Of a DNA stretch of 64,000 nt, positions 1 to 64,000 are shown in pieces. Each line of letters opens with the position of its first letter. Within the stretch, counting starts at the first letter, position 1. A program made the position numbers and the translations under genes. Location: NCBI GenBank assembly GCA_019930625.1, contig CP082844.1, forward strand, positions 2,108,001 to 2,172,000. The letters run 5' to 3'. The DNA is from Nocardia asteroides (GTDB lineage Bacteria > Actinomycetota > Actinomycetes > Mycobacteriales > Mycobacteriaceae). A model generated the notes under the pieces. The model ran no database searches and had not been told where the DNA came from. It saw only the letters and a list, made by a program, of their open reading frames with translations.

Positions 1-602
1 ACGGCCAGCAGTCCTACAACAACAGCCGATCCGAGGGCACGCAGCGGATGATCGACGTCATGGCGGCACGTCACCGGGAGTGCCCGTTGACGACGTACGT
101 GCTCGCGGGATTCTCCCAGGGCGCGGTGATCGCGGGTGACGTCGCCGCGCAGATCGGCGCGGGCGACGGCCCTGTGCCCGCCGACCTGGTGCTCGGCGTG
201 GCTTTGATCGCCGACGGACGCCGCACCGGGGAGAACGGTCCGGGCCACGCGATCCAGATCGGCACGCCTCCGCCCGGGGTGGGTGCCGAAGTAGCGCTGA
301 GGGGGTTGAACGTGCCCGGCATCACGATGACCGGTCCGCGTCAAGGGGGCTTCGGCGCGCTGGCCGATCGCACCTACACGATGTGCGCGCCGGGCGATCT
401 GATCTGCGACGCGCCGCGGGAGGCACTGAGCCCGTGGAACATCCTCGGCAGCGTGAACGCCCTGGTCCGCGCGGCGGGGAACCCCGTGCACGCCCTCTAC
501 AACGGTTTCGTCGTAGACGGCGACGGCACCACCGCGACGCAGTGGACGGCCAACTGGGCCGCGGGTCTCATCGAAGCAGCGCCGCATCCCCCTCATTCGT
601 GA
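1..602 (+). CDS. Cutinase-family cell-wall lipase (Rv3802c/Culp6-like), 3' part
   Basis: The window opens inside this gene; the reading frame runs from base 3 to the TGA at 600-602. The fragment has the nucleophile elbow GFSQGA, then a paired-cysteine segment CAPGDLICDAP that normally supplies the catalytic Asp, then a late His in NPVHALYNG. This is the alpha/beta-hydrolase order of cutinases and Culp proteins. In M. tuberculosis the cutinase-like Rv3802c, an essential phospholipase/thioesterase of the envelope, sits directly before fadD32-pks13-accD4, and the same genes follow here. The N-terminus and signal peptide lie outside the window. Assignment to the Rv3802c orthologue rests on synteny and motifs. 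Confidence 0.85.
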   Translation, partial: GQQSYNNSRSEGTQRMIDVMAARHRECPLTTYVLAGFSQGAVIAGDVAAQIGAGDGPVPADLVLGVALIADGRRTGENGPGHAIQIGTPPPGVGAEVALRGLNVPGITMTGPRQGGFGALADRTYTMCAPGDLICDAPREALSPWNILGSVNALVRAAGNPVHALYNGFVVDGDGTTATQWTANWAAGLIEAAPHPPHS

Positions 603-772
603 AAATTCACAGGCCGTGAGATACCCCGCACCCGATTGGCGTGACAAGCGCAACTCGAGTCGGGAAGCACGCTGTAAAGTGCGCTGGTGATCGCGACGCC
701 GGGCGCCAGCGCAGCGCAGACCGAGGGCGGGCGTCGCGCCCGTATTTTCCTTACAGCCAGGAGCATGAGTTC

Positions 773-1816
773 ATGACAGAAGCCGCCGCACCGGCCACCA
801 CGGAGAGCCGTGACGCGGATGCTGCGTTGACCGCGCTGGGCACTCCGCTGCGCCCGTTCCGCTTCGCGGCGGCCGGCGAGGGAAACAAGCAGGAGGGCGG
901 TGCGCGCAAGTTCGTGCAGACCGCTCAGCAGGCCGAGGAGTACGGCTTCGACACCTTCGTGGTGCCCGATCACCTCGGCGAGCAGATCGGGCCGATCGCG
1001 GCGCTCGGCGCGCTGACCCAGGCCACCGAGAAGATCCGGCTCGGTACGTCGGTGCTGGCGAACGGCTTCCGCTACCCCGTCGTGCTGGCCAAGGATCTGG
1101 CGACCATCGACGTGCTGTCCAAGGGCAGGCTCGAGGTCGGCCTCGGTGCGGGCTGGATCAAGGAGGAGTTCGAGAACGCGGGCATTGCCTACGAGTCGCC
1201 AGGTGTCCGGCTGGAGAAGCTGGACGAGGCGCTCACCATTCTCGACGTGCTGCTGCGCGGCCAGGAGTGCACCTTCGAGGGCAAGCACTACCAGGTCCGC
1301 GGCATCAAGGGGACGCCGCGGCCGCGGCAGGGCCCGCGCCCGCCGATCTGCACCGGCGGCGGCGGTCCGAAGATGCTGCGCCTGGCCGCCAAGCACGCCG
1401 ACATCGTCTCCGTCGTTCCGGTGACCACCAAGAACGGCAAGGGCCTGCTCTCCGGCATCACCATCGAGAAGGCCGTGGAAAAGGTGAATCTGATCAAGGA
1501 GGCCGCCGGTGACCGGTTCGCCGACATCGAACTGAACTGGGCCATCACCGCCGTCGTGATCACCGACGATCGCGAGAAGACCGCGGAGATGGCGTTGTCG
1601 GCGTTGGACCGGGGACTGCACCCGAACCTGGAGGTCGACGTTCAGCTGTCCGTCGAGGACATCCTGAACTCGCCCTACGTGGCGATCGGGACATTCGAGG
1701 AGATCGCCGAGCAGATCCGCCGTGTGCGGCAACTCACCTCGATGTCCTACGTCGGTGTATTCCCCACCCAGATGGACGCGTTCGCCCCCGTTATTCCCCT
1801 GCTGCGGGACGAGTGA
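773..1816 (+). CDS. LLM-class flavin-dependent (F420-type) oxidoreductase
   Basis: A 347-residue luciferase-like monooxygenase fold protein. Family segments include FDTFVVPDHLG, IRLGTSVLANGFRYPVVLAKDLATID and GRLEVGLGAGW, then TGGGGPKMLRLAAKHADIVS. These are typical of actinobacterial F420-dependent LLM oxidoreductases; the substrate is unknown. The ATG at 773 is chosen because AGGAG at 759-763 lies 9 bases upstream; the frame is open further upstream but has no ribosome site. It sits between the cutinase and fadD32, which are adjacent in M. tuberculosis, so it looks like an insertion into the mycolate cluster. Use of F420 rather than FMN is inferred from the subfamily look. Confidence 0.85.
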   Translation: MTEAAAPATTESRDADAALTALGTPLRPFRFAAAGEGNKQEGGARKFVQTAQQAEEYGFDTFVVPDHLGEQIGPIAALGALTQATEKIRLGTSVLANGFRYPVVLAKDLATIDVLSKGRLEVGLGAGWIKEEFENAGIAYESPGVRLEKLDEALTILDVLLRGQECTFEGKHYQVRGIKGTPRPRQGPRPPICTGGGGPKMLRLAAKHADIVSVVPVTTKNGKGLLSGITIEKAVEKVNLIKEAAGDRFADIELNWAITAVVITDDREKTAEMALSALDRGLHPNLEVDVQLSVEDILNSPYVAIGTFEEIAEQIRRVRQLTSMSYVGVFPTQMDAFAPVIPLLRDE

Positions 1817-2005
1817 GCCGGTCTTCTCTGTAACATGACCCTGGTTTGAGTACATCTAGCCGATAGCGGTCACCGCGCAGACCGCACAAAATCTGCAGGC
1901 CGGCTCTGCACTTGGAGCACCCGCGGGCGAAAGCGAGTCGGGGCCTCACAGGTAAAAGCGGCGTTCTCGCCGTCTTGCTGCGTGTGCCTCGGAGGAGAAG
2001 AAGGA

Positions 2006-3922
2006 ATGGAAGAGACTTTCGACGACTACCTGGACGAAACCGGGAACATCCGCATTCCCGAGGATCACACCCTGGTTGATCACGTCGAGAAGCACACCCG
2101 GAACGACGCGAACACCCTGGCGTATCGCTACATCGACTACTCGCGCGAGCGCGACGGCGAGGCGCAGGAGCTGACGTGGCGTGAGTTCGGTATTCGGCTG
2201 CGCGCGGTGGCCGCTCGACTGCAGCAGGTGACCAACCCGGGCGACCGGGTCGCGATCCTCGCGCCGCAGGGCTTGGACTACGTGATCTCCTTCTTCGCCG
2301 CGATCTACGCGGGCACCATCTCGGTCCCGCTGTTCGACCCGGACGAGCCCGGTCACACCGATCGCCTGCACGCGGTGCTGGGCGACTGTGAGCCCTCGGC
2401 CATCCTGACCGCGAGCTCCTCCGCGGCCGGGGTCCGGCAGTTCTTCCGCTCGCTGCCCGCCGCCCAGCGCCCGCGCATCATCGCGGTGGACGCGATCCCG
2501 GACAGCGTCGGCGAGAGCTGGGTGCGGCCGGACATCGCGATCGACGACATCGCCTACCTGCAGTACACCTCGGGCTCCACCCGGGTGCCCGCCGGTGTCG
2601 AGATCACCCACCGCGCGGTGGGCACCAACCTGCTGCAGATGGTCGACGCGATCAACCTGGACTGGAACTCGCGCGGCGTCACCTGGCTGCCGCTGTTCCA
2701 CGACATGGGCCTGCTGACGGTGATCCTGCCCGCCGTGGGCGGCAAGTACATCACCATCATGTCGCCGAGCGCGTTCGTACGCCGCCCCTACCGCTGGATC
2801 AAGGAACTGGCCGCGGTCTCCGACGGCGCCGGAACCTTCGCCGCCGCGCCGAACTTCGCGTTCGAGCACGCCGCGGCGCGTGGTCTGCCGAAGAACGGCG
2901 AGTCGCTGGATCTGTCCAACGTCATCGGCCTGATCAACGGCAGCGAGCCGGTGACCACCTCGTCGATGAAGAAGTTCAACGAGGCGTTCGCCCCCTACGG
3001 TCTGCCCAAGACCGCGATCAAGCCCTGCTACGGCATGGCCGAGGCGACGCTGTTCGTCTCCGCCACCAAGGCCGAAGACGAGGCGAAGGTCACCTACGTC
3101 GACCGCAAAGAGCTCAACGCGGGCCGCATGGTGAAGGTCGACCCATCCCACGAAGACGCGATCGCGCAGGTGTCCTGCGGTTATGTCGCGCTCTCGCAGT
3201 GGGCGACGATCGTCGATCCGGAGTCGGTGGAGTCCGGTGGCGGCGGCCGGGAGCTGCCCGACGGGCACGTCGGCGAGATCTGGCTGCACGGCAACAACAT
3301 GGGCATCGGCTACTGGGGTCGTCCCGACGAGACCGCGGCGACGTTCCAGAACAAGGTCACCGAGCGCCTGCCGGAGGGCAGCCACGCCGAAGGCACCGAG
3401 CCGGACGCGAACTGGATGCGCACCGGCGACTACGGTGTGTACTTCGAGGGCGAGCTCTACATCACCGGCCGCGTCAAGGACTTGGTGATCGTGGACGGCC
3501 GCAACCACTACCCGCAGGACCTGGAGTTTTCCGCGCAGGAGGCAAGCACCGCGCTGCGGCCCGGCTTCGTCGCGGCCTTCTCCGTGCCCGCCAACCAGCT
3601 TCCGCCCGAGGTGTTCGAGCAGGGCAGCCATTCCGGCCTCCAGTTCGACGCCGACGACGCCTCCGAACAGCTGGTCATCGTGGGCGAGCGGGGTCCGGGT
3701 GCGGGTAAAGCCGATCCGCTGCCCATCGCCGACGCGGTGCGCGCGGCGGTCTCGCAGCGCCACGGCGTGACCGTTCGAGACGTGCTGCTGGTGCCCGCGG
3801 GCTCGATCCCGCGCACCTCCAGCGGCAAGATCGCCCGCCGCGCCTGCCGGGCGGCCTATCTGGAGGGAACGCTGCGGGGTGGTTACACCCAGCAGGCTTT
3901 CCCCGATGCACCGGAAGAGTAA
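2006..3922 (+). CDS. fadD32: Long-chain fatty-acid AMP ligase FadD32
   Basis: A 638-residue fatty acyl-AMP ligase. In mycolate producers it activates the meromycolic acid as acyl-adenylate and loads it on the N-terminal ACP of Pks13. Visible motifs are the AMP-binding loop [12 protein letters not shown] near residue 187, the A5-type segment [15 protein letters not shown], and [21 protein letters not shown] followed by [35 protein letters not shown]. The ATG at 2006 follows GGAGGA at 1991-1996; an in-frame ATG at 1982 would add eight residues without a good site. pks13 follows after about 110 bases. Family identity is very secure from sequence and gene order. Confidence 0.96.
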
Positions 3923-4032
3923 TTGCCAGGGGCGGCCTCGGACCGACCATCGACGCTCGGCGCCGACCTTCCCACGCGCCGGGCGTCATTTCACGGTACG
4001 CCCGGTACGCAGACAGGTAGCTTGAGGAATTG

Positions 4033-7000
4033 ATGGCTGACAACGAGGGCACGCCCCCCCAGACGACCGACACCCCGTCCGCGGAGACCGTCGCCGACGC
4101 GGCGGCCCCGGCCGCGTCCGCCACGGGCGGCGCGCCGACCGACATGTCGGTGGCGGAGCTGCGTGAGTGGCTGCGGCGCTGGGTCTCCGAGGCGACCGGG
4201 CAACCGATCGAGCAGATCACCGTCGACCGGCCGATGGAGGAGTTCGGGCTCGCCTCGCGCGATGCCATCGCCCTCGGTGGCGACATCGAGGAACTGACCG
4301 GCGTGATGCTGAACGCGACGATCGTGTACCAGCATCCGACCATCGCCGCGCTGGCCGAGCGGATCATCAACGGTGAGCCGGACGTGCCGGAGGAATCCAA
4401 GGACGACGCCTTCTACACCGCGGGCTACCGTCCCGGCGAGGCGCACGACATCGCGATCGTGGGTCTGTCGACCCGACTGCCCGGCGCGGGAGACACCCCC
4501 GAGTCGACGTGGGATTTCCTCATCGGCCGCGGTGACGGCATCCGGGAGCGGCCGGAGGGACGCTGGTCGGAGTTCATGGCCGAGCCGCAGCTGGCGGAAG
4601 CGATCGAGAAGGCCAACACCAAGGGCGGCTACCTCGATCAGGAGGTCGTCAAAGGCTTCGATGCCGAGTTCTTCGCCATGTCGCCGGTCGAGGTCGAGCG
4701 GGTCGATCCGCAGCAGCGCCTGATGATGGAGCTGACCTGGGAGGCCCTGGAACACGCCCGGATTCCGGCCAGCGATCTCAAGGGCGAGCCGGTCGGCGTG
4801 TTCATCGGCTCCTCGGGCAACGACTTCATGCTGCTCGCGGCGCTCGGGCTGGGTAGCGAGCGCGATCCGAACGTGCCTGCGTCGGCCGAGGCGTACGCGA
4901 TCATGGGCAGCGTCAGCTCCATCATCCCGAACCGGGTCTCCTACTTCTTCGACTTCCGCGGCCCGTCGGTGGCTGTCGACACCGCGTGCTCGTCGACGCT
5001 GGTCGCCGTGCACGAGGCGGTGCGGGCGCTGCGCAACGGCGAGGCCGACCTGGCGCTGGCCGGTGGCGTGAACATGCTGCTCGCGCCCATGGCCACGCTC
5101 GGTTTCGACGCCAACGGCGGCGTAGCCAAGGACGGCCACATCAAAGCGTTCTCCAGCGACGCGGACGGCATGGTCCGTTCCGAGGGCGGCGGGCTGGTGG
5201 TGTTGAAGCGCCTGGCCGACGCCGAGCGCGACGGCGACACGATCTACGCCGTGATCAAGGGATCCGCGGTCAACAACGACGGCCGGTCCAACGGCCTGCT
5301 CGCCCCGAACCCGGACGCGCAGGCCGAGGTCCTGCGCCGCGCCTACCGGGACGCGGGCATCGCACCGTCCTCGGTCGACTACATCGAGGCGCACGGCACC
5401 GGCACGCTGATCGGTGACCCGATCGAAGCGGACGCGCTGGGCCGGGTGGTGGGCCGGGGGCGTGACGCCGACAAGCCCGCGCTGCTCGGTTCGGCCAAGA
5501 CCAACTTCGGTCACCTGGAGTCGGGCGCCGGTGCGGCGAGCCTGGCGAAGGTTGTGATGTCGTTGCAGCACAACGTCATCCCGCCGAACATCGGCTTCGC
5601 CGGCCCGAACCCCTACATTCCATGGGACCAGGCGCACCTGAAGATCGTCGACGAACCCACCGAGTTCCCGCGCTACAGCGGCAAGGCCACCATCGGTGTC
5701 TCCGGCTTCGGCTTCGGCGGCACCAACGCGCACATCGTCGTGCAGGAGTACGTGCCTGCCGCGGCCGAGACCCAGGCGCCGTTCTCCGAGCTCGAGGCAC
5801 AGCTGGACGAGGAAGCGCTGGAAGACCGGGAAGCGGAATCCGACGCCATCGACGCGGTGGCCGAGGCGGCCGTCGAAGCCGCCGCGCCCGTCGCCGAATG
5901 GACCTCCGAGCGCACCGAGCCGCTGCCGCAGATTCTGCCCGTGTCGGGTTACCTGCCGTCGCGTCGCCGCCGCGCGGCCGCCGAGCTGGCCGACTGGCTG
6001 GAGTCCGAGGCGGGCGCGCGAACCCCGCTCGCGGACGTGGCGCGGTCGCTGGCCAAGCGCAGTCACTGGCGTTCGCGTGGCGTGGTGCTCGCCAAGACAC
6101 ACGAGGAGGCGATCGCGGGACTGCGCGCCATCGCGGCGGGCAAGCCGGGTCCGGGCGTCTTCACCGCCGACGCGCCCGCGGCCATGGGACCCATGTGGGT
6201 GCTCGCCGGTTTCGGCGCGCAGCACCGCAAGATGGGCAAGCAGCTCTACCTGGAGAACTCGATCTTCGCCGAGGCCGTCGACGAGGTCGACGAGCTGGTG
6301 CAGGACGAGGCCGGATACTCGGTGCGCGAGCTCTTCCTGGACGACAGCCAGGACTACAACGTCGGCACCTCGCAGGTCGGCATCTTCACCATCCAGGTCG
6401 GCTTGGCGGCTCTGCTGCGCGCGCACGGCGCGGAGCCCGAAGCGGTGGTGGGCCACTCCATGGGCGAGGTCGCGGGCGCGTACATCGCCGGTGGTCTCGC
6501 ACTCGAGGACGCCGTGCGCGTGATCTGCGCCCGTTCCCGCCTGATGGGCGAGGGCGAGCAGATGATCAGCGACGACGACGTGCGCAACATGGCGCTCATC
6601 GAGTACAGCGCCGACGATGTCGCGAACCTGCTGCCGGACTACCCGGACGTCGAGGTCGCGGTGTACGCGGCGCCGACCAACACGGTGATCGGCGGCCCGC
6701 AGGAGCAGGTCGCGGCGATCGTCGCGCAGGTGGAGGCGGCGGGCAAGTTCGCAAGGGTGCTGCAAACCCGCGGCGCGGGCCACACCTCGCAGATGGATCC
6801 GCTGCTCGGCGAGCTGGCCGCGGAACTGGCCGGCATCGAGCCGACCAAGCTGAAGGCCGGTCTGTACTCGACGGTGCACAAGGAGCAGTACTTCCGCACC
6901 GGCAGCGACCCGATCCACGACGAGGACTACTGGGTCAAGAACATGCGCCACAGCGTGTACTTCACCAACGCGGTGAAGCTCGCGGTGGACGCGGGCCACA

Positions 7001-9342
7001 CCACGTTCCTGGAGCTGGCGCCCAATTCCGTCGCCCTCATGCAGGTGCTGGGCACCACTTTCGCGGCGGGCGTGCACGACGCGCAGCTGATCCCGACGCT
7101 CAAGCGCAAGGAGGACGAGTCCGCGGGCGTCATCGCCGCGCTCGCCCAGCTGTACGTGCACGGGCACAAGGTGGACCTGTTCTCGCTGCTCGGCCCGGGC
7201 GATTACGCCGACGTGCCGCGAACCACGTTCGTGCGCAAGGAGTACTGGCCGAAGGTCCGGTTGTCCACGGGTGGCAACGGCCGGGTTCCCGGCGCGCACG
7301 TCGCGCTGCCGGACGGCAGGCACGTGTGGGAGGTGCAGGCGTCCGCCGTGACCGATCTCGCCGCGTTGGTGACAGCCGCCGCGGCGCAGGTGCTCGGCGA
7401 CGTCTCGCTGGGCGCGGCGATCCCGCACGCGCCGATCCCGGCCGCGGGCACCCTCACCACCACGCTGACCCCGCATCCCGGCGGCGCCTCGGTGCAGGTC
7501 CACGCCAAGGAGGGCAACGCCTTCCGCTCGGTGTTCGACGCCGTCGTCACCTCCGGCGCCCCGCTGCCGGAACTTGTTGCGGCCGAGCCGATTCCGGCGA
7601 TTGCCGCGCAGACGCAGGGCGATGCCGACATCGAGGTCGTGGAGACCTTCGGTGACCGCTGGGATCCGAACGGCACGCAGACCGTCGAGGAGCGGCTCGC
7701 GCTGATCGTCGCGGAGTCCATGGGTTACGCGGTCGAGGATCTGCCGATGGAGATCCCGCTGATGGAACTCGGTCTGGACTCGCTGATGGCGATGCGCATC
7801 AAGAACCGCGTCGAGTACGAGTTCGACATCCCGCAGTTGCAGGTGCAGGCCGTGCGCGACGCCAGCCTGCACGAGGTCGGCAAGGTGCTGCGGTACGCGA
7901 TCGAGCACCGCGACGAGGTGCAGGCGATCGCCGAACAGCAGGCCGCCGACAAGGCGGCGGGCGGCGCCGGCGAGTTGACCGTCGATGCCGACTTCATCGC
8001 CACGGCTCGTGCCGCCCTGGCCACCGGAGCCGACCCGGTCGCCGCGGTGGCGGGCGCGTCGCCGGACGCCGGTACGGCCGGGGAGGTCGATGCCACACCG
8101 GAAAGCGCGGTCGCAGAGGCCGATTCGGCTCCCGCGGCAGCGACTACGCCGGATGCGAACAGGGCTCCCGAAACCGACACTGCTCCCTCCGCCTCACCGG
8201 TTGCCCAGGCGGCTCCGGCGGCGGTGTTCGGCGGCGCGCAGCAGCCCACCGACGAGGACGACGTCCCGCCGCGCGACGCCGCCGAGCGCCTGACCTTCGC
8301 CACCTGGGCGGTTGTCACCGGTAAGTCGGCCGGAGGCATCTTCAACACGCTGCCGATCCTCGACGAGGACACCGCGGAGAAACTGGCCGCGCGCCTGACC
8401 GAGCGGGTCAAGGCCGAGGTCACCGTCGACGACGTGCTCGACTGCGAGACCATCGAGCAGCTCGCCGACATCGTCCGCGAACTCCAGGACAGCGGCGCGG
8501 ATGTGGACGGTTTCGTCCGTCCGTTGCGACCGCGCGCGGAGGGCTCGAACGCCGTGCCGGTGTTCGTGTTCCATCCGTCGGGTGGGAACACGCTGGTGTA
8601 CGAACCGCTGATGAAGCGACTGCCCGCCGAGACGCCGATGTACGGCTTGGAACGGGTCGACGGGTCGATCGAGGAACGGGCGCGCCAGTACCTGCCCGAG
8701 CTGCGCAAGATCCAGGGTGACGGTCCGTTCGTGCTGTACGGCTGGTCGCTGGGTGCGGTGCTGGCCATGCAGACCGCCCAGTTGCTGCGCGCCGAGGGTG
8801 CGGACGTGCGCATGGTCGGCCTGATCGATCTGGCCATCCCGACTCAGGGCGAGGACAACAGTCCCGAGGAGCGCGTGCGCCGGATCGAGCGCTACCAGGC
8901 GTTCGCCAAGAAGACCTACGGTGTCGACGGCGAGCTGGACCGTGATCAGTTGGAGACGCTGGCAGCGGCCTCCGACGAAGAACAGTTCAAGATGATCAGC
9001 GACCTGATCAAAATCAGTGGCGCGAAGATCCCCGGTGGCGTGCTCGAACACCAGCGCACCTCGTGGATCGATAGTCGCCATCTCGCTCGGACGCAACCCT
9101 CGCACTACGACGGCAACGTCGTGCTCTACCTCGCCGATCGCTATCACGACGGGATGATCGAGCTCGAGCCGCGCTTCGCCGACCGAGTGCCGAACGGCGG
9201 CTGGGACGAGTACATCCCGAATTTGGAGGTCGTCCACATCGCCGGCGACCACCTGCAGATCATCGATGAACCGCGGATCGGGAAGATCGGAGCCGACCTG
9301 ACCGCGAAGCTCGCCGCGATCGAGGCGAAAGGGGCCAAGTGA
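4033..9342 (+). CDS. pks13: Polyketide synthase Pks13, mycolic acid condensase
   Basis: A 1769-residue type I PKS that condenses the meromycoloyl and carboxylated alpha chains into the mycolic beta-keto ester. Domain order: N-terminal ACP with the phosphopantetheine serine in FGLASRDA (Ser75); ketosynthase from about residue 139 with Cys319 in DTACSS, His454 in EAHGTGT and His494 in NFGHLE; acyltransferase with Ser809 in GHSMG; C-terminal ACP with Ser1250 in LGLDSLM; an Ala/Pro/Thr-rich linker near 1320-1400; and a thioesterase with Ser1572 in GWSLG. This is the Pks13 architecture and every active-site residue is present. A TTG lies just before the chosen ATG at 4033; GAGGA at 4024-4028 serves the ATG. 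The stop overlaps the accD4 GTG (GTGA), implying translational coupling. Confidence 0.97.
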
Positions 9343-10883
9343 GCACTACTGCCGAAAAACTCGCCGACCTGCGCAAGCGACTGGAACTAGCGCAGGAACC
9401 GGCGGGTGAAGCGGGGGTCGCCAAGCGAGCGAAGAAGGGTATCCCCAGCGCCCGCGACCGGATCAACATGCTGCTCGATCCGGGAACCTTCGTGGAAATC
9501 GGTGCGCTGGTGCGCAAACCGGGTGATCCCGCCGCGCTCTACGGCGACGGCGTGGTCACCGGGCACGGCCTGGTGGAAGGCCGGCCGGTGGCGGTGTTCT
9601 CGCACGACCAGACCGTCTACGGCGGTTCGGTCGGCGAGATGTTCGGGCGCAAGGTGGCCGGGATCCTCGAGTACGCGGCCAAGGTCGGGTGCCCGGTGGT
9701 CGGTATCAACGACTCCGGCGGCGCGCGCGTGCAGGAGGCGGTGACCTCGCTGGCGTGGTACGCCGAGCTGGGGCGGCGGCAGGAGCCGTTGTCCGGTCTG
9801 GTTCCGCAGATCTCGATGATCCTCGGCAAGTGCGCGGGCGGCGCCGTCTACGCGCCCATCAACACCGACGTGGTGGTGGCGACCGAAGAGGCGTACATGT
9901 TCGTCACCGGGCCGAAGGTGATCCGGGAGGTCACCGGCGAGGACGTGAGCCTCGAGGAACTCGGCGGCGCGCGCAGCCAGGCGGAGTACGGCAACATCCA
10001 CCACGTCGCCAAGGACGAGACGGCCGCGTTCGAGTGGGTGCGCGATTACCTGAGTTACCTGCCCACCAGCTGCCAGGAACTGGCGCCGATCGTCAATCCC
10101 GGCTTGGAGCCGGAGACCACCGACAGCGACCTGGAACTGAACTCGATCGTCCCGGACTCCGACAACGCCGGGTACGACATGCACGAGATCCTGTTGCGCA
10201 TCTTCGACGACGGCGCCTTCCACGAGGTCGGAGCGTCGGCGGGCCGCAACGTCATCACCGGGTTCGCCCGGGTGGACGGACGCAGCGTCGGTGTGGTCGC
10301 CAACCAGCCGATGGTGTACGCGGGCGCGCTGGACGCGCGTGCCTCGGACAAGGCAGCGCATTTCGTGCGCCTGTGCGACGCGTTCGAGATCCCGCTGGTG
10401 TTCGTTGTCGACACGCCCGGCTTCCTGCCCGGCGTGGAACAGGAGAAGATCGGCGTCATCAAGCGTGGTGGCCGCTTCCTGTTCTCCTACGTCGAAGCGA
10501 CGGTGCCTAAGGTCACCGTGGTGATCCGCAAGTCCTACGGCGGCGGTTACGCCGTGATGGGCTCCAAGCAGCTGGGCGCCGACGTCAATTTGGCCTGGCC
10601 CACCGCGCGGATCGCGGTCATGGGCGCCGAGAGCGCGGTCAGCTTGATCGGGGCCAAGCAGATCGACGCCGCGCCGGAGGACCAGCGCGCGGCGATTCGC
10701 CAGCAGATGATCGATTTCTACAACGCCACGGTGGCGACGCCGTGGGTGGCCGCCGAGCGCGGATACATCGATGCGGTCATCGAGCCGTCGACGACCCGGC
10801 TCGAACTGCGTCGCGCGCTACAGCTGTTGCGGGACAAGTCGCTTGCCCGTAACCCGCGCAAGCACCACCTGCTGCCGCTGTAG
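9339..10883 (+). CDS. accD4: Acyl-CoA carboxylase beta subunit AccD4
   Basis: A 514-residue carboxyltransferase of the propionyl/acetyl-CoA carboxylase type. AccD4 carboxylates the long-chain acyl-CoA that becomes the alpha-branch of mycolic acids, working with a biotinylated alpha subunit that is not in this window. Crotonase-fold landmarks are visible: [18 protein letters not shown] near the N-terminus, [29 protein letters not shown], and in the C-terminal half [29 protein letters not shown] and [16 protein letters not shown]. It starts with GTG in a 4-base overlap with the pks13 stop, so the two are probably translated together. Position after pks13 distinguishes it from other AccD paralogues. 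Confidence 0.94.
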
Positions 10884-10896
10884 CATCCGGAACACG

Positions 10897-10930
10897 ATCG
10901 GGCCGCAACCCCTCTGAGGTGCGGCCCGAT
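10897..10930. terminator. Hairpin terminator between accD4 and the cyclophilin gene
   Basis: Perfect 11-bp inverted repeat (ATCGGGCCGCA at 10897-10907 with its complement at 10920-10930) and a 12-base loop. It lies between two convergent genes and can serve both. Confidence 0.75.
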
Positions 10931-10952
10931 TCGCGTCGTATGTGCCGAAAGA

Positions 10953-11450
10953 TCAGCCGACGGTGGCGGATTCGATGACGACGTCATCGACCGGCACGTC
11001 TTGGTGCATGCCCGCCGAGGACGTGGCGACGCCCGCGATCTTGTCGACCACCTCGGTGCCTTCGCTCACCGCACCGAAGACGGTGTAGCCCCAGCCCGCG
11101 GGGGTGGGTGCGGAGTGGTTGAGGAAATCGTTGTCGGAGACGTTGATGAAGAACTGCGCGGTGGCCGAGTGCGGGTCGTTGGTACGCGCCATCGCGACGG
11201 TGTACTTGGTGTTCTTCAAGCCGTTGTTCGCTTCGTTCTGGATCGGGGCGTTGGTGCCCTTCTGGCGCAGACCGGGCTCGAACCCGCCGCCCTGGATCAT
11301 GAAGCCGGGGATGACGCGGTGGAAGATCGTGCCGTTGTAGTGGCCCGCGTTCACGTAGTCCACGAAATTGCGCACCGTGTTCGGCGCTTTCTGATCGTCC
11401 AGTTCGAGGACGATCGGTCCGTAGTTCGTCGTGAGATTAACCTTGGTCAT
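10953..11450 (-). CDS. Peptidyl-prolyl cis-trans isomerase, cyclophilin type
   Basis: A 165-residue single-domain cyclophilin that catalyses prolyl isomerisation. Family hallmarks are ready to see: [28 protein letters not shown] near residue 30-55 with the catalytic Arg in [33 protein letters not shown], and [19 protein letters not shown]. There is no signal peptide or membrane segment, so it is expected in the cytoplasm. AAAGGTGGGCC precedes the ATG. It converges on accD4 and shares a hairpin with it. PpiA or PpiB naming cannot be settled from the sequence alone. Confidence 0.92.
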
Positions 11451-11632
11451 AGGCCCACCTTTCCATTGTGCTCGTCATCGGTCAGCACTACGGGGTCTGT
11501 TGGCCGCCCATAGCGGGTTCCGGACGACATTTTCCAGCCCGTCGGCACAACATTCTGGCAGTCTGTTCCGAACATACTGAGGACCCGGGATTTCTCCCGG
11601 CCACGCGCCGCCCGCGCGAACAGACGGGCAGA

Positions 11633-11638
11633 TAGCAT
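11633..11638 (+). promoter_or_regulatory. Candidate -10 box of a leaderless promoter
   Basis: TAGCAT fits the actinobacterial -10 pattern TAnnnT and lies 8 bases before the GTG at 11647. This favours that GTG as both transcription and translation start of the Emb gene. Confidence 0.4.
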
Positions 11639-11646
11639 TGCCAACC

Positions 11647-14600
11647 GTGCCCGACGCCGCAACCGCTGTTCTGACGAAACCACCCGCTGCCCCGGTGGTG
11701 AACCCGAACGATTTCCGGACCGCCCGCCTCATCGCACTCCTGGCCGGGTTGCTCGGCGCTCTGTTCGCATTGGCGACGCCGTTCTTACCGGTCACGCAGA
11801 CCACCGCGGTGCTGAATTGGCCGCAGGGTGGCACGATCGGCAATGTCCAGGCGCCGCTGATGTCGCAGGTCCCGATCGACCTGAAGGCGACGATCCCGTG
11901 CGAAACGATCGCCCAGCTGCCCGAGCGGGGCGGCATGCTGCTGGCCACCGCGCCGCCGCAGGGCGACCGGGCCGCGCTGGAGGCCCTGTTCGTGCGGGTC
12001 TCGGAGACCTCGGTGGACGTGATCGACCGCAACGCGGTCGTGGTGTCCGCCGACCGGAGCCGCATGGGCGAGTGCACGTCGCTGAGCATCAGCTCCGACA
12101 GCGAACGCACCTACGGTGTGTTCAACGGGCTCACCAAGCAGGTTGAGCGGCCGGTCGAGGGTGGGGCGCCCGGGGCGAGCGAGCTGGTCACCGTACCGGT
12201 GGAGGGGCAGCTCAGCGGCGATCTGCGGCCCCAGGTGGTCGGCGTGTTCTCCGATCTGAAGGGCGCGGCGCCCGCCGGACTGGCGTTCGACATGACGGTC
12301 GACACCCGGTTCTCCTCGAGCCCGACCGCGATCAAGCTGATCGCGATGATCGCGGCGGTGCTGTGCACCTTGATCGCGCTGGCGGCGCTGGCCCGTCTCG
12401 ACAGCAGTGACGGGCGCGGGCACCGCCGGTTCCTGCCCGCGAACTGGCTGAAGCCGACCTGGGCGGACGGCGCGGTGGTCGGCACGCTGCTGCTGTGGCA
12501 CTTCGCGGGCGCGAACACCTCCGACGACGGCTACATCCTCAGCATGGTGCGGGTGGCCCCGCACGCGGGCTACATGGCCAACTACTTCCGCTGGTACGGC
12601 GTGCCGGAGGCGCCGTTCGGCTGGTACTACTACGTGATCGAGGTCTTCGCGGAGATCTCGACGGCCAGCCCCTGGGTGCGGTTGCCCGCGCTGGCCTGCG
12701 CGATCCTGTGCTGGCTTGTGATCAGCCGCGAGGTCGTGCCCCGCCTCGGCCGCGGCGTGCGCACCAGCAAGGTGGCGCTGTGGACCGGCGGACTGGTGTT
12801 CCTGGCGTTCTGGCTGCCGTTCGACAACGGCCTGCGCTCGGAGCCGATCGTCGCGCTCGGCGCGCTGCTGACCTGGGTGTCGATCGAGCGGGCCATCGCG
12901 ACCGGTCGCCTGCTGCCCGCCGCGGTGGCCATCCTGGTCGCGGCGTTCACGCTGGCCGCCGCGCCCACCGGCCTGATGTGTGTGGCGGCGTTGCTGGCCG
13001 GTATCCGTCCCATGGTGCGCATCGTGGTGCGCAAGCATCGGCGGTTCGCGGCGGTGGGCGCGGGACGGTGGGGTTCGACGCTGCCGCTGCTCGCGCCGAT
13101 CGCCGCCGCGGGTGTGCTCGTGCTGACCGTGGTCTACAGCGACCAGACGTTTGCGGGCATTCAGGAAGCCAACCGAGTGCGTCAGGTGACCGGGCCGAAC
13201 CTGGCCTGGTACGAGGACTACCTGCGCTACTACTACCTGTTCGTGGAGACGGTCGACGGCTCGCTGTCGCGCCGGTTCGCCTTCCTGGTGATGCTGCTGT
13301 GCCTGTTCACCACCATGCTGGTGCTGCTGCGGCGCAGGCAGGTGCCGGGTATCGCGAGCGGGCCGACCTGGCGGCTGATGGGCGTGGTCTTCGGAACCAT
13401 CTTCTTCATGATGTTCAACCCGACCAAGTGGACCCACCACTTCGGCGCCTACGCGGGCATCGCGGGCTCGCTGGCGGCGGTCACCGCGGTCGCGGTCTCG
13501 GCGAGCGCGCTGCGGGCCCGTAAGAACCGGGCGATTTTCCTGGCCGGGTTGCTGTTCGTGCTGGCGGTGGCGTTCTCCGGCATCAACGGCTACTGGTATG
13601 TCTCCAGCTTCGGCGTGCCGTGGTTCGACAAGCGCATCTCGCTGCACGGTTACCAGTCGAACACCATCATGCTCATGCTGTTCGGCTTGGCGCTCGCGCT
13701 GGTCGGCTGGTACACGCTGCGGGAGGACTACACCAAGCCGCAACCGTCGGCGAAGACGGCGCGCGGAAGGCGCATCCGCCGGTTCGCCGCGATTCCGCTG
13801 ACCGTGGTCGCCGCGCTGATGGTCGCGCTCGAGGTGCTCTCGCTGGTCAAAGGCGCGGTCTCGCAGTATCCGGCGTACTCGCTGGCCCGGTCGAACATCG
13901 ACGCGCTCGGCGGAAGCACCTGCGGCCTGGCCAACGACGTGCTCGTGGAGCCGGACCCCAACGGCGGCAAGCTGGAGCCGATCATCGATCCCGCGCGGCC
14001 GCTGACCAATCCGGCCGACCCGCTCGCGGGCGTCGATCCGGTCGGATTCGACCCCAACGGCGTGCCCAACGATCTGTCCGCCGACAGTGTCGAGGTCAAG
14101 CCGGGCACCGGCAACACCTCCACCCAGTCGGTCGGCGCGGCGTTCGCGGAGGGGCAGAGCGCGGGCACCGGCGGCGGTCAGGGCGCGCTCGGCGTCAACG
14201 GCTCCACCGTCGCCCTGCCGTTCGGCCTGGACCCGGCGACCACGCCGATCCTCGGCAGCTACCAGAACGGCGTGCAGCAGCCCGCGAACGTCACTTCGAG
14301 CTGGTACCAGCTGCCCGCCCGTTCGGCGGACAAGCCGCTGGTGGTGATCTCGGCAGCGGGACGCATCCTCTCCTTCGACGACACCGGCGCGATGAAGTAC
14401 GGCCAGTCGCTGACCGTCGACTACGGCAAGCGGCTGCCCGACGGCAGCGTGCAAAAGCTCGGTACCTACCTGCCGCGCGACATCGGCCCGTTCCCGTCCT
14501 GGCGCAACCTGCGGGTGCCGGTGGACGAGATCGCGCCCGACGCCGACGCGGTCCGGATCGTCGCCAACGACCCGATCCTGATCGGGGATCAGTGGCTGGC

Positions 14601-15012
14601 GTTCACGCCGCCGCGGATGCCGGAGTTGCGGTCGCTCAACAGCTTGCTGGGGTCGCTGCAGCCGATTCTGCTCGACTGGGCGGTGGGCTTGCAGTTCCCG
14701 TGCCAGCGGCCGTTCGATCACCGCAACGGCGTGGCCGAGGTGCCCGGTTACCGCATCCTGCCGGACCGTCCGCTGGCCATCAGCTCGACGAACACCTGGC
14801 AGGCCGAGGAATTCGGCGGCCCGCTCGGGTTCGCGCAGATGCTGGCGAAGTCCGTAACCATGCCCACCTATCTGAAGGACGACTGGGCGCGTGACTGGGG
14901 CTCACTGGAGCGCTACGACCAGTACGACCGCAACGCGGCCCCGGCGAAGCTGGACACCGGCACGGTGACCCGCTCGGGCTTGTGGTCCCCGGGCAACCTG
15001 CGAGTGTTCTGA
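11647..15012 (+). CDS. Arabinosyltransferase, Emb family (GT53), plus-strand copy
   Basis: A 1121-residue polytopic GT-C enzyme that transfers arabinofuranose from decaprenyl-phospho-arabinose to cell-wall arabinan. A TM helix follows the short cytoplasmic N-terminus, then an extracellular beta-rich region, a long multi-TM block from about residue 230 to 700, and a C-terminal carbohydrate-binding region with FPSWRNLRVPVDEIA and FPCQRPFDH. The catalytic Asp pair is Asp293-Asp294 in GANTSDDGYIL, and the Met matching the ethambutol-linked EmbB Met306 is kept (GYILSMVR). GTG 11647 is preferred over TTG 11638 because a -10-like TAGCAT precedes it. It faces a second Emb gene at 17295-20642. EmbA, EmbB or EmbC identity is not decided. 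Confidence 0.93.
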   Translation: MPDAATAVLTKPPAAPVVNPNDFRTARLIALLAGLLGALFALATPFLPVTQTTAVLNWPQGGTIGNVQAPLMSQVPIDLKATIPCETIAQLPERGGMLLATAPPQGDRAALEALFVRVSETSVDVIDRNAVVVSADRSRMGECTSLSISSDSERTYGVFNGLTKQVERPVEGGAPGASELVTVPVEGQLSGDLRPQVVGVFSDLKGAAPAGLAFDMTVDTRFSSSPTAIKLIAMIAAVLCTLIALAALARLDSSDGRGHRRFLPANWLKPTWADGAVVGTLLLWHFAGANTSDDGYILSMVRVAPHAGYMANYFRWYGVPEAPFGWYYYVIEVFAEISTASPWVRLPALACAILCWLVISREVVPRLGRGVRTSKVALWTGGLVFLAFWLPFDNGLRSEPIVALGALLTWVSIERAIATGRLLPAAVAILVAAFTLAAAPTGLMCVAALLAGIRPMVRIVVRKHRRFAAVGAGRWGSTLPLLAPIAAAGVLVLTVVYSDQTFAGIQEANRVRQVTGPNLAWYEDYLRYYYLFVETVDGSLSRRFAFLVMLLCLFTTMLVLLRRRQVPGIASGPTWRLMGVVFGTIFFMMFNPTKWTHHFGAYAGIAGSLAAVTAVAVSASALRARKNRAIFLAGLLFVLAVAFSGINGYWYVSSFGVPWFDKRISLHGYQSNTIMLMLFGLALALVGWYTLREDYTKPQPSAKTARGRRIRRFAAIPLTVVAALMVALEVLSLVKGAVSQYPAYSLARSNIDALGGSTCGLANDVLVEPDPNGGKLEPIIDPARPLTNPADPLAGVDPVGFDPNGVPNDLSADSVEVKPGTGNTSTQSVGAAFAEGQSAGTGGGQGALGVNGSTVALPFGLDPATTPILGSYQNGVQQPANVTSSWYQLPARSADKPLVVISAAGRILSFDDTGAMKYGQSLTVDYGKRLPDGSVQKLGTYLPRDIGPFPSWRNLRVPVDEIAPDADAVRIVANDPILIGDQWLAFTPPRMPELRSLNSLLGSLQPILLDWAVGLQFPCQRPFDHRNGVAEVPGYRILPDRPLAISSTNTWQAEEFGGPLGFAQMLAKSVTMPTYLKDDWARDWGSLERYDQYDRNAAPAKLDTGTVTRSGLWSPGNLRVF

Positions 15013-15035
15013 TCCACCGGGGGATCCCGGACAGC

Positions 15036-15079
15036 ACAGGGCCGTCGCGTCGGTATAACCGCCGATCCGACGGCCCTGT
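15036..15079 (+). terminator. Hairpin terminator after the plus-strand Emb gene
   Basis: Perfect 12-bp inverted repeat (ACAGGGCCGTCG at 15036-15047, complement at 15068-15079) with an extra inner stem, starting 24 bases after the stop codon. Confidence 0.75.
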
Positions 15080-15119
15080 CGTTGTCACCACGCGGCCCGA
15101 GCCGCCCGCCCGCTGAGCG

Positions 15120-15414
15120 ATTTATACACACATCAGTGTGTACGCGCTGGGGAGACTGAACCGAGCGGGCGATTTGACCGATACCGACGTCGAAACCGCA
15201 CTCAGCCGCCTCGCGCGCGCCACTGACTCGCCATCCGCTACTGAACCTGACCAAAGGTGCCTGGACCCGGCGGGCTGCGTTCAGGCTGAGCGATGCTCTC
15301 TATGTCGAGTTCGCCGAGCAACTGGACATCCCGTTGATCACCACAGACGGCCGCCTCGCTCGAGCATCCGCACGCGCCGAGGACATCCGCGCTGCGGCGC
15401 ACTCGCGGGAATAG
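15120..15414 (+). pseudogene. VapC (PIN-domain toxin) remnant, truncated and frameshifted
   Basis: Two frames together encode the C-terminal half of a PIN-domain toxin. Frame one reads VYALGRLNRAGDLTDTDVE... to RLARAT. After an odd insertion or deletion near 15227, another frame continues RHPLLNLTKGAW, then LSDALYVEFAEQLDIPLITT and DGRLARAS to the TAG at 15412-15414. LSDALYV and TTDGRLA are the typical downstream acidic motifs of VapC ribonucleases. The N-terminal part with the first catalytic Asp is missing and no antitoxin gene is adjacent. A small dyad, TACACAC and GTGTGTA, lies at 15125-15142 at the truncated edge. It is a dead toxin gene, not an expressed one. Confidence 0.7.
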
Positions 15415-15463
15415 CGTCAGCTGCTAGCCGGCTATCGGGCTGAGCGGCGCCCGAGCCCAGACA

Positions 15464-15502
15464 CAGGGCCGCCGCGCAGGAGAATCCCGCGCGGCGGCCC
15501 TG
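15464..15502. terminator. Strong hairpin terminator
   Basis: Perfect 14-bp GC-rich inverted repeat (CAGGGCCGCCGCGC at 15464-15477, complement at 15489-15502) with an 11-base loop. It lies between the VapC remnant and a small minus-strand ORF. Confidence 0.7.
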
Positions 15503-15531
15503 CCGTGTTACGCCGGTGCTGTACCGGGCGC

Positions 15532-15690
15532 TCAGACCTTCAGTCGAAGACCGAGCTCGCGCCGGAGCACTTCTTGCGCAGGGAGGCGGCCGAGCACGCG
15601 CAGCACCGCAGGCCGCAGCTCCCGTTGTTCCTCTTCGCTGAGCAGTCCGACAAGATCGCGCAGATCCATATCATCGAATGCCGTTGTCAT
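15532..15690 (-). CDS. Possible small protein, unknown function
   Basis: A 52-residue reading frame, highly charged and leucine-rich (LRDLVGLLSEEEQRELRPAV...), probably one or two amphipathic helices. No signal peptide or TM segment. It lies directly downstream of the HxlR regulator gene on the same strand and ends just before a strong hairpin, which is what a second gene of that unit would do. There is no convincing ribosome site; an in-frame ATG at 15735 is an alternative start. I do not recognise a family, and it may not be a gene. Confidence 0.35.
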   Translation of the reverse strand: MTTAFDDMDLRDLVGLLSEEEQRELRPAVLRVLGRLPAQEVLRRELGLRLKV

Positions 15691-15776
15691 GGCATTCAGA
15701 TTAAGGCCGGCGACCCGATTCGTCCTGCGATGCATAGCCACAGGTGGGAGCATATTTTTCAGACCGGACAACCGGT

Positions 15777-16178
15777 TTACTGCCCGGAACGGTCGTAACG
15801 CGCCCGCGCGGCGATCACCTCGTCCATGCGCGCCTCCGCCCACGCTTTCACCGCGCTCATGACGGGCTGGAGGCTGTGGCCCAGCGCAGTGAGTTCGTAT
15901 TCGACGCGAACCGGGACTTCCGCGGTGATCCGCCGCTCCACCAAGCCGTCGCGCTCCAATACGCGCAGCGTCTGAGTGAGCATCTTCGGGCTCACGCCCG
16001 CGATGGTCCGGTTCAGCTCCGCGTAGCGCAGCGGGCCGTCGGCGAGCGCGGCGAGCACCAGGCTCACCCATTTGTCACTGATGCGGTCCAGCAACTGCCG
16101 GGTGGGGCACTCGGCGATGTACGCGTCGTATCGCTGTTTGGCCATGTCACGGCGCTGCGCCGCAGTCATCGTCGCCAT
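15777..16178 (-). CDS. HxlR-family transcriptional regulator
   Basis: A 133-residue winged-helix regulator. The pattern CPTRQLLDRISDKWVSLVL near residue 24-42, then GPLRYAELNRTIAGVSPKML and TLRVLERDGLVERRI, then VEYELTALGHSL, is the classic HxlR domain; the N-terminal Cys is the one that senses oxidants or electrophiles in several family members. It is divergent from an NADP-dependent quinone-type oxidoreductase, a frequent pairing in which the regulator controls that enzyme. GAGG lies upstream of the ATG at 16178. A candidate operator lies in the shared intergenic region. Confidence 0.9.
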   Translation of the reverse strand: MATMTAAQRRDMAKQRYDAYIAECPTRQLLDRISDKWVSLVLAALADGPLRYAELNRTIAGVSPKMLTQTLRVLERDGLVERRITAEVPVRVEYELTALGHSLQPVMSAVKAWAEARMDEVIAARARYDRSGQ

Positions 16179-16211
16179 CGGAGCACCTCGCTGTCTCTAA
16201 TGCACTTCCAG

Positions 16212-16237
16212 GTAACTACTACCCGACAGATAGTAAC
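16212..16237. promoter_or_regulatory. Candidate HxlR operator between divergent genes
   Basis: Imperfect dyad with half-sites GTAACTA (16212-16218) and TAGTAAC (16231-16237), centres two helical turns apart, midway in the 98-base HxlR/oxidoreductase intergenic region. Binding by this HxlR protein is inferred from position. Confidence 0.4.
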
Positions 16238-16276
16238 TGCTCTTAGGTTGGTCGGCGGACGAGAGAAAGGAACGTC

Positions 16277-17200
16277 ATGCGTGCAGTAGTAGTCCGCCGG
16301 ACGGACGTGGTGGAGATCGTGGAAGTGCCTACGCCGCAGCCGGGTCCGGGCACGATCCGCATCGCGGTCGCGGCGGCGACGGTGAATCCCGTGGATTTGA
16401 TGGTGCGTGCGGGTGTGGGCGGCACGCCGTTCGCCGCGCCGCGCGAGCAGTGGGGGATCGGCTGGGATGTCGCGGGCACGGTGGACGCGATCGGAGCGGG
16501 TGTCACGGAGTTCACCGTGGGTCAGTCAGTGATCGGCATCAGCGACCGGCTCGACGTCTCTCTCGGCGCGCAGGCCGACTACGTGGTGCTGGAGGCCGGG
16601 AACGTCGCGCCCGCTCCGCTTTCGGTGTCCGCGGTGCAGGCGGCCACGATTCCACTCAACGGTCTCACCGCGATCCAGGCGGTGCGCGCGCTGGATCCGG
16701 CGTCCACCCACACGCTGCTGGTCACCGGAGCGGCCGGAGGGGTAGGCGGTTTCGCCGTCGAACTGGCGGCGGCACGCGGAGTCCGGGTGGTCGCCTCGGC
16801 CTCGCCCGCCGACGAGGACACCGTCCGTGCGCTGGGCGCCACCGATTTCGTTCCTCGCGAGGCGTCCCTCCCCGATGCCGTACGCACGCTGATCCCCGGC
16901 GGCGTCGATGCCGCCCTGGACACCGCCGCACTCGGCCCGCAGACCCTCGCGGCAGTGCGCGGCGGCGGGCGGTTCGTGTCGATCAGCGTTCCCAACACCC
17001 CGATCCCGTTGCGTGGCATCGATGTGCGCACGGTCCTGGTCCGGGCGGACCGTGCCCAACTCGACGACTTGGTCGCGCGAGTGGATGCGGGCGAACTCAC
17101 CCTCCGCGTAGCCGAGACCCTTCCCCTCACCTCCGTCGCCGACGCCCACCGACGCCTGGCCGCCGGAGGCCTCCGCGGCCGCCTGGTTCTAGTGCCCTGA
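16277..17200 (+). CDS. NADP-dependent alcohol dehydrogenase/quinone oxidoreductase family (MDR)
   Basis: A 307-residue medium-chain dehydrogenase/reductase of the zinc-independent quinone-oxidoreductase branch. The N-terminal GroES-like part begins MRAVVVRRTDVVEIVEVPTP with VNPVDLMVRAG, and the Rossmann core has LLVTGAAGGVGGFAVELAAARG. Structural zinc cysteines are absent. AAAGGA lies before the ATG. The divergent HxlR regulator suggests induction by an electrophile or quinone; the substrate is unknown. It is one of the few genes separating the two Emb genes. Confidence 0.88.
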   Translation: MRAVVVRRTDVVEIVEVPTPQPGPGTIRIAVAAATVNPVDLMVRAGVGGTPFAAPREQWGIGWDVAGTVDAIGAGVTEFTVGQSVIGISDRLDVSLGAQADYVVLEAGNVAPAPLSVSAVQAATIPLNGLTAIQAVRALDPASTHTLLVTGAAGGVGGFAVELAAARGVRVVASASPADEDTVRALGATDFVPREASLPDAVRTLIPGGVDAALDTAALGPQTLAAVRGGGRFVSISVPNTPIPLRGIDVRTVLVRADRAQLDDLVARVDAGELTLRVAETLPLTSVADAHRRLAAGGLRGRLVLVP

Positions 17201-17246
17201 TCAGCCGTTACCGGGCACACGGCCGCGTAGTCAGTGGAGTCATCGA

Positions 17247-17289
17247 CGGTGGGACGCTGTGCGATTCGGTGCGCATCAGCGTCCCACCG
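17247..17289. terminator. Hairpin terminator between convergent oxidoreductase and Emb genes
   Basis: Perfect 13-bp inverted repeat (CGGTGGGACGCTG at 17247-17259, complement at 17277-17289) extended by an inner TGCG/CGCA pairing. It serves both converging transcripts. Confidence 0.75.
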
Positions 17290-17294
17290 CCGGA

Positions 17295-20200
17295 TCAGCG
17301 GATGCGGATGGGGTCGTCGTTGGAGAGGCCGTCGCGAGTTTCGACGGTGACGTCGATGGTGGCGGGTTCGGCGTCCGGATCGTAGAGGGTGAATCTTTCG
17401 AGGGAGCCCCAGTCGCGTGCCCAGTCGCGGTCGAGGTAGGTGGGGACGGTCTGGGATTTCAGAAGCAGGCCGGTCCAGCCGAGTGGGCCGCCGCCGATGT
17501 CGTCCTGCCAGGCGTTGGAGGCGTCGGAGCCGACGCGGTCGGGCAGGATTCGCCACTGCGGGATCTCGCCCACGCCGTCCTTGTGGTCGAACGGCCGCTG
17601 GCACGGGAAAGCCAGACCGACGTGCCAGTCGAGCAGCACCGGATCCCGCGATCCCACCACGGAATTCAACGTCGCCAGCTTGGGCAGCCGGGGCGGGGTG
17701 ACGGCCAGCCACTGCTTGGGCGTGATGTCGTTGTCGACCGCGATCAGCCGCACCGCGTTCACTTCCACCGGCAGCTGATCCAGCGGCACCCGCAGGTTGC
17801 GCCAGGACGGCGCGGGACCGATGTCCAGCGGATCGATCGAGCCGAGCGTGCGCACCTCGCCGTCCGCGCCGCGGACGCCGTACTCCAGGTGCAGTTCCTG
17901 CCCGTAGGTGAGCACGCCGTCGGCGTCGACCGACCGGATCCGGCCCGCAGCGGTGATCGCGAGCACCTGGTAGGTGGGGTCGTGGCGCATGCTGTCGGTC
18001 AGGTCGAGCCGGTACCACTGGGTGGTCAGCTTCGCCTGCTGCTGTTCGCCGTCCTGGTAGCTGCCGAGCACCGGGGTCTCGGCCGGGTCCAGGCCGAACG
18101 GCAGCGCGACGGAGCTGCCGTTGACGCCCACCTGCTCGGTGGTGCCGCCTCCGGTGCCCGCGCCGGTGGTCTTGGTGGTCTTGTTCTCGGAATCCCCCTC
18201 CACCGAGTTCGCGCCGCCGCTGACCGTTTCCTCGGCGTCGGCGGTGAGGTCACGCGCGACCCCGTTCGGTGTGAATCCCTTGTTCTGCGCCGCCAATCCG
18301 TCCGCGGGCGATCCGGTCAACGGTTGCAGCAGCGAATCGGCGGTGTCGGTCTCCACCAGCACTTCGTTCGCCAGGGCGCACGAATCCCCGCGCATCGATT
18401 CCACGTTCGACTTGGTGATCGAGTACGCGGGGTACTGCGTGGCCGCGGCTTTGGTGAGTGAGGCGATCTCGAATATCACCAGCAGTGCGGCGGCCACGGT
18501 CAGCGGTGCCGACGCCCAGCGATCGAATCGGCGTGGCGCCGAGGCGTTCTCGCGCCGGTACGGCTCGCGGTAGTGCTGCCAGATGGCCACCAGCAACGCG
18601 ACGCCGCTGAGGCCGAGGAACAACGTGGACAGCCCCTTACCGGCGATCAGCGGCGCTTTGTCCCACCACGGCACACCGTAGCTGGACACGTACCACCACC
18701 CGTTCGATCCGGTGAAGGTCACCGCGAGCAGGAACAGCACGGCGGCGGCGAACAGGGCGCGGTTGCGCGGCGAGCGAATGCCGGTGGTGCCCACCGCGAC
18801 CGCGGCGAGCGCGGCCAGCGATCCGGCCAGTCCGGCGTACACGCCGAAGTGGTGCGTCCACTTGGTGGGGGTGAACATCATCAGGAACAGCGACGCGAAC
18901 ACGATGCCGAGAATGCGCACCGAAGGGCCGCGAGAGGTGCCGGGAATCCGTCCTTTGCGCAGTACTTGCAGCACGCAGACCAGCAGGCACAGCAGCATCA
19001 CCAGCACGCCGAACCGCCGCGCCAGCGAACCGTCGGGCGAAAGCATGAGCAGCGAGTCCCAGCGGGTGCGCTCGTCGAACCACGCGACGTTCGGGCCGAC
19101 GATCGTGCGAACGCGGGTGGCCTCGAGCACCGTAGCCAGCGTCTGGTCGGCGAAGATCACGATGAGCACCAGCGTGCCCGCGGCAAGGCCCGGTGCGAGC
19201 AGCGCGGCGAATCGGAAGATCGTGGCAGCTCGGGACGGCTTGCGCACGTCCGCGGGCGCGTTCACCGCGGCCGCGGCTTCGGCGGAGCCGGCCGCGGCCG
19301 CGTCCGCGTCGGGGCCGGTCCGGACCGGGACGACCCCGCGCGCACGTTTGATGAAGATCAGCAGCACCGGTCGCGAGCCGGCGATCAGCGCCGCGATGCA
19401 GATCAGGCCGGTGGGACCCGCCGCGAGCGAGAACGCGGCGATCAGCACGGCCACCGCGGCGGGCAGCAGCCGTCCGGTCGCGATGGCGCGTTCGATCGAG
19501 CACCAGGTGAGCAGCGCGCCCGCGGCGATCAGCGGCTCGGGGCGCAGACCGTTGTCGTAGGGCAGCCAGAAGGCGAGGAACACCAGGCCCGCCGTCCACA
19601 GCGCGACCTTGTTGCGCCGCACCCTGGCGCCGAGGCGCGGCAGCACCTCCCGGCTGATCACCAGCCAGCAGATCACCCCGGCCAGCAAGGTGGGCAGCCG
19701 CATCCACAGGCTGGCGTCGGAGATCCGCGCCATCCAGGCCAGCACCTCGTAGGACCAGCCGAACGGAGCCTCGGGCACCGCGAACCATCGGTAGTAATTC
19801 GCCATATAGCCCGCGTGCTCGGAGGCGCGCGCCATGTTCAGGATGTAGCCGTCATCGGAGGTGTTCGCCCCGATGACGTGCCACAGCGCCAATATCCCCA
19901 GCACGACGCCGTCCGCGGGAGTGACCCGCCACCAGTGCGCGGGCAGGAACCGCCGCGGTTTGCGTCCGTCGGTTGTGTCCAGCAGATGCAGTGCGACGAG
20001 AGCGACCAGCGTGAATACGGCGGCGGCGATCATCGCGGCCAGCTTCAGCGGCGACGGCGTCGAGGAGAAACGGGAGTCGATGTCGGCGTGCACCTGCGCG
20101 CCGGTGAGCCGCCCGGCGTCCAGATCGGTGAACACGCCCACCATCTGCGGCCGGATGTCCCGGGTGACCGTGGACCGGAACGGCGTGCCGTCCTGCCGGG

Positions 20201-20642
20201 TCACGCCGGTGAGTTCGGCGGTCGTCGCGGCGGCGTTCGACTCGATGTCTAGCGTGGCGCAGGAGCCGACCTCGGCCAGCGGCGCCGACAGCAGTGGGAC
20301 GTCCCGCAGCACAACCGACAGCGCTCCGTCGGCGACCGAGACCACCAGCCCCTTGGTCGCCGCCTGACCGGAGGCCACCGGAGCGGTGGACAGCAGGGTG
20401 CCCGCCGCTCCGATCTCGCCCGTCAGCGAGCAGGGCAGCGTCGCGCGAAACCGCAGCGGCTCGTAGGACACCAGCGGCGCCGCGACGCTCGCCGCGCCGG
20501 GCTCGGGCCAGTCGAGGCTCGCCCGATCCTGCCGTACCGGCAGCAGCGGAGCCAGCAACGCCAGCAGGAATCCGAGAAGCCCGGAGACGAGGGCGATCCA
20601 GCGGATACGGGTGAACGCTCGAGAAGATCGGTCCGGTCGCAC
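17295..20642 (-). CDS. Arabinosyltransferase, Emb family (GT53), minus-strand copy
   Basis: A 1115-residue Emb paralogue with the same layout as the plus-strand copy: N-terminal TM helix, extracellular region, multi-TM core, and C-terminal binding region (PSWRNLRVPLDQLP, FPCQRPFDHKDGVGEIP). The catalytic Asp pair is Asp263-Asp264 in GANTSDDGYIL, and the EmbB Met306 position is Met (GYILNMAR). The region DASLWMRLPTLLAGVICWL resembles mycobacterial EmbB and EmbC more than EmbA. A charged Ala/Gly-rich cytoplasmic loop of about 50 residues near 420-470 is longer than in the other copy. It starts with GTG 11 bases after the upstream membrane-protein gene, so it belongs to the aftA-side operon. Sub-type is unresolved. 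Confidence 0.93.
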   Translation of the reverse strand: MRPDRSSRAFTRIRWIALVSGLLGFLLALLAPLLPVRQDRASLDWPEPGAASVAAPLVSYEPLRFRATLPCSLTGEIGAAGTLLSTAPVASGQAATKGLVVSVADGALSVVLRDVPLLSAPLAEVGSCATLDIESNAAATTAELTGVTRQDGTPFRSTVTRDIRPQMVGVFTDLDAGRLTGAQVHADIDSRFSSTPSPLKLAAMIAAAVFTLVALVALHLLDTTDGRKPRRFLPAHWWRVTPADGVVLGILALWHVIGANTSDDGYILNMARASEHAGYMANYYRWFAVPEAPFGWSYEVLAWMARISDASLWMRLPTLLAGVICWLVISREVLPRLGARVRRNKVALWTAGLVFLAFWLPYDNGLRPEPLIAAGALLTWCSIERAIATGRLLPAAVAVLIAAFSLAAGPTGLICIAALIAGSRPVLLIFIKRARGVVPVRTGPDADAAAAGSAEAAAAVNAPADVRKPSRAATIFRFAALLAPGLAAGTLVLIVIFADQTLATVLEATRVRTIVGPNVAWFDERTRWDSLLMLSPDGSLARRFGVLVMLLCLLVCVLQVLRKGRIPGTSRGPSVRILGIVFASLFLMMFTPTKWTHHFGVYAGLAGSLAALAAVAVGTTGIRSPRNRALFAAAVLFLLAVTFTGSNGWWYVSSYGVPWWDKAPLIAGKGLSTLFLGLSGVALLVAIWQHYREPYRRENASAPRRFDRWASAPLTVAAALLVIFEIASLTKAAATQYPAYSITKSNVESMRGDSCALANEVLVETDTADSLLQPLTGSPADGLAAQNKGFTPNGVARDLTADAEETVSGGANSVEGDSENKTTKTTGAGTGGGTTEQVGVNGSSVALPFGLDPAETPVLGSYQDGEQQQAKLTTQWYRLDLTDSMRHDPTYQVLAITAAGRIRSVDADGVLTYGQELHLEYGVRGADGEVRTLGSIDPLDIGPAPSWRNLRVPLDQLPVEVNAVRLIAVDNDITPKQWLAVTPPRLPKLATLNSVVGSRDPVLLDWHVGLAFPCQRPFDHKDGVGEIPQWRILPDRVGSDASNAWQDDIGGGPLGWTGLLLKSQTVPTYLDRDWARDWGSLERFTLYDPDAEPATIDVTVETRDGLSNDDPIRIR

Positions 20643-20653
20643 GGTGGTTGATG

Positions 20654-22555
20654 CTAGCTACCGTCCGGTGTGATCCCGACTGCCCCCGACGAGCGCAGCG
20701 TATGAACGTCCCAAAGCCATACGTCCTCGACTCGCGTCGGCGTGAATCCGAGCAGCTGGGTGACGGTCTCGCGCAGCACATCACCGTTCTTCGTCGCGGG
20801 CAGCACCAGGACGTCGGCGTGCCAGTACCGCAGGTCCTCCAGCGCGCGGGCACGCACGTCGGCGTCGATCGGCGGCACCACGCCGGTGTCCTGCGCCTGT
20901 ACCAGCAGCGCGGTGGTCGGGCGGGTCTCGGGGCCGTAGATGCCTTTCCCGGTCGTGCTGGTCGGGCCGACGAAGTAACCACCCGCCAAGGGGAAGGAGA
21001 AGCCGGCGTCGGCTTGCCACCGCAGCGCCCGCGCGTCGGGCGGCCGGGGCGGCGGCACCATGACCACCGAGCCGTCGCCGACGTAGCGGCGGACCGTGCC
21101 GTCGGCGAAGAAATCCGGCGTCGGTGCGCGTTCGACCACCGGGAGGATGGTCGGCGTCAGCGGCAGCAGCGCACAGGCGACCGCGGCGAACCACGCGAGC
21201 GGCATCCAGTCTCCGGCCGATTGCCTCCAGGTGCGCACCGCCTGTTCGCTCGCCAGCGCGAGCACCACCGCGATGGCGGGGATCGCGGCCATGCTGAGCC
21301 TGCTCTCCAGCACCGTGTTCAGCAGCGGCACCTCTTCGGCCCACCGCCACGGCAGTTCGATGCCGGTCGGCTGTTTGCCGATGGTGGCGACCGCGCCCAG
21401 CGACAGCACGCCGAAGACCGCGATCACCACGCCCGCGGCACGCACCACACGGTCGCGCCACAGCAGTCCCAGCGTGAACACCACCACGAGCAGCAGCGGC
21501 CAGCCGAAGTACGCGTTCTGCTCGGTCGGGTTGATCGCCACGTTCTCCCCGGGCGCGAACACCCCGCCCAGCGATTCGGACGGGAACTGCACCAGCGCTT
21601 CGAGGTCGTTGCCCATCGGCCCGTGGTCGATCGAGCGATAGCTCTGCGGACCGAAGAACTGCCACCACAGCGGGATCTCGGCCAGCGCCAGCGTGATCAC
21701 GGCGGCCAGCCCGAGGGTGGGGGTGATCCGCCGCGTCACGCGCAGCGCGGTGCCCGGCGCATGCAGGTAGTAGACGACCGCGAACAGCGAGAACGCGAGC
21801 ACGAAGATCAACAGCGGTTCCTCGCCGAGCGCGATCTGCATGGCCACCAGCAGTCCGAGGACGACGGCATCGCGCACCCGTCCGTGCGGCCGGTCCGGCT
21901 CCGTCCCGGCCGCTCGTCGCGCCATCCGGATCAACCGGCCCGCGATGATCGGGAGCAGCAGCAAGACGACGAAGTTCGGGTGCGCGTTGGCGTGCGAGAT
22001 CATTCCCGGCGCGAAGCCGCAGAACAGTCCCCCGATCACCGCCGCGACCCGTGCGTCGACGAGTTCCCGGGCGAAGAGGCGATACCAGGCGAACGCCGTC
22101 CCGGCCAGGCCGAGGGTGAGCACGAGCACGAACGTGACAGTGGGTCCGAAAAGCAGGGTGATCGGTGTGAGCGGCACGCCGACGCCGAACATGGCCGTAT
22201 TGGCCATCATGTTCACCCCGGCCGGGAAGTTCTGCAGGTGCGTGCCGAGGGGGTTGCTCAGAGTCGCCACCGAGTGCGCCGTGACGGCGAAGAACCACTC
22301 CCACATCGTCTGGTCCTGACCGCTTTTGATCAGGTATCCGCTGTCGGTGTCGCGCCACTGGCCCGAGAGCACCGCCGCGGCCAGCGCAAGGTAGCCGACG
22401 CCGACGAGCGGATTGCCGCTGGTTCGAAGGCGGGGCGTCCGGCGGGCGCGCACGGGGCGGGTGAGCACTCCGGCCGCCGTCGCCTCGTCCGCCGCGACCG
22501 CGACCGCCGCCGATCCCGCCTCTTCGCCGGTCTCGACGTCCTGTGCTCGTGTCAC
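20654..22555 (-). CDS. Polytopic membrane protein, probable GT-C-type glycosyltransferase
   Basis: About 633 residues with roughly a dozen hydrophobic helices and a soluble C-terminal part. Early in the first extracellular loop are acidic residues in WRDTDSGYLI, and later HSVATLSNPLGTHLQNFPAGVNMM, which resembles lipid-linked-sugar-dependent GT-C enzymes. GTG 22555 is chosen because GAGGAG lies about 10 bases upstream; an in-frame TTG at 22591 has no ribosome site. It lies between aftA and an Emb gene and ends 11 bases before that Emb start, so a role in arabinan or lipoarabinomannan assembly is plausible. M. tuberculosis has nothing at this position between aftA and embC. Donor, acceptor and exact family are unknown. 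Confidence 0.72.
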   Translation of the reverse strand: MTRAQDVETGEEAGSAAVAVAADEATAAGVLTRPVRARRTPRLRTSGNPLVGVGYLALAAAVLSGQWRDTDSGYLIKSGQDQTMWEWFFAVTAHSVATLSNPLGTHLQNFPAGVNMMANTAMFGVGVPLTPITLLFGPTVTFVLVLTLGLAGTAFAWYRLFARELVDARVAAVIGGLFCGFAPGMISHANAHPNFVVLLLLPIIAGRLIRMARRAAGTEPDRPHGRVRDAVVLGLLVAMQIALGEEPLLIFVLAFSLFAVVYYLHAPGTALRVTRRITPTLGLAAVITLALAEIPLWWQFFGPQSYRSIDHGPMGNDLEALVQFPSESLGGVFAPGENVAINPTEQNAYFGWPLLLVVVFTLGLLWRDRVVRAAGVVIAVFGVLSLGAVATIGKQPTGIELPWRWAEEVPLLNTVLESRLSMAAIPAIAVVLALASEQAVRTWRQSAGDWMPLAWFAAVACALLPLTPTILPVVERAPTPDFFADGTVRRYVGDGSVVMVPPPRPPDARALRWQADAGFSFPLAGGYFVGPTSTTGKGIYGPETRPTTALLVQAQDTGVVPPIDADVRARALEDLRYWHADVLVLPATKNGDVLRETVTQLLGFTPTRVEDVWLWDVHTLRSSGAVGITPDGS

Positions 22556-22679
22556 CCGGGCATCACTCCTCGACAGCGCCTCCGTACCCAACCACGCTGT
22601 GCGTGGACCGACAAACGAGAGGAGTAACCACTTCGCGCGAGTTCAATCGCGGCGAATTCGGGGAGTGGCGGGGGTCAGG

Positions 22680-24725
22680 TCAGCGGCGGACGGTGACGAG
22701 GGTGAACGGCCCGATGTCGGTGGTGGTGAAACGCGCGTCGGCGAACAGTTCCTTGGGGAAGCTCACCGTGTAGCGGGCCACGTTCGGGTCGTTCGGGTAG
22801 ACGTCCTTGGCCAGCCGCAAGGTGTAGGCGTCGCCGCTGCGCCGGAACAGGAACGCGTCCGGCGCGCGCCACGGGCTCGCGGCCAGTGCGTCGAGCAGTT
22901 CCTGCGGCGTCTTCAGCTTGCTCCAGCCCTCGATGGCTCCCGCGCGGCCGGTGAAGTCGGCGAGCGGATTGGCGTAATGCGAGGTGAGCGCTTGGAAGCC
23001 GAAGTAGGGATAGAAGGACAGGAAGCTGGTGTCGGCGGTGAGCACCACCGTGTCCGAGCGTGGTCGACCGGTCTGCGCGGTGAGCGCCGCGTCTACCTTC
23101 GGATAGAACGACACCGCCGAAGGGGCCCGTTGATCGGCCCGCTTTCCGTCGCCGTCGGTATCCGTGTAGGCGGTGGTGATCTCCGAGGCCAGGACGTGCG
23201 GGATGTGCTGGGCGAAGGCCAAGGCGCCGATCGTCGCGACGACGATCGCCATCAGCCGGAACCGGGCGGGCTCGTTCAACGCCTGATAGATCGCCCGCGC
23301 GCCTTCGACGAACCCGAACGCGCCCGCGACGGACAGCAGCACCAGCAGCACCGGCTCGAGGCGGAACGACAGCAGCGTGGTGCCCGCCGCGGTGACCGCC
23401 ATGGACAGCAGCGTCCAGAGGTAGATCGCCGCCACCCCGATCCCCAGTGCCTGTGCCCGTCGCGACGACGCGGCGCGCAGCACCAGCCACACCGTGCCGA
23501 GCAGGCACAGTGCTCCGAGCAGGGAGAACTCGAACATCGGCAGCGGCAGCCGCGCGCCCGCTTCCGGCAGGTAGTGCAGGGCGGTGCCAGAACTCGCGGT
23601 CGTGCTGCGCAGCGCCTTGGCCAGGTACGGCGCCCACACGAGAAGGGCGACGAGACCGGAGATCATCGCGATCACCACCAGCCGAGACAGCGGCGGCACC
23701 GCCGCGCGCCACGCGGGTCGGCCCGAGCCGGTTGCCGCGCGGGCGCGGCGTGGATGGTCGGCGGCGCGCTGCGAACGCACCGCGAGCACGGCCGCCAGCA
23801 GCCCCATCACAGCGACCGCGAAGGCGGCGACCAGGAAGTAGAGGGTGTAGAACGTGGCCGCCCAGCCGAGAAACAGTCCGGTGCCGACGACCGCGCCCCA
23901 ACCACCGGCGGTGCGATCGGCATCCTCCGCCGTCGAGCCCGACCGGACGTCCTCCTGCGGCCGGTACAGCGCGCCCCAGGCGAGCACGAGCACGGGCGGC
24001 AGCAGCACCACGATGACCGCGCTGTACGCCTCGGGCGCGGCATAGGCCACCGTCACCGCTGTGCTCGCCGCCGCGACGCCCACGGCCCAGTCCGCGCGGA
24101 TCAGCTGCGACCACAGCACCAGCGCGACGACCGCGGCCACCGCGAGTAAGCCGATCGCGTACGGCTTGAACACCTCCCAGCCGTCCATGCCGAGCAGATT
24201 CGCCGCGCGCCCGCCGATCCAGAACCAGCCCGCGGGGTAGAACGGCGGCAGATCCGCGTACGTCATGTCGCGCAGCGCCGCGGAATCGGTGAGCCGGGTG
24301 AGGAATCCGGTGCGGAATTCCTGATCCACCGAGACGCCGAACAGATACAACTCGGTCGCCGCCAGCGGCATGCCGAGGGTGAAGGTGACGAAGGTCGAGA
24401 TCCCGGCCCAGGACAGCAGTTTCGCGGCCCACGGCCACTTGTGCAGCCGTAGCAGCGCGATCGCGACCGCGAGCATCACCGCCGCGCCGACCTGCCCCAC
24501 CGTGGTCAGCGCCCTGGTCACGTTCGAGGAGTTGAACGCGGGCCACTGCACCATCGAGAACGCGACGAGCCCGGCGGCGGCCACCACCGCGGCGACGGTC
24601 GCCGCGAGCGCGGCCTCACCGGCTCCGGAGGCGACCTGCCGCAGCAGCAGCGCCGTCCGGCTCGGCGGGCGCACCGGCTCGGCGGGGCGCGGGGGCGCGT
24701 CACCCGTCGTGGTCACCGTGCTCAA
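22680..24725 (-). CDS. aftA: Galactan 5-O-arabinofuranosyltransferase AftA
   Basis: A 681-residue GT-C enzyme that adds the first arabinofuranosyl residue to galactan, using decaprenyl-phospho-arabinose. About eleven TM helices are followed by a periplasmic C-terminal domain. The characteristic stretch SVDQEFRTGFLTRLTDSAAL with RDMTYADLPPFYPAGWFWIGGR carries the acidic catalytic loop seen in AftA. The TTG at 24725 is favoured because GGAG lies 7 bases upstream; GTG 24716 is an in-frame alternative. It follows dprE1-dprE2, as in Rv3790-Rv3792, but a hairpin at 24805-24833 separates them here, so it may have its own promoter. Confidence 0.92.
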   Translation of the reverse strand: MSTVTTTGDAPPRPAEPVRPPSRTALLLRQVASGAGEAALAATVAAVVAAAGLVAFSMVQWPAFNSSNVTRALTTVGQVGAAVMLAVAIALLRLHKWPWAAKLLSWAGISTFVTFTLGMPLAATELYLFGVSVDQEFRTGFLTRLTDSAALRDMTYADLPPFYPAGWFWIGGRAANLLGMDGWEVFKPYAIGLLAVAAVVALVLWSQLIRADWAVGVAAASTAVTVAYAAPEAYSAVIVVLLPPVLVLAWGALYRPQEDVRSGSTAEDADRTAGGWGAVVGTGLFLGWAATFYTLYFLVAAFAVAVMGLLAAVLAVRSQRAADHPRRARAATGSGRPAWRAAVPPLSRLVVIAMISGLVALLVWAPYLAKALRSTTASSGTALHYLPEAGARLPLPMFEFSLLGALCLLGTVWLVLRAASSRRAQALGIGVAAIYLWTLLSMAVTAAGTTLLSFRLEPVLLVLLSVAGAFGFVEGARAIYQALNEPARFRLMAIVVATIGALAFAQHIPHVLASEITTAYTDTDGDGKRADQRAPSAVSFYPKVDAALTAQTGRPRSDTVVLTADTSFLSFYPYFGFQALTSHYANPLADFTGRAGAIEGWSKLKTPQELLDALAASPWRAPDAFLFRRSGDAYTLRLAKDVYPNDPNVARYTVSFPKELFADARFTTTDIGPFTLVTVRR

Positions 24726-24804
24726 CGGACCGCTCCGCGCTCGTCACACTCGATTACTCGCATGGCGCCTCCGGAATCACTGGGTCGACTCGTCGAACGA
24801 TAAA

Positions 24805-24833
24805 TGCCCGCGTGATCGATGACCACGCGGGCA
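24805..24833 (-). terminator. Rho-independent terminator after dprE2
   Basis: Perfect 10-bp stem (TGCCCGCGTG at 24805-24814, complement at 24824-24833) with a 9-base loop. On the minus strand it is followed by TTTATC, a short U-tract, 27 bases past the dprE2 stop. Confidence 0.75.
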
Positions 24834-24859
24834 CCGGGTCCGAGCCCGTTCGCCGAGAC

Positions 24860-25621
24860 TCAGATCGGCAGTCGGCGGAAGATCGCGCGCGGGACGTGCC
24901 GCAGCACCATCATCACGTAGCGGAAGCCGCCTGGCGCCCAGACCAGTTCCTTCCCCTTCTGGGAGGCCGCGACCGCCAGCGCCGCCACATCTTCCTTGTC
25001 GACGGTGAGCGGGGCCTCTTTGACATGCGCCGAGAACTTGGTCCGCACCATCCCCGGCCGGATCACCAGCACGCGCGGGCCGTGCGGGCGCAGCGCCTCG
25101 CCGAGGCCGAGGTAGAAACCGTCCAGGCCGGCTTTGGTCGACCCGTAGACGAAGTTCGAGCGCCGCACCCGTTCACCGGCGACGGAGGACAGGACGATGA
25201 TCCGCCCGAAGCCCTGCGCCTTCATCTTCTCGCCGACCAGCACGCCGACCGAAACCGCGGCGGTGTAGTTGACCTGGGCGACCCGCACCGCCTTGCGCTG
25301 GTTGCGCCACAGTTCCTCGGGGTCGCCGTCGAGGGCGAAAGCGACGATGGCGACGTCCACGTCGCCCGTGTCCCACGCGGCGTCGATCACCTTGGGGTGC
25401 CCGTCGGTGTCGAGCGCGTCGAAGTCGACGACGTTGACCTGGCTCGCGCCCGCTGCCTTCATCTGGGCGACCGCGGCCTCACGCAGCGGATCGCCGGGCA
25501 GCGCCGCGAGGGTGATGCGCGCGGGCCCCTTCTTCAGGTACTCCGCGCAGATTGCCAAGCCGATCTCCGAGGTGCCACCCAGCAGCAGAATCGACTGCGG
25601 GTTACCAACGGCATTGATCAC
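24860..25621 (-). CDS. dprE2: Decaprenylphospho-2-keto-ribose reductase DprE2
   Basis: A 253-residue SDR enzyme that reduces the 2-keto intermediate to decaprenyl-phospho-arabinose, the only arabinose donor for Emb and AftA enzymes. The N-terminal nucleotide site is [18 protein letters not shown], with [23 protein letters not shown] giving the catalytic Ser and YxxxK pair. The GTG at 25621 overlaps the dprE1 stop (GTGA) and GGAG lies a few bases upstream, so the two subunits are probably translated in a coupled way. Family and context together make the identification firm. Confidence 0.95.
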
Positions 25622-27099
25622 TGCAGCTCCAGCCTTCTCGCCATATCGGACATGAAAACGCCTGTGGGATCGACGCTGCGGCGGACCTTGATCCACTCGT
25701 CGATCCGGGGATACATCTTGTGGAAGGTCTCGGCGGTTGTCCGCGAGTCCTTCGCCGTGTACAGCCGCCCGCCGAACTCGAGCACCCGCCGGTCGAGTTC
25801 GCCGACCAGCTCGTTGAGGCCCGGCTTGATCGGGAAGTCGACGCAGATGTTCCAGCCCGGCATCGGGAAGCTCAGCGGGGCCTGGTTGCCCGGCCCGAAC
25901 AGCTTGAACACGTTCAGCGCCGAGTAGTGCCCGGACGCCTGGATATCGATGATGATCCGCTTGAACTCCTCGACCGCCTCGGTCGGCACCACGAACTGGT
26001 ACTGGAGGAAGCCGTTGGAGCCGTAGCCGCGGTTCCACTCCGCGATCATGTCCAGCGGGTGATAGAACTGCGTCAGGTTCTGCACCTTGCCGGTGTAGTT
26101 GCCGCCCATCCGGTAGTACGCCTCGCCGATGGACATCAGCGTCAGCTTGTTCATCGTCCAGTTCGGGAAGATGTCCGGGACGGTCATCAGCTGCGGCGCG
26201 TCGAACTTCAGCGGCTTGCTGCGCAGCCGCTTGGGCAGTTCGTCGAGCTTGGCCAGCCTGCCCCGGGTGATCGTGGCGCGGCCCAGCTTGGGCAGCGGAC
26301 TGATCACGTCGAACCAGGCGCTCGAGTAGGTGTAGTTCGACTCGCTGCCGTCGCTGTGCGCGGCGATGGTCTCGTCGAGGGTCGTGGTCTTCACGCCGTC
26401 GTTGAGGAAGTAGGCGGTCTCCGTCGGCACCATCTCGATGGTCGCGCGCAGGATGATGCCGGTGAGCCCGTTGCCGCCGACGGTGGCCCAGAACAGCTTG
26501 GCGTTGCGCTTCGGCGTGATGTGCTGCACCTGCCCGTCGGCGGTCAGCAGATCGATCGAGCGCACGTGGTTGCCGAAGCTGCCCTCGCTGTGATGGTTCT
26601 TGCCGTGGATGTCGGAGGCGATCGCGCCGCCGATGGTCACCTGGCGGGTGCCGGGTAGCACCGGCACCCAGAGCCCGAACGGCAGCGCGGCCTTCATGAG
26701 CTGGTCCAGGCTGACGCCGCCGTCCACGTCCACGATGCGGGTGTCGCGGTCGATGCGGTGGACGTTGTTCAGCGCGGTCATGTCGACGACCAGGCCGCCC
26801 GCGTTCTGCGCGTGGTCGCCGTAGGAGCGGCCGAGGCCGCGGGCGATCACGCCGCGCCGCAGGTGGGCGGGCTTGCCGTCGTTGTCCTCGGCGACCATGG
26901 CCACAGCCTTGGCGATCAGTTCGGGATCGCTGGTCGAGAGCACTTCGGAAGAGGTGGGTGCGGTGCGACCCCACCCGGTCAACGTACGGGTGCGCGTCGG
27001 GAGAGTGAACGCGTTCCCGGCGGCGGGGTCGTCGTTCGTGACGCCGGCGCCCTTGTCGTTCCCGGTTGTCTTGGTGGCGGTCGGAGCTTTCGTGGACAT
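25618..27099 (-). CDS. dprE1: Decaprenylphospho-beta-D-ribofuranose 2-oxidase DprE1
   Basis: About 493 residues, a VAO-type FAD oxidase that oxidises the 2-hydroxyl of decaprenyl-phospho-ribose. FAD-domain landmarks are [40 protein letters not shown] followed by NHH, and [16 protein letters not shown]. The cysteine attacked by benzothiazinone drugs in M. tuberculosis (Cys387) is present as Cys419 in [12 protein letters not shown]. The start is uncertain: ATG 27099 is preferred because TAGCCT, a -10-like box, lies 8 bases upstream; ATG 27105 and ATG 27153 are alternatives. Even the shortest form has about 32 extra N-terminal residues compared with the mycobacterial enzyme. Confidence 0.95.
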
Positions 27100-27107
27100 C
27101 GGCATAG

Positions 27108-27113
27108 AGGCTA
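27108..27113 (-). promoter_or_regulatory. Candidate -10 box of a leaderless dprE1 promoter
   Basis: TAGCCT on the minus strand, 8 bases before ATG 27099. It matches TAnnnT and explains the lack of a ribosome site. Confidence 0.35.
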
Positions 27114-27312
27114 CAGGTATGACGGCAGATGGGGACGGGGTCGCTACACCCATGGGTAGTGACGTACGCGTCGTTTAGAACCGAATCCGTGCGGTCGCCT
27201 GTTCGCCGCTACGCTCATCGGCGTGCAAGCCGAACCCCACCTGCCGCTCCCGGCAGAGTTGCCGCTGGTCGACGAGCCTGGCGGCGCGAGCGACGGGCCC
27301 GAAGGAGGCAGC

Positions 27313-27750
27313 GTGCGTAACCACGCAGGGTCCCGGGAGCGCCGAATCGAACAGAGCACCGATGTCGACCTCAAGACGCAGATCGTCCGGTTCACCCTCA
27401 CCGGCGGATTCTCGGCCGTCGTCGACTACGGGCTCTACAGCCTGCTGCTCAATCTCGTCGGCCTCCCGGTCAACGTCGCCAAGTCAATCGGATTCGTGGC
27501 GGGCACCACGACGGCCTACCTGATCAATCGCCGCTGGACCTTCCAGGCCCCGCCCAGCCGCGCCCGCTTCCTCGCCGTCGTCCTGCTCTACGCGGTGACC
27601 TTCGCGGTGCAGGTCGGCATCAACGCGGGCCTCTACTTCACCCTCCCCGAGGAATGGTGGCGTCAGCCGCTGGCCTTCGTCGTCGCCCAGGGCACCGCGA
27701 CCGTCATCAACTTCGTCGTCCAGCGGTTGGTGATCTTCAAGATCCGCTAG
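27313..27750 (+). CDS. GtrA-family membrane protein (Rv3789-like)
   Basis: A 145-residue protein with four hydrophobic helices. FTLTGGFSAVVDYGLYSLLLN opens the GtrA domain and AYLINRRWTFQAPPSR marks its middle. The GTG at 27313 follows AAGGAGG at 27302-27308; an upstream in-frame GTG at 27223 would give a 30-residue acidic extension with no ribosome site. It is divergent from dprE1, exactly like Rv3789, which has been proposed to help translocate or anchor decaprenyl-phospho-arabinose machinery. The same role here is by analogy. Confidence 0.88.
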   Translation: MRNHAGSRERRIEQSTDVDLKTQIVRFTLTGGFSAVVDYGLYSLLLNLVGLPVNVAKSIGFVAGTTTAYLINRRWTFQAPPSRARFLAVVLLYAVTFAVQVGINAGLYFTLPEEWWRQPLAFVVAQGTATVINFVVQRLVIFKIR

Positions 27751-27778
27751 ATCGGGGACGAACCCGGGCTCGGAGCGA

Positions 27779-27796
27779 TTGCACTTATAAGTGCAA
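27779..27796. promoter_or_regulatory. 18-bp perfect palindrome, probable operator of the antitoxin-like gene
   Basis: TTGCACTTATAAGTGCAA is a perfect palindrome 50 bases upstream of the DNA-binding protein at 27846. Autoregulation through such a site is typical of type II toxin-antitoxin operons; binding is inferred. Confidence 0.55.
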
Positions 27797-27845
27797 GAGG
27801 TTACGTTGGGTAGTACCTGCGAGAGCGGAGAGGAGTTCGAGTCCC

Positions 27846-28313
27846 ATGGGTGCATCCGGCATTCGCCACGAAAAGGCAGTTCTGTCGATCAGTGCCAGTG
27901 AGGTGGAGCAGGCTCGGGCTTTCAAGGATCGTGTGGAGAAGGCGTGCGGCGCCGCATCGGCGCACGCGACTATCGCAGTCGAAGTCCGGGATGGGGAGTC
28001 TGTGGAGATGCCCGCCGAACTCACCGCGTTGATCGCTCAGATCCTCGACCTCATCAGCCGAGGCTGCACCGTAACCGTGGGCGGTCTCCCGAACGAGGTG
28101 ACTACGACTGTCGCCGCCAAGATGTTGGGTGTCTCGCGACCGACCTTGATGAAGCTGGTGAACGAAGGCAGGTTGCCATCCCACAAGGTTGGTTCGCACA
28201 CGCGGCTTTTCAGCAGAGATGTTCTGGCGCACAAAGAGATTCAGCGTGCTGCGCAGCGGAAGGCGTTTGATCGGCTGCGCGAACTCGAGGACGAACTCGG
28301 AGTGGTCTACTGA
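27846..28313 (+). CDS. Excisionase/antitoxin-like helix-turn-helix protein
   Basis: A 155-residue protein. The C-terminal half has an excisionase-type HTH: TVAAKMLGVSRPTLMKLVNE followed by GRLPSHKVGSHTRLFSRDVL. The N-terminal half carries ISASEVEQARAFKDRVEKAC and a segment on which the HTH unit sits. Proteins of this layout pair with PIN-domain toxins in actinobacteria, and a truncated PIN gene follows after 62 bases. AGAGGAG lies about 10 bases before the ATG. The perfect palindrome at 27779-27796 probably is its operator. With the toxin broken it would now be an orphan antitoxin. Confidence 0.75.
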   Translation: MGASGIRHEKAVLSISASEVEQARAFKDRVEKACGAASAHATIAVEVRDGESVEMPAELTALIAQILDLISRGCTVTVGGLPNEVTTTVAAKMLGVSRPTLMKLVNEGRLPSHKVGSHTRLFSRDVLAHKEIQRAAQRKAFDRLRELEDELGVVY

Positions 28314-28375
28314 CCGCCCAGGCGCTATCTGATCGATCCTGTAAGCGCTGAAGTGGCGCCCCGTTCGCTTGTGCG

Positions 28376-28600
28376 ATGTCCGTCATGGTCAGCGGGCGGG
28401 GGGCGAACGTTCTTGTCGATGCCAACGTTTTGTTCTCCCGCACGCTACGGGACTGGCTGGCGCTGCTCTACCTTCATCCAGGCAATGAGATGTTCGAGGT
28501 CATATGGACCGACGACATCATGGTGGAGTTCCACTATCACTTACGTAAGAAGAATCCCTTGCTGGACGACGCCCAAGCTGGACATCAATGCTCTTCTCCG
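28376..28600 (+). pseudogene. Truncated PIN-domain toxin gene
   Basis: The first ~65 residues match the start of a PIN-domain ribonuclease: VLVDANVLFSRTLRDWLALL with the first catalytic Asp, then FEVIWTDDIMVEFHYHLRKK with the conserved Glu. Around base 28570 the similarity stops; none of the three frames continues the domain, and the remaining acidic residues are lost before the convergent sigma-factor gene. The preceding HTH protein is the expected antitoxin partner. The reading frame stays open to 28825, but that part is antisense to the sigma factor and low in coding sense. Confidence 0.6.
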
Positions 28601-28676
28601 CGAGCCGACCTGACACGGGGTCGCCGTGGCGATCGAGTGGCGTTGACCGGCAAAAAGGGCGTCGGAGTGTCTCAAT

Positions 28677-29600
28677 TCATGAGCCCGTCTGTCCGGTCTG
28701 ATTCACTTCACGCAGCGCCGCCCAGGCGTCCGCTACGGGACCAACGTGCCCGAGCTTGTCGGGATTGTTCACCGTGCGGATCGTCTGGATCTGTCCGTCG
28801 AGGATGTCGAGCGCCCAGGTGTTGAGGACCTTGCCGTCCCGGTCGCGGAAGATCGCGCCCGGCTGGCCGTTCACCTGGTGCGGCTCCACATGCGCTCCGA
28901 TCCGGGCGAACAGCGGGAAGAGCGCGGCGAGCGCTCGGGCCACGTTCTCGGCGCCGACGAAGCGGTCGGCCCATTGCGGGGCCTTGCCGCCGCCGTCGCC
29001 GACCATCTGGACGTCGGCGGCCAGCAGCGCGGTCAGCCCGTCGACGTCCCCGTCCCGGAAGGCGTCGAGGAACCTCCCGGCGAGCTTCTCGCGCTCGGTT
29101 CGGTCGGCTTCGAATCGGGGCCTGCCGGTGTCCATGTGGCGGCGTGCCCGCACCGCGAGCTGTCGGCACGCGGCCTCGGAGCGCCCTACGGCGGCGGCGA
29201 CTTCGCCGAATCCGAACCCGAATACCTCCCGCAGCACGAACACCGCGCGTTCGAGCGGGCTGAGCCGCTCCAGCAGCAGCAAAGCCGCCATCGACAACGA
29301 GTCGGCCAGCTCCGCCGAGCGCTGTGGGTCCTGATAGGGGTCGGCCAGCAGCGGCTCGGGGAACCACGGCCCGACGTAGTCCTCCCGGCGAACGCGTGCC
29401 GAGCGCAGCACATCGATCGAGATCCGGCTCACGGTGGCCGACAGGAACGCCTTGGTCGAGTCGGGTTCGGTCGGGGAAGCCGCGAAGCGCAGCCAGGTCT
29501 CCTGGACCGCGTCCTCGGCTTCGCTCACGCTGCCCAGGAGCCGGTAGGCGATGGAGAACAGCAGTGGCCGAAGCTCCTGGAACTCCTCGATCCGACTCAC
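28677..29600 (-). CDS. ECF sigma factor, SigJ/ECF41 type, with C-terminal SnoaL-like domain
   Basis: A 307-residue sigma factor. Region 2 has LLFSIAYRLLGSVSEAEDAV and QETWLRF; region 4 has LERAVFVLREVFGFGFGEVA and RSEAACRQLAVRARRHM. ECF41 signatures are both present: GPWFPEPL in the linker (usually WLPEP) and DGGGK in the SnoaL-like C-terminal domain, which modulates sigma activity. The GTG at 29600 has AAGGAG upstream. An SDR gene lies just upstream on the same strand, and an ECF41-type promoter precedes that gene, so the sigma factor probably reads its own operon. No anti-sigma gene is adjacent, as expected for ECF41. Confidence 0.9.
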   Translation of the reverse strand: MSRIEEFQELRPLLFSIAYRLLGSVSEAEDAVQETWLRFAASPTEPDSTKAFLSATVSRISIDVLRSARVRREDYVGPWFPEPLLADPYQDPQRSAELADSLSMAALLLLERLSPLERAVFVLREVFGFGFGEVAAAVGRSEAACRQLAVRARRHMDTGRPRFEADRTEREKLAGRFLDAFRDGDVDGLTALLAADVQMVGDGGGKAPQWADRFVGAENVARALAALFPLFARIGAHVEPHQVNGQPGAIFRDRDGKVLNTWALDILDGQIQTIRTVNNPDKLGHVGPVADAWAALREVNQTGQTGS

Positions 29601-29679
29601 GCCTGCTCCTTCTCGATCCTTGGTAGCCACGGGGCGCGGCGTGGCTGTCGCCCGCGCCCCGGTCCATAGTGGGCAGGCC

Positions 29680-30447
29680 TCACCAGGGCACCGGGCCTTC
29701 GGCGCTGAAGAATCCGCCGGTCGGTCCGTCCGCACCGAGCGTGGCCAGGCGCACCAATATCGCGGCGCCCTCCGCGACCGTGAGGAACCCGGTGTGATTG
29801 TTGCTGTCGGTGTCGACGTAGCCAGGGGCGACGGCGTTGACCAGGATGCCTTCCTTCCGCAGCTCGTTGGCGTAGTGCACGGTCAGGGCGTTCAGCGCGG
29901 ACTTGGACGGCGAGTACGCCGCCGACGGCAGCAGCGCCGCGAAGGGGCCGTCCGGGTCGCTCATGAGGGTCAGCGATGCGGCGTGACTGCTGACGTTGAC
30001 GATCCGCGGCGCCGGTGACCGTCGCAGCAGCGGCAGCATGGCATTGGTCACCGCGATCACCCCGAAGACGTTGGTCTCGAACACCGTCCGGACCATGTCC
30101 AGGTCGACGGAGCTGGGGACCTGATCATAGGCGTCCGTGGGGGAGACCTGTCCGGAGCCGGTGATGCCCGCGTTGTTGATCAGCACGTCGAGGTGGCCGA
30201 AGCACTCCTCGACCTGCCGCGCGGCCTCCTGGACGACGGTCTGATCGGTGACGTCGAGGGTGACCGCGTGCGCGTCGCCGCCGGTCGCTCGCACCGCCGC
30301 GGCGGCCTCTTCGCCGCGCCGGGAGTCCCTGGCGCCGATCAGAACCGTCAGGCCCAGCGCGGCGAGTTGTTCGGCAGCCCCACGGCCGATTCCCTTGTTC
30401 GCTCCGGTGACCAGTGCCACCTTCTGGTGTGTGATCTGCTCGCTCAT
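29680..30447 (-). CDS. Short-chain dehydrogenase/reductase, ECF41-linked
   Basis: A 255-residue classical SDR: VALVTGANKGIGRGAAEQLA as the NADP site, DVLINNAG, NVSSHAASL, and AAYSPSKSALNALT giving Tyr and Lys of the active site. The short C-terminal end SAEGPVPW is typical of carbonyl-reductase-like SDRs. AAGGAG precedes the ATG. It is followed 79 bases later by the ECF41 sigma gene. ECF41 sigma factors usually sit beside a carboxymuconolactone decarboxylase, oxidoreductase or epimerase gene; this fits the oxidoreductase class. The substrate is unknown. Confidence 0.88.
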   Translation of the reverse strand: MSEQITHQKVALVTGANKGIGRGAAEQLAALGLTVLIGARDSRRGEEAAAAVRATGGDAHAVTLDVTDQTVVQEAARQVEECFGHLDVLINNAGITGSGQVSPTDAYDQVPSSVDLDMVRTVFETNVFGVIAVTNAMLPLLRRSPAPRIVNVSSHAASLTLMSDPDGPFAALLPSAAYSPSKSALNALTVHYANELRKEGILVNAVAPGYVDTDSNNHTGFLTVAEGAAILVRLATLGADGPTGGFFSAEGPVPW

Positions 30448-30501
30448 AGTCTGCTCCTTGCTCGGGGAGGCGCGTTCTTCTCAGAACCTGTCGGAACCCG
30501 A

Positions 30502-30528
30502 GACGAGACAGCTCGACCGCCTGTGACA
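30502..30528 (-). promoter_or_regulatory. ECF41-type sigma promoter upstream of the SDR-sigma operon
   Basis: On the minus strand TGTCACA (30528-30522), a 16-base spacer, then CGTC (30505-30502). This matches the published ECF41 promoter form TGTCACA, 15-16 bases, CGTC. It gives an untranslated leader of about 50 bases before the SDR ATG at 30447. Confidence 0.7.
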
Positions 30529-30739
30529 TGCGGACGGAAAGCGGACCGGTCGGCGTCAGTAGATGACCAGCCGTGCCCTTACAGATGGGACCGTCCCCGC
30601 TGTCCGTGCCGAACTCGAGGAGCGTGTGAACAGGCCGATCGCGGAGCCTTACCGACCGCTACGAACCCCCCGCCGCTCGAAAAACTCTTCGCATACTGGA
30701 CGGAGATATGGATCAGCGACGCATCTGATCCGGGTGGAA

Positions 30740-31309
30740 TCAGACCTTGAATGAATGCAGGCGTGCGGTCGCGAGGGTCTGTAGTGCGCCGAATGCTTCG
30801 AACGTGCCCACAGGTTGAAAACCGAGACGGCTCGCGAGTTTCAATGAACGGTCGTTGGCGGTTTGGGTGACGATCAGAACCGGCTGGTCGGGCAGTTCGG
30901 TGGCGGCGGCGCGCAGCACGGCGGACGCGGCTTCGAACGCGAACCCGGCACCCCAGGCATCGCGGCGAAGGACATAGGTCAGTTCCAGTTCTTCGCCGTC
31001 CTCGGTCACGTGTCCGGGTTGATCGGCAGACCGGCGGCAGAGCATCAGCGTCCCGATGAGGAGATTCGTGTTGTTGTCGGCGATGACGTAGACACCGGGA
31101 GCGGCTGTCACGTTGGCGATGCCGATCGCGTTGAGGTACTGCTCGACGTCGCTGCGAGAGCGTGGACCACCGAGGTAGGTCCGAACCGCGGGATCGGTCT
31201 GTAGCTCGATGAGTCCCACACGGTCATTGTCATGCGCTTTGCGCAGCACGAGACGATCTGTAGCGATCTCCGGGGCGGACAGCGTAGGAAGTCGGCTCAT
31301 GGGAACCAT
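30740..31309 (-). CDS. GNAT-family N-acetyltransferase
   Basis: A 189-residue acetyltransferase of the RimJ/RimL-like branch: IATDRLVLRKAHDNDRVGLI at the N-terminus, then ELELTYVLRRDAWGAGFAFE as the acetyl-CoA loop and TQTANDRSLKLASRLGFQPV near the C-terminus. Substrate unknown. ATG 31309 or the in-frame ATG 31300 could start it; neither has a clear ribosome site. It stands alone between the SDR-sigma operon and the DUF397 genes. Confidence 0.85.
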   Translation of the reverse strand: MVPMSRLPTLSAPEIATDRLVLRKAHDNDRVGLIELQTDPAVRTYLGGPRSRSDVEQYLNAIGIANVTAAPGVYVIADNNTNLLIGTLMLCRRSADQPGHVTEDGEELELTYVLRRDAWGAGFAFEAASAVLRAAATELPDQPVLIVTQTANDRSLKLASRLGFQPVGTFEAFGALQTLATARLHSFKV

Positions 31310-31439
31310 TCTGTTCGACGCCGAATGTTGAACCGCATCAACCTGTCACGCACTGGGAAGGAGCGGCGCTGTGTACGACCTGGCTCAGGAGCGGTCGAAC
31401 TCCGGTGCCATCCTCGCTCAACTCCACGGCGGAGCATGC

Positions 31440-31481
31440 AACACGGCCCGACCTGACCGTCGAGTCGGACCGGGCCGTGTT
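31440..31481. terminator. Hairpin terminator below the DUF397 genes
   Basis: Perfect 11-bp inverted repeat (AACACGGCCCG at 31440-31450, complement at 31471-31481), 11 bases past the stop of the last DUF397 gene. Confidence 0.6.
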
Positions 31482-31491
31482 GGTGGTGTGG

Positions 31492-31698
31492 CTAGGGGCG
31501 GTCGAACTCGCCGTCCGTCACGCCTGCGGTGAAGGCGTCCCATTCGCTGGGGGTGAAGACCAGTGCTGGGCCGGTGGGGTTCTTCGAGTCGCGAACGCCG
31601 ATCTTGTCACCGTCGAGGAATGCCACTTCGACGCAATGCTGGCTGGCTCCGCTGCGGGTGCTCTTGAACCACCGTGCTTCCGATAGGTCACTGACCAC
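31492..31698 (-). CDS. DUF397 protein, copy 1
   Basis: A 68-residue DUF397 protein: LSEARWFKSTRSGASQHCVE at the N-terminus, then VRDSKNPTGPALVFTPSEWD and AFTAGVTDGEFD. GTG 31698 is chosen because AGGAG lies 7 bases upstream and the length then equals that of copy 2; an ATG at 31704 is too close to the ribosome site. DUF397 proteins partner XRE/DUF5753 regulators in actinobacteria and probably act as small antagonists or antitoxin-like partners. The next gene upstream is a near copy, and the XRE gene lies beyond it. Confidence 0.85.
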   Translation of the reverse strand: MVSDLSEARWFKSTRSGASQHCVEVAFLDGDKIGVRDSKNPTGPALVFTPSEWDAFTAGVTDGEFDRP

Positions 31699-31772
31699 GC
31701 CCATACTCCTTTTCCAGCTTCGTGAAAGTCTGCGGTTCTCCTGAACGTTCAGAGCCGTGTTGGTTGGTGCCG

Positions 31773-31979
31773 CTAGCGCCAGTCGAACTCGCCGTACGTG
31801 ACGCCTGCGGTGAAGGAGTCCCATTCGCTAGGGGTGAAGACCAGTGCGGGGCCGGTCGGGTTCTTCGAGTCGCGAACGCTGACGTGTCCTTCGTCGAGGT
31901 AGGCCACCTCTACGCAGTCCCCGCCAGCCTGGCTGTAGCTACTCTTGAACCAGTTCGCGCTGGATAAGTCCCTGGTCAC
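31773..31979 (-). CDS. DUF397 protein, copy 2
   Basis: A 68-residue DUF397 protein, LSSANWFKSSYSQAGGDCVE, then the same VRDSKNPTGPALVFTPSEWD core as copy 1. Its ATG overlaps the stop of the XRE regulator (ATGA at 31976-31979), so it is translated coupled to it; that is the standard XRE-DUF397 pair. Copies 1 and 2 are almost identical at the DNA level in their 3' halves, indicating a recent tandem duplication or gene conversion. Confidence 0.9.
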   Translation of the reverse strand: MTRDLSSANWFKSSYSQAGGDCVEVAYLDEGHVSVRDSKNPTGPALVFTPSEWDSFTAGVTYGEFDWR

Positions 31980-32869
31980 GCGGCATACTCCTCTGCAATC
32001 TCCTGCACCAGAATCCTGGTGTCACTCTCACTCAACGCTACCTGGCGGAGGGTCTCTGCTGTCGCTCTGTGGCGCTCGATCACCGGGTCGTCTTCCAGGA
32101 ACAACGCACCCGTAAAGCCTTCCACGAAGACAACCGGTGGCTCTGGCGCTCGGCTGGTATGTAGGGCCGGGAATTCGAATAGGGTGAACGACTGAACAAC
32201 CAATCCGGGGTGTCCACCTGCATCGAAGGGAATCACGCGGATAGAAACGTTCGGCAGGCTTCCGACACTGAGGAGGTGGGGCAACTGCTCCGCCATCACA
32301 TCCCGTCCACCGATCTGATTTCTCAGCACGGACTCCGACACCAGCACTTCCAGCCAGAAGGTCGGGTCTTCAACAAGCCGACGCTGTCGCCGCGGGGTCA
32401 ACTCGAGCCGTCGCTCCACGTCCACAGCTGACATGGCTGGATCGGTCGTTTCGGCAATCCATCTGCGATAGGCGGCAGTTTGCAGCAGGCCGGGCAGAAG
32501 CGTGAGTTGAAAGGCCGTCATGCGCGAGCATGCCTGCTCCAGGCTCATGAAGTGATCGAAGTGGGGGTTGACCACATCGGCATATGCGCGCCACCAGCCA
32601 CTGGAAGGATCGCCCTTGGCTGCCTTGACTTCCTGGAGCAGGCCGAGCACTTCAGCTTTGGCATCTGCATCTGCCTCATAGAAATCGAGTAGGTCCCGCA
32701 GCTGGGCGGTGCTGATCCTGACTCTCTGACCGTCTTCCAATCTGCCGATGCCCTGCTTGGACACCTCGATCGCCAGCCCTGCCGCAAGCTGACTCTTTTT
32801 GGCTTTGGCGCGCAAATCGCGGAGTCGACGTCCGAGCGCACGCCGGGGAAGGGTGGACCCTCCTGCCAT
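31976..32869 (-). CDS. XRE-family regulator with DUF5753 domain
   Basis: A 297-residue protein. The N-terminal HTH is LGRRLRDLRAKAKKSQLAAG through IGRLEDGQRVRIS. The remainder is the DUF5753 domain with GWWRAYADVVNPHFDHFMSL, LLPGLLQTAAYRRWI, LPNVSIRVIPFDAGGHPGLV and PPVVFVEGFTGALFLED. It is coupled by ATGA to a DUF397 gene. Such pairs are common in Streptomyces and Nocardia, affecting development or secondary metabolism in tested cases. It is divergent from the three-gene cassette at 33163-34774 with 294 bases between, which hold no other gene I can see. Confidence 0.9.
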   Translation of the reverse strand: MAGGSTLPRRALGRRLRDLRAKAKKSQLAAGLAIEVSKQGIGRLEDGQRVRISTAQLRDLLDFYEADADAKAEVLGLLQEVKAAKGDPSSGWWRAYADVVNPHFDHFMSLEQACSRMTAFQLTLLPGLLQTAAYRRWIAETTDPAMSAVDVERRLELTPRRQRRLVEDPTFWLEVLVSESVLRNQIGGRDVMAEQLPHLLSVGSLPNVSIRVIPFDAGGHPGLVVQSFTLFEFPALHTSRAPEPPVVFVEGFTGALFLEDDPVIERHRATAETLRQVALSESDTRILVQEIAEEYAA

Positions 32870-33162
32870 TGCTTAGCCTCGCTATCTGATGTGACCCGTA
32901 CTGGACCGAATTTCTTGGGCTGCTTCGCAGAGGACCGTCTTCAGCTGGTCCGTCCCATGCTGGTCCTCCAGTGTAATTGATGGAATGGCCAGAATGGACA
33001 GTCCAGTTGAGTCGAATTGATGTGTACTGAGTACGCGCCCGGCAACGAGAGCTATTGAGCCACCGACCAATTCGGTCTCGTTCGATCAGCCGTTGCCAAC
33101 GCCATCCGGCCGGGTCCGGGCGCGCTCCACATGACGTTCGATCCGAGTAGGGGGCTTTCGAG

Positions 33163-33684
33163 ATGGACCATGAGCCGTTCGAGGACACTCCGGTGTCGCG
33201 GTGCCAGTTCTACCGGCGGGCATGCGGTTTGCCCGCTGTCATCGACCCGCCTGGGCTAGGGCGGATCGTTGTGCGTGCGGGGAGCGTCTGGGGCATCACG
33301 ATGCCCGCGCGGCTGGGGCAGGCGGTGCGGGCGCACCTGCACGGCCAGGGCAATTCCGTAGGCCCGATCGTCGGTCATCCGCGCTCGGGCAGGTGGACGT
33401 TCCTGATTCGGCCCGATCTCGGTGAGACCGACGATATGCGGCTGTTCGCCGAGCTGTTCCGGCTGGATGTGTCGGTTGCGCGTGCGGGGGCGACTATTGC
33501 GCTGCCGTCGCCTACCGCGTCGGCGGGGGCGATTCGGCAGTGGATCGAGCCGCCTGCCAACTCGTTTCGCCCCTCCGGCGTCGCTGTCGTGCGGGCGATC
33601 CGGGCGTGGGCTGATCAGATGCCCTGGCGTGGCTCGCGTTCGATGCCGCGAAGCGGTGACCAGCCGTTCGAGGTTCGCGGGTGA
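33163..33684 (+). CDS. Actinobacterial conserved protein, possibly prim-pol N-domain-like
   Basis: A 173-residue protein. Segments SVWGITMPARLGQAVRAHLH, GPIVGHPRSGRWTFLIRPDL and RQWIEPPANSFRPSG resemble small actinobacterial proteins distantly like the N-terminal part of bifunctional DNA primase/polymerases; this likeness is from memory of the family, and catalytic acidic residues of a polymerase are not evident. CRFYRRA-like cysteines sit at the N-terminus. It begins a tight cassette: the next gene starts inside its stop codon, and a methyltransferase follows. Divergent from an XRE regulator. Function unknown. Confidence 0.6.
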   Translation: MDHEPFEDTPVSRCQFYRRACGLPAVIDPPGLGRIVVRAGSVWGITMPARLGQAVRAHLHGQGNSVGPIVGHPRSGRWTFLIRPDLGETDDMRLFAELFRLDVSVARAGATIALPSPTASAGAIRQWIEPPANSFRPSGVAVVRAIRAWADQMPWRGSRSMPRSGDQPFEVRG

Positions 33685-33896
33685 TGGTCGCGAGCGTCAT
33701 CGCCGGGGTCGCCGTCCTGTGGTTCACGGCGAACTACTTGATCGCGATGGCGGTGCTGGAGCGTCGCATCGCTCACGAAAGGGTGTGCTGCGAGCGTCCG
33801 CGCGCTGCCGAGGTGGCGGGCACTGTGACGTGGATGCAGGCCCGGACGTTGCCCACCACCTGCCCGCTGGTCGTCGAGCGTCGAGTGTCGGCGTGA
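33684..33896 (+). CDS. Small membrane protein, unknown
   Basis: About 70 residues with one N-terminal TM helix (VASVIAGVAVLWFTANYLIA) and a basic, cysteine-containing tail. Its ATG overlaps the preceding stop (TGATG); GTG 33681 is an alternative. The end overlaps the start of the methyltransferase gene (GTGA at 33893-33896). The overlaps on both sides argue it is real. No family recognised. Confidence 0.65.
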   Translation: MVASVIAGVAVLWFTANYLIAMAVLERRIAHERVCCERPRAAEVAGTVTWMQARTLPTTCPLVVERRVSA

Positions 33897-34774
33897 ACGG
33901 CCCCTGGTCCCGCCTACCGGGAGAGGAGGGGACGGGATCATCGCCCGTCCCCGGAGTGCGTTCGCCGGTCGGGCCCGACCCCACCCGCCCCAGCATTGCC
34001 CGCGTCCACGACTACAGCCTGGGCGGTAAAGACAACTACGAGGTCGACCGCCGTTTCTTCCACGACATCCTGCGGATCGCCCCCCGGATGCGAGAAGTGC
34101 CGCTGACGACACGGCGTTGGCTCGACCGCGTCGTGCGCTATCTCGTCTGCGAAGCGGCAATCGACCAGATCGTGGACATCGGAGCCGGACTGCCCGCCCT
34201 CCGGAACATTCACGAAGTCGCGCATCAGCACGAATCGCGAGCGCGGGTGGTGTACGTGGACAACGACCCGCTCTGCTGCACCCACGGCCGTGCGCTGCTC
34301 GCACGGCATGCGGGCGTCCGATACGTGCAGGCCGATCTCACGCGACCGCGAAACGTCCTGTCCGAGACCGCCGATCACCTCGAGCGAGATCGGCCGCTCG
34401 CGGTCATCCTGTCCAGCGTCCTGCACCATGTGCCCGAGGGACTCGACCCCGCCCGGATCGTCCGCGAGTACACCGAGATCCTGCCGCCCGGTTCATATAT
34501 CGCGCTCAACCATTACCTCGACCCGGCCGACAATCCCGTCGCCCATCGGCTAGCCCGTGAACTCGAGAACCGCTTCGTCCACGGGCTGGGTTCGGGCTGG
34601 TTCCGCCCTCGCGAACGGATCGCCGCCTTGTTCGACGGTCTGGAACTGGTCGAACCCGGTCTGGTCGAGCTGGGCGACTGGTGGCCTCACGGCCCCGCGT
34701 TGCGCCCGCGATCTCCGGAGGAACGGCTGATGCTGGGCGGGCTGGGGCGCATTCCGGCTCTCAGGCACCGGTGA
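33893..34774 (+). CDS. SAM-dependent methyltransferase, DUF574 (PF04672) type
   Basis: A 293-residue protein with the DUF574 signature: PSIARVHDYSLGGKDNYEVD at the start, then IDQIVDIGAGLPALRNIHEV as the SAM-binding strand, VVYVDNDPLC, YVQADLTRPR and VILSSVLHHVPEG. Members are abundant in actinobacteria and mostly without known substrate; they often neighbour XRE/DUF397 pairs, as here. GTG 33893 overlaps the upstream stop. Its 3' end overlaps the convergent PNPOx gene by 14 bases. Confidence 0.88.
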   Translation: MNGPWSRLPGEEGTGSSPVPGVRSPVGPDPTRPSIARVHDYSLGGKDNYEVDRRFFHDILRIAPRMREVPLTTRRWLDRVVRYLVCEAAIDQIVDIGAGLPALRNIHEVAHQHESRARVVYVDNDPLCCTHGRALLARHAGVRYVQADLTRPRNVLSETADHLERDRPLAVILSSVLHHVPEGLDPARIVREYTEILPPGSYIALNHYLDPADNPVAHRLARELENRFVHGLGSGWFRPRERIAALFDGLELVEPGLVELGDWWPHGPALRPRSPEERLMLGGLGRIPALRHR

Positions 34775-35393
34775 ACAGCGAGCCTGCCAGTTCGGTCTTC
34801 TCTGCCTTCGCGCCGAAGTAGTCGCCGCCCTTGGCGCGGACGTTGTCGGTGCCCCACTCGCGCTGTTCGCGCTGGGCGGGCACCAGGTGCGGGATGTGCT
34901 TGCGGCAGTGGATGTACGCCTCTTCCACGTCGACCACCACCCAGTGTTCGGCGGCGCGGCCCTTGTGGTTGACGGGCAGGTCGGGCACGACGCTGCGGAG
35001 GGCGGGGTCTGAGACGATGTGTGCCGAACCGTTGATGTGCAGTCCGATGAGGTCCCGCACGAAATCGATGAGCAGGATCCCGACGTGCGGGTTCTCCAGA
35101 ATGTTGCCGAGACTGGCCATCACGCCGTTGCCACGATATTCCGGGTAGGCAATTCGGCGCTCATCGATGACGTGCAGAAAACCGGGTAACCCGGCCCGGA
35201 AAGTCGAGTCGCATTCGCCGCGTTTGTCCGCTGTGGCGATGAACGCCATATCCATCCGGCCGATGAATTCGATCATCGTCGGATTGAGCCGATCGAGCAC
35301 CTGATCGTCGTAGAAACGCTGGGCTCGATCTTGTGTTCCGTACCGTTCCTGCAGCTCACGCTCGCCATCGCTGCCGTTGTGTGTGCCGGGCAT
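34761..35393 (-). CDS. Pyridoxamine 5'-phosphate oxidase family, FMN-binding protein
   Basis: A 210-residue split-barrel protein. QRFYDDQVLDRLNPTMIEFI, then MDMAFIATADKRGECDSTFR and GLPGFLHVIDERRIAYPEYR fit the PNPOx-like FMN-binding fold; GNILENPHVGILLIDFV and LHINGSAHIV follow. Such proteins reduce or bind flavins or F420 and are not necessarily vitamin B6 enzymes. ATG 35393 has a GAGGGGG ribosome site; the frame is open further upstream but without one. C-terminal end overlaps the convergent methyltransferase. Confidence 0.85.
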   Translation of the reverse strand: MPGTHNGSDGERELQERYGTQDRAQRFYDDQVLDRLNPTMIEFIGRMDMAFIATADKRGECDSTFRAGLPGFLHVIDERRIAYPEYRGNGVMASLGNILENPHVGILLIDFVRDLIGLHINGSAHIVSDPALRSVVPDLPVNHKGRAAEHWVVVDVEEAYIHCRKHIPHLVPAQREQREWGTDNVRAKGGDYFGAKAEKTELAGSLFTGA

Positions 35394-35567
35394 TGCCGCC
35401 CCCTCTGGTCGCCGGAATCCGGGGTCCGCCAGGCTCGACGTTGAACCGCGGCCGCACCGAGATCGCGCCAATTTTAGATGAGGGGCGCACGGTAAAACGT
35501 CGAAATCCACGTAGATGATGCCCGCGAATCCCGTGTCACGCAAGGATCTCCATAGATTAGCTAAGAG

Positions 35568-35599
35568 CCGACCGGCCGGAATTATTTCCGGCCGGTCGG
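35568..35599. terminator. Hairpin terminator after the molybdopterin oxidoreductase gene
   Basis: Perfect 13-bp inverted repeat (CCGACCGGCCGGA at 35568-35580, complement at 35587-35599) with an A/T hexaloop, 26 bases beyond the stop of the minus-strand gene. Confidence 0.75.
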
Positions 35600-35625
35600 G
35601 ATTTGCCAAGTGATGTGCGGTGCCC

Positions 35626-37812
35626 TCAGGCGGGGATCAGGGTGACCGGAACCCCGTTGAACACGGCATTGCCGGAGGGTGCGTCGATCACCGAATCGTC
35701 GGTGAGCACATTGGCGTTGACGCCCGCGTGCTCGCGGGCCACGGTCTGCGTGCTGTCGACATGGCCCCAGCCGTGCGGCAGGCTCACCACTCCGGGCATG
35801 ATGGCCTCGGTCGGCTCCAGCGGGACCGTCAGCGTCCCGGCGGCGGACTTCACCACCGCTCGGTCGCCGAGCCCGAGTCGCGCCACGTCGGCCGGATTGA
35901 TGTGCAGGGTGCAGCGATTCGATCCGCTCACCAGCGTCGCGATGTTGTGCATCCAGCTGTTGTTGGACCGCAGTTGCCGCCGCCCGATCAATACGATCTC
36001 CGGGGCGGCGTCGGACAGACGCGCCCGCATCCGTGCCACGTCGTCGAGCAGTGGCTGCGGGGCCAGGTCCACGCGTCCGGTCGCCGTGCGCAGCACGCCC
36101 GGCAGGCGCGGTTGCAATGGACCGAGGTCGATGCCGTGCGGGTTGTCCAGCAACACTTGCAGGTTGAGTGTGCCGCCGTTCCATTCGCCGTGCGGCCCGA
36201 GGCGCAGCATCAGGTCGATGCGCTGCTCGGTGCTGGTCTCCCCGATCAGGTCGCCGCGCCGGTCCGCGAGCCCGGCCTTCTGCAGCAGGCCCGCGATCAC
36301 GAATTCATCCACAGCGGTGAGCGGATCGATCCCATCCGAGCCGCGGTGCGGCCTGCCGGTCAGCGCGGCGGCCAGACGAGCCAGCACGGCAGGCTCCGAC
36401 GGCCGGTCACCCAGCGGCACCAGCGGCCGCGAGTAGCGGGCGTAGTTGCGCACGGCGAACTGCAACAGCGCGAAATCGTAGTGCGCGGACTGGGTCGGGC
36501 GCGGCGGCGGGAGGATGACGTCCGCGTGCCTGGTGGTCTCGTTCACATAGCGGTCCACGCTGACCATGAAGTCGAGCTGGGCGAACGCTTCGTCCAGGCG
36601 CGCCCCGCTCGGCGCGGACAGCACCGGGTTCCCGGCGACTGTGATCAGCGCGCGGATCTGGCCTTGCCCCGGTGTGATGATCTCGTCGGCGAGCGTCGCG
36701 ACGGGCAGTTCGCCCATCGCCTCGGGCAGCTCGCGAACCCGGCTGGTCCACCGCCCCGTGCGGAACGGCCTGGTGCGCGGGATGCCGCCGGCCGCGGCGG
36801 TGGCGAACATCGCGCCGCCGGGGGAGTCGAGGTTTCCGGTCAGCGCGTTGATCGCCTCGACGAGCCACTGGGTGATGGTGCCGAATTCGGCGGTGCAGGT
36901 GCCGATGCGGGCGTACACCGCCGCGGTCGGGGCCGCCGCGAGCTCGCGGGCGAGCCGCACGATCGTGGCCGCCGGGACGCCCGTGCGGGCCGAGACCGTT
37001 TCCGGGTCGAACGCGGCGGCGGCCGTGCGCAATTCCTCCAGCCCGGTCACCTCGACGCGCAGGTCGGTCAACTGCTCGGCGAAAAGCGTGTGCACGATGC
37101 CGAACAGCAGGTAGGCATCACTGCCCGGCCGGATGAACAGGTGCTCGTCGGCCAGTTTCGCGGTGCGCGTCACCCGGGGATCGACCACCACGAAACGGCC
37201 GCCCCTGCTACGTAGCGCCTTCAATCGGCCCGGAAAATCGGGTGCGGTGCACAGCGAGCCGTTCGACTCCAGCGGGTTCGCACCGAGCATCAGCAGATAA
37301 TCGGTGCGGTCCAGGTCGGGCACCGGCACGGTCAGCGGGTCACCGAACATCAGCCCACTGGCCACCTGCTTGGGCATCTGATCCGCGGTGCTGGCCGAAT
37401 AGATGTTCCTGGTGCCCAAGGCGCGCAGCAGGATCGGCACGTACAGCGTGCCCGCCACAGTGTGAGCGTTGGGATTGCCCAAGTAGGCCGCGGCCGACTG
37501 GTTTCCGTGCTCGGCCACGACGGCGGGAAACCGCTCGGCGATGTAGTCGAAAGCTTCGTCCCAGGTCGCGGTGCGCCAGGTATCGGTCACGCGATCACGG
37601 ATCAGCGGTTCGGTGACCCGGTCTGGGTCCTCGTCGAGATGGCCGAAGCTGGCCCCCTTGGGACAGATGAAGCCCTTGCTGAAGGGATCGTCGCGGTCGC
37701 CGCGGACGGAGGTCACGTGGTCGCCTGGGTCCAGGGTGATTTCCAGGCCGCAGACCGCCTCACAGAGCGGGCAGGTCCGCAGCAGATTGCGCGATTGCGT
37801 GATCGGGGCCAT
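35626..37812 (-). CDS. Molybdopterin oxidoreductase (formate-dehydrogenase-like)
   Basis: A 728-residue member of the DMSO-reductase superfamily. A 4Fe-4S site is formed by Cys14, Cys17, Cys21 and Cys50 (TCPLCEAVCG and GFICPKG). Mo-bis-MGD segments follow: GNPNAHTVAGTLYVPILLRA, MLGANPLESNGS, VVVDPRVTRTAKLAD, and ITVAGNPVLSAPSG. The C-terminal domain has NNSWMHNIATLVSGSNRCTL and SLPHGWGH. No twin-arginine signal is seen, so it should be cytoplasmic. It stands alone with no electron-transfer partner or cofactor gene nearby; the substrate is unknown. ATG 37812 is chosen because it begins just before the Fe-S motif. Confidence 0.88.
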   Translation of the reverse strand: MAPITQSRNLLRTCPLCEAVCGLEITLDPGDHVTSVRGDRDDPFSKGFICPKGASFGHLDEDPDRVTEPLIRDRVTDTWRTATWDEAFDYIAERFPAVVAEHGNQSAAAYLGNPNAHTVAGTLYVPILLRALGTRNIYSASTADQMPKQVASGLMFGDPLTVPVPDLDRTDYLLMLGANPLESNGSLCTAPDFPGRLKALRSRGGRFVVVDPRVTRTAKLADEHLFIRPGSDAYLLFGIVHTLFAEQLTDLRVEVTGLEELRTAAAAFDPETVSARTGVPAATIVRLARELAAAPTAAVYARIGTCTAEFGTITQWLVEAINALTGNLDSPGGAMFATAAAGGIPRTRPFRTGRWTSRVRELPEAMGELPVATLADEIITPGQGQIRALITVAGNPVLSAPSGARLDEAFAQLDFMVSVDRYVNETTRHADVILPPPRPTQSAHYDFALLQFAVRNYARYSRPLVPLGDRPSEPAVLARLAAALTGRPHRGSDGIDPLTAVDEFVIAGLLQKAGLADRRGDLIGETSTEQRIDLMLRLGPHGEWNGGTLNLQVLLDNPHGIDLGPLQPRLPGVLRTATGRVDLAPQPLLDDVARMRARLSDAAPEIVLIGRRQLRSNNSWMHNIATLVSGSNRCTLHINPADVARLGLGDRAVVKSAAGTLTVPLEPTEAIMPGVVSLPHGWGHVDSTQTVAREHAGVNANVLTDDSVIDAPSGNAVFNGVPVTLIPA

Positions 37813-37874
37813 ACCCCATCTTGGCGTCCGGCGGTGGAACTGAAAAGAGGACGCTTGAAATCGGCGACGCCAAA

Positions 37875-37935
37875 CGACCGGTACCCGGCGGCGCTCCGGG
37901 GTGGGGATCCGGAGCGCCGGGACGGATACCGGTCG
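37875..37935 (-). terminator. Double-stem hairpin terminator
   Basis: Inner 10-bp stem GGCGCTCCGG (37890-37899) with its complement at 37909-37918, flanked by an outer 9-bp stem CGACCGGTA (37875-37883, complement 37927-37935). It lies downstream of the minus-strand gene at 38002. Confidence 0.65.
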
Positions 37936-38001
37936 CAAACAGGCCGGGTAGCGCGGCCCCGACCCGCGATCAGCAGGCGAAGTCGATCAGAAACGCGTCG
38001 T

Positions 38002-38493
38002 TCAGCAGGCGATGGTCAGCTTCGCGCGGCGCGACGCGGTGGCGGCGCGTACGGCCGCGGCGATCGCGACGACCGGCGGCACCCAACGGGCCTCGGCGGG
38101 CGACACGCCCCAGCAGGCCGAACCGACCGAGAGCTGGGTGGGCGGCAGCGGGATGCCCGCGCCGTCGGTGTACACGGTGGCGCCGGCCTCGCGCAGCGCC
38201 TGCAACGCCATCTCGGCCTTGCGGACGCCGGTGACGAGGTGGATCTCGCGTCGCTCCGAGCCGGGAATCTCGATCACCGCGCCGGAGAGGTTGTTCGCCC
38301 GCAGAAAGCGGCGGACCTCGCCGGCCAGTTCGCCGGAGACCTCGATGCCGGACAGGTCGTCGTCGGTGATCAGGCTCAGACCGTTGGCCGTTTCGGCGAC
38401 CGTCCACCCGCGCTGGTTGTAGTCCTGCGCAGCGGCGGTCAGCTCGGCCGCCGTGACGGAAGTCGGAAACGTGGTGCGCACTGTCTTCTCCAT
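38002..38493 (-). CDS. Hypothetical protein
   Basis: About 163 residues. N-terminal half is charged and helical (TAAELTAAAQDYNQRGWTVA, then DLSGIEVSGELAGEVRRFLR); the middle has IPGSERREIHLVTGVRKAEM and the C-terminus is Ala-rich with one moderately hydrophobic stretch PPVVAIAAAVRAATA. No recognised family. The ATG at 38493 is chosen over an in-frame ATG at 38520; neither has a strong ribosome site. Stands alone, followed by a double hairpin. Confidence 0.65.
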   Translation of the reverse strand: MEKTVRTTFPTSVTAAELTAAAQDYNQRGWTVAETANGLSLITDDDLSGIEVSGELAGEVRRFLRANNLSGAVIEIPGSERREIHLVTGVRKAEMALQALREAGATVYTDGAGIPLPPTQLSVGSACWGVSPAEARWVPPVVAIAAAVRAATASRRAKLTIAC

Positions 38494-38810
38494 TCCCCGG
38501 TAGATCTCTGGGTCCTGCATTCATGGGTCGTATCGGCGGGGGCCGCCGCGAGCGTTACGCGATCTTCGGAAGAATTTCCGGAGTGTCGCCTACGTCTCAT
38601 TTCCGAGGGGGTTCGTCCGCGTGCGGCCGGGCATTTCGAGGTGGCTCGCAATGGCTGCCACGCAGCTGGTTTCGGCCGCGAGCCTGACCGCTCGCTGTGC
38701 CGGAGCTGCGAGGCTGCTGTGGATGGTGTGATTGATGTTTCCGTGCGGGAGTTCCCGGTTCCGTGCGTTCCCGGCTGGATCCGGTCGCCTCGGGCGAGGA
38801 GGATTCCGGC

Positions 38811-39044
38811 ATGAGCGTCAGGCCCGGAGGCGGTAGTTCACGTGACCACGGAGGGCCCGCGCATGCCGAGGAGGACACAGCATGAGCGTCAGGCCCGGAG
38901 GCGGTAGTTCACGTCACCACGGAGGGCCCGCGCATGCCGAGGAAGACACAGCATGAGCGTCAGGCCCGGAGGCGGTAGTTCACGTGACCACGGAGGGCCC
39001 GCGCATGCCGAGGAAGACCCAGCATGAGCGTCAGGCCCGGAGGA
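38811..39044 (+). repeat. 71-bp tandem repeat, MIRU-like, with ATGA-coupled mini-ORFs
   Basis: Three full 71-bp units (38811, 38882, 38953) and a fourth partial one from 39024. Each unit starts with ATGAGCGTCAGGCCCGGAGG and ends with a GAGGA(A/G)GAC ribosome-site-like stretch. Each complete unit encodes a 24-residue peptide (MSVRPGGGSS... to ...EDTA or EDPA), and its TGA overlaps the ATG of the next unit as ATGA. The last, partial unit runs in frame into the DUF4282 gene. Units differ by only 1-3 bases. The sequence is clearly related to the element at 57376-57491. This arrangement is that of mycobacterial interspersed repetitive units. Confidence 0.85.
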
Positions 39045-39056
39045 GGAGGACACGAG

Positions 39057-39635
39057 ATGAGTGACGAATCCGACGGCATCGGTGCGCCCGTCGAGGGCCA
39101 GGCGGCGGACGCGGCGGAGTTCGAGGCCGAATCGCGCTGGCTCGCGTGGAAGGAGTCGGCGGCCGAGCGGCGGTCGGGGGCCGCCGCCGACGAAGAGGAG
39201 CACCCCGAGCCGTTCCGCAGCCCGCGCGCGTTCGTGCAGTGGAGCTCCGCGGCCGCGCGCGCCTTGGTGGACGTGCAGTTCCACCGCCCGGCGACCCGCA
39301 CGCTCTTGCCGCTGGCCTACATCCTGGGGCTGGTGTTCGCCTTCGCCGTCCCCATCACGCTGACGGTTTCGGCGTGGCGGGTGTCCGCGGTGCTCGGCGT
39401 GCTCGCGGCGGTGCTCGGCGTGCCGCTCGGCCTGACCATCGCGGCCGCCGTCCGGCTGATGCTCGAGTTCCTGGTGAACGCCTCCCGCCTGGCGACCAGG
39501 GTGGAGCACATCAGCGAGCTGGCCGATGATCTGTTCCAGGCGTTGTCGGACGTGGCCGAGCCGGTCAACCAGTTGTCCGAAGACGTTCGGGCGGTGCAGT
39601 TCTGGCGCTTCCGCAAGCGAAACCCGCGCAGGTAG
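39057..39635 (+). CDS. DUF4282 membrane protein
   Basis: A 192-residue protein. An acidic N-terminal part is followed by a DUF4282-like domain: ARALVDVQFHRPATRTLLPL starts it, then two TM helices (LAYILGLVFAFAVPITLTV and VLGVLAAVLGVPLGLTIAAA) and a C-terminal helical region EHISELADDLFQALSDVAEP. Function unknown. ATG 39057 has AGGAGGAGGA 7 bases upstream; the ATG of the last repeat unit at 39024 is in frame and would add MSVRPGGGGHE. The 71-bp repeat array lies directly in front, so initiation may depend on it. Confidence 0.78.
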   Translation: MSDESDGIGAPVEGQAADAAEFEAESRWLAWKESAAERRSGAAADEEEHPEPFRSPRAFVQWSSAAARALVDVQFHRPATRTLLPLAYILGLVFAFAVPITLTVSAWRVSAVLGVLAAVLGVPLGLTIAAAVRLMLEFLVNASRLATRVEHISELADDLFQALSDVAEPVNQLSEDVRAVQFWRFRKRNPRR

Positions 39636-39844
39636 GGGACGAAAACGCGCCGTCCGGAAGTGTTTTGACTCGCTGGAGACAACGACCTAGCTGAGACACG
39701 CACAGTGACCAGCGTGAGTTTCACTGTCGACAATGCTGTTCGGATACCCGGCACATCCACCGTGGGTGTCCGGGAGGGTGGGTCGCGTCGCAGACCGGGC
39801 ATGGTTCACGGTGCGGCCGGACAAGGGCGAAACAGGGGGGAAGC

Positions 39845-40720
39845 ATGGCTTTACCGCAAGGGACGACCGGTTCGACCATGCCGAGGCGGCAGCTCGGCAG
39901 GCAACTACGCGATCTGCGCAATCGGGCCGGGATGACCACTCGGGTGGCCGCGCAGCAGCTGGAATGGTCGGAGGCGAAGATCTGGCGGATCGAGACCGGG
40001 CAGACCTCGCTGCGCGGCCTCGATGTCGAGGCGATGTGCAAGGTCTACGGCGCGCCGCCCGAACTGCTCGAACCGCTGCGCGCGTTGGCTCGCGACACGA
40101 AGGCCAAGGGATGGTGGACCTCCTTCGGCGACGTGATCCCGGAGGGCTTCGACGTCTACATCGGGCTGGAAGAGGCGGCCACCAGGCTGTTCACCTACGA
40201 GAACGAACTCGTCCCCGGCCTGCTGCAGACCGAGGGCTACACCCGCGCGGTGTTCGCGGCGGCGTATCCGGAGTTGTCCGCCGACGAGATCGACCGCAGG
40301 GTGGGGTTACGCCGGGCCCGGCAAGCACTGGTCACCCGCTCCGACGCGCCACTGCGCCTGGACGCGCTGATCGATGAGGCGGTGCTGCTACGGCGCATCG
40401 GCGACCCGGCGGTCGCCGCCGAGCAGCTCGACCACCTGCTCCGCATGGGCGAGTTGCCGAACATCCGGATCCGGCTGGTGCCGATGGACTGTGGCTATCA
40501 CCACGGCTTGACCTCAGGCCGATTCGTCTTGTTGCAGTTCCCCGGAGTGCGTTCCGGCGAGCCGCCCGAACCGCCGGTGGTGTACGTCGAGGCGTTCACC
40601 GGGCCGGTGTATGTGGACAAAGAGCCTGAGATCGCGCGTTTCCGCAGGGCATTCGCGAGTATCGAGGCGGCGGCGGTCGACGCTCGCGCGGGCATCGAGA
40701 AGGCACGCGCGTCGCTGTGA
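39845..40720 (+). CDS. XRE-family regulator with DUF5753 domain (second copy)
   Basis: A 291-residue protein. HTH segment LGRQLRDLRNRAGMTTRVAA and KIWRIETGQTSLRG, then DUF5753 with WWTSFGDVIPEGFDVYIGLE, LVPGLLQTEGYTRAVFA, LPNIRIRLVPMDCGYHHG and PPVVYVEAFTGPVYVDKEPE. Unlike the copy at 31976 it has no DUF397 gene following; the convergent MarR gene comes next. A G-rich site GGGGGGAA precedes the ATG. Targets unknown. Confidence 0.88.
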   Translation: MALPQGTTGSTMPRRQLGRQLRDLRNRAGMTTRVAAQQLEWSEAKIWRIETGQTSLRGLDVEAMCKVYGAPPELLEPLRALARDTKAKGWWTSFGDVIPEGFDVYIGLEEAATRLFTYENELVPGLLQTEGYTRAVFAAAYPELSADEIDRRVGLRRARQALVTRSDAPLRLDALIDEAVLLRRIGDPAVAAEQLDHLLRMGELPNIRIRLVPMDCGYHHGLTSGRFVLLQFPGVRSGEPPEPPVVYVEAFTGPVYVDKEPEIARFRRAFASIEAAAVDARAGIEKARASL

Positions 40721-40743
40721 ACCGGACCTCTATCCGGCGCTGA

Positions 40744-41172
40744 TCAGCACTTCGGCGGGCCCGGCAGATCCCAGGTATCGCTCAGCACGGCCCGGTGGGT
40801 GGGCAGGGCCTGTTCATAGACCTCGCGGCCCTTCTCGGTGAGGCAGACGAACACGGCGCGACGGTCTTGCGCGCACATGGTGCGCCGGACGAGACCGTCG
40901 CGCTCCAATCGGGCGACGGCCCGCGACAGCGCGCTCTGGCTGAGGTGGATGTCGCCGGCCAGATCGCTCATCCGGTAATCGCCGCAGTTCGCGTCGACCA
41001 GCCGATCCAGAGTCTCGAATTCGCTCAGCCCGATGGAATGACCGTTCTGCAGCGCCTTCTCGAGCGCGCAACTCACCGCCGCGTGCCGGTCGAGCAGCTC
41101 CCGCCACTCCCCAACCAGCCCGGTGGGCGCGGCAGCGCCCCGGGCCGTTTTCACGGTGGTCGGCTTCGACAT
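40744..41172 (-). CDS. MarR-family transcriptional regulator
   Basis: A 142-residue winged-helix protein: LSEFETLDRLVDANCGDYRM, then DLAGDIHLSQSALSRAVARL as the recognition helix and DGLVRRTMCAQDRRAVFVCL with LTEKGREVYEQALPTH as wing and dimer helix. Divergent from an MFS efflux gene, the common repressor-pump layout. No ribosome site; TAAGAT lies 6 bases before the ATG, so the transcript may be leaderless. Two similar palindromes lie in the 85-base intergenic region. Confidence 0.9.
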   Translation of the reverse strand: MSKPTTVKTARGAAAPTGLVGEWRELLDRHAAVSCALEKALQNGHSIGLSEFETLDRLVDANCGDYRMSDLAGDIHLSQSALSRAVARLERDGLVRRTMCAQDRRAVFVCLTEKGREVYEQALPTHRAVLSDTWDLPGPPKC

Positions 41173-41178
41173 GGCCCC

Positions 41179-41207
41179 ATCTTAGTGGGCACGCCATGTT
41201 CATGCAA
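41179..41207 (-). promoter_or_regulatory. Promoter of the marR-type gene (leaderless)
   Basis: On the minus strand TTGCAT (41207-41202), a 17-base spacer, TAAGAT (41184-41179), then 6 bases to the ATG at 41172. The -35 box is inside the palindrome at 41202-41213. Confidence 0.55.
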
Positions 41208-41213
41208 CTGCAT
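41202..41213. promoter_or_regulatory. Candidate MarR operator 1
   Basis: ATGCAACTGCAT: arms ATGCA/TGCAT around two bases. It covers the -35 box of the marR-type gene and is 30 bases, about three helical turns, from operator 2. Confidence 0.55.
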
Positions 41214-41221
41214 CTTATGTG

Positions 41222-41250
41222 TTGGCATTTAATGCGCACGCATGTAATCT
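41222..41250 (+). promoter_or_regulatory. Promoter of the MFS gene (leaderless)
   Basis: TTGGCA (41222-41227), 17-base spacer, TAATCT (41245-41250), then 7 bases to the ATG at 41258. No ribosome site is present. Operator 2 lies in the spacer. Confidence 0.6.
41232..41243. promoter_or_regulatory. Candidate MarR operator 2
   Basis: ATGCGCACGCAT: arms ATGCG/CGCAT around two bases, located between the -35 and -10 boxes of the MFS promoter, where repressor binding would block transcription. Confidence 0.55.
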
Positions 41251-41257
41251 TCCCCGC

Positions 41258-42724
41258 ATGACTTCACCGGCAACGCTCTCGGCCGCGCAGGCGACCGATC
41301 CGACCAGATGGTCAGCCCGGCTTTGGGGCATGCTGATCACGCTGTGCATCGTGCTGTTCCTCGACGGCCTCGACGTTTCGATGATCGGCGTCGCCCTGCC
41401 GTCCATCGGCGCGGAACTCGATCTGTCCACGTCCACCCTGCAATGGCTGGTCAGCGGGTACGTGCTCGGTTACGGCGGTCTGCTGCTGCTCGGCGGCCGC
41501 ACCGCCGACCTGCTCGGGCGGCGCAAGATCTTCCTGATCGCGCTCGCGGTCTTCGCGGTCGCGTCGCTGGCAGGCGGTCTGGTCAGCTCCGGCCCGCTGC
41601 TGATCCTCACCCGCTTCATCAAGGGCCTCGCCGCCGCGTTCACCGCGCCCACCGGCCTGTCCATCATCACCACCAACTTCGCCGAAGGACCGGCCAGGAA
41701 CAAGGCGCTGTCCATCTACACGGTGTTCGGCGCGGGCGGCTACTCCATGGGCCTGCTGTTCGGCGGGCTGATGACCGGCGTCGGCTGGCGCTGGACGTTC
41801 CTGCTGCCGGTGCCGATCGCGGTCGCCGCGCTGGTCGCCGCCTACGTGCTGGTGCCCAAAGACAAGCCCGCCGAGGAAGGCGGACACGACCTGCTGGGGG
41901 CGCTGCTGTCCACCGCGGCCATGCTGCTGCTTGTCTACACGGTGGTGGCCGCGCCGGAAGCCGGATGGGCGTCGGCGCGCACCATCGGCTCGTTCCTCGC
42001 GGTCGTCGCGCTCTTCGCCGGATTCGTCGCGGTGGAGAAGCGGGTGCGCTACCCGCTGGTGCGCCTCGGGATCCTGCGCAAGTCCTCGCTGGTCCGCGCC
42101 AGTCTCGCGATCGTCGCGGTGGCGGGCTCCTACTTCAGCTGGCAGTTCATCGTCACCCTCTACATGCAGGACACCCTCGGCTGGTCGCCGCTGAAGCTGG
42201 CGATGGCGCTGCTCCCGGTCGGTCTGCTGGTCGTGCTGTCGGCGTTCTTCTCCGACAAGCTCGTGGATCGTTTCGGCACCGGGCCGGTGATCGCGGTCAC
42301 CATGGTCGTGATGGCCGTCGGCTACCTGCTGTTCCTGCGGCTGGACACCGCGCCCTCCTACCTGACGATGCTGCTGCCCGCCGTGCTGCTCATCGGCATC
42401 GGCTGGGTCGGTTTCCCCGCCATCAACATCCAGGCCACCAACGGCATCGATGACGACGAGCAGGGCCTCGCGGCCGGGGTGTTGCAGACATCCATGCAGG
42501 TCGGCGCGGCCATCGTGCTGGCGGTGACCACCGCGATCATCGCCTCCGGCGCGCACGCCGACATCTCCGCCGCCGGGATGCTCGACACCTACCGCCCGGG
42601 CCTGGAGTTCGCCGCGGGCGTGTCCATCGTCGGCGCGCTCGTCGCCCTGCTCGCCTTCACGCCGCGGTCGCGCGGCCGGGAGCGGGCGGCGGAGGAGACG
42701 AAGGAGCTGGAACTCGTCAGCTGA
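41258..42724 (+). CDS. MFS transporter, drug:H+ antiporter 2 (14-TM) type
   Basis: A 488-residue major-facilitator protein with about 14 TM helices. Motifs: LDVSMIGVALPSIGAELDLS in TM1 (motif D1-like), GGRTADLLGRRKIFLIAL as motif A, and FTAPTGLSIITTNF. This is the EmrB/QacA-like export family; the substrate is unknown. The divergent MarR regulator with two operators suggests induction by its substrate. The ATG at 41258 is chosen because a -10 box TAATCT lies 7 bases upstream; an upstream in-frame ATG at 41219 would sit inside the promoter. Confidence 0.9.
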   Translation: MTSPATLSAAQATDPTRWSARLWGMLITLCIVLFLDGLDVSMIGVALPSIGAELDLSTSTLQWLVSGYVLGYGGLLLLGGRTADLLGRRKIFLIALAVFAVASLAGGLVSSGPLLILTRFIKGLAAAFTAPTGLSIITTNFAEGPARNKALSIYTVFGAGGYSMGLLFGGLMTGVGWRWTFLLPVPIAVAALVAAYVLVPKDKPAEEGGHDLLGALLSTAAMLLLVYTVVAAPEAGWASARTIGSFLAVVALFAGFVAVEKRVRYPLVRLGILRKSSLVRASLAIVAVAGSYFSWQFIVTLYMQDTLGWSPLKLAMALLPVGLLVVLSAFFSDKLVDRFGTGPVIAVTMVVMAVGYLLFLRLDTAPSYLTMLLPAVLLIGIGWVGFPAINIQATNGIDDDEQGLAAGVLQTSMQVGAAIVLAVTTAIIASGAHADISAAGMLDTYRPGLEFAAGVSIVGALVALLAFTPRSRGRERAAEETKELELVS

Positions 42725-42737
42725 CCGTCGTACCGGT

Positions 42738-42777
42738 CGCCGAGCGCCGTCACCACACCGGGTGGCGGCGCTCGGCG
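42738..42777. terminator. Hairpin terminator between MFS and rmlC genes
   Basis: Perfect 12-bp inverted repeat (CGCCGAGCGCCG at 42738-42749, complement at 42766-42777), loop extended by a CACC/GGTG pair, between convergent genes. Confidence 0.75.
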
Positions 42778-42841
42778 CTGTCTCGCAGTCGCTCTGCCGG
42801 TGCGGGTTTCGACCGGCTATGTCCGCTGTGCCGTCAGCGGC

Positions 42842-43390
42842 TCAGGAAAATGGCGGCGCGACAGTGTCTTTCGCGGAGCGGACGAAGGTGAGTTCACGGC
42901 CGTCCCGCCCCACCCGCGGCCACTCGATGCTCAGCGTGGGATCGAACGCATCGATGTCGTGGTCGAACTCGGGCTGATATTCCAGGGAGCACAGGTAGGT
43001 GACCGTCGATCCGTCTTCCAGGGACAGGATCGCGTGGCCGAGTCCTTCGGACAGGAACACCGAGCGGCGGTCGACGTCGTCGAGCAGCACGCTGTCCCAG
43101 CGCCCGTAGGTCGGCGAGCCGCGGCGCAGATCCACGACCACGTCGAGGAACGCGCCGCGCACACAGGTCACGTACTTGGCCTGACCCGGCGGGTCCTCGG
43201 TGTAGTGGATGCCGCGCAGCACCCCGGCCGCCGACACCGAACAGTTCACCTGCCGCAGGTCGAACGGCCGCCCCGTCGCCTTCTCGAACTCCGAGGCCTT
43301 GAACCCTTCGAGGAACATGCCGCGATCGTCACCGTGCTGGCGCGGAGTGATCACCCACGCGCCGGGCACCGCGAGTTCCCGGAATTCCAT
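42842..43390 (-). CDS. rmlC: dTDP-4-dehydrorhamnose 3,5-epimerase RmlC
   Basis: A 182-residue cupin epimerase, third step of dTDP-L-rhamnose synthesis; rhamnose links galactan to peptidoglycan. RmlC landmarks: LAVPGAWVITPRQHGDDRGM, LRQVNCSVSAAGVLRGIHYT with the catalytic His, then VVVDLRRGSPTYGRWDSVLL and LSEGLGHAILSLEDGSTVTY. It ends earlier than M. tuberculosis RmlC (about 20 residues shorter). ATG 43390 aligns with the mycobacterial start; GTG 43396 would overlap the rmlA stop. Directly follows rmlA. Confidence 0.93.
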   Translation of the reverse strand: MEFRELAVPGAWVITPRQHGDDRGMFLEGFKASEFEKATGRPFDLRQVNCSVSAAGVLRGIHYTEDPPGQAKYVTCVRGAFLDVVVDLRRGSPTYGRWDSVLLDDVDRRSVFLSEGLGHAILSLEDGSTVTYLCSLEYQPEFDHDIDAFDPTLSIEWPRVGRDGRELTFVRSAKDTVAPPFS

Positions 43391-43392
43391 GC

Positions 43393-44265
43393 TCACCAGT
43401 CCCGTCCGCGTTCGAGCAGATCGAGCAGGTAGCGGCCGTAACCGGAACGGACCATCGGTTCGGCGAGCCTGCACAACTGATCGTCGTCTATGAAGCCCAT
43501 CCGCCAGGCCACCTCCTCGGGCACGCCGATCTTCAGGCCCTGCCGCTCCTCGATGGTGCGCACGTAATTGGCCGCGTCGAGCAGGGAATCGAAGGTGCCG
43601 GTGTCCAGCCAGGCGGTGCCGCGGGCGAGCACGTCCACACTCAGCCGATCCTGCTCCAGGTAGGCGCGATTGATGTCGGTGATCTCGTACTCGCCCCGCG
43701 CCGACGGACGTAGCGAACGGGCGATCTCCACCACGTCGTTGTCGTAGAAGTACAGGCCGGGAATGGCGTAGTTCGACCGCGGGACCTTCGGCTTCTCTTC
43801 GATCGACACCGCGCGTCCCTCGGTGAACTCCACGACGCCGTAGGCGGTCGGGTCGGACACCCAGTAGGCGAACACCGCGCCGCCGTCGATCCCGTGGAAG
43901 CGATTGAGACTGGTGCCCAGGCCGGGGCCGTGAAAGATGTTGTCGCCGAGTACCAACGCCGCGCAATCACCGCCGATGTGGTCGGCTCCGAGGACGAAGG
44001 CCCTGGCCAGGCCGTCCGGCTCCGGCTGGATGACGTAGCTCAGCGACAGCCCGAGCTGGGCGCCGTCGCCGAGCAGCCGCCGGAACGCCGCTGCGTCCTC
44101 GGGGGTGGTGATCACCAGGATGTCCCTGATCCCCGCGAGCATCAGCGTGGAAAGGGGGTAGTAGACCATCGGTTTGTCGTAGACCGGGACCAGCTGCTTG
44201 CTCACCCCGCGCGTGATCGGGTGCAACCGGGAGCCGGTGCCGCCCGCCAAGATGATTCCGCGCAT
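43393..44265 (-). CDS. rmlA: Glucose-1-phosphate thymidylyltransferase RmlA
   Basis: A 290-residue nucleotidyltransferase that makes dTDP-glucose from glucose-1-phosphate and dTTP. The signature is intact: [20 protein letters not shown] with [20 protein letters not shown], then [30 protein letters not shown] and [16 protein letters not shown]. First gene of an rmlA-rmlC pair. rmlB lies 2.5 kb away on the other strand and rmlD is not in this window. Confidence 0.96.
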
Positions 44266-44493
44266 GCATGGAGTCTGCCAGTTTCACGGCGCCGGGATTC
44301 GGTGAGGTTCCGAGTAGTCCTCGATTCGGTCACGATCGTTTCGCTTCCGGGGGTATCGAGCGATTCTGTTGCGTAGGTCACGGTGCGCGTGGTGTTCTGA
44401 AAAGACACTGCGTGAGATGTCAGCGCCGACAGCTCGCTTGGGCGACCTCGGTCCGGTCGTGATTCGGCGCGCCAGTTGTTAGGTAGGTGCGCG

Positions 44494-45483
44494 ATGGCGA
44501 GCAGAGACGGCGAGCCCGGCGTGGTGATGAATCCAGAAGGCCCCAGCGCGCAATCGCGCTTGCTGCTGGCCGCCTGCATGGGCGTGGTGCGGCCGATGCT
44601 GCGGACGCTGCCGGTCACCAGGGCGACCATTCCGTTCGGCGCCGCCACGGTGGACGGGCTGGCGCGATTGCGTCCGCAGCCGCAGGGCATCGATCGAGAA
44701 CAGGTGACGCTGCACGGTCTGCGCTTGGAGATCCTTCGCCCGGCCGGTGCGGCGCGTGCGCTACGCCACGGCGCGGTGCTCTACATGCACGGCGGCGGCT
44801 TCGCGATCTGCAGTACCCGCAGCCACCGGCCGATCGCCGGGAGCCTGGCCCGCCGCACCGGGCTGCCGGTGATCAACGTCGAGTACCGCCAGTTGCCCGG
44901 CACGCGCATCACCCACTCGGTGCACGACTGCCTGGCCGCCTACCGCTGGCTGCTGCGCCATGGCGCGGATCCGGCGCGGATCGTCTTCGCGGGCGACTCG
45001 GCGGGCGGATACCTCACCTTCGCGACGGCGCTGCTGGCCCTGGAGTCGGGACTGCCCGCGCCGGCCGGGTTGGTCGGCCTGAGCCCGCTGCTCGACCTGG
45101 ACTACGCGGCGAAGCGGGACTACGTGAATGTTTCGCGAGACCCGTACATCCCGTTGTCGGCGTTGCAAGCGGTGGTGCGCATCGGCGCCGAGGTCGACGG
45201 GTTGCTCGATCCGAGTCTTTCGCCGGTCAACGCGACGCTGTCCGCGCTTCCGCCCGTGCTGCTGGTCGCGGCGGAGGACGAGGTGCTCCGGTTCGATTCC
45301 GAGTTGATGGCGCAGCGGCTCACCGCCGCGGGCGTGCCGAACGCGCTGGAGCTGTGGCGCGGCCAGGTCCACGCCTTCATGAGCATCGCGCCGGGCCTGC
45401 CGGAGAGCAGGGCGGCGTTGGCGCGGGTCTCGCGTTTCGTGCGGGCCCGCGTCGCGGACGACCAACAGGCACGAACGGCTTGA
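44494..45483 (+). CDS. Alpha/beta hydrolase, HSL (hormone-sensitive lipase) family
   Basis: A 329-residue esterase. Oxyanion motif HGGGF in AVLYMHGGGFAICSTRSHRP, nucleophile in GDSAGG (RIVFAGDSAGGYLTFATAL), an Asp in AAEDEVLRFDSELMAQRL and the His in WRGQVHAFMSIAP complete the triad. Members act on short- to medium-chain esters; the natural substrate is unknown. No signal peptide. ATG 44494 with AGGTAGG upstream is favoured; TTG 44476 and GTG 44521 are alternatives. Stands alone next to rmlA on the opposite strand. Confidence 0.87.
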   Translation: MASRDGEPGVVMNPEGPSAQSRLLLAACMGVVRPMLRTLPVTRATIPFGAATVDGLARLRPQPQGIDREQVTLHGLRLEILRPAGAARALRHGAVLYMHGGGFAICSTRSHRPIAGSLARRTGLPVINVEYRQLPGTRITHSVHDCLAAYRWLLRHGADPARIVFAGDSAGGYLTFATALLALESGLPAPAGLVGLSPLLDLDYAAKRDYVNVSRDPYIPLSALQAVVRIGAEVDGLLDPSLSPVNATLSALPPVLLVAAEDEVLRFDSELMAQRLTAAGVPNALELWRGQVHAFMSIAPGLPESRAALARVSRFVRARVADDQQARTA

Positions 45484-45697
45484 CCGTTCGGCCTTTCGAG
45501 GCGAGCCTCGCCCCGCATCGCGCCGGGACGGGGCTCGCGTCCTGTCCAGGGTGCGCCGTTCGGCGCGTGCGCCCAGGGCACTCTGGATTCGGATCGATGT
45601 TATCTGTTCTTGATAGTGCAGGTCAGCCCGGGGAAAATCAATAAGTTCCATTTTGTTCAGCGAGTGTTCACCTTCGGGCCAGCGATAGGAATAACGG

Positions 45698-45729
45698 AGC
45701 CCCGCCCGCGTGATAACGCGGACGGGGCT
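45698..45729. terminator. Hairpin terminator
   Basis: Inverted repeat 45698-45710 with 45717-45729, 13 pairs with one mismatch, loop TGATAA. Located downstream of the minus-strand secreted-protein gene and of the plus-strand esterase gene. Confidence 0.65.
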
Positions 45730-45767
45730 TCCGTTTTCGGATTCAGTTGTGTGCGTTCAGCCGATGC

Positions 45768-46478
45768 TTACTTGGTGGGCGTGAACGGCTGGTTGATCGT
45801 GGTGAAGTACTGGATCGCCGCACCGATCGCGACCGGGGCGGTGATCAGCAGCTGGCCCGCCAGGGTGCCGAGCGCGCCGATGGCGAGGATGCCGCCGAGG
45901 CAGCCGATGGCGGCGGCCGGGATGAACGGGCCGAACAGGCCGATGATGGTCGCCGAGGCAACGGTGGCGCCGGCGATGCCGCCGAGCACGCAACCGACGG
46001 CGCCGCCGCCGATGCCGCCGACCAGGGTGCCGATGGCGGCACCGGTGGAGATGGTGTCCTTCAAGCGGTTGAACGCGGCGACCTCACGGTCGTACTCGCT
46101 CTTCCACGGCGCCTTGTCCTCGAATGGGAGGGCGACCGGCTTGTAAGTCGCGTGCGCCAGGTCGAACTGCGGGGTCAGGGTGGCGGTGCGGTCCGCGATC
46201 TCGGCAGCGATCGGGAACTCGAACTCGTCCACCCGGAAGGTCAGCGGCATGCCGGTGAGGACATCACCGTTGGCGGCCTTGACCTTGAAGACACCATCCT
46301 CCACGACCATGGAACCGGCATCGGTCGAGATGATGGACTGGGTGTCGGTGGTCTGCGCGGTGAAGTTCACCGCGCCGTTTTCGGCTTCGGCGGCCGGAGC
46401 CGCGTTCACGGTGCCGGCGGTGACGCCGAGGGCCGCGATCAGCAGGGCCGACGTCGCGGCGAATTTCCTCATCAGCAT
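45768..46478 (-). CDS. Secreted or membrane-associated protein with glycine-zipper domain
   Basis: A 236-residue protein with a Sec signal (RKFAATSALLIAALGVTAG, cleavage near VNAAPA). A beta-rich part follows (FRVDEFEFPIAAEIADRTAT...). The C-terminal third is a long glycine-zipper-like hydrophobic region: IGTLVGGIGGGAVGCVLGGI then LFGPFIPAAAIGCLGGILAI, two or more helices with repeated GxxxG spacing. Similar proteins occur repeatedly in Nocardia and Rhodococcus; the function is not known to me. The zipper suggests oligomerisation in a membrane. ATG 46478 has GAGG about 10 bases upstream; ATG 46472 is an alternative. Confidence 0.75.
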   Translation of the reverse strand: MLMRKFAATSALLIAALGVTAGTVNAAPAAEAENGAVNFTAQTTDTQSIISTDAGSMVVEDGVFKVKAANGDVLTGMPLTFRVDEFEFPIAAEIADRTATLTPQFDLAHATYKPVALPFEDKAPWKSEYDREVAAFNRLKDTISTGAAIGTLVGGIGGGAVGCVLGGIAGATVASATIIGLFGPFIPAAAIGCLGGILAIGALGTLAGQLLITAPVAIGAAIQYFTTINQPFTPTK

Positions 46479-46653
46479 TTGTTTGGAACCTCGATGTGAA
46501 AGCGTTCGGAGGGGACTAGATGAGCAAAATCTAGACCAGCTAACGAGTGGTGAACCCGTTGTGACTATTTATTCAAATTTTGTTCACCGCCGTGACTCAC
46601 GACATGGTGGGGTCGCGGAAATGTGGGGGCTGACCGGGGATTTCCAGAAATAG

Positions 46654-47802
<1,149 letters not shown>

Positions 47803-47803
47803 A

Positions 47804-47846
47804 CGACAGTGGCGCCCCGGGGACCAGCCCCGGAGCGCCACTGTCG
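47804..47846. terminator. Hairpin terminator between rmlB and the DUF2142 gene
   Basis: Inverted repeat with an 11-bp perfect outer stem (CGACAGTGGCG at 47804-47814, complement at 47836-47846) and an inner CCCGG/CCGGG stem, between convergent genes. Confidence 0.8.
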
Positions 47847-47860
47847 AACTCTCCTGCCGC

Positions 47861-49456
47861 TCAGCCCCACACGATGGTGTAGTACTTCGCCGCCGCCGCG
47901 ACCAGCGCCACACTCGTCGCCACCAGTACGGTGACGGCCGGGCCCAGCGCGGGGGTCTTCCCCGCGGAATCGGTGAGCCGCAACGGCATCCAGCGCAGCA
48001 GCACCGCGAGCGCGACGATCGCCAGCGGCACGAAATAGCGGCCCTGCACGCCGTCGACGATGTAGTAGCCGACCGGCGTGAACGACATGTAGAGGGTCAC
48101 GTAGATCATCGCGACGCTCGCGGCCATGGTGAGCGCGACGATCAGGGTGCGGCGGAAGGCCGGAGCGGTCATCCGTTCGGCGATGCCGATGCTCACCGCG
48201 AACGCCAGCAGGCAGGCCAGCATGGAGAGGGCGGGCACGTCGACGTAGGCGAAGCCGAGTTCCCCGAAGAACTGACTGAACCAGCGCTGGTCACGCAGCG
48301 CGATGCTCTCGCCGAACACGTGCGCGAACTCCGGTGGATCGCGCAGGATGCCGCTGAGCTGGTCGCCCGGACGCACCGAGTGCCACTGGTGCTGCGGCCG
48401 CATCAGGCCCATGCCGTCGCCGGTCGGCGCCGCGATCTTCATCCACACCGCGAAGGCGAGCGCGCCGGTCGCGGCGAACGCCCAGGGGATCCCGCGCCGC
48501 CAGCCACTGAACCCGAACCGATCGGCGGGCACCAGGGCCACCAGCAGCGCGAGCAGCACGTAGGTCGGCTTGCTCACCGGCAGCAGGATCGTCGCGGCCA
48601 ACAGCGCGCCGATCTCGACCCGGTTCAGTCGCTCGCCGAGGAACATGGCTTTCACCAGCAGCGCGGAGACCATGATGGCCAGCGCGTTGGTCATCGTGTC
48701 GGCGGTCACCGTGCCCGCTTGGAACACCGCGATCGGCAGCGCCGCGACGGTGAACGCCAGCCATTGCACCCGGTGGGCGCGCAACGCGTACAGCCCGAAC
48801 CCGACCACCGCGAGGTAGGCCACCAGCCCGGCGAGGCGGGTGAGCAGGAGCAGGCCGCCCACGTCGAGTCCGAAGAGCTCGCCGAGGCGGATGCCGATAG
48901 CGGCCGGGATGTAAGGGACCGGCGAGTAGGCGGCGGTATTGGTGAACCAGACCGGTTCGGTGGCGTCCGAGACCGCGGCTCCGGTCAACTGGTCGTAGCG
49001 GCCGGGGTCGCCCACCATGGGGTCGGGCTCGTCCGGGTTGGTGGTGTAGTCCTTCAGCGCGTAGCCCATGAGCACGGTGATGCTGGACGGGACATCGCCG
49101 CCGTAGGCGACACCACGATCGTCGTGGATCCGCTGGGGCAGCAATCCGCCGTGCGCGACTTGGTAGGCCCGGCCGAACTGCGTGATCTCGTCATGACCCC
49201 AGAACGGCGGGGTGAGGACGGTGAACAGCGCGCCGAAGATCGTTGCCAGCAGGGTGAAGGCGATCGTCGCCCCGCCTAGTCGCGTCACCATTCGGTGTGC
49301 GAAACCTCGGGCCGCCCGGTCCGTGCCGGTGGCCTTCGCGGCCTCGGCGTCCACCGCCGGTAGCGGTGCGGTGTCGGTCGCGGGTAGCGGTGCGGTGTCC
49401 GCGGGCTCGTTCAGATCTTTGTCCGGCGTCGCGGTCGGATCCGCCGAGGTCGTCAA
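47861..49456 (-). CDS. DUF2142 polytopic membrane protein
   Basis: A 531-residue protein with about eleven TM helices. Just after TM1 comes TPPFWGHDEITQFGRAYQVA, the DUF2142 mark, where acidic residues sit in the first periplasmic loop as in GT-C enzymes. Later SPVPYIPAAIGIRLGELFGL and DGVQGRYFVPLAIVALAVLL. Members are thought to be membrane glycosyltransferases or polysaccharide-assembly proteins; no reaction is established. TTG start overlaps the upstream stop (TTGA) with GGAG 8 bases before it. The gene upstream is a polyprenyl-phosphate-type GT2, a fitting sugar-donor partner. Confidence 0.8.
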   Translation of the reverse strand: MTTSADPTATPDKDLNEPADTAPLPATDTAPLPAVDAEAAKATGTDRAARGFAHRMVTRLGGATIAFTLLATIFGALFTVLTPPFWGHDEITQFGRAYQVAHGGLLPQRIHDDRGVAYGGDVPSSITVLMGYALKDYTTNPDEPDPMVGDPGRYDQLTGAAVSDATEPVWFTNTAAYSPVPYIPAAIGIRLGELFGLDVGGLLLLTRLAGLVAYLAVVGFGLYALRAHRVQWLAFTVAALPIAVFQAGTVTADTMTNALAIMVSALLVKAMFLGERLNRVEIGALLAATILLPVSKPTYVLLALLVALVPADRFGFSGWRRGIPWAFAATGALAFAVWMKIAAPTGDGMGLMRPQHQWHSVRPGDQLSGILRDPPEFAHVFGESIALRDQRWFSQFFGELGFAYVDVPALSMLACLLAFAVSIGIAERMTAPAFRRTLIVALTMAASVAMIYVTLYMSFTPVGYYIVDGVQGRYFVPLAIVALAVLLRWMPLRLTDSAGKTPALGPAVTVLVATSVALVAAAAKYYTIVWG

Positions 49457-50445
49457 CGCAGGGCTCCGCCGTCACGGGCAGCAGCGCCGTCGCCGGAGGT
49501 GCGGAAGTCCTCCGCGCCCACCGCGGCGTAGCGCAGGTAGACCAGGCGCGCGGCCTCGTGACGGGAACGGCGGATGCCGTCGAGGATCAGGCCCGCGGTC
49601 CACGCGAGGCTGCCGAGCAGCAACAGCGTGAAACCGAGGAACAGCGTCGGGAATCGCGGCACCTCGTGGGTGTTGTAGAACTCGACGACGATCGGAATGG
49701 TCAGGATGATCGACACCAGCCAGCTCAGCGTGCCGAACAAGCCGTAGAACGCGACCGGCCGCTCGTGCCGGGCCAGCCCGATGATCAGGGCGAGGATCTT
49801 GAACCCGTCGTGGTAGGTGCGCAGTTTGCTCTCGCTGCCCGCCGGGCGATCGCGGAAGCCGACCGGAACGGCGGTCTGCGGCACCCGCAGGTGCAACGAA
49901 TGCACGGTGAGCTCGGTCTCGATCTCGAACTCGCGCGACACGGCGGGGAAGCTCTTGACGAACCGCCGGGAGAACACCCGGAAGCCGGAGAGCATGTCTT
50001 CGACGTTGTCGCCGAACACCTTTCCGACCACGCCGTTGAGCACCTTGTTGCCGGTCTCGTGTCCCGTGCGGTAGGCCGAGGCGCCTTCGTCCTGCTTGCG
50101 CACCCCGAGCACGTGGTCGTAGGGGCCGTCCAGCAGCGTCTTGATCATCAGCGGCGCGGCGGAGGCCTCGTAGGTGTCGTCGCCGTCGATCATCAAGTAC
50201 ACGTCGGCCTCGATGTCGGCGAAGGCGCGGCGCACCACATTGCCCTTGCCCTTGGTGTGCTCGTGCCGCACGATCGCCCCGGCCTCGCGGGCCCGTTCGG
50301 CGGTCTTGTCCGTGCTCAGATTGTCGTAGACGTAGACGACGATTCCCGGCACAGCGGCCTGCAGATCGGCTACGACCTTGGCGACCGAAGCCTCTTCGTT
50401 GTGACACGGAACCACGGCGGCAATACGGAGCTCGGTGGAGTCCAC
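49453..50445 (-). CDS. Family 2 glycosyltransferase, polyprenyl-phosphate type
   Basis: A 330-residue GT-A enzyme with two C-terminal TM helices. AAVVPCHNEEASVAKVVADL starts the catalytic domain; VYLMIDGDDTYEASAAPLMI holds the DxD-type motif; SGFRVFSRRFVKSFP and FRDRPAGSESKLRTYHDGFK follow. Such enzymes transfer a sugar to a polyprenyl-phosphate (dolichyl-phosphate mannose synthase-like). GTG 50445 is preferred; GAGGA lies about 10 bases upstream. It is coupled by TTGA overlap to the DUF2142 gene, and a GtrA gene is divergent; GT2-GtrA-GT-C trios often build and use lipid-linked sugars. Confidence 0.85.
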   Translation of the reverse strand: MDSTELRIAAVVPCHNEEASVAKVVADLQAAVPGIVVYVYDNLSTDKTAERAREAGAIVRHEHTKGKGNVVRRAFADIEADVYLMIDGDDTYEASAAPLMIKTLLDGPYDHVLGVRKQDEGASAYRTGHETGNKVLNGVVGKVFGDNVEDMLSGFRVFSRRFVKSFPAVSREFEIETELTVHSLHLRVPQTAVPVGFRDRPAGSESKLRTYHDGFKILALIIGLARHERPVAFYGLFGTLSWLVSIILTIPIVVEFYNTHEVPRFPTLFLGFTLLLLGSLAWTAGLILDGIRRSRHEAARLVYLRYAAVGAEDFRTSGDGAAARDGGALR

Positions 50446-50580
50446 CCGGGTCAATCCTCGCGATCGGTGGTGAATGTGGGAACACGGGGAGGGTACAGGC
50501 AACTCACAGCTCGTGCGTGGCCGACCTCACCGCGCGCGGGAGCGGAATTCACCCTCGCGGGCGGTTCCCCGAGCCTGCGG

Positions 50581-50586
50581 TACCGT
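50581..50586 (+). promoter_or_regulatory. Candidate -10 box of a leaderless promoter
   Basis: TACCGT, 6 bases before GTG 50593 of the GtrA gene; no ribosome site is present. Confidence 0.4.
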
Positions 50587-50592
50587 CGGGCG

Positions 50593-51129
50593 GTGCCATC
50601 CAGTGAGTCCACCGCACCCGCGGGCGAGCCAGTCACGCAGGAGACCGCAACGGTCCTTCGCAAGGTGCTCACCGCGCTGCGCAGAGGCGGCGCTTTCCTG
50701 GTGGTCGGCGCGATCGGTTTCCTGGTCGACGCGGGCACGTACAACCTCCTGGTCTTCTGGGGTGGCGAGGGCGTGCTCTATCACTACCCACTCCCGGCCA
50801 AGATCATCGCGATCGCGGTGGCGACGGTGGTGACCTATTTCGGTAACAAGTGGTGGACCTTCGCGCACAAACAGACCGACAATCCCGGGCGCGAATACCT
50901 GTTGTACGCCGTGTTCAACGTGGTCGCGATCGGCCTGCAACTGGGCTGTCTCGGCTTCTCCCGGTACGTGCTCGACCTGTCCAGCCCGCTGTCGGACAAC
51001 ATCTCCGGTACGTTGATCGGGCAGATCGTGGCCGTGGTGTTCCGGTACTGGGCTTACGACAAGTTCGTCTTCACCGGGGCGCGCGCAGGCACGGGCAGCG
51101 CCACCGAAAACGAATCGGCGAACGTTTAG
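50593..51129 (+). CDS. GtrA-family membrane protein (second copy)
   Basis: A 178-residue protein with four TM helices: AFLVVGAIGFLVDAGTYNLL, AKIIAIAVATVVTYFGNKWW with TFAHKQTDNPG, then LLYAVFNVVAIGLQLGCLGF and VFRYWAYDKFVFTG. These are GtrA domain marks. GtrA proteins assist flipping or presentation of undecaprenyl/decaprenyl-linked sugars. Divergent from the GT2/DUF2142 pair and just upstream of glfT2. GTG 50593 follows a -10-like TACCGT. Confidence 0.87.
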   Translation: MPSSESTAPAGEPVTQETATVLRKVLTALRRGGAFLVVGAIGFLVDAGTYNLLVFWGGEGVLYHYPLPAKIIAIAVATVVTYFGNKWWTFAHKQTDNPGREYLLYAVFNVVAIGLQLGCLGFSRYVLDLSSPLSDNISGTLIGQIVAVVFRYWAYDKFVFTGARAGTGSATENESANV

Positions 51130-51263
51130 CAATTGTTCGAGCACACGTCGGCGTGGCTGTACGGCGGGCAAGCGCAGAGGGCGGTTGATATCCTCACCCC
51201 CGCCGTGAAGGCATCGAGGGGCGTGTCTGTCCCGTCCGGCACAATGAGAATTTCGAGGATTTC

Positions 51264-53177
51264 ATGGATCAGTCGGCTATCGAGGCCGTTACCGAAACAA
51301 ACGATCGCTCGACGGCCGCTGAGGCGCCTGCCGCGCTGCGGGCCGACCATCGGGCGCCGGACCGGCTAGTACTGCAGCGCGGTATCTTCACCGGTCCGTC
51401 GGCGCGAGTGAGCGACGAGCTGTACGCCGTCGTGAAGGGCGGCGCGCACCGGGAACGCCTCACACTGAGATTGGACAAGGGCGCGACCGCGCACACGAAC
51501 ACCTACTTCGGCCGGTTCGCCGCCAGCTACTGGCAGCGCTGGACCACGGTCACCGAAGTACGGGTCACCATGGTGCTCGACGTGGTCGCCAAGGCGAAGA
51601 TCCGCCTGGTGGCCTCCGACATCGCGGGCCACCGCAGAATCATCGACAACGCCCGGGTCGACGCGAGCGGCTCGGTGACGCTGAGCGCCCCGCTCGACCA
51701 GTACGTCGACGGCGGCGCGCTGTGGCTGGAGTTCGACGCCATCGGCGGCGCGCTCGGCATCGCGGAGCTGACCTGGACCGCCGTCGCGCCGGAGCGCGTT
51801 CGCCCGGTCGCCATCGCGATCTGCACCTTCAACCGCGCGGCGGACTGCGCCGAGACGGTCGCGGCGCTCGCCTCCGACCCGACCGTGCTCGCCGCGATCG
51901 ACGCGGTGTACGTGGTCGACCAAGGCACCGATCTGGTCGAGAACCGGCCGCGCTACCAGGAGGTCGTGCCGGTCTTCGAAGGAAAGCTGCGCTACCTGCG
52001 CCAGCCGAACCTCGGCGGGGCGGGCGGCTTCACCCGCGGGCTCTACGAGGTGTCCGCGGTCAACGAGCACGCCGACGTCATCCTGATGGACGACGACATC
52101 CTGTGCGAGCCGGAGACGGTGCTGCGCCTCAACGCGTTCGCCAACCTGACGGTCGAGCCGACGCTGGTCGGCGCGCAGATGCTGTTCCTGCTCAACCCCG
52201 ACTACCTCAACGTCGGCGCGGAGGAGGTGCACCTGCACCGGCTGCGGCACGGCCAGAAGGTGCCGAAGGCGCTGCGCAACACGAGCATGCTGAAGAAGAA
52301 CCAGGAACGCCGCGTGGACGCTGGCTACAACGCGTGGTGGACCTGCCTCATCCCGGCCGAGGTGGTCGCGAAGATCGGCCTGCCGATCCCGATCTTCTTC
52401 CAGTGGGACGACGTGGAGTACGGCGTCCGGGCGCGCGAGCACGGTTTCGTCACCGTCACGCTGCCCAACGCCGCGGTCTGGCACGCGGACTTCTACTGGA
52501 AGGATTACGACGACTGGGCGCGCTACTTCAGCACGCGCAACTCGCTGATCGTCGGTTCCATGCACGCGGAACTGGATGGGAAGGAGATCAGCCGAAAGCT
52601 GTTCCGGGAGATGTCCGAGCAGCTGGTGGCGATGCAGTACGGATTGGTGCACACCACTTTGCAGGGCATCGAGGACTTCCTCGAGGGCCCGAAGGTGTTG
52701 CGTGACGGCGGTATCGAAGCGCTGGCCGCCGCGCGCACCAGCCGGGCCGACTACCCCGAGACGATCAAGCACCCCGCTGCGACGCCGCCGGTCCGCTCGG
52801 CGGACATCACCCTGCGTCGAGCCGGTGGGGAACCCAGCCGCGCGCTGCTGGTGCTGATCAAGCGCGCGATCAACCAGTGGCTGGGCCGCACCCAGCACGG
52901 CATCATCGGCGTCACCAGGGAAGACGCCTACTGGTGGCATGTCTCGCTGTTCGACCACGTGGTGGTCACCGACGCCTCGCAGTCCGGCGTCCGGGTGCGC
53001 AGGCGCGACAAGGCCCGCGCGATGCGGTTGCTGCGCCGCATGGTGCGCGTGCTGCGTCGTTTGCGCCGGGAACTGCCCGCTTTGCAGGCCCAGTACCGCG
53101 CCGCCATGCCGGAGCTCACCAGCCGGGAGAACTGGGAGCGGTTGTACGGCATCGAGAATTCCCGACGCGACAGCTGA
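51264..53177 (+). CDS. glfT2: Galactofuranosyltransferase GlfT2
   Basis: A 637-residue bifunctional UDP-galactofuranosyltransferase that polymerises galactan with alternating beta-1,5 and beta-1,6 links. N-terminal beta-barrel with FAASYWQRWTTVTEVRV; GT-A core with AIAICTFNRAADCAETVAAL, QPNLGGAGGFTRGLYEV, the metal-binding DDD at residues 276-278 (ILMDDDILCEP), the WDD motif in IFFQWDDVEYGVRAREHG, and the acceptor His in AAVWHADFYWKDYDDW. The length equals that of Rv3808c. GAGGATTT precedes the ATG. Nothing is missing. Confidence 0.96.
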   Translation: MDQSAIEAVTETNDRSTAAEAPAALRADHRAPDRLVLQRGIFTGPSARVSDELYAVVKGGAHRERLTLRLDKGATAHTNTYFGRFAASYWQRWTTVTEVRVTMVLDVVAKAKIRLVASDIAGHRRIIDNARVDASGSVTLSAPLDQYVDGGALWLEFDAIGGALGIAELTWTAVAPERVRPVAIAICTFNRAADCAETVAALASDPTVLAAIDAVYVVDQGTDLVENRPRYQEVVPVFEGKLRYLRQPNLGGAGGFTRGLYEVSAVNEHADVILMDDDILCEPETVLRLNAFANLTVEPTLVGAQMLFLLNPDYLNVGAEEVHLHRLRHGQKVPKALRNTSMLKKNQERRVDAGYNAWWTCLIPAEVVAKIGLPIPIFFQWDDVEYGVRAREHGFVTVTLPNAAVWHADFYWKDYDDWARYFSTRNSLIVGSMHAELDGKEISRKLFREMSEQLVAMQYGLVHTTLQGIEDFLEGPKVLRDGGIEALAAARTSRADYPETIKHPAATPPVRSADITLRRAGGEPSRALLVLIKRAINQWLGRTQHGIIGVTREDAYWWHVSLFDHVVVTDASQSGVRVRRRDKARAMRLLRRMVRVLRRLRRELPALQAQYRAAMPELTSRENWERLYGIENSRRDS

Positions 53178-53190
53178 TCGGCGTTGGTAC

Positions 53191-53222
53191 GTGGGGGACG
53201 GGCTGACTTGCCCGTTCCCCAC
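53191..53222 (+). terminator. Hairpin terminator after glfT2
   Basis: 13-bp stem with one G-U pair, 53191-53203 against 53210-53222, six-base loop TGACTT, 14 bases past the glfT2 stop. Confidence 0.75.
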
Positions 53223-53271
53223 TGCCGGCCGCCGTCGCTGCACCTGACTGCGGCCTGGAGGCGGTCAGAGG

Positions 53272-54123
53272 TCAGAGAAAGAGGTCGGTGGTGAGTTCGC
53301 CGTCGCCCGGGGTGACGCGGTACCTGTCCAGGTCGGTGATGCCGTGGGCGGCCAGGACCTCGTCATCGATATAGAAGTTGCCGCTGTTCTCCTTGCCGGG
53401 CGAGGTGAGCACCAGGTAGGCGGCGTCGGCGTAGATGTCTGGGGTGCGCGAGGTGGAGATCATCTCCTCGCCGCCGAGCAGGTTCTTCACCGCGGCGGTC
53501 GCGATGGTGGTGCGCGGCCACAGCGAGTTGACGCCGATGCCGTCGTTCTTCAGTTCCTCGGCCAGCCCCAGCGTGGTCAATGACATTCCGTACTTGGCGA
53601 TGGTGTAACCCAGCGCCATGCCCGCCCACTTCGGGTCCAGGTTCAGCGGCGGGGACAGGGTGAGAATGTGCGGGTTGCGCCCCGCCTTCGCGGATTCGCG
53701 CAGATGCGGGATGCTCAGCTTGGACAGCAGGAAGCTGCCCCGGCAGTTGATGTCCTGCATCAAGTCGTACTTCTTCATCGGCAGCGCGTCCGTGGGGGAC
53801 AAGTCGATCGCGGAGGCGTTGTTCACCACGATGTCGATGCCGCCGAAGCGCTCCACCGTCTGCCGGACCGCCTCGGCCACCGACTCGTCGATCCGGACGT
53901 CACCCACGAACGGCAGTACCTGCCCGCCCGCCGCCTCGAGCTCCGCGGCGGCGGTGTGGATGGTGCCGGGAAGCTTGGGATGCGGCTGATCGGTCTTCGC
54001 GATCAGCGTGATGTCGGCGCCGTCGGCCGCGGCCCGCTTGGCGATCTCCAGCCCGATGCCGCGGCTGCCGCCGGACATGATCATCGTCCGGCCCGCTAGC
54101 GGCTTGGATCCCGGTTCCGTCAT
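53272..54123 (-). CDS. SDR-family oxidoreductase, HSDL2-like
   Basis: A 283-residue SDR resembling the HSDL2-type (hydroxysteroid dehydrogenase-like 2) group: AGRTMIMSGGSRGIGLEIAK, then LIAKTDQPHPKLPGTIHTAA, IVVNNASAIDLSPTDALPMK, HILTLSPPLNLDPKW and GYTIAKYGMSL with Tyr and Lys. AAGGAG lies before ATG 54123. A near-perfect 28-bp dyad at 54198-54225 lies upstream and could be an operator. Substrate unknown; the group is linked to fatty acid or steroid metabolism only by annotation. Confidence 0.87.
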   Translation of the reverse strand: MTEPGSKPLAGRTMIMSGGSRGIGLEIAKRAAADGADITLIAKTDQPHPKLPGTIHTAAAELEAAGGQVLPFVGDVRIDESVAEAVRQTVERFGGIDIVVNNASAIDLSPTDALPMKKYDLMQDINCRGSFLLSKLSIPHLRESAKAGRNPHILTLSPPLNLDPKWAGMALGYTIAKYGMSLTTLGLAEELKNDGIGVNSLWPRTTIATAAVKNLLGGEEMISTSRTPDIYADAAYLVLTSPGKENSGNFYIDDEVLAAHGITDLDRYRVTPGDGELTTDLFL

Positions 54124-54197
54124 GTGACCTGCTCCTTCGTTTCCGCCGCGGGCAGCAGCCAGCGGCTGTACGCGCTTGCAGACCAATCGTAAACCAC

Positions 54198-54225
54198 CAC
54201 CCTATGCAACCAGTTGCATAGGGTG
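54198..54225. promoter_or_regulatory. 13-bp-arm palindrome upstream of the SDR gene
   Basis: Perfect arms CACCCTATGCAAC (54198-54210) and its complement (54213-54225) around CA. It is 75 bases upstream of the SDR ATG, with TACGAT, a -10-like box, at 54191-54186 on the minus strand. Operator for a TetR- or MarR-type repressor encoded elsewhere is the likely role. Confidence 0.5.
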
Positions 54226-54232
54226 TGCGAAG

Positions 54233-54260
54233 AGAGGGCACCGGCGCGCCGGTGCCCTCT
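54233..54260. terminator. 28-bp perfect palindrome, terminator-like
   Basis: Perfect inverted repeat of two 14-bp arms (first arm AGAGGGCACCGGCG) with no loop spacer, just past the stop of the minus-strand P/Q-rich gene. GC-rich and typical for terminators in this window. Confidence 0.6.
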
Positions 54261-54267
54261 CCGCGAT

Positions 54268-54963
54268 TCAGATCGTGGCGATGATCAGGATGTTCAGCAG
54301 GAACATCACTGCGACCAATGCCCAGACGATGTACAGGAACAACATGCCCGGCGCCTTCTGCGGAACCGGTCCGATCGCGCCGTTGAGGAAGATCACCACC
54401 GGCGCTTTGTAGTAGAACCGCGTGGCCTGTCCCTCAGCGATCGGCACGGTCACATTCGCCGGACCCATGTCGAACAACCACGGGGTGGTGACCCGGACGT
54501 GATACTGGCCGGGCCCGACCGGGATGTGATTCGCGCCCCAGCGGGTATTGGGCACCCGCTGGCCGTTGACCAGGATCTTCGGCTTGGTCAGCGCGAGCAG
54601 GAACGTCCAGATCGAGTACGAGGCATCGATGGTGATGCCGGGCGGGTCGGCGGGCTGGCCATAGCCCTGCTGCGGAGCGAACTGCTGGGGCTGGCCGTAC
54701 GGTTGCGGCTGCCCGAACTGCTGGGGCTGACCGTATGGCTGCGGCTGGCCGTATTGCGGCGCGGGTTGTCCGTACGGCGGCTGCCCCAGCTGGGGTTGAG
54801 CGAGATGCGGTTGGCTCGGATGCTGCCCCGCGGGCGGCCCGTACTGCGCGGGCGCCTGCGGAGGCGGGTACTGGCCGACTGCCGGCTGCTGACCGAACGC
54901 CGGCTGCCCAGGCCATTGGCCGGGCTGCTGGCCGTGTGGCGGGTACCCGCCGGGTTGACTCAT
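54268..54963 (-). CDS. Proline/glutamine-rich membrane protein
   Basis: A 231-residue protein. The first ~105 residues are low complexity with Pro, Gln, Gly and Tyr, including tandem [14 protein letters not shown] repeats. A beta-rich middle follows ([20 protein letters not shown], then [20 protein letters not shown]), and one C-terminal TM helix ([20 protein letters not shown]). Mycobacteriales have many such P/Q-rich membrane proteins of unknown role; the N-terminal part is probably a flexible cytoplasmic region. rsgA lies 56 bases upstream on the same strand and may share a transcript. Confidence 0.75.
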
Positions 54964-55019
54964 CTATCCCTCCCAGATAGCGAACGATGCGAGGGGCACC
55001 CTACCGTGCCCCCGCTCGA

Positions 55020-56066
55020 TCAGCGTCGCGAGTTCTTCTCCCGGAACATCTTGCGGTGCTGCTTGGTGATGCCCCGCCAAGCCCGATCGCGTTCGGCTTG
55101 CAGCCGCTTGTCGGTGCGCGCCTGCATCCACTCGTTCTCCCGCGCCAGCTTGTTGTAACTGTCTAGCCTGCGCTGGGTGAGCTCGCCGTTGTCGATCGCC
55201 TCCCGCACCGCGCACCCCGGTTCGCCGCGGTGTGCGCAATCGCCGAAACGGCACTGAGCGGCAAGGGATTCGATGTCGCTGAAGGTCTTCTCGATCCCTT
55301 CGGTCGCGTCCCATAATCCGATACCGCGCAGCCCAGGGGTATCGATCAGCGTGCCGCCGCCGGGAAGGGGGCGCAACTCCCGGTGCACCGTGGTGTGCCT
55401 GCCCTTCTTGTCCGCGTCGCGGACCGCGTTGGTGGCGAAGATCTCCGCGCCGAGCAGTGCGTTGGCGAGGGTCGACTTCCCAGCACCGGAGGGCCCGATC
55501 AAGGCGACGGTGCCCCCGAGCATCGCGGTGAGCACATCGAGGCCCGCGCCGGTGTTCGCGCTCACCTCGAGCACGGCCGCGCCGGGCGCGACGGCGCGCA
55601 CCTCCTCGACCGGGACGTCATAGGCCGCGTCGGCTTTGGTGAGCACCACGATCGGCTGGGCATCGCTTTCCCAGACCACCGCGAGCATGCGTTCGATGCG
55701 GCCGAGGTCCACGTCGCCGTCGGCGGCGGTGCAGATCAGAACAGTGTCGACATTGGCGGCGAGCACCTGGCCCTGCGACCGGCCGGATACCGACGACCGC
55801 ACGATCGCCGACCGGCGCGGGAGCAACCCGCGTACCGCCGAGGTGGCGTCGACGGTCACCCAGTCTCCGGTGCACAGCCCGCTGACCTCGGAATCCGGGC
55901 GCGGGCAGCGGGCGCGAGCGAGCCCGGTCGGCGTGGCCACGTCGCATTCACTGCGATCCATGCGGATCACTCGCGCGGGCACACAGCCTTCCTCGATCAT
56001 CGAGGCGTACCGGGCGGAAACGGCTTCGGTCCAGCCGTAAGGGACGAGAAGGTCGTGGTCGACCAT
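55020..56066 (-). CDS. rsgA: Ribosome small subunit-dependent GTPase RsgA
   Basis: A 348-residue circularly permuted GTPase that acts late in 30S maturation. OB-fold N-terminus, then the permuted motifs: G4 PIVVLTKADAA, G1 VALIGPSGAGKSTLANALLG, G2/G3 TLIDTPGLRGIGLWD, and the C-terminal zinc-knuckle CRFGDCAHRGEPGCAV. Length and order are typical. ATG 56066 is used; an in-frame ATG at 56148 would add an N-terminal stretch without family support. The 280 bases upstream to the glfT1 stop hold no gene that I can see. Confidence 0.93.
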   Translation of the reverse strand: MVDHDLLVPYGWTEAVSARYASMIEEGCVPARVIRMDRSECDVATPTGLARARCPRPDSEVSGLCTGDWVTVDATSAVRGLLPRRSAIVRSSVSGRSQGQVLAANVDTVLICTAADGDVDLGRIERMLAVVWESDAQPIVVLTKADAAYDVPVEEVRAVAPGAAVLEVSANTGAGLDVLTAMLGGTVALIGPSGAGKSTLANALLGAEIFATNAVRDADKKGRHTTVHRELRPLPGGGTLIDTPGLRGIGLWDATEGIEKTFSDIESLAAQCRFGDCAHRGEPGCAVREAIDNGELTQRRLDSYNKLARENEWMQARTDKRLQAERDRAWRGITKQHRKMFREKNSRR

Positions 56067-56346
56067 GATGGAAGGAATCCTTCGTCGGGCGCTGAACCCG
56101 ACGAGGGGTTCAGCGAGCGGAGAATGAGCAGGAGTTTCGTGTGGCGGCATGACCGAGGTCAGCTCGCCAAGACACGACAAACCGAACGTTCCTCGACACG
56201 GTCCACACCTCCTTACTTCTCTCGCAGTGCACCAACTCTGGCACTCGCCCGCGCTCCGCACAACCGAATTTCCGTTCCATCTATCGGAACGTGCGCCTCG
56301 CACCCCGCTGAGCCGATGGCAGGGACCGAGTGTGCGAGTCCACCGA

Positions 56347-57375
56347 TCAGTCGGGCTTGCCGAACTGCTCGTGGCGACCGAGGGAGCGGAGGTGGAACCA
56401 TTCCTTCAGGCCGGCCGGGTCGCGACGGGTGACCAGGAAGAACCAGGAGAAACGGATCCATTCCTGCGGCAGCAGTTTTCGCATGCCGGGCTGGGACATC
56501 AGGTAACCGCGGTTGCGGTAGGTGAAGTAGCGCTTCACCGGATCGTCGGGGTACTGCGTATGCATCCGGCCGCCGAGAATCGGCTTGAACTCGGCCACGC
56601 CGTTGGGATGCAGATACGCCGTCTGCAGGCAGGTGCCGAACGGCAGCCCGGAACGCACCAGCCTGCGATGCACCTCCACCTCGTCGCCGCGCACGAACAG
56701 GCGCAGATCCGGCACGCCGATCACGTCGACCGCCTGCGCGGAGATGAGCGCGCCGTTGAACAGCGAGGCTATGCCGGGCAGGAAATCCTCGTCGCCGAGT
56801 TCCGACCGCAGCCGTCGCCAGACCACGCCGCGGCGCAGCGGGAAGGCGAGGCGGTCGGGTTCATCGATATCGCAGACCACGGGTGAGACCTCGACCAGGC
56901 CGTGCCGGTTCGCGCAGTCCAACAGGACCGACAGCACGTCGGGACCTTCGGGCCTGCCGTCGTCGTCGGCCAGCCACACCCAGTCCGCGCCCATGCTCAG
57001 CGCGTGCAGCATGCCGAGCGCGAATCCGCCCGCACCGCCGAGGTTGTGCGCCGAGCCCAGGTAGGTCGATTCCACCGGCTGGTCGCGCACCAGGTCGGCG
57101 ACCTCCGGCTCGTTGCCGTTGTCGACCACGATCAGGTGATCCACCGGCCGGGACTGGGACGCGACGACCTTCAGCGACTCGGCGAGCAGTTCGCGGCGCT
57201 TGTGCGTGACGACGACGGCCACGATGCGCTGCTGCGAGTCCGGCTTCGGCGTCGCGGATTCCGTCGGGAGCGGGGCGGTGAGGTCGTCGAGTTCGACGCC
57301 CTCCTCCGGCGCGGAGCCGATCCGGGCTTGCGCCCCTTCGTCGATCGGGGTGTCCTGCCCGGTCGGCTCGCTCAT
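56347..57375 (-). CDS. glfT1: Galactofuranosyltransferase GlfT1
   Basis: A 342-residue GT2 enzyme that adds the first galactofuranose residues on the rhamnosyl linker before GlfT2 extends galactan. A ~50-residue acidic N-terminal extension is followed by VAVVVTHKRRELLAESLKVV, NLGGAGGFALGMLHALSMGA, WLADDDGRPEGPDVLSVLL with the metal-binding DDD, and FVRGDEVEVHRRLVRSGLPF. Context is that of Rv3782, beside Wzt and Wzm homologues (Rv3781, Rv3783). Its ATG overlaps the stop of a repeat-encoded mini-ORF rather than that of wzt. Start choice follows that overlap. Confidence 0.92.
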   Translation of the reverse strand: MSEPTGQDTPIDEGAQARIGSAPEEGVELDDLTAPLPTESATPKPDSQQRIVAVVVTHKRRELLAESLKVVASQSRPVDHLIVVDNGNEPEVADLVRDQPVESTYLGSAHNLGGAGGFALGMLHALSMGADWVWLADDDGRPEGPDVLSVLLDCANRHGLVEVSPVVCDIDEPDRLAFPLRRGVVWRRLRSELGDEDFLPGIASLFNGALISAQAVDVIGVPDLRLFVRGDEVEVHRRLVRSGLPFGTCLQTAYLHPNGVAEFKPILGGRMHTQYPDDPVKRYFTYRNRGYLMSQPGMRKLLPQEWIRFSWFFLVTRRDPAGLKEWFHLRSLGRHEQFGKPD

Positions 57376-57491
57376 GCTGTCGCCTTTCGCTGCCGCCTCC
57401 GGGCCTGACCACTCATGCTGTGCCTGTTGTCGGCATGAGTGGGGCCCTGCGTGGTCACACTTCGCTGCCGCCTCCGGGCCTGACCACTCAT
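57372..57491 (-). CDS. Repeat-encoded 39-residue mini-ORF between wzt and glfT1
   Basis: The reading frame starts MSGQARRRQRSVTTQG, and its second part repeats MSGQARRRQRKATA; it is very basic. The ATG (57491-57489) overlaps the wzt stop as ATGA, and its TGA (57374-57372) overlaps the glfT1 ATG as ATGA. It consists almost entirely of the interspersed repeat. It may serve only to pass ribosomes between wzt and glfT1, but as an ORF with coupled ends it is likely translated. Confidence 0.55.
   Translation of the reverse strand: MSGQARRRQRSVTTQGPTHADNRHSMSGQARRRQRKATA
57376..57491 (-). repeat. MIRU-like interspersed repeat, 75-bp unit plus partial copy
   Basis: On the minus strand a 75-bp unit (57491-57417) begins with ATGAGTGGTCAGGCCCGGAG, followed by a second, partial copy (57416-57376). 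It shares ordered blocks with the 71-bp array at 38811-39044: the ATGAG start, TCAGGCCCGGAGGCGG, TGACCACG, AGGGCCC, CATGCCGA and a CACAGC end. Unlike that array the unit length is a multiple of three, so the two copies are read as one ORF. Confidence 0.8.
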
Positions 57492-58345
57492 GCCTGGTTC
57501 CGCTCCAATTCTCGTTCGTTCGCCCCGGCCTCCGGCTCGGTCGAGGCGGCCCGTTCTGCTTCCATTTCGCGCAACACGGTCGCGACGTGATTCCCCGCCT
57601 CCGGCCCCTCATAGGCTCGCACCACTTCTTCGATGCCGCCACGCAGGCGGATCTGACCGTGATCGATCCACAGCGCCGTATCGCACAGCTGCGCGAGGAA
57701 TTCGTTGGAATGGCTGGCGAAGACCAGGATGCCGGAACGCGCCACCAACGACTGCAACCGCAGCCGGGCCTTCTTCATGAATTCCGCGTCCACCGCGCCG
57801 ATGCCCTCGTCGAGCAGCAGGATCTCCGGATCGATCGAGGTGACCACGCCCATGGCCAGGCGCACGCGCATACCGGTGGAATAGGTGCGCAGCGGCATGG
57901 ACAGGTACTCGCCGAGCTCGGTGAAATCGGCGATCTCATCGATCTTCGCCAGCATCTGCTTGCGTGTCTGCCCGAGGAACAGGCCGCGGATGATGATGTT
58001 CTCGTAGCCGGAGATCTCCGGGTCCATGCCGACGCCGAGGTCGAACACCGGCGCGACCCGCCCGCGGATGCGCGCGCTGCCGCGCGAAGGTTCGTAGATG
58101 CCCGAAAGCAGGCGCAGCAGCGTCGATTTGCCCGCCCCGTTGTGGCCGACCAGGCCGACCCGGTCGCCTTCGCGCAGCGAGAGGTTGATCTCCCGCAGTG
58201 CCTCGACCACGACGACGTCGGACTTGTTGCGCCCGATCGCGCCGCCCGCCTTGCCGAGGAACGCCTTTTTCAACGACCGCGATTTGGCGTCGAAGATCGG
58301 GAATTCGACCCAGGCGTCCTGGGTTTCGATACTCACACGACTCAT
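57488..58345 (-). CDS. ABC transporter ATP-binding protein (Wzt/Rv3781-like)
   Basis: A 285-residue ATPase of the polysaccharide/lipid-linked-sugar export family. LVGHNGAGKSTLLRLLSGIY is Walker A, LSMPLRTYSTGMRVRLAMGV the signature region, and PEILLLDEGIGAVDAEFMKK Walker B. With Wzm it probably exports the lipid-linked galactan. AGGAG precedes the ATG, 10 bases after the wzm stop. C-terminal carbohydrate-binding domain of some O-antigen Wzt proteins is absent. The stop overlaps the ATG of a repeat-derived mini-ORF instead of glfT1. Confidence 0.92.
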   Translation of the reverse strand: MSRVSIETQDAWVEFPIFDAKSRSLKKAFLGKAGGAIGRNKSDVVVVEALREINLSLREGDRVGLVGHNGAGKSTLLRLLSGIYEPSRGSARIRGRVAPVFDLGVGMDPEISGYENIIIRGLFLGQTRKQMLAKIDEIADFTELGEYLSMPLRTYSTGMRVRLAMGVVTSIDPEILLLDEGIGAVDAEFMKKARLRLQSLVARSGILVFASHSNEFLAQLCDTALWIDHGQIRLRGGIEEVVRAYEGPEAGNHVATVLREMEAERAASTEPEAGANERELERNQA

Positions 58346-58355
58346 CGGGGCGCTC

Positions 58356-59402
58356 CTATACCCAGTACGGCACGCGCGAACGGTACTGCTTCATGGCGAA
58401 GATCGCCACGACCCAGCCCACCAGGGTGATCGCGCCGACGATCAGCCAATGCCGCAGTTCCTGCGGTTCGCCGAGCAGGGGCGCCCGGACGATTTCGAGA
58501 TAGTGGAACGTCGGCACGATCTCGGCCAGTTTCGCGCGATCGCCGGTGCCGATCTGCGATTCCAGGGTCTTCGTCGTCCACATGACCGGAGTCAGCACGA
58601 AAAGCATCAGCGTGGTGCTGCCGAGAATCGGCGCGATATCGCGGTAGCGGGTGCTGAAAATGCCGAACACGATCGACACCCACATGGAATTCAGGAAGAT
58701 CAGCACGATCGCCGGGATCGCCATCAGGCTGGCCACACCGAGATTGCGCCAGACGCCGAACGCGGCGAGCATCACCACGTAGATGACCATGTTGTGGGCG
58801 AAGAACAGCAGCTGCCGCCACACCAGCCGGTAGACGTGCACGCTCAGCGCGGAAGGGAGCTGTTTGATCAGGCCCTCGTTGGCGATGAAGACCTCCGAGC
58901 CCTCGAGGATGCTCGCCTGGATCACATTCCAGATGATCAACCCGACGGTCACGTAGGGCAGGTACTCGCGCAGCGGCTGGCCGAGCAGCGCCGCGTACAG
59001 CACGCCCATCGCGATGGCTTGCAAGCCGGTGGCGATGGTGATCCAGAACGGGCCGAGCACCGAGCGGCGGTAACGCTGCTTGATGTCCTGCCAGCCGAGC
59101 GAAAGCCACAGCTCACGCTGGGAGAATCCGCCCGCGAAGTCCTGGAACGCCCGCCGGAACGTCTGGGAGTCCGAGACGATCTTCGCCTCGGTGGCTCCGG
59201 AGTGCAGGGTCTGCGCCTGCGGCGCGGCCGCGCTCACCGGAGACTCCGGTGAGTCGTCGCCGGAACGCACCGTGTGCTCGGCCGAGGAGGTCGGCGAGCT
59301 GTCATCTGAACGCGCTTGGTCATCGGAACCAACTGAGCTCTCTTCAGGACGCACCGCACCCGGGTCGGAGACCGAGTCGGAGCGAGCGGCAGCGGCGGGC
59401 AC
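58356..59402 (-). CDS. ABC transporter permease (Wzm/Rv3783-like)
   Basis: A 348-residue ABC-2 type permease. The first ~75 residues are acidic and Ser/Pro-rich (PEESSVGSDDQARSDDSSPT...). The membrane domain begins FSQRELWLSLGWQDIKQRYR with SVLGPFWITIATGLQ, and six TM helices follow; FHYLEIVRAPLLGEPQ lies in the last periplasmic part. Partner of the Wzt-type ATPase in exporting lipid-linked galactan. GTG 59402 follows a -10-like TAGTCT 8 bases upstream; the mycobacterial protein lacks most of the N-terminal extension. Confidence 0.9.
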   Translation of the reverse strand: MPAAAARSDSVSDPGAVRPEESSVGSDDQARSDDSSPTSSAEHTVRSGDDSPESPVSAAAPQAQTLHSGATEAKIVSDSQTFRRAFQDFAGGFSQRELWLSLGWQDIKQRYRRSVLGPFWITIATGLQAIAMGVLYAALLGQPLREYLPYVTVGLIIWNVIQASILEGSEVFIANEGLIKQLPSALSVHVYRLVWRQLLFFAHNMVIYVVMLAAFGVWRNLGVASLMAIPAIVLIFLNSMWVSIVFGIFSTRYRDIAPILGSTTLMLFVLTPVMWTTKTLESQIGTGDRAKLAEIVPTFHYLEIVRAPLLGEPQELRHWLIVGAITLVGWVVAIFAMKQYRSRVPYWV

Positions 59403-59410
59403 GGTGCACG

Positions 59411-59416
59411 AGACTA
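59411..59416 (-). promoter_or_regulatory. Candidate -10 box of the wzm-wzt-glfT1 operon
   Basis: TAGTCT on the minus strand, 8 bases before GTG 59402, suggests a leaderless start for the galactan-export operon. Confidence 0.35.
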
Positions 59417-59462
59417 CCCCTGCGGCTGACGACCACCGTGTGGCACACGCGCGTCGCCGGTC

Positions 59463-60068
59463 TCACAGGTACTGGCCGGAACCGCCGGTGACGTGGCTCG
59501 TCTGGCCGCCGCGCGGGTCGGCGGCGTGGATGCCGGGCGGCAACGCGCCCTGACGCATCTGTTCGAGCTGGGCGCGGGCCGCCATCTGCTGGGCGAACAG
59601 CGCGGTCTGGATGCCGTGGAACAGGCCCTCCAGCCAGCCGACCAGCTGGGCTTGGGCGATCCGCAGCTCGGCGTCGGTCGGGGCGGTGTCGTCGGTGAAC
59701 GGCAGGGTGAGCCGCTCGAGCTCCTCCCGCAGTTCGGGGGCGAGCCCCTGCTCCAGCTCACGCACCGAGGACTTGTGGATCTCCTTGAGGCGAATGCGGC
59801 TGGCGTCGTCCAGGGGAGCGGCCCGTACCTCCTCCAGCAGCTGCTTGATCATCGTGCCGATCCGCATGACCTTCGCGGGCTGCTCGACCATGTCGGCGAG
59901 CGCTTCGCCGGAGTCGCCCCGGTCGTCCGACTTGTCCTTACTATCGTCGTCGGTCATCACCTGCGCGGTGAAGGGCGCATCCGATCCGGCTGCCGCCGGG
60001 ATGGCCAACGGCCTGCCGTCGGGTCCGACAACGACGATGTGGTCCGGTGCCTCATCCGAGTGCGTCAT
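59463..60068 (-). CDS. bpa: Bacterial proteasome activator Bpa (DUF2587)
   Basis: A 201-residue homologue of Rv3780. Bpa forms an ATP-independent ring that opens the 20S proteasome for unfolded proteins. The coiled-coil core is IGTMIKQLLEEVRAAPLDDA through VRELEQGLAPELREELERLT, then ELRIAQAQLVGWLEGLFHGI and QTALFAQQMAARAQLEQM. The protein ends in GQYL, the C-terminal motif that docks into the proteasome alpha-ring. Gene order next to wzm matches M. tuberculosis. ATG 60068 is preferred; ATG 60080 is possible. Confidence 0.93.
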   Translation of the reverse strand: MTHSDEAPDHIVVVGPDGRPLAIPAAAGSDAPFTAQVMTDDDSKDKSDDRGDSGEALADMVEQPAKVMRIGTMIKQLLEEVRAAPLDDASRIRLKEIHKSSVRELEQGLAPELREELERLTLPFTDDTAPTDAELRIAQAQLVGWLEGLFHGIQTALFAQQMAARAQLEQMRQGALPPGIHAADPRGGQTSHVTGGSGQYL

Positions 60069-60307
60069 GGTCCCTATCATGTCGTGTCCGGTCCGAACGC
60101 GCTAAGCCGGTGCTCCCGCGCCGGGCGTCGGTACGGGGTTCGGCGCCCGTCACCGGTCCACGCCGCCGTGCGAGGTCGGCGTTCTATTCTGTTCGGGTCG
60201 TGTGGTTCGGATTTGTCGAAAGTCGGTCGCCATGCTGAGTCCCAGGTCGCTGTGCTCTCGCCACGATGCGGAGGGGAACGCGGTTACACAGGCTCGCCCG
60301 CTGCCCT

Positions 60308-60313
60308 TAGAGT
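60308..60313 (+). promoter_or_regulatory. Candidate -10 box of a leaderless promoter
   Basis: TAGAGT, 7 bases before ATG 60321; no ribosome site is present. Confidence 0.4.
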
Positions 60314-60320
60314 GGCCAGC

Positions 60321-61523
60321 ATGACTTACGACGTCGCGCGGGTTCGGGGCCTGATACCGTCCCTGGGCGACGGCTGGATCCATTTCGACCCGCAAGCCGG
60401 CATGCTGGTTCCGGACGCGGTATCCCGCGCGGTTTCGACGGGTTTTCGAACCTCTTCCTTTTCGCATATCGGACGCCACGGCGCGGCCGTGCGCAGCGCA
60501 GCGATCCTGGACGCGGCCCGCGAAGCGGTCGCGGACCTGGTCGGCGGAGATCCGGCGGGCGTCGTGCTCGGTCCCGACCGCGCGGTCCTGCTGGCCTGGC
60601 TCGCCGAATCGCTGAGTTCCCGGCTCGGCCTCGGCACCGGCATCGTGCTGTCCCGGCTGGACGACGAGGCCAACGTCGCGCCGTGGTTGCGCATCGCCAA
60701 CCGCTACGGCGCGCACGTGCGCTGGGCCGAGGTGGAGATCGAGACCTGTGAGATGCCGTCGTGGCAATTCGAGGAACTGATCGGGCCCACCGCGCGACTG
60801 GTCGCGCTCACCGCCGCCTCGCCGATCGTCGGCTCCGCTCCCGCCGTGCGGGTTGCCGCGGACCGGGTGCACGAGGTGGGCGGTCTGCTGGTGGCCGACG
60901 CGTTCGGCGCCGCGCCCTACGCCCTGATCGACATCGATGAACTGAATGCCGACGTCGTCGCGTTGAGCGCACCGGCATGGGGCGGTCCGCAGATCGGCGC
61001 GCTGGTCTTCCGCGACCCCGCGTTCTTGGACCGGATCCCGTCCATGTCGTTGAACCCTTATGCGAAGGGCGCCGAAAGACTCGAGGTCGGCGGGCATCAG
61101 TACGCGCTGCTGGCCGGCCTGACCACCTCGATCGACTTCCTGGCCGGGCTGGACGAGCGAGCGCGCGGCACTCGGCGCGAACGCCTGGAGATGTCGATCA
61201 CCTCGTTGCAGGACTATCACGACCAGCTGTTCGAGCACTTGATGAGCGTGCTCGACTCGATCCCGAGTCTCACCGTGATCGGCCGCGCGTCCACCCGCAT
61301 CCCCACGGTCAGCTTCACGCTGGCGGGCATGCAGGCGGAGAAGGTCGCGGCCAAGCTCGCCGACAACCGGATCGGCACGGTCAGCGGCGTGCACGGTGGC
61401 AGCAGGCTGCTGGACGCGCTCGGCGTCAACGACGAGGGCGGCGCGGTGACCATCGGCCTCGCGCCCTACACCACCAAGTTCGAGATCGACCAGCTCGGCA
61501 GAGCGTTGCTGGCGCTGGAGTGA
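60321..61523 (+). CDS. Cysteine-desulfurase-like aminotransferase fold protein (Rv3778c-like), PLP lysine absent
   Basis: A 400-residue class V aminotransferase-like protein. Fold landmarks are visible: LGDGWIHFDPQAGMLVPDAV at the N-terminus, VVLGPDRAVLLAWLAESLSS, LVALTAASPIVGSAPAVRVA, LLVADAFGAAPYALIDIDEL, then DVVALSAPAWGGPQIGALVF. In working cysteine desulfurases the last segment reads SGHKxYGPxG; here the PLP lysine aligns with Ala (APAWGGP), and the Asp-x-x-Gln motif reads DAFG. The catalytic cysteine loop is not recognisable. So it probably cannot form the PLP Schiff base at the usual place. Located like Rv3778c between bpa and a Rv3777-type oxidoreductase. Confidence 0.82.
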   Translation: MTYDVARVRGLIPSLGDGWIHFDPQAGMLVPDAVSRAVSTGFRTSSFSHIGRHGAAVRSAAILDAAREAVADLVGGDPAGVVLGPDRAVLLAWLAESLSSRLGLGTGIVLSRLDDEANVAPWLRIANRYGAHVRWAEVEIETCEMPSWQFEELIGPTARLVALTAASPIVGSAPAVRVAADRVHEVGGLLVADAFGAAPYALIDIDELNADVVALSAPAWGGPQIGALVFRDPAFLDRIPSMSLNPYAKGAERLEVGGHQYALLAGLTTSIDFLAGLDERARGTRRERLEMSITSLQDYHDQLFEHLMSVLDSIPSLTVIGRASTRIPTVSFTLAGMQAEKVAAKLADNRIGTVSGVHGGSRLLDALGVNDEGGAVTIGLAPYTTKFEIDQLGRALLALE

Positions 61524-61538
61524 GCGGCGCCGCCGCCC

Positions 61539-62543
61539 TCAGAGTTCCTTCACCCGCAGCACCACCTTGCCGAACACCTCACCGGAGTCCAGCAGCCGGT
61601 GCGCCTCGGCGGCCTCCTCGATCGGCAGTTCGGCGGCGATGACCGGCGCGACCGTGCCGTCGGCGATCAGCGGCCACAGCCGGCCGCGCACCTCGGCGAC
61701 GATCTCGGCCTTGCTGCCGATACCGGTGGCGGGCCGCGCGCGCACGTTGGTGGCGTGGACGGTGCCCCACTTACGCAGCAGCGCACCCAGATTCAGCTCG
61801 GCGTTCACCCCGCCCTGCATGCCGATCACCACCAATTTGCCGTGCTCGGCCAGCGCGTCGACGTTGCGCCCCAGATAGGCCGCGCCCATGTTGTCCAGGA
61901 TGACGTCCGCGCCGGGGCCGCCCGCGCCGGACTCCTCGGCGCGCACCGCCGCGACGAAGTCGTCCTCCTTGTAGTTGATCAGCACGCTCGCCCCCAGCTC
62001 CGCGCAGCGCGCCAGCTTCTCGGCCGATCCGGCGGTCACCGCCACCCGAGCGCCGAGGGCGCGGGCGACCTGGATGGCGTGCGTGCCGATCCCGCTGCCG
62101 CCGCCGTGGACCAGCACCAGCTGGTTCGCGCGCAGATCGGCGGTCATCACGAGGTTCGACCACACGGTCGCCGCCACTTCGGGCAACCCGGCCGCCGCGC
62201 CCAGGTCCATGCCGTCCGGAACCGCGAGCACCTGCGTCGCGGGCACCACCACCCGTTCGGCGTAACCACCGCCGGAAAGCAGCGCGCAGACCCGATCGCC
62301 CACCGTCCACTCACGCACCCCGTCGCCGATTTCGGCGATGACACCGGAACATTCGAGGCCGGGGAACGGGCTGGCGCCGGGCGGCGGCGGGTAATAACCC
62401 TGACGTTGCAACAGATCGGCACGGTTGACGCCCGCCGCGGCCACCTCGATCAGCACTTCCCCAGGTCCGGGCGCCGGATCCGGCACCTCGGCCCAGGACA
62501 TCACCTCGGGGCCGCCGAAACTCTTCAGATCTATCGCGCGCAC
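61539..62543 (-). CDS. NAD(P)H quinone oxidoreductase (PIG3/Rv3777-like)
   Basis: A 334-residue zinc-independent MDR enzyme. GVNRADLLQRQGYYPPPPGA and SPFPGLECSGVIAEIGDGVR are typical of the PIG3 group; the Rossmann motif is VLVHGGGSGIGTHAIQVARA and the C-terminal part has LLRKWGTVHATNVRARP. Cytoplasmic, reduces quinones with NADPH in characterised relatives. Convergent with the cysteine-desulfurase-like gene, with 15 bases between stops. GTG 62543 is the start; no ribosome site is clear. Confidence 0.9.
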   Translation of the reverse strand: MRAIDLKSFGGPEVMSWAEVPDPAPGPGEVLIEVAAAGVNRADLLQRQGYYPPPPGASPFPGLECSGVIAEIGDGVREWTVGDRVCALLSGGGYAERVVVPATQVLAVPDGMDLGAAAGLPEVAATVWSNLVMTADLRANQLVLVHGGGSGIGTHAIQVARALGARVAVTAGSAEKLARCAELGASVLINYKEDDFVAAVRAEESGAGGPGADVILDNMGAAYLGRNVDALAEHGKLVVIGMQGGVNAELNLGALLRKWGTVHATNVRARPATGIGSKAEIVAEVRGRLWPLIADGTVAPVIAAELPIEEAAEAHRLLDSGEVFGKVVLRVKEL

Positions 62544-62686
62544 CGTGCCATAGTGCTCCGCCGGTACGCGGCGCTGCGCGCGGACCCCCGAGTCGGACCG
62601 ATGGGCGCGGTGCGGCGAGCGTGGCGCGGAAACGGAACGCGGGAACGCAATCTGGCAAGCGGCCTGCGGTGACCGGCGTCACGGAC

Positions 62687-62692
62687 TACCGT
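62687..62692 (+). promoter_or_regulatory. Candidate -10 box of a leaderless promoter
   Basis: TACCGT, 7 bases before GTG 62700, same hexamer as at 50581. Confidence 0.4.
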
Positions 62693-62699
62693 TCCGGGG

Positions 62700-63878
62700 G
62701 TGAGCGGCGGCTTCATCGACTTTCAGAACGAGATCTACCTGGGCGGGCTGGGTGGCGTGACCCCCGAGTTGCCCATGACCGCCGCGGGTTTGGAATCGCT
62801 CGCGCGGGAGCGGCTGGATCCGGTCGCCTTCGCGTACGTCGCGGGCAGCGCGTCCGCGGAGCGCACCGCCGCGGCCAATCGGTCCGCCTTCGACCGCTAC
62901 CGCCTGCTTCCCCGGATGCTGCGCGGCTCCACCGGCCCGGGCGCCCGGGATCTGTCGGTCGAGGTGCTCGGCACCAAGCTGGCCGCGCCCGTGCTGACCG
63001 CGCCGATCGGCGTCCTCGAACTGTTGCACGAGGGCGGCGAGGTGATCGTGGCCGAGGTCGCCAAGGAACTCGGCATCGGCACGGTGCTGTCCACCGCGGC
63101 CTCCTCGACCATCGAGGACGTGGGCGCGGCGGCCGGTGCGTGGTGGTACCAGTTGTACTGGCCTGCGGACGACGAACTGGCGTGCTCGTTCGTCCGGCGT
63201 GCCGAGCGGGCCGGAGCTTCGGCGCTCGTGGTCACCGTGGACACCCCCACCCTCGGCTGGCGGCCGCGCGACCTGGAACACGCGCACCTGCCGTTCCTGC
63301 ACGGCAAGGGCATCGCCAACTACCTGTCCGACCCGGTGTTCCGGGGCAAACTCGCCGCCGCACCGGAGGAGAGCGACGAGGCGATGCGGACGGCCATCCT
63401 CATCTGGGCCGGGCTGTTCGGCAACCACACGCTGCGGCTCGCCGATCTGGCGCGGCTGCGCGAATGGACCGACCTCCCGATCGCGGTGAAGGGCATCCTG
63501 CATCCCGACGACGCGCGCCAGGTGGTGGACGCGGGCGCCGACGCGGTGGTCGTGAGCAATCACGGCGGCCGTCAGGTGGACGGCTCGATCGCGGCGCTGG
63601 ACGCGCTCCCCGCGGTGGTCGCCACCATCGGCGACCGTGCCGACGTGCTGTTCGACTCCGGAGTGCGCACCGGTTCCGACGTGCTCGTCGCGCTGGCCCT
63701 GGGTGCGAAGGCCGTGCTGTACGGGCGGCCGTGGGCCTATGGCCTCGGCCTCGCCGGCGCCACCGGGGCTCGGCACGCGCTTCGAATCCTCCTCGCCGAT
63801 TTCGACTCCGCGCTCGGCCTCTCCGGCTGCACGAACCCGGCCGCGGTGAGCCGCGCACTGCTGTCCATGGTGCGCTGA
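62700..63878 (+). CDS. Alpha-hydroxy-acid oxidising enzyme, lactate 2-monooxygenase type
   Basis: A 392-residue FMN-dependent TIM-barrel enzyme. LDPVAFAYVAGSASAERTAA, RYRLLPRMLRG, LTAPIGVLELLHEGGEV, VLSTAASSTIEDV, WYQLYWPADDE, PIAVKGILHPDDARQVVDAG and VVSNHGGRQVDGSIAALDAL with the active-site His, then VLFDSGVRTGSDVLVALALG. The family includes lactate monooxygenase, lactate oxidase and mandelate dehydrogenase; the PVAFAYVAGSA pattern is closest to actinobacterial lactate 2-monooxygenase, which yields acetate and CO2. Starts at GTG 62700 without a leader. Confidence 0.88.
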   Translation: MSGGFIDFQNEIYLGGLGGVTPELPMTAAGLESLARERLDPVAFAYVAGSASAERTAAANRSAFDRYRLLPRMLRGSTGPGARDLSVEVLGTKLAAPVLTAPIGVLELLHEGGEVIVAEVAKELGIGTVLSTAASSTIEDVGAAAGAWWYQLYWPADDELACSFVRRAERAGASALVVTVDTPTLGWRPRDLEHAHLPFLHGKGIANYLSDPVFRGKLAAAPEESDEAMRTAILIWAGLFGNHTLRLADLARLREWTDLPIAVKGILHPDDARQVVDAGADAVVVSNHGGRQVDGSIAALDALPAVVATIGDRADVLFDSGVRTGSDVLVALALGAKAVLYGRPWAYGLGLAGATGARHALRILLADFDSALGLSGCTNPAAVSRALLSMVR

Positions 63879-63915
63879 CCTGCGGCAGCCGATCATTTAC
63901 GCAGTTCGCCGGGCA

Positions 63916-63921
63916 TAGAAT
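63916..63921 (+). promoter_or_regulatory. Candidate -10 box of a leaderless promoter
   Basis: TAGAAT, 7 bases before GTG 63929 of the last, partial gene. Confidence 0.4.
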
Positions 63922-63928
63922 GGCCACC

Positions 63929-64000
63929 GTGCATCCCGAACCGAGCGGTCGTGTCGTGGCCGAGCCCCGCTGGCTGACCCCGGCCCAGCAGCGTGCCTGG
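63929..64000 (+). CDS. Probable MarR-family regulator, 5' end only
   Basis: Only the first 24 codons are in the window, cut off at base 64000. The segment PRWLTPAQQRAW is typical of the N-terminal helix of many actinobacterial MarR regulators. The GTG at 63929 is preceded by a -10-like TAGAAT, no ribosome site. Family call is tentative since the DNA-binding part is outside. Confidence 0.45.
   Translation, partial: MHPEPSGRVVAEPRWLTPAQQRAW

Follow-up and report, generated by a model that had tools for sequence, protein, structure and literature searches.

The window, a stretch of 64,000 nucleotides from the Nocardia asteroides genome, contains two arrays of a short repeat on opposite strands and a third, divergent copy (Table 1). 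Locus 1 lies in front of a gene for a DUF4282 protein. Locus 2 lies between a gene for an ABC-transporter ATPase, which we take to be Wzt/RfbE-like, and a gene for a GT-2 glycosyltransferase, presumably GlfT1-like (a name taken from synteny). The original prediction held that the two loci share ordered blocks, precede unrelated genes on opposite strands and consist of ORFs that overlap their neighbours, and all three points were correct. The 16-mer TCAGGCCCGGAGGCGG occurs in the window five times exactly and once with 1 mismatch, always at loci 1 and 2 (allowing 3 mismatches adds two window sites, which equals the chance expectation); the downstream genes, DUF4282 (+) and GT-2 glycosyltransferase (-), are unrelated; and the ATGA overlaps are exact at both loci. 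The units of the locus 1 array are 97-98% identical to the first copy over a 96-nt stretch, and each 71-bp unit encodes MSVRPGGGSSR(D/H)HGGPAHAEED(T/P)A*, its TGA overlapping the following ATG. At locus 2 the stop of the ATPase gene (TGA, 57488-57490) overlaps the ATG of the unit, and the TGA of the array frame (57372-57374) overlaps the ATG of the glycosyltransferase gene. The third copy lies in frame within the N-terminal portion of an ORF for a GtrA-family protein. Genes were called with a simple codon-usage caller that missed some starts, that at locus 1 among them, and an Rfam 15 scan of the window gave no match at the gathering score.

Table 1. Repeat units and neighbouring genes in the window
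Feature	Position	Strand	Remarks
Repeat unit 1, locus 1, 71 bp	38811..38881	+	24-codon ORF 38811-38885, TGA overlaps next ATG
Repeat unit 2, locus 1, 71 bp	38882..38952	+	24-codon ORF 38882-38956
Repeat unit 3, locus 1, 71 bp	38953..39023	+	24-codon ORF 38953-39027
Truncated unit 4, locus 1	39024..39056	+	arm and first part of core; in frame with downstream gene
DUF4282 protein gene, downstream of locus 1 array	39057..39635	+	
Repeat unit 1, locus 2, 75 bp	57417..57491	-	arms ATGAGTGG / CCACTCAT
Truncated repeat unit 2, locus 2, 41 bp	57376..57416	-	
39-codon array ORF, locus 2	57372..57491	-	ATGA overlaps at both ends: upstream stop, downstream start
ABC-transporter ATPase gene, upstream of locus 2	57488..58345	-	ends in TGA of first unit
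GT-2 glycosyltransferase gene, downstream of locus 2	56347..57375	-	
Third, divergent copy, subfamily II type, 72 bp	27286..27357	+	48 bits
Unit anatomy			[NTGA] GCGG-TCAGGCCCGGAGGCGG...ACCACGNAGGGCC-CCGC-[reverse complement of nnnNTGA]-GAnnnGGACACAGC-[NTGA]

The repeat had been predicted to be a dispersed element, and the scan of its own genome (7.4 Mb) bore this out, with 67 matches in 39 clusters at E<=0.01 (44 clusters at E<=1), more than the two loci of the window; TCAGGCCCGGAGGCGG with at most 1 mismatch had 31 copies in the whole genome against 0 for the reversed pattern. All 118 genus genomes sampled (118 of 118) had matches, often dozens of them; at most 41 candidates were scored in each genome, so these copy numbers are lower bounds. 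By contrast, 0 of 147 other genomes of the order had a match (model R1, E<=0.001), and the class sample gave one single weak match (G386, 40.8 bits) among 194 other genomes; the order and class samples are overlapping genome sets that were scored with stricter filters. Among the loci listed from a pattern scan (80 of 120 stretches), 79 of 80 were in Nocardia records. The remaining one (L148) is on a 5.9-kb contig labelled Streptomyces africanus and shows 86.7% identity across 2.7 kb with a locus of Nocardia rhamnosiphila, which points to contamination or transfer. L148 and G386, both single, were the only matches outside the genus among those listed or scored; the element appears confined to Nocardia as far as genomes were sampled. 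In the open-access literature, which leaves most subscription journals outside reach, we found no earlier description of the repeat in Nocardia. The unit measured 71-78 bp in 127 of 130 arrays. In a set of 180 arrays (46 from the own genome, 85 named, 49 other) the number of model-scored units ranged from 1 to 4, and five consecutive units were found at one place.

We next consider where the copies lie. Of 24 strong clusters (>=55 bits), 16 were at start/stop junctions, in line with the predicted enrichment at start codons, whereas the weaker subfamily occupied intergenic or intragenic positions (of the 20 clusters <55 bits, none lay at a junction). Of the strong clusters, 11 abut an upstream gene, and in every one of these the upstream stop lay 3 nt into the array, inside the NTGA of the unit. 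The target had been proposed to be the ATGA start junction itself; ATGA is indeed the commonest target, but the target is broader, namely NTGA (44 ATGA, 12 GTGA and 7 CTGA among 63 arm-bearing cases). The proposed copying into start-codon sites was supported by empty sites at orthologous ATGA junctions in relatives. The relative G005 had no repeat at 5 of 9 orthologous junctions tested, all ATGA, nor at L225, L230 and L259, and at locus 2 its glycosyltransferase gene follows the ATPase gene directly at ATGAGT. These repeat-free sites indicate insertion at NTGA, mostly at ATGA overlaps, with NTGA on both sides afterwards. At CTGA targets, 8 of 12 rows (two of them repeating another row) also had CTGA after the array, but in at least 4 of those 8 it is the start of a truncated unit, which leaves a clean duplication of the target unproved. 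At locus 1 the relative G007 lacks the repeat, and the ATGAGT of its DUF4282 gene, a start codon that no upstream gene overlaps, lies directly at the GGC junction. We dropped the idea that locus 1 is a very young insertion because G005 retains a truncated copy there; with G007 clean, empty sites evidently arise by loss as well as gain.

A transcript or single strand of the unit can fold into a hairpin whose core is fixed and whose outer stem, ~12 bp long, varies in sequence from locus to locus. All 7 pairs of the outer stem varied on both sides, with 137 double changes against 33 in shuffles (reached in 0 of 500), in an alignment that was fitted to the hairpin model and hence favours the structure; sliding the pairing partners abolished most of the signal. 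Folding of the locus 1 unit was no better than that of many shuffles (z -1.5). Statistically, the right arm tends to be the complement of the sequence at the insertion point, three host nucleotides ahead of NTGA included. Pairing was 0.82-1.0 over 11 bp, 0.67 at bp 12 and at chance at bp 13 (profile anchored on 121 of 127 first units; a shuffle without fixed register overstates the contrast). For the three host nucleotides, pairing exceeded all 2000 register-controlled permutations in both arm-length classes (n=41 and 37 after deduplication, with 3 arms of 7 nt left out; orthologous insertions were removed by identical flank strings, so the loci are not fully independent). This rejected the simple explanation that the match merely reflects a common GGC codon. 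Among first units at non-GGC sites (n=46), 8 keep a GGC-type arm, two of them now flanked by IS, and in 11 the arm is neither a full match nor of the GGC type.

The reading frame of the units was examined at 57 junction arrays, after leaving out of the 180 those without an A/GTGA start (62), without ATG/GTGA directly after (37), without a downstream frame open for 60 codons (21) and duplicates (3). In 33 arrays the unit frame ended in the downstream ATGA and in 20 it ran open into the gene, so that 53 of 57 had one of the two favoured outcomes; by frame class the counts were 33/22/2, with the third frame in 2 of 57 (P=4e-8). Of the 180 array ends, 61 had a purine-rich ribosome-binding motif (simple pattern). 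Among 196 distinct units, 9, 79 and 59 had arms of 7, 8 and 9 nt, respectively, and 49 had no A/GTGA arm; the core was used in all three frames, 141 of 147 being open. We therefore rejected the ORF peptide as the conserved product: as the same core is read in three frames, the arrangement is conserved rather than the peptide. With this architecture the downstream gene can presumably keep its ribosome supply through coupling.

Taken together, we read the repeat as a non-autonomous mobile Nocardia element of ~75 bp that works like a MIRU, carries a target-complementary arm and inserts at NTGA, and we give this a probability of about 0.72. The element would insert at NTGA, chiefly at ATGA start/stop overlaps in operons, and would leave NTGA on both sides. 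Each unit begins with a start codon and stays open until its stop overlaps the next start or it fuses in frame, so each copy is a tiny reading frame that may pass ribosomes on, and host genes would seemingly be spared. The arm match would be set on insertion, via guide pairing or target copying, and tandem arrays would form later by duplication between NTGA repeats. For the specific version, a hairpin with a target-copied or reprogrammable guide arm joined to a coupling cassette at the junction, which would make insertion self-adapting or programmable, we have a slight preference.

If the arm acts as a guide, the right arm that an element carries would pair with the target and select it. Guide sequences of IS200/IS605 elements pair with the target, and bridge RNAs of IS110 elements recognize theirs by pairing. 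Element-target pairing of either kind would look like the arm-target match seen here, although in Nocardia the arm sits inside a 75-bp non-autonomous unit. Targets were biased to the canonical arm: GGC preceded NTGA in 25 of 56 A/GTGA insertions, whereas for overlaps free of the element the count was 3 of 46 (P=1.3e-5) and for plain TGA stops 46 of 391 (P=2.7e-8); a protein that prefers GGC-NTGAG would explain this bias equally well. The arms are, moreover, highly diverse for near-identical cores, unless guides drift fast, and the own genome lacks a Y1 transposase. By analogy with these systems a carried guide is conceivable, but we regard it as doubtful.

We hold it to be unlikely that the match arose after insertion, with an mRNA hairpin over the upstream stop serving coupling or RNA stability and selection tuning the right arm to the last codons of each host gene. 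The covariation is what a selected RNA stem would be expected to give. The stem of subfamily II also varies although both of its arms seem to be borne by the element (the left arm there is not host sequence, being absent at L248 from the empty sites of G009 and G013, a point that also tells against our main reading). However, internal units, possibly young duplicates, are untuned at position -3, where pairing was 0.26 and 0.23 compared to 0.90 and 0.81 in first units, and their three-position sum was reached by 133 and 156 of 2000 permutations. Also, of 28 non-GGC sites whose core is at most 3 edits from the consensus, 18 already had an arm that matches, and the match ends sharply at bp 12.

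It is very improbable that the repeats are not mobile at all, i.e. that they are conserved cis elements (attenuators, terminators or coupling hairpins) that evolved in place or spread by recombination or gene conversion. Weak intergenic copies in conserved operons (groES-groEL, rplK-rplA, atpA-atpG) would fit, as would tandem unit numbers that vary among relatives, as in slippage. The presence or absence at orthologous junctions, with the empty sites described above, speaks against it, as do one core at dozens of unrelated junctions and an in-frame, antisense copy within an NRPS gene.

As to the enzyme that would move the element, REP/BIME repeats are associated with RAYT (Y1 HUH) transposases. 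We rejected a Y1/RAYT transposase as driver, since Y1_Tnp (PF01797) had 0 matches in the own genome and matches in just 6 of 30 genus genomes. Neither a transposase or other moving enzyme nor a guide-protein pair encoded with the repeat was found in our searches. An IS110-family element is present in six copies in the own genome, five within repeat units at ATGAG and the sixth at a plain ATGAG...TGAGCG site that has no repeat. It is scarcely credible that this element moves the repeats, despite its five copies at ATGAG of repeat units: besides the repeat-free sixth site, it was absent at E<=1e-80 from 58 other genus genomes, all repeat-bearing, and we rejected it as driver at this similarity. 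The IS110 element appears to be a visitor sharing the target of the repeat.

The original prediction also saw MIRU logic here (senX3-regX3 type), and the architecture agrees. The Nocardia repeat resembles MIRUs in its short dispersed tandem units, in unit ORFs that overlap neighbours at ATGA (-4 nt, 33 of 57 junction arrays) and in its NTGA insertion sites. MIRU transposition into DTGA sites was reportedly proposed by Supply in 1997; unlike these, the Nocardia sites include CTGA. We know of no settled account of how MIRUs spread, nor of a description of a MIRU hairpin arm that matches the target. MIRU units measure 77 and 53 bp. MIRUs insert into start codons, their internal ORF being coupled with -4 nt spacing, presumably with little harm (PMC12548453). 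The logic is that of MIRUs, met here in another genus; the likeness is architectural, with no sequence relationship detected by model R1, which had no match at E<=0.001 in the 147 other order genomes. REP/BIME elements are described as small hairpin repeats in many copies and of mobile origin (PMC2817692). The Nocardia repeat is likewise a small hairpin in many copies, but, in contrast to REP/RAYT, its strong copies are mostly at start/stop junctions and its outer stem differs by locus. Rickettsia palindromic elements are small repeats tolerated inside reading frames, as are the enterobacterial RU repeats with ORFs. To our knowledge neither is tied to NTGA junctions with -4 coupling, and in this they differ from the Nocardia repeat.

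A family present in all 118 genomes of the genus, with orthologous empty sites, makes the question of spread testable by comparison. MIRUs are stated to occur in M. leprae and the tuberculosis complex only (PMC4213456), i.e. in two slow-growing mycobacterial groups. The target-complementary arm is a mechanistic clue that suggests an unrecognized guide-directed or target-copying insertion. For annotation, the starts of clpP2, cysD and qcrA (family assignments checked in the own genome) and of the GlfT1-like gene come after leaders derived from the repeat, or these genes may have extended N-termini. Finally, arrays whose unit number varies between related species are candidate VNTR markers.

The two arrays in the window were predicted to consist of one and the same repeat, and comparison of the units at both loci bore this out. 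This repeat is a hairpin unit of ~75 bp found at NTGA sites. The predicted reading frames overlapping the starts and stops of neighbouring genes were also present at both loci. At locus 1, every full unit forms a 24-codon frame whose own TGA overlaps the following ATG. At locus 2, the ATG of the first unit is overlapped by the stop codon of an ABC-transporter ATPase gene, and the stop of the array frame overlaps the start of a glycosyltransferase gene. A truncated final unit, with the arm and the beginning of the core retained, is common in arrays (39024-39056 and 57376-57416 in the window, and the repeat-bearing loci L232, L128 and L137).

Positions of the repeat arrays and of other repeat-like segments (window coordinates unless a locus is named)
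Feature	Position	Strand
Locus 1 array, 71-bp units (three full, the fourth truncated)	38811-39056	+
Locus 2 array, a 75-bp unit followed by a truncated one	57376-57491	-
Third, divergent copy, 72 bp lying in frame within a GtrA-family ORF	27286-27357	
18/36-bp tandem repeat, separate from the junction repeat, possibly encoding a low-complexity segment	54653-54753	
GAGCGCAGCGAGCGAA...AGCGAGGCGCAGTC segment	L264 271-286; L169 85-100	

The repeat is dispersed through the genome. The 16-mer at the start of the core occurred 31 times at ≤1 mismatch (reversed control, 0), and a covariance model (R1) built from 16 units of this genome gave 73 matches at E ≤ 1 (44 clusters by our grouping), of which 67 (39 clusters) passed E ≤ 0.01; the matches thus extend well beyond the two loci. 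The original prediction placed the target at the ATGA start junction, and 16 of the 24 strong clusters (≥55 bits) indeed adjoin the start or the end of a called gene on their own strand. Where an upstream gene abuts, its stop codon ends 3 nt into the array (11/11 strong clusters). Junction copies lie, for instance, between genes of these checked families: ClpP1/ClpP2, an acyl-CoA dehydrogenase/enoyl-CoA hydratase pair, two PAPS-reductase-type genes (cysH/cysD), cytochrome c/QcrA, and a carbamoyltransferase/dihydroorotase pair (pyrB/pyrC) interrupted by IS copies. The remaining eight strong clusters comprise one antisense copy within an NRPS gene, two beside IS copies, four elsewhere (L230, L239, L248, L253) and window locus 1, which does stand at a start codon and was not counted because its truncated unit made the gene caller miss that start. 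None of the 20 weaker clusters lay at a junction. Many of these form, by eye, a second subfamily (stem GCGGYG..CRCCGC), whose copies are intergenic (groES-groEL, rplK-rplA, atpA-atpG; families checked) or overlap reading frames. Weaker copies between core operon genes or near rpsL (L233, L236, L228, L227, L235) may have a role in mRNA processing or termination.

We then compared orthologous junctions, aligning the joined flanks of nine junctions with regions fetched from 14 further genus genomes. In one relative (G005) the repeat was absent from five of the nine (clpP, wzt/glfT1, qcr, cys and an ABC-permease junction; identity across the spanning matches 90-93% for four and 80% for the fifth) and present at the fadE, abc, fprA and lipA junctions; in a second junction set, L225, L230 and L259 were also empty there. 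The empty site of window locus 2 reads GGC-ATGAGT-GAGCCG, and in the filled site ATGAG flanks the repeat on both sides. At CTGA targets, 8/12 rows have CTGA after the array (two rows duplicate another; exceptions L094, L165, L211 and L217), and in at least four of these eight it is the start of a truncated unit. At window locus 1 a second relative (G007) has a plain start codon and G005 a truncated remnant, and therefore losses of the repeat occur too. At a relative's fadE junction, ATGAG is immediately preceded by a different repeat-like segment, GAGCGCAGCGAGCGAA...AGCGAGGCGCAGTC; its pattern was found in 2/326 loci (with a similar segment by eye in L316, from G005), was absent from the 64-kb window, and may represent a second junction-inserting family.

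The phase of the repeat is conserved. We examined 57 distinct junction-filling arrays whose downstream frame stays open for 60 codons. Unit start and downstream start are related by the coupling frame in 33 of them, by the fusion frame in 22 (no stop in 20, an internal stop in 2) and by the third frame in only 2 (P = 4e-8 for ≤2 of 57). With A/GTGA arms of 7, 8 and 9 nt the core is read in a different frame each time (9, 79 and 59 distinct units), and core plus arm were open in 141/147 of them. It is openness and phase, rather than a peptide, that are conserved; the units would be translated, coupling upstream to downstream translation.

A majority-type unit folded well, with z -3.4 as RNA and -4.5 as DNA; five other segments gave RNA z from -1.0 to -3.5 (window locus 1, -1.5) and two others gave DNA z of -3.2 and -4.0. 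The stem covaries: two-sided changes were seen in 7/7 outer-stem pairs (116 distinct units, named loci), double changes across the entire structure numbered 137 versus 33 in shuffles, and the covariation score was 0.218 versus ≤0.063 with partners slid; fitting of the alignment to the model biases these values towards the structure. Arm pairing stayed at 0.82-1.0 over 11 bp, dropped to 0.67 at bp 12 and had reached the shuffled level by bp 13. At NTGA junctions with empty sites for comparison, the outer left arm is host sequence. We permuted the right arm against the three host nucleotides upstream of NTGA, positions outside the pairs modelled in R1, with the register held fixed (2000 permutations). 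In first units, which adjoin the host flank, pairing was 0.95/0.90/0.90 versus 0.91/0.82/0.61 permuted in one class (n = 41) and 0.86/1.00/0.81 versus 0.71/0.76/0.42 in the other (n = 37), and no permutation reached the observed sum in either. In internal units, which follow the tail of the repeat itself, third-position pairing was just 0.26 (n = 23) and 0.23 (n = 13), and the sum was reached by 133 and 156 of 2000 permutations.

The right arm thus matches its target, and we infer that the match would be made at insertion, by guide pairing of the arm with the target or by copying of the arm from it, which we jointly put at about 0.55-0.6. Guide pairing accounts for the target bias: GGC precedes NTGA in 25/56 A/GTGA insertions versus 3/46 element-free overlaps (P = 1.3e-5). 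Copying accounts for very different arms on near-identical cores. GGC sites carry the GGC-form arm in 44/48. Of 46 first units at non-GGC sites, 27 have an arm that matches all three nucleotides and 8 (two now IS-flanked) have retained the GGC form; with cores ≤3 edits from consensus these figures are 18/28 and 5/28. That later selection produced the match seems rather unlikely to us. Arrays may grow by duplication between NTGA repeats. No enzyme for the repeat was found, Y1 transposase having no match in this genome; Y1 transposases occurred in 6/30 genus genomes.

All 118 sampled genus genomes, this one included, carried matches (E ≤ 0.01; 1 to at least 41 per genome). R1 detected no related sequence among 147 other genomes of the order sample at E ≤ 0.001 (17 of those listed from other genera of the family), and the class-wide sample gave a single weak match in 1/194 other genomes. 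With a gapped core pattern, 79/80 of the loci listed from named genomes were Nocardia. The one exception, a repeat-bearing contig labelled Streptomyces africanus (L148, NZ_MUKA01000341.1), shares 86.7% identity over 2.7 kb with a locus of Nocardia rhamnosiphila, probably reflecting a contaminated assembly, or else transfer. In a 2025 review (PMC12548453), MIRUs are described as apparently mobile, inserting into start codons and carrying an internal ORF with coupling at -4 nt spacing; units of 77 and 53 bp and a distribution confined to M. leprae and the tuberculosis complex are given in a 2014 paper (PMC4213456). Likened by described architecture rather than by sequence alignment, the Nocardia repeat works alike, so that the prediction of a MIRU-like element outside Mycobacterium holds for working mode, and it is dispersed in Nocardia. 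Among the open-access papers listed for Nocardia or for MIRU mechanism, titles and abstract openings contained no earlier description of such a repeat in Nocardia, as had been supposed.

Finally, an IS110-family element (PF01548, PF02371; ~1.46 kb) is present in six copies in this genome (see L246, L252, L255, L257, L329), with pairs compared among five being 99.6-100% identical, and was absent from 58 other genus genomes at E ≤ 1e-80. Five copies are inserted at the ATGAG of repeat units; the sixth occupies an ATGAG...TGAGCG site that lacks the repeat. The element appears to be a visitor for which the repeat serves as a target, and REP sequences are reported as targets of IS110-family elements (PMC11208160; PMC1525189). 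The copies in the repeat offer a natural case for reading the target of the element's bridge/seek RNA.
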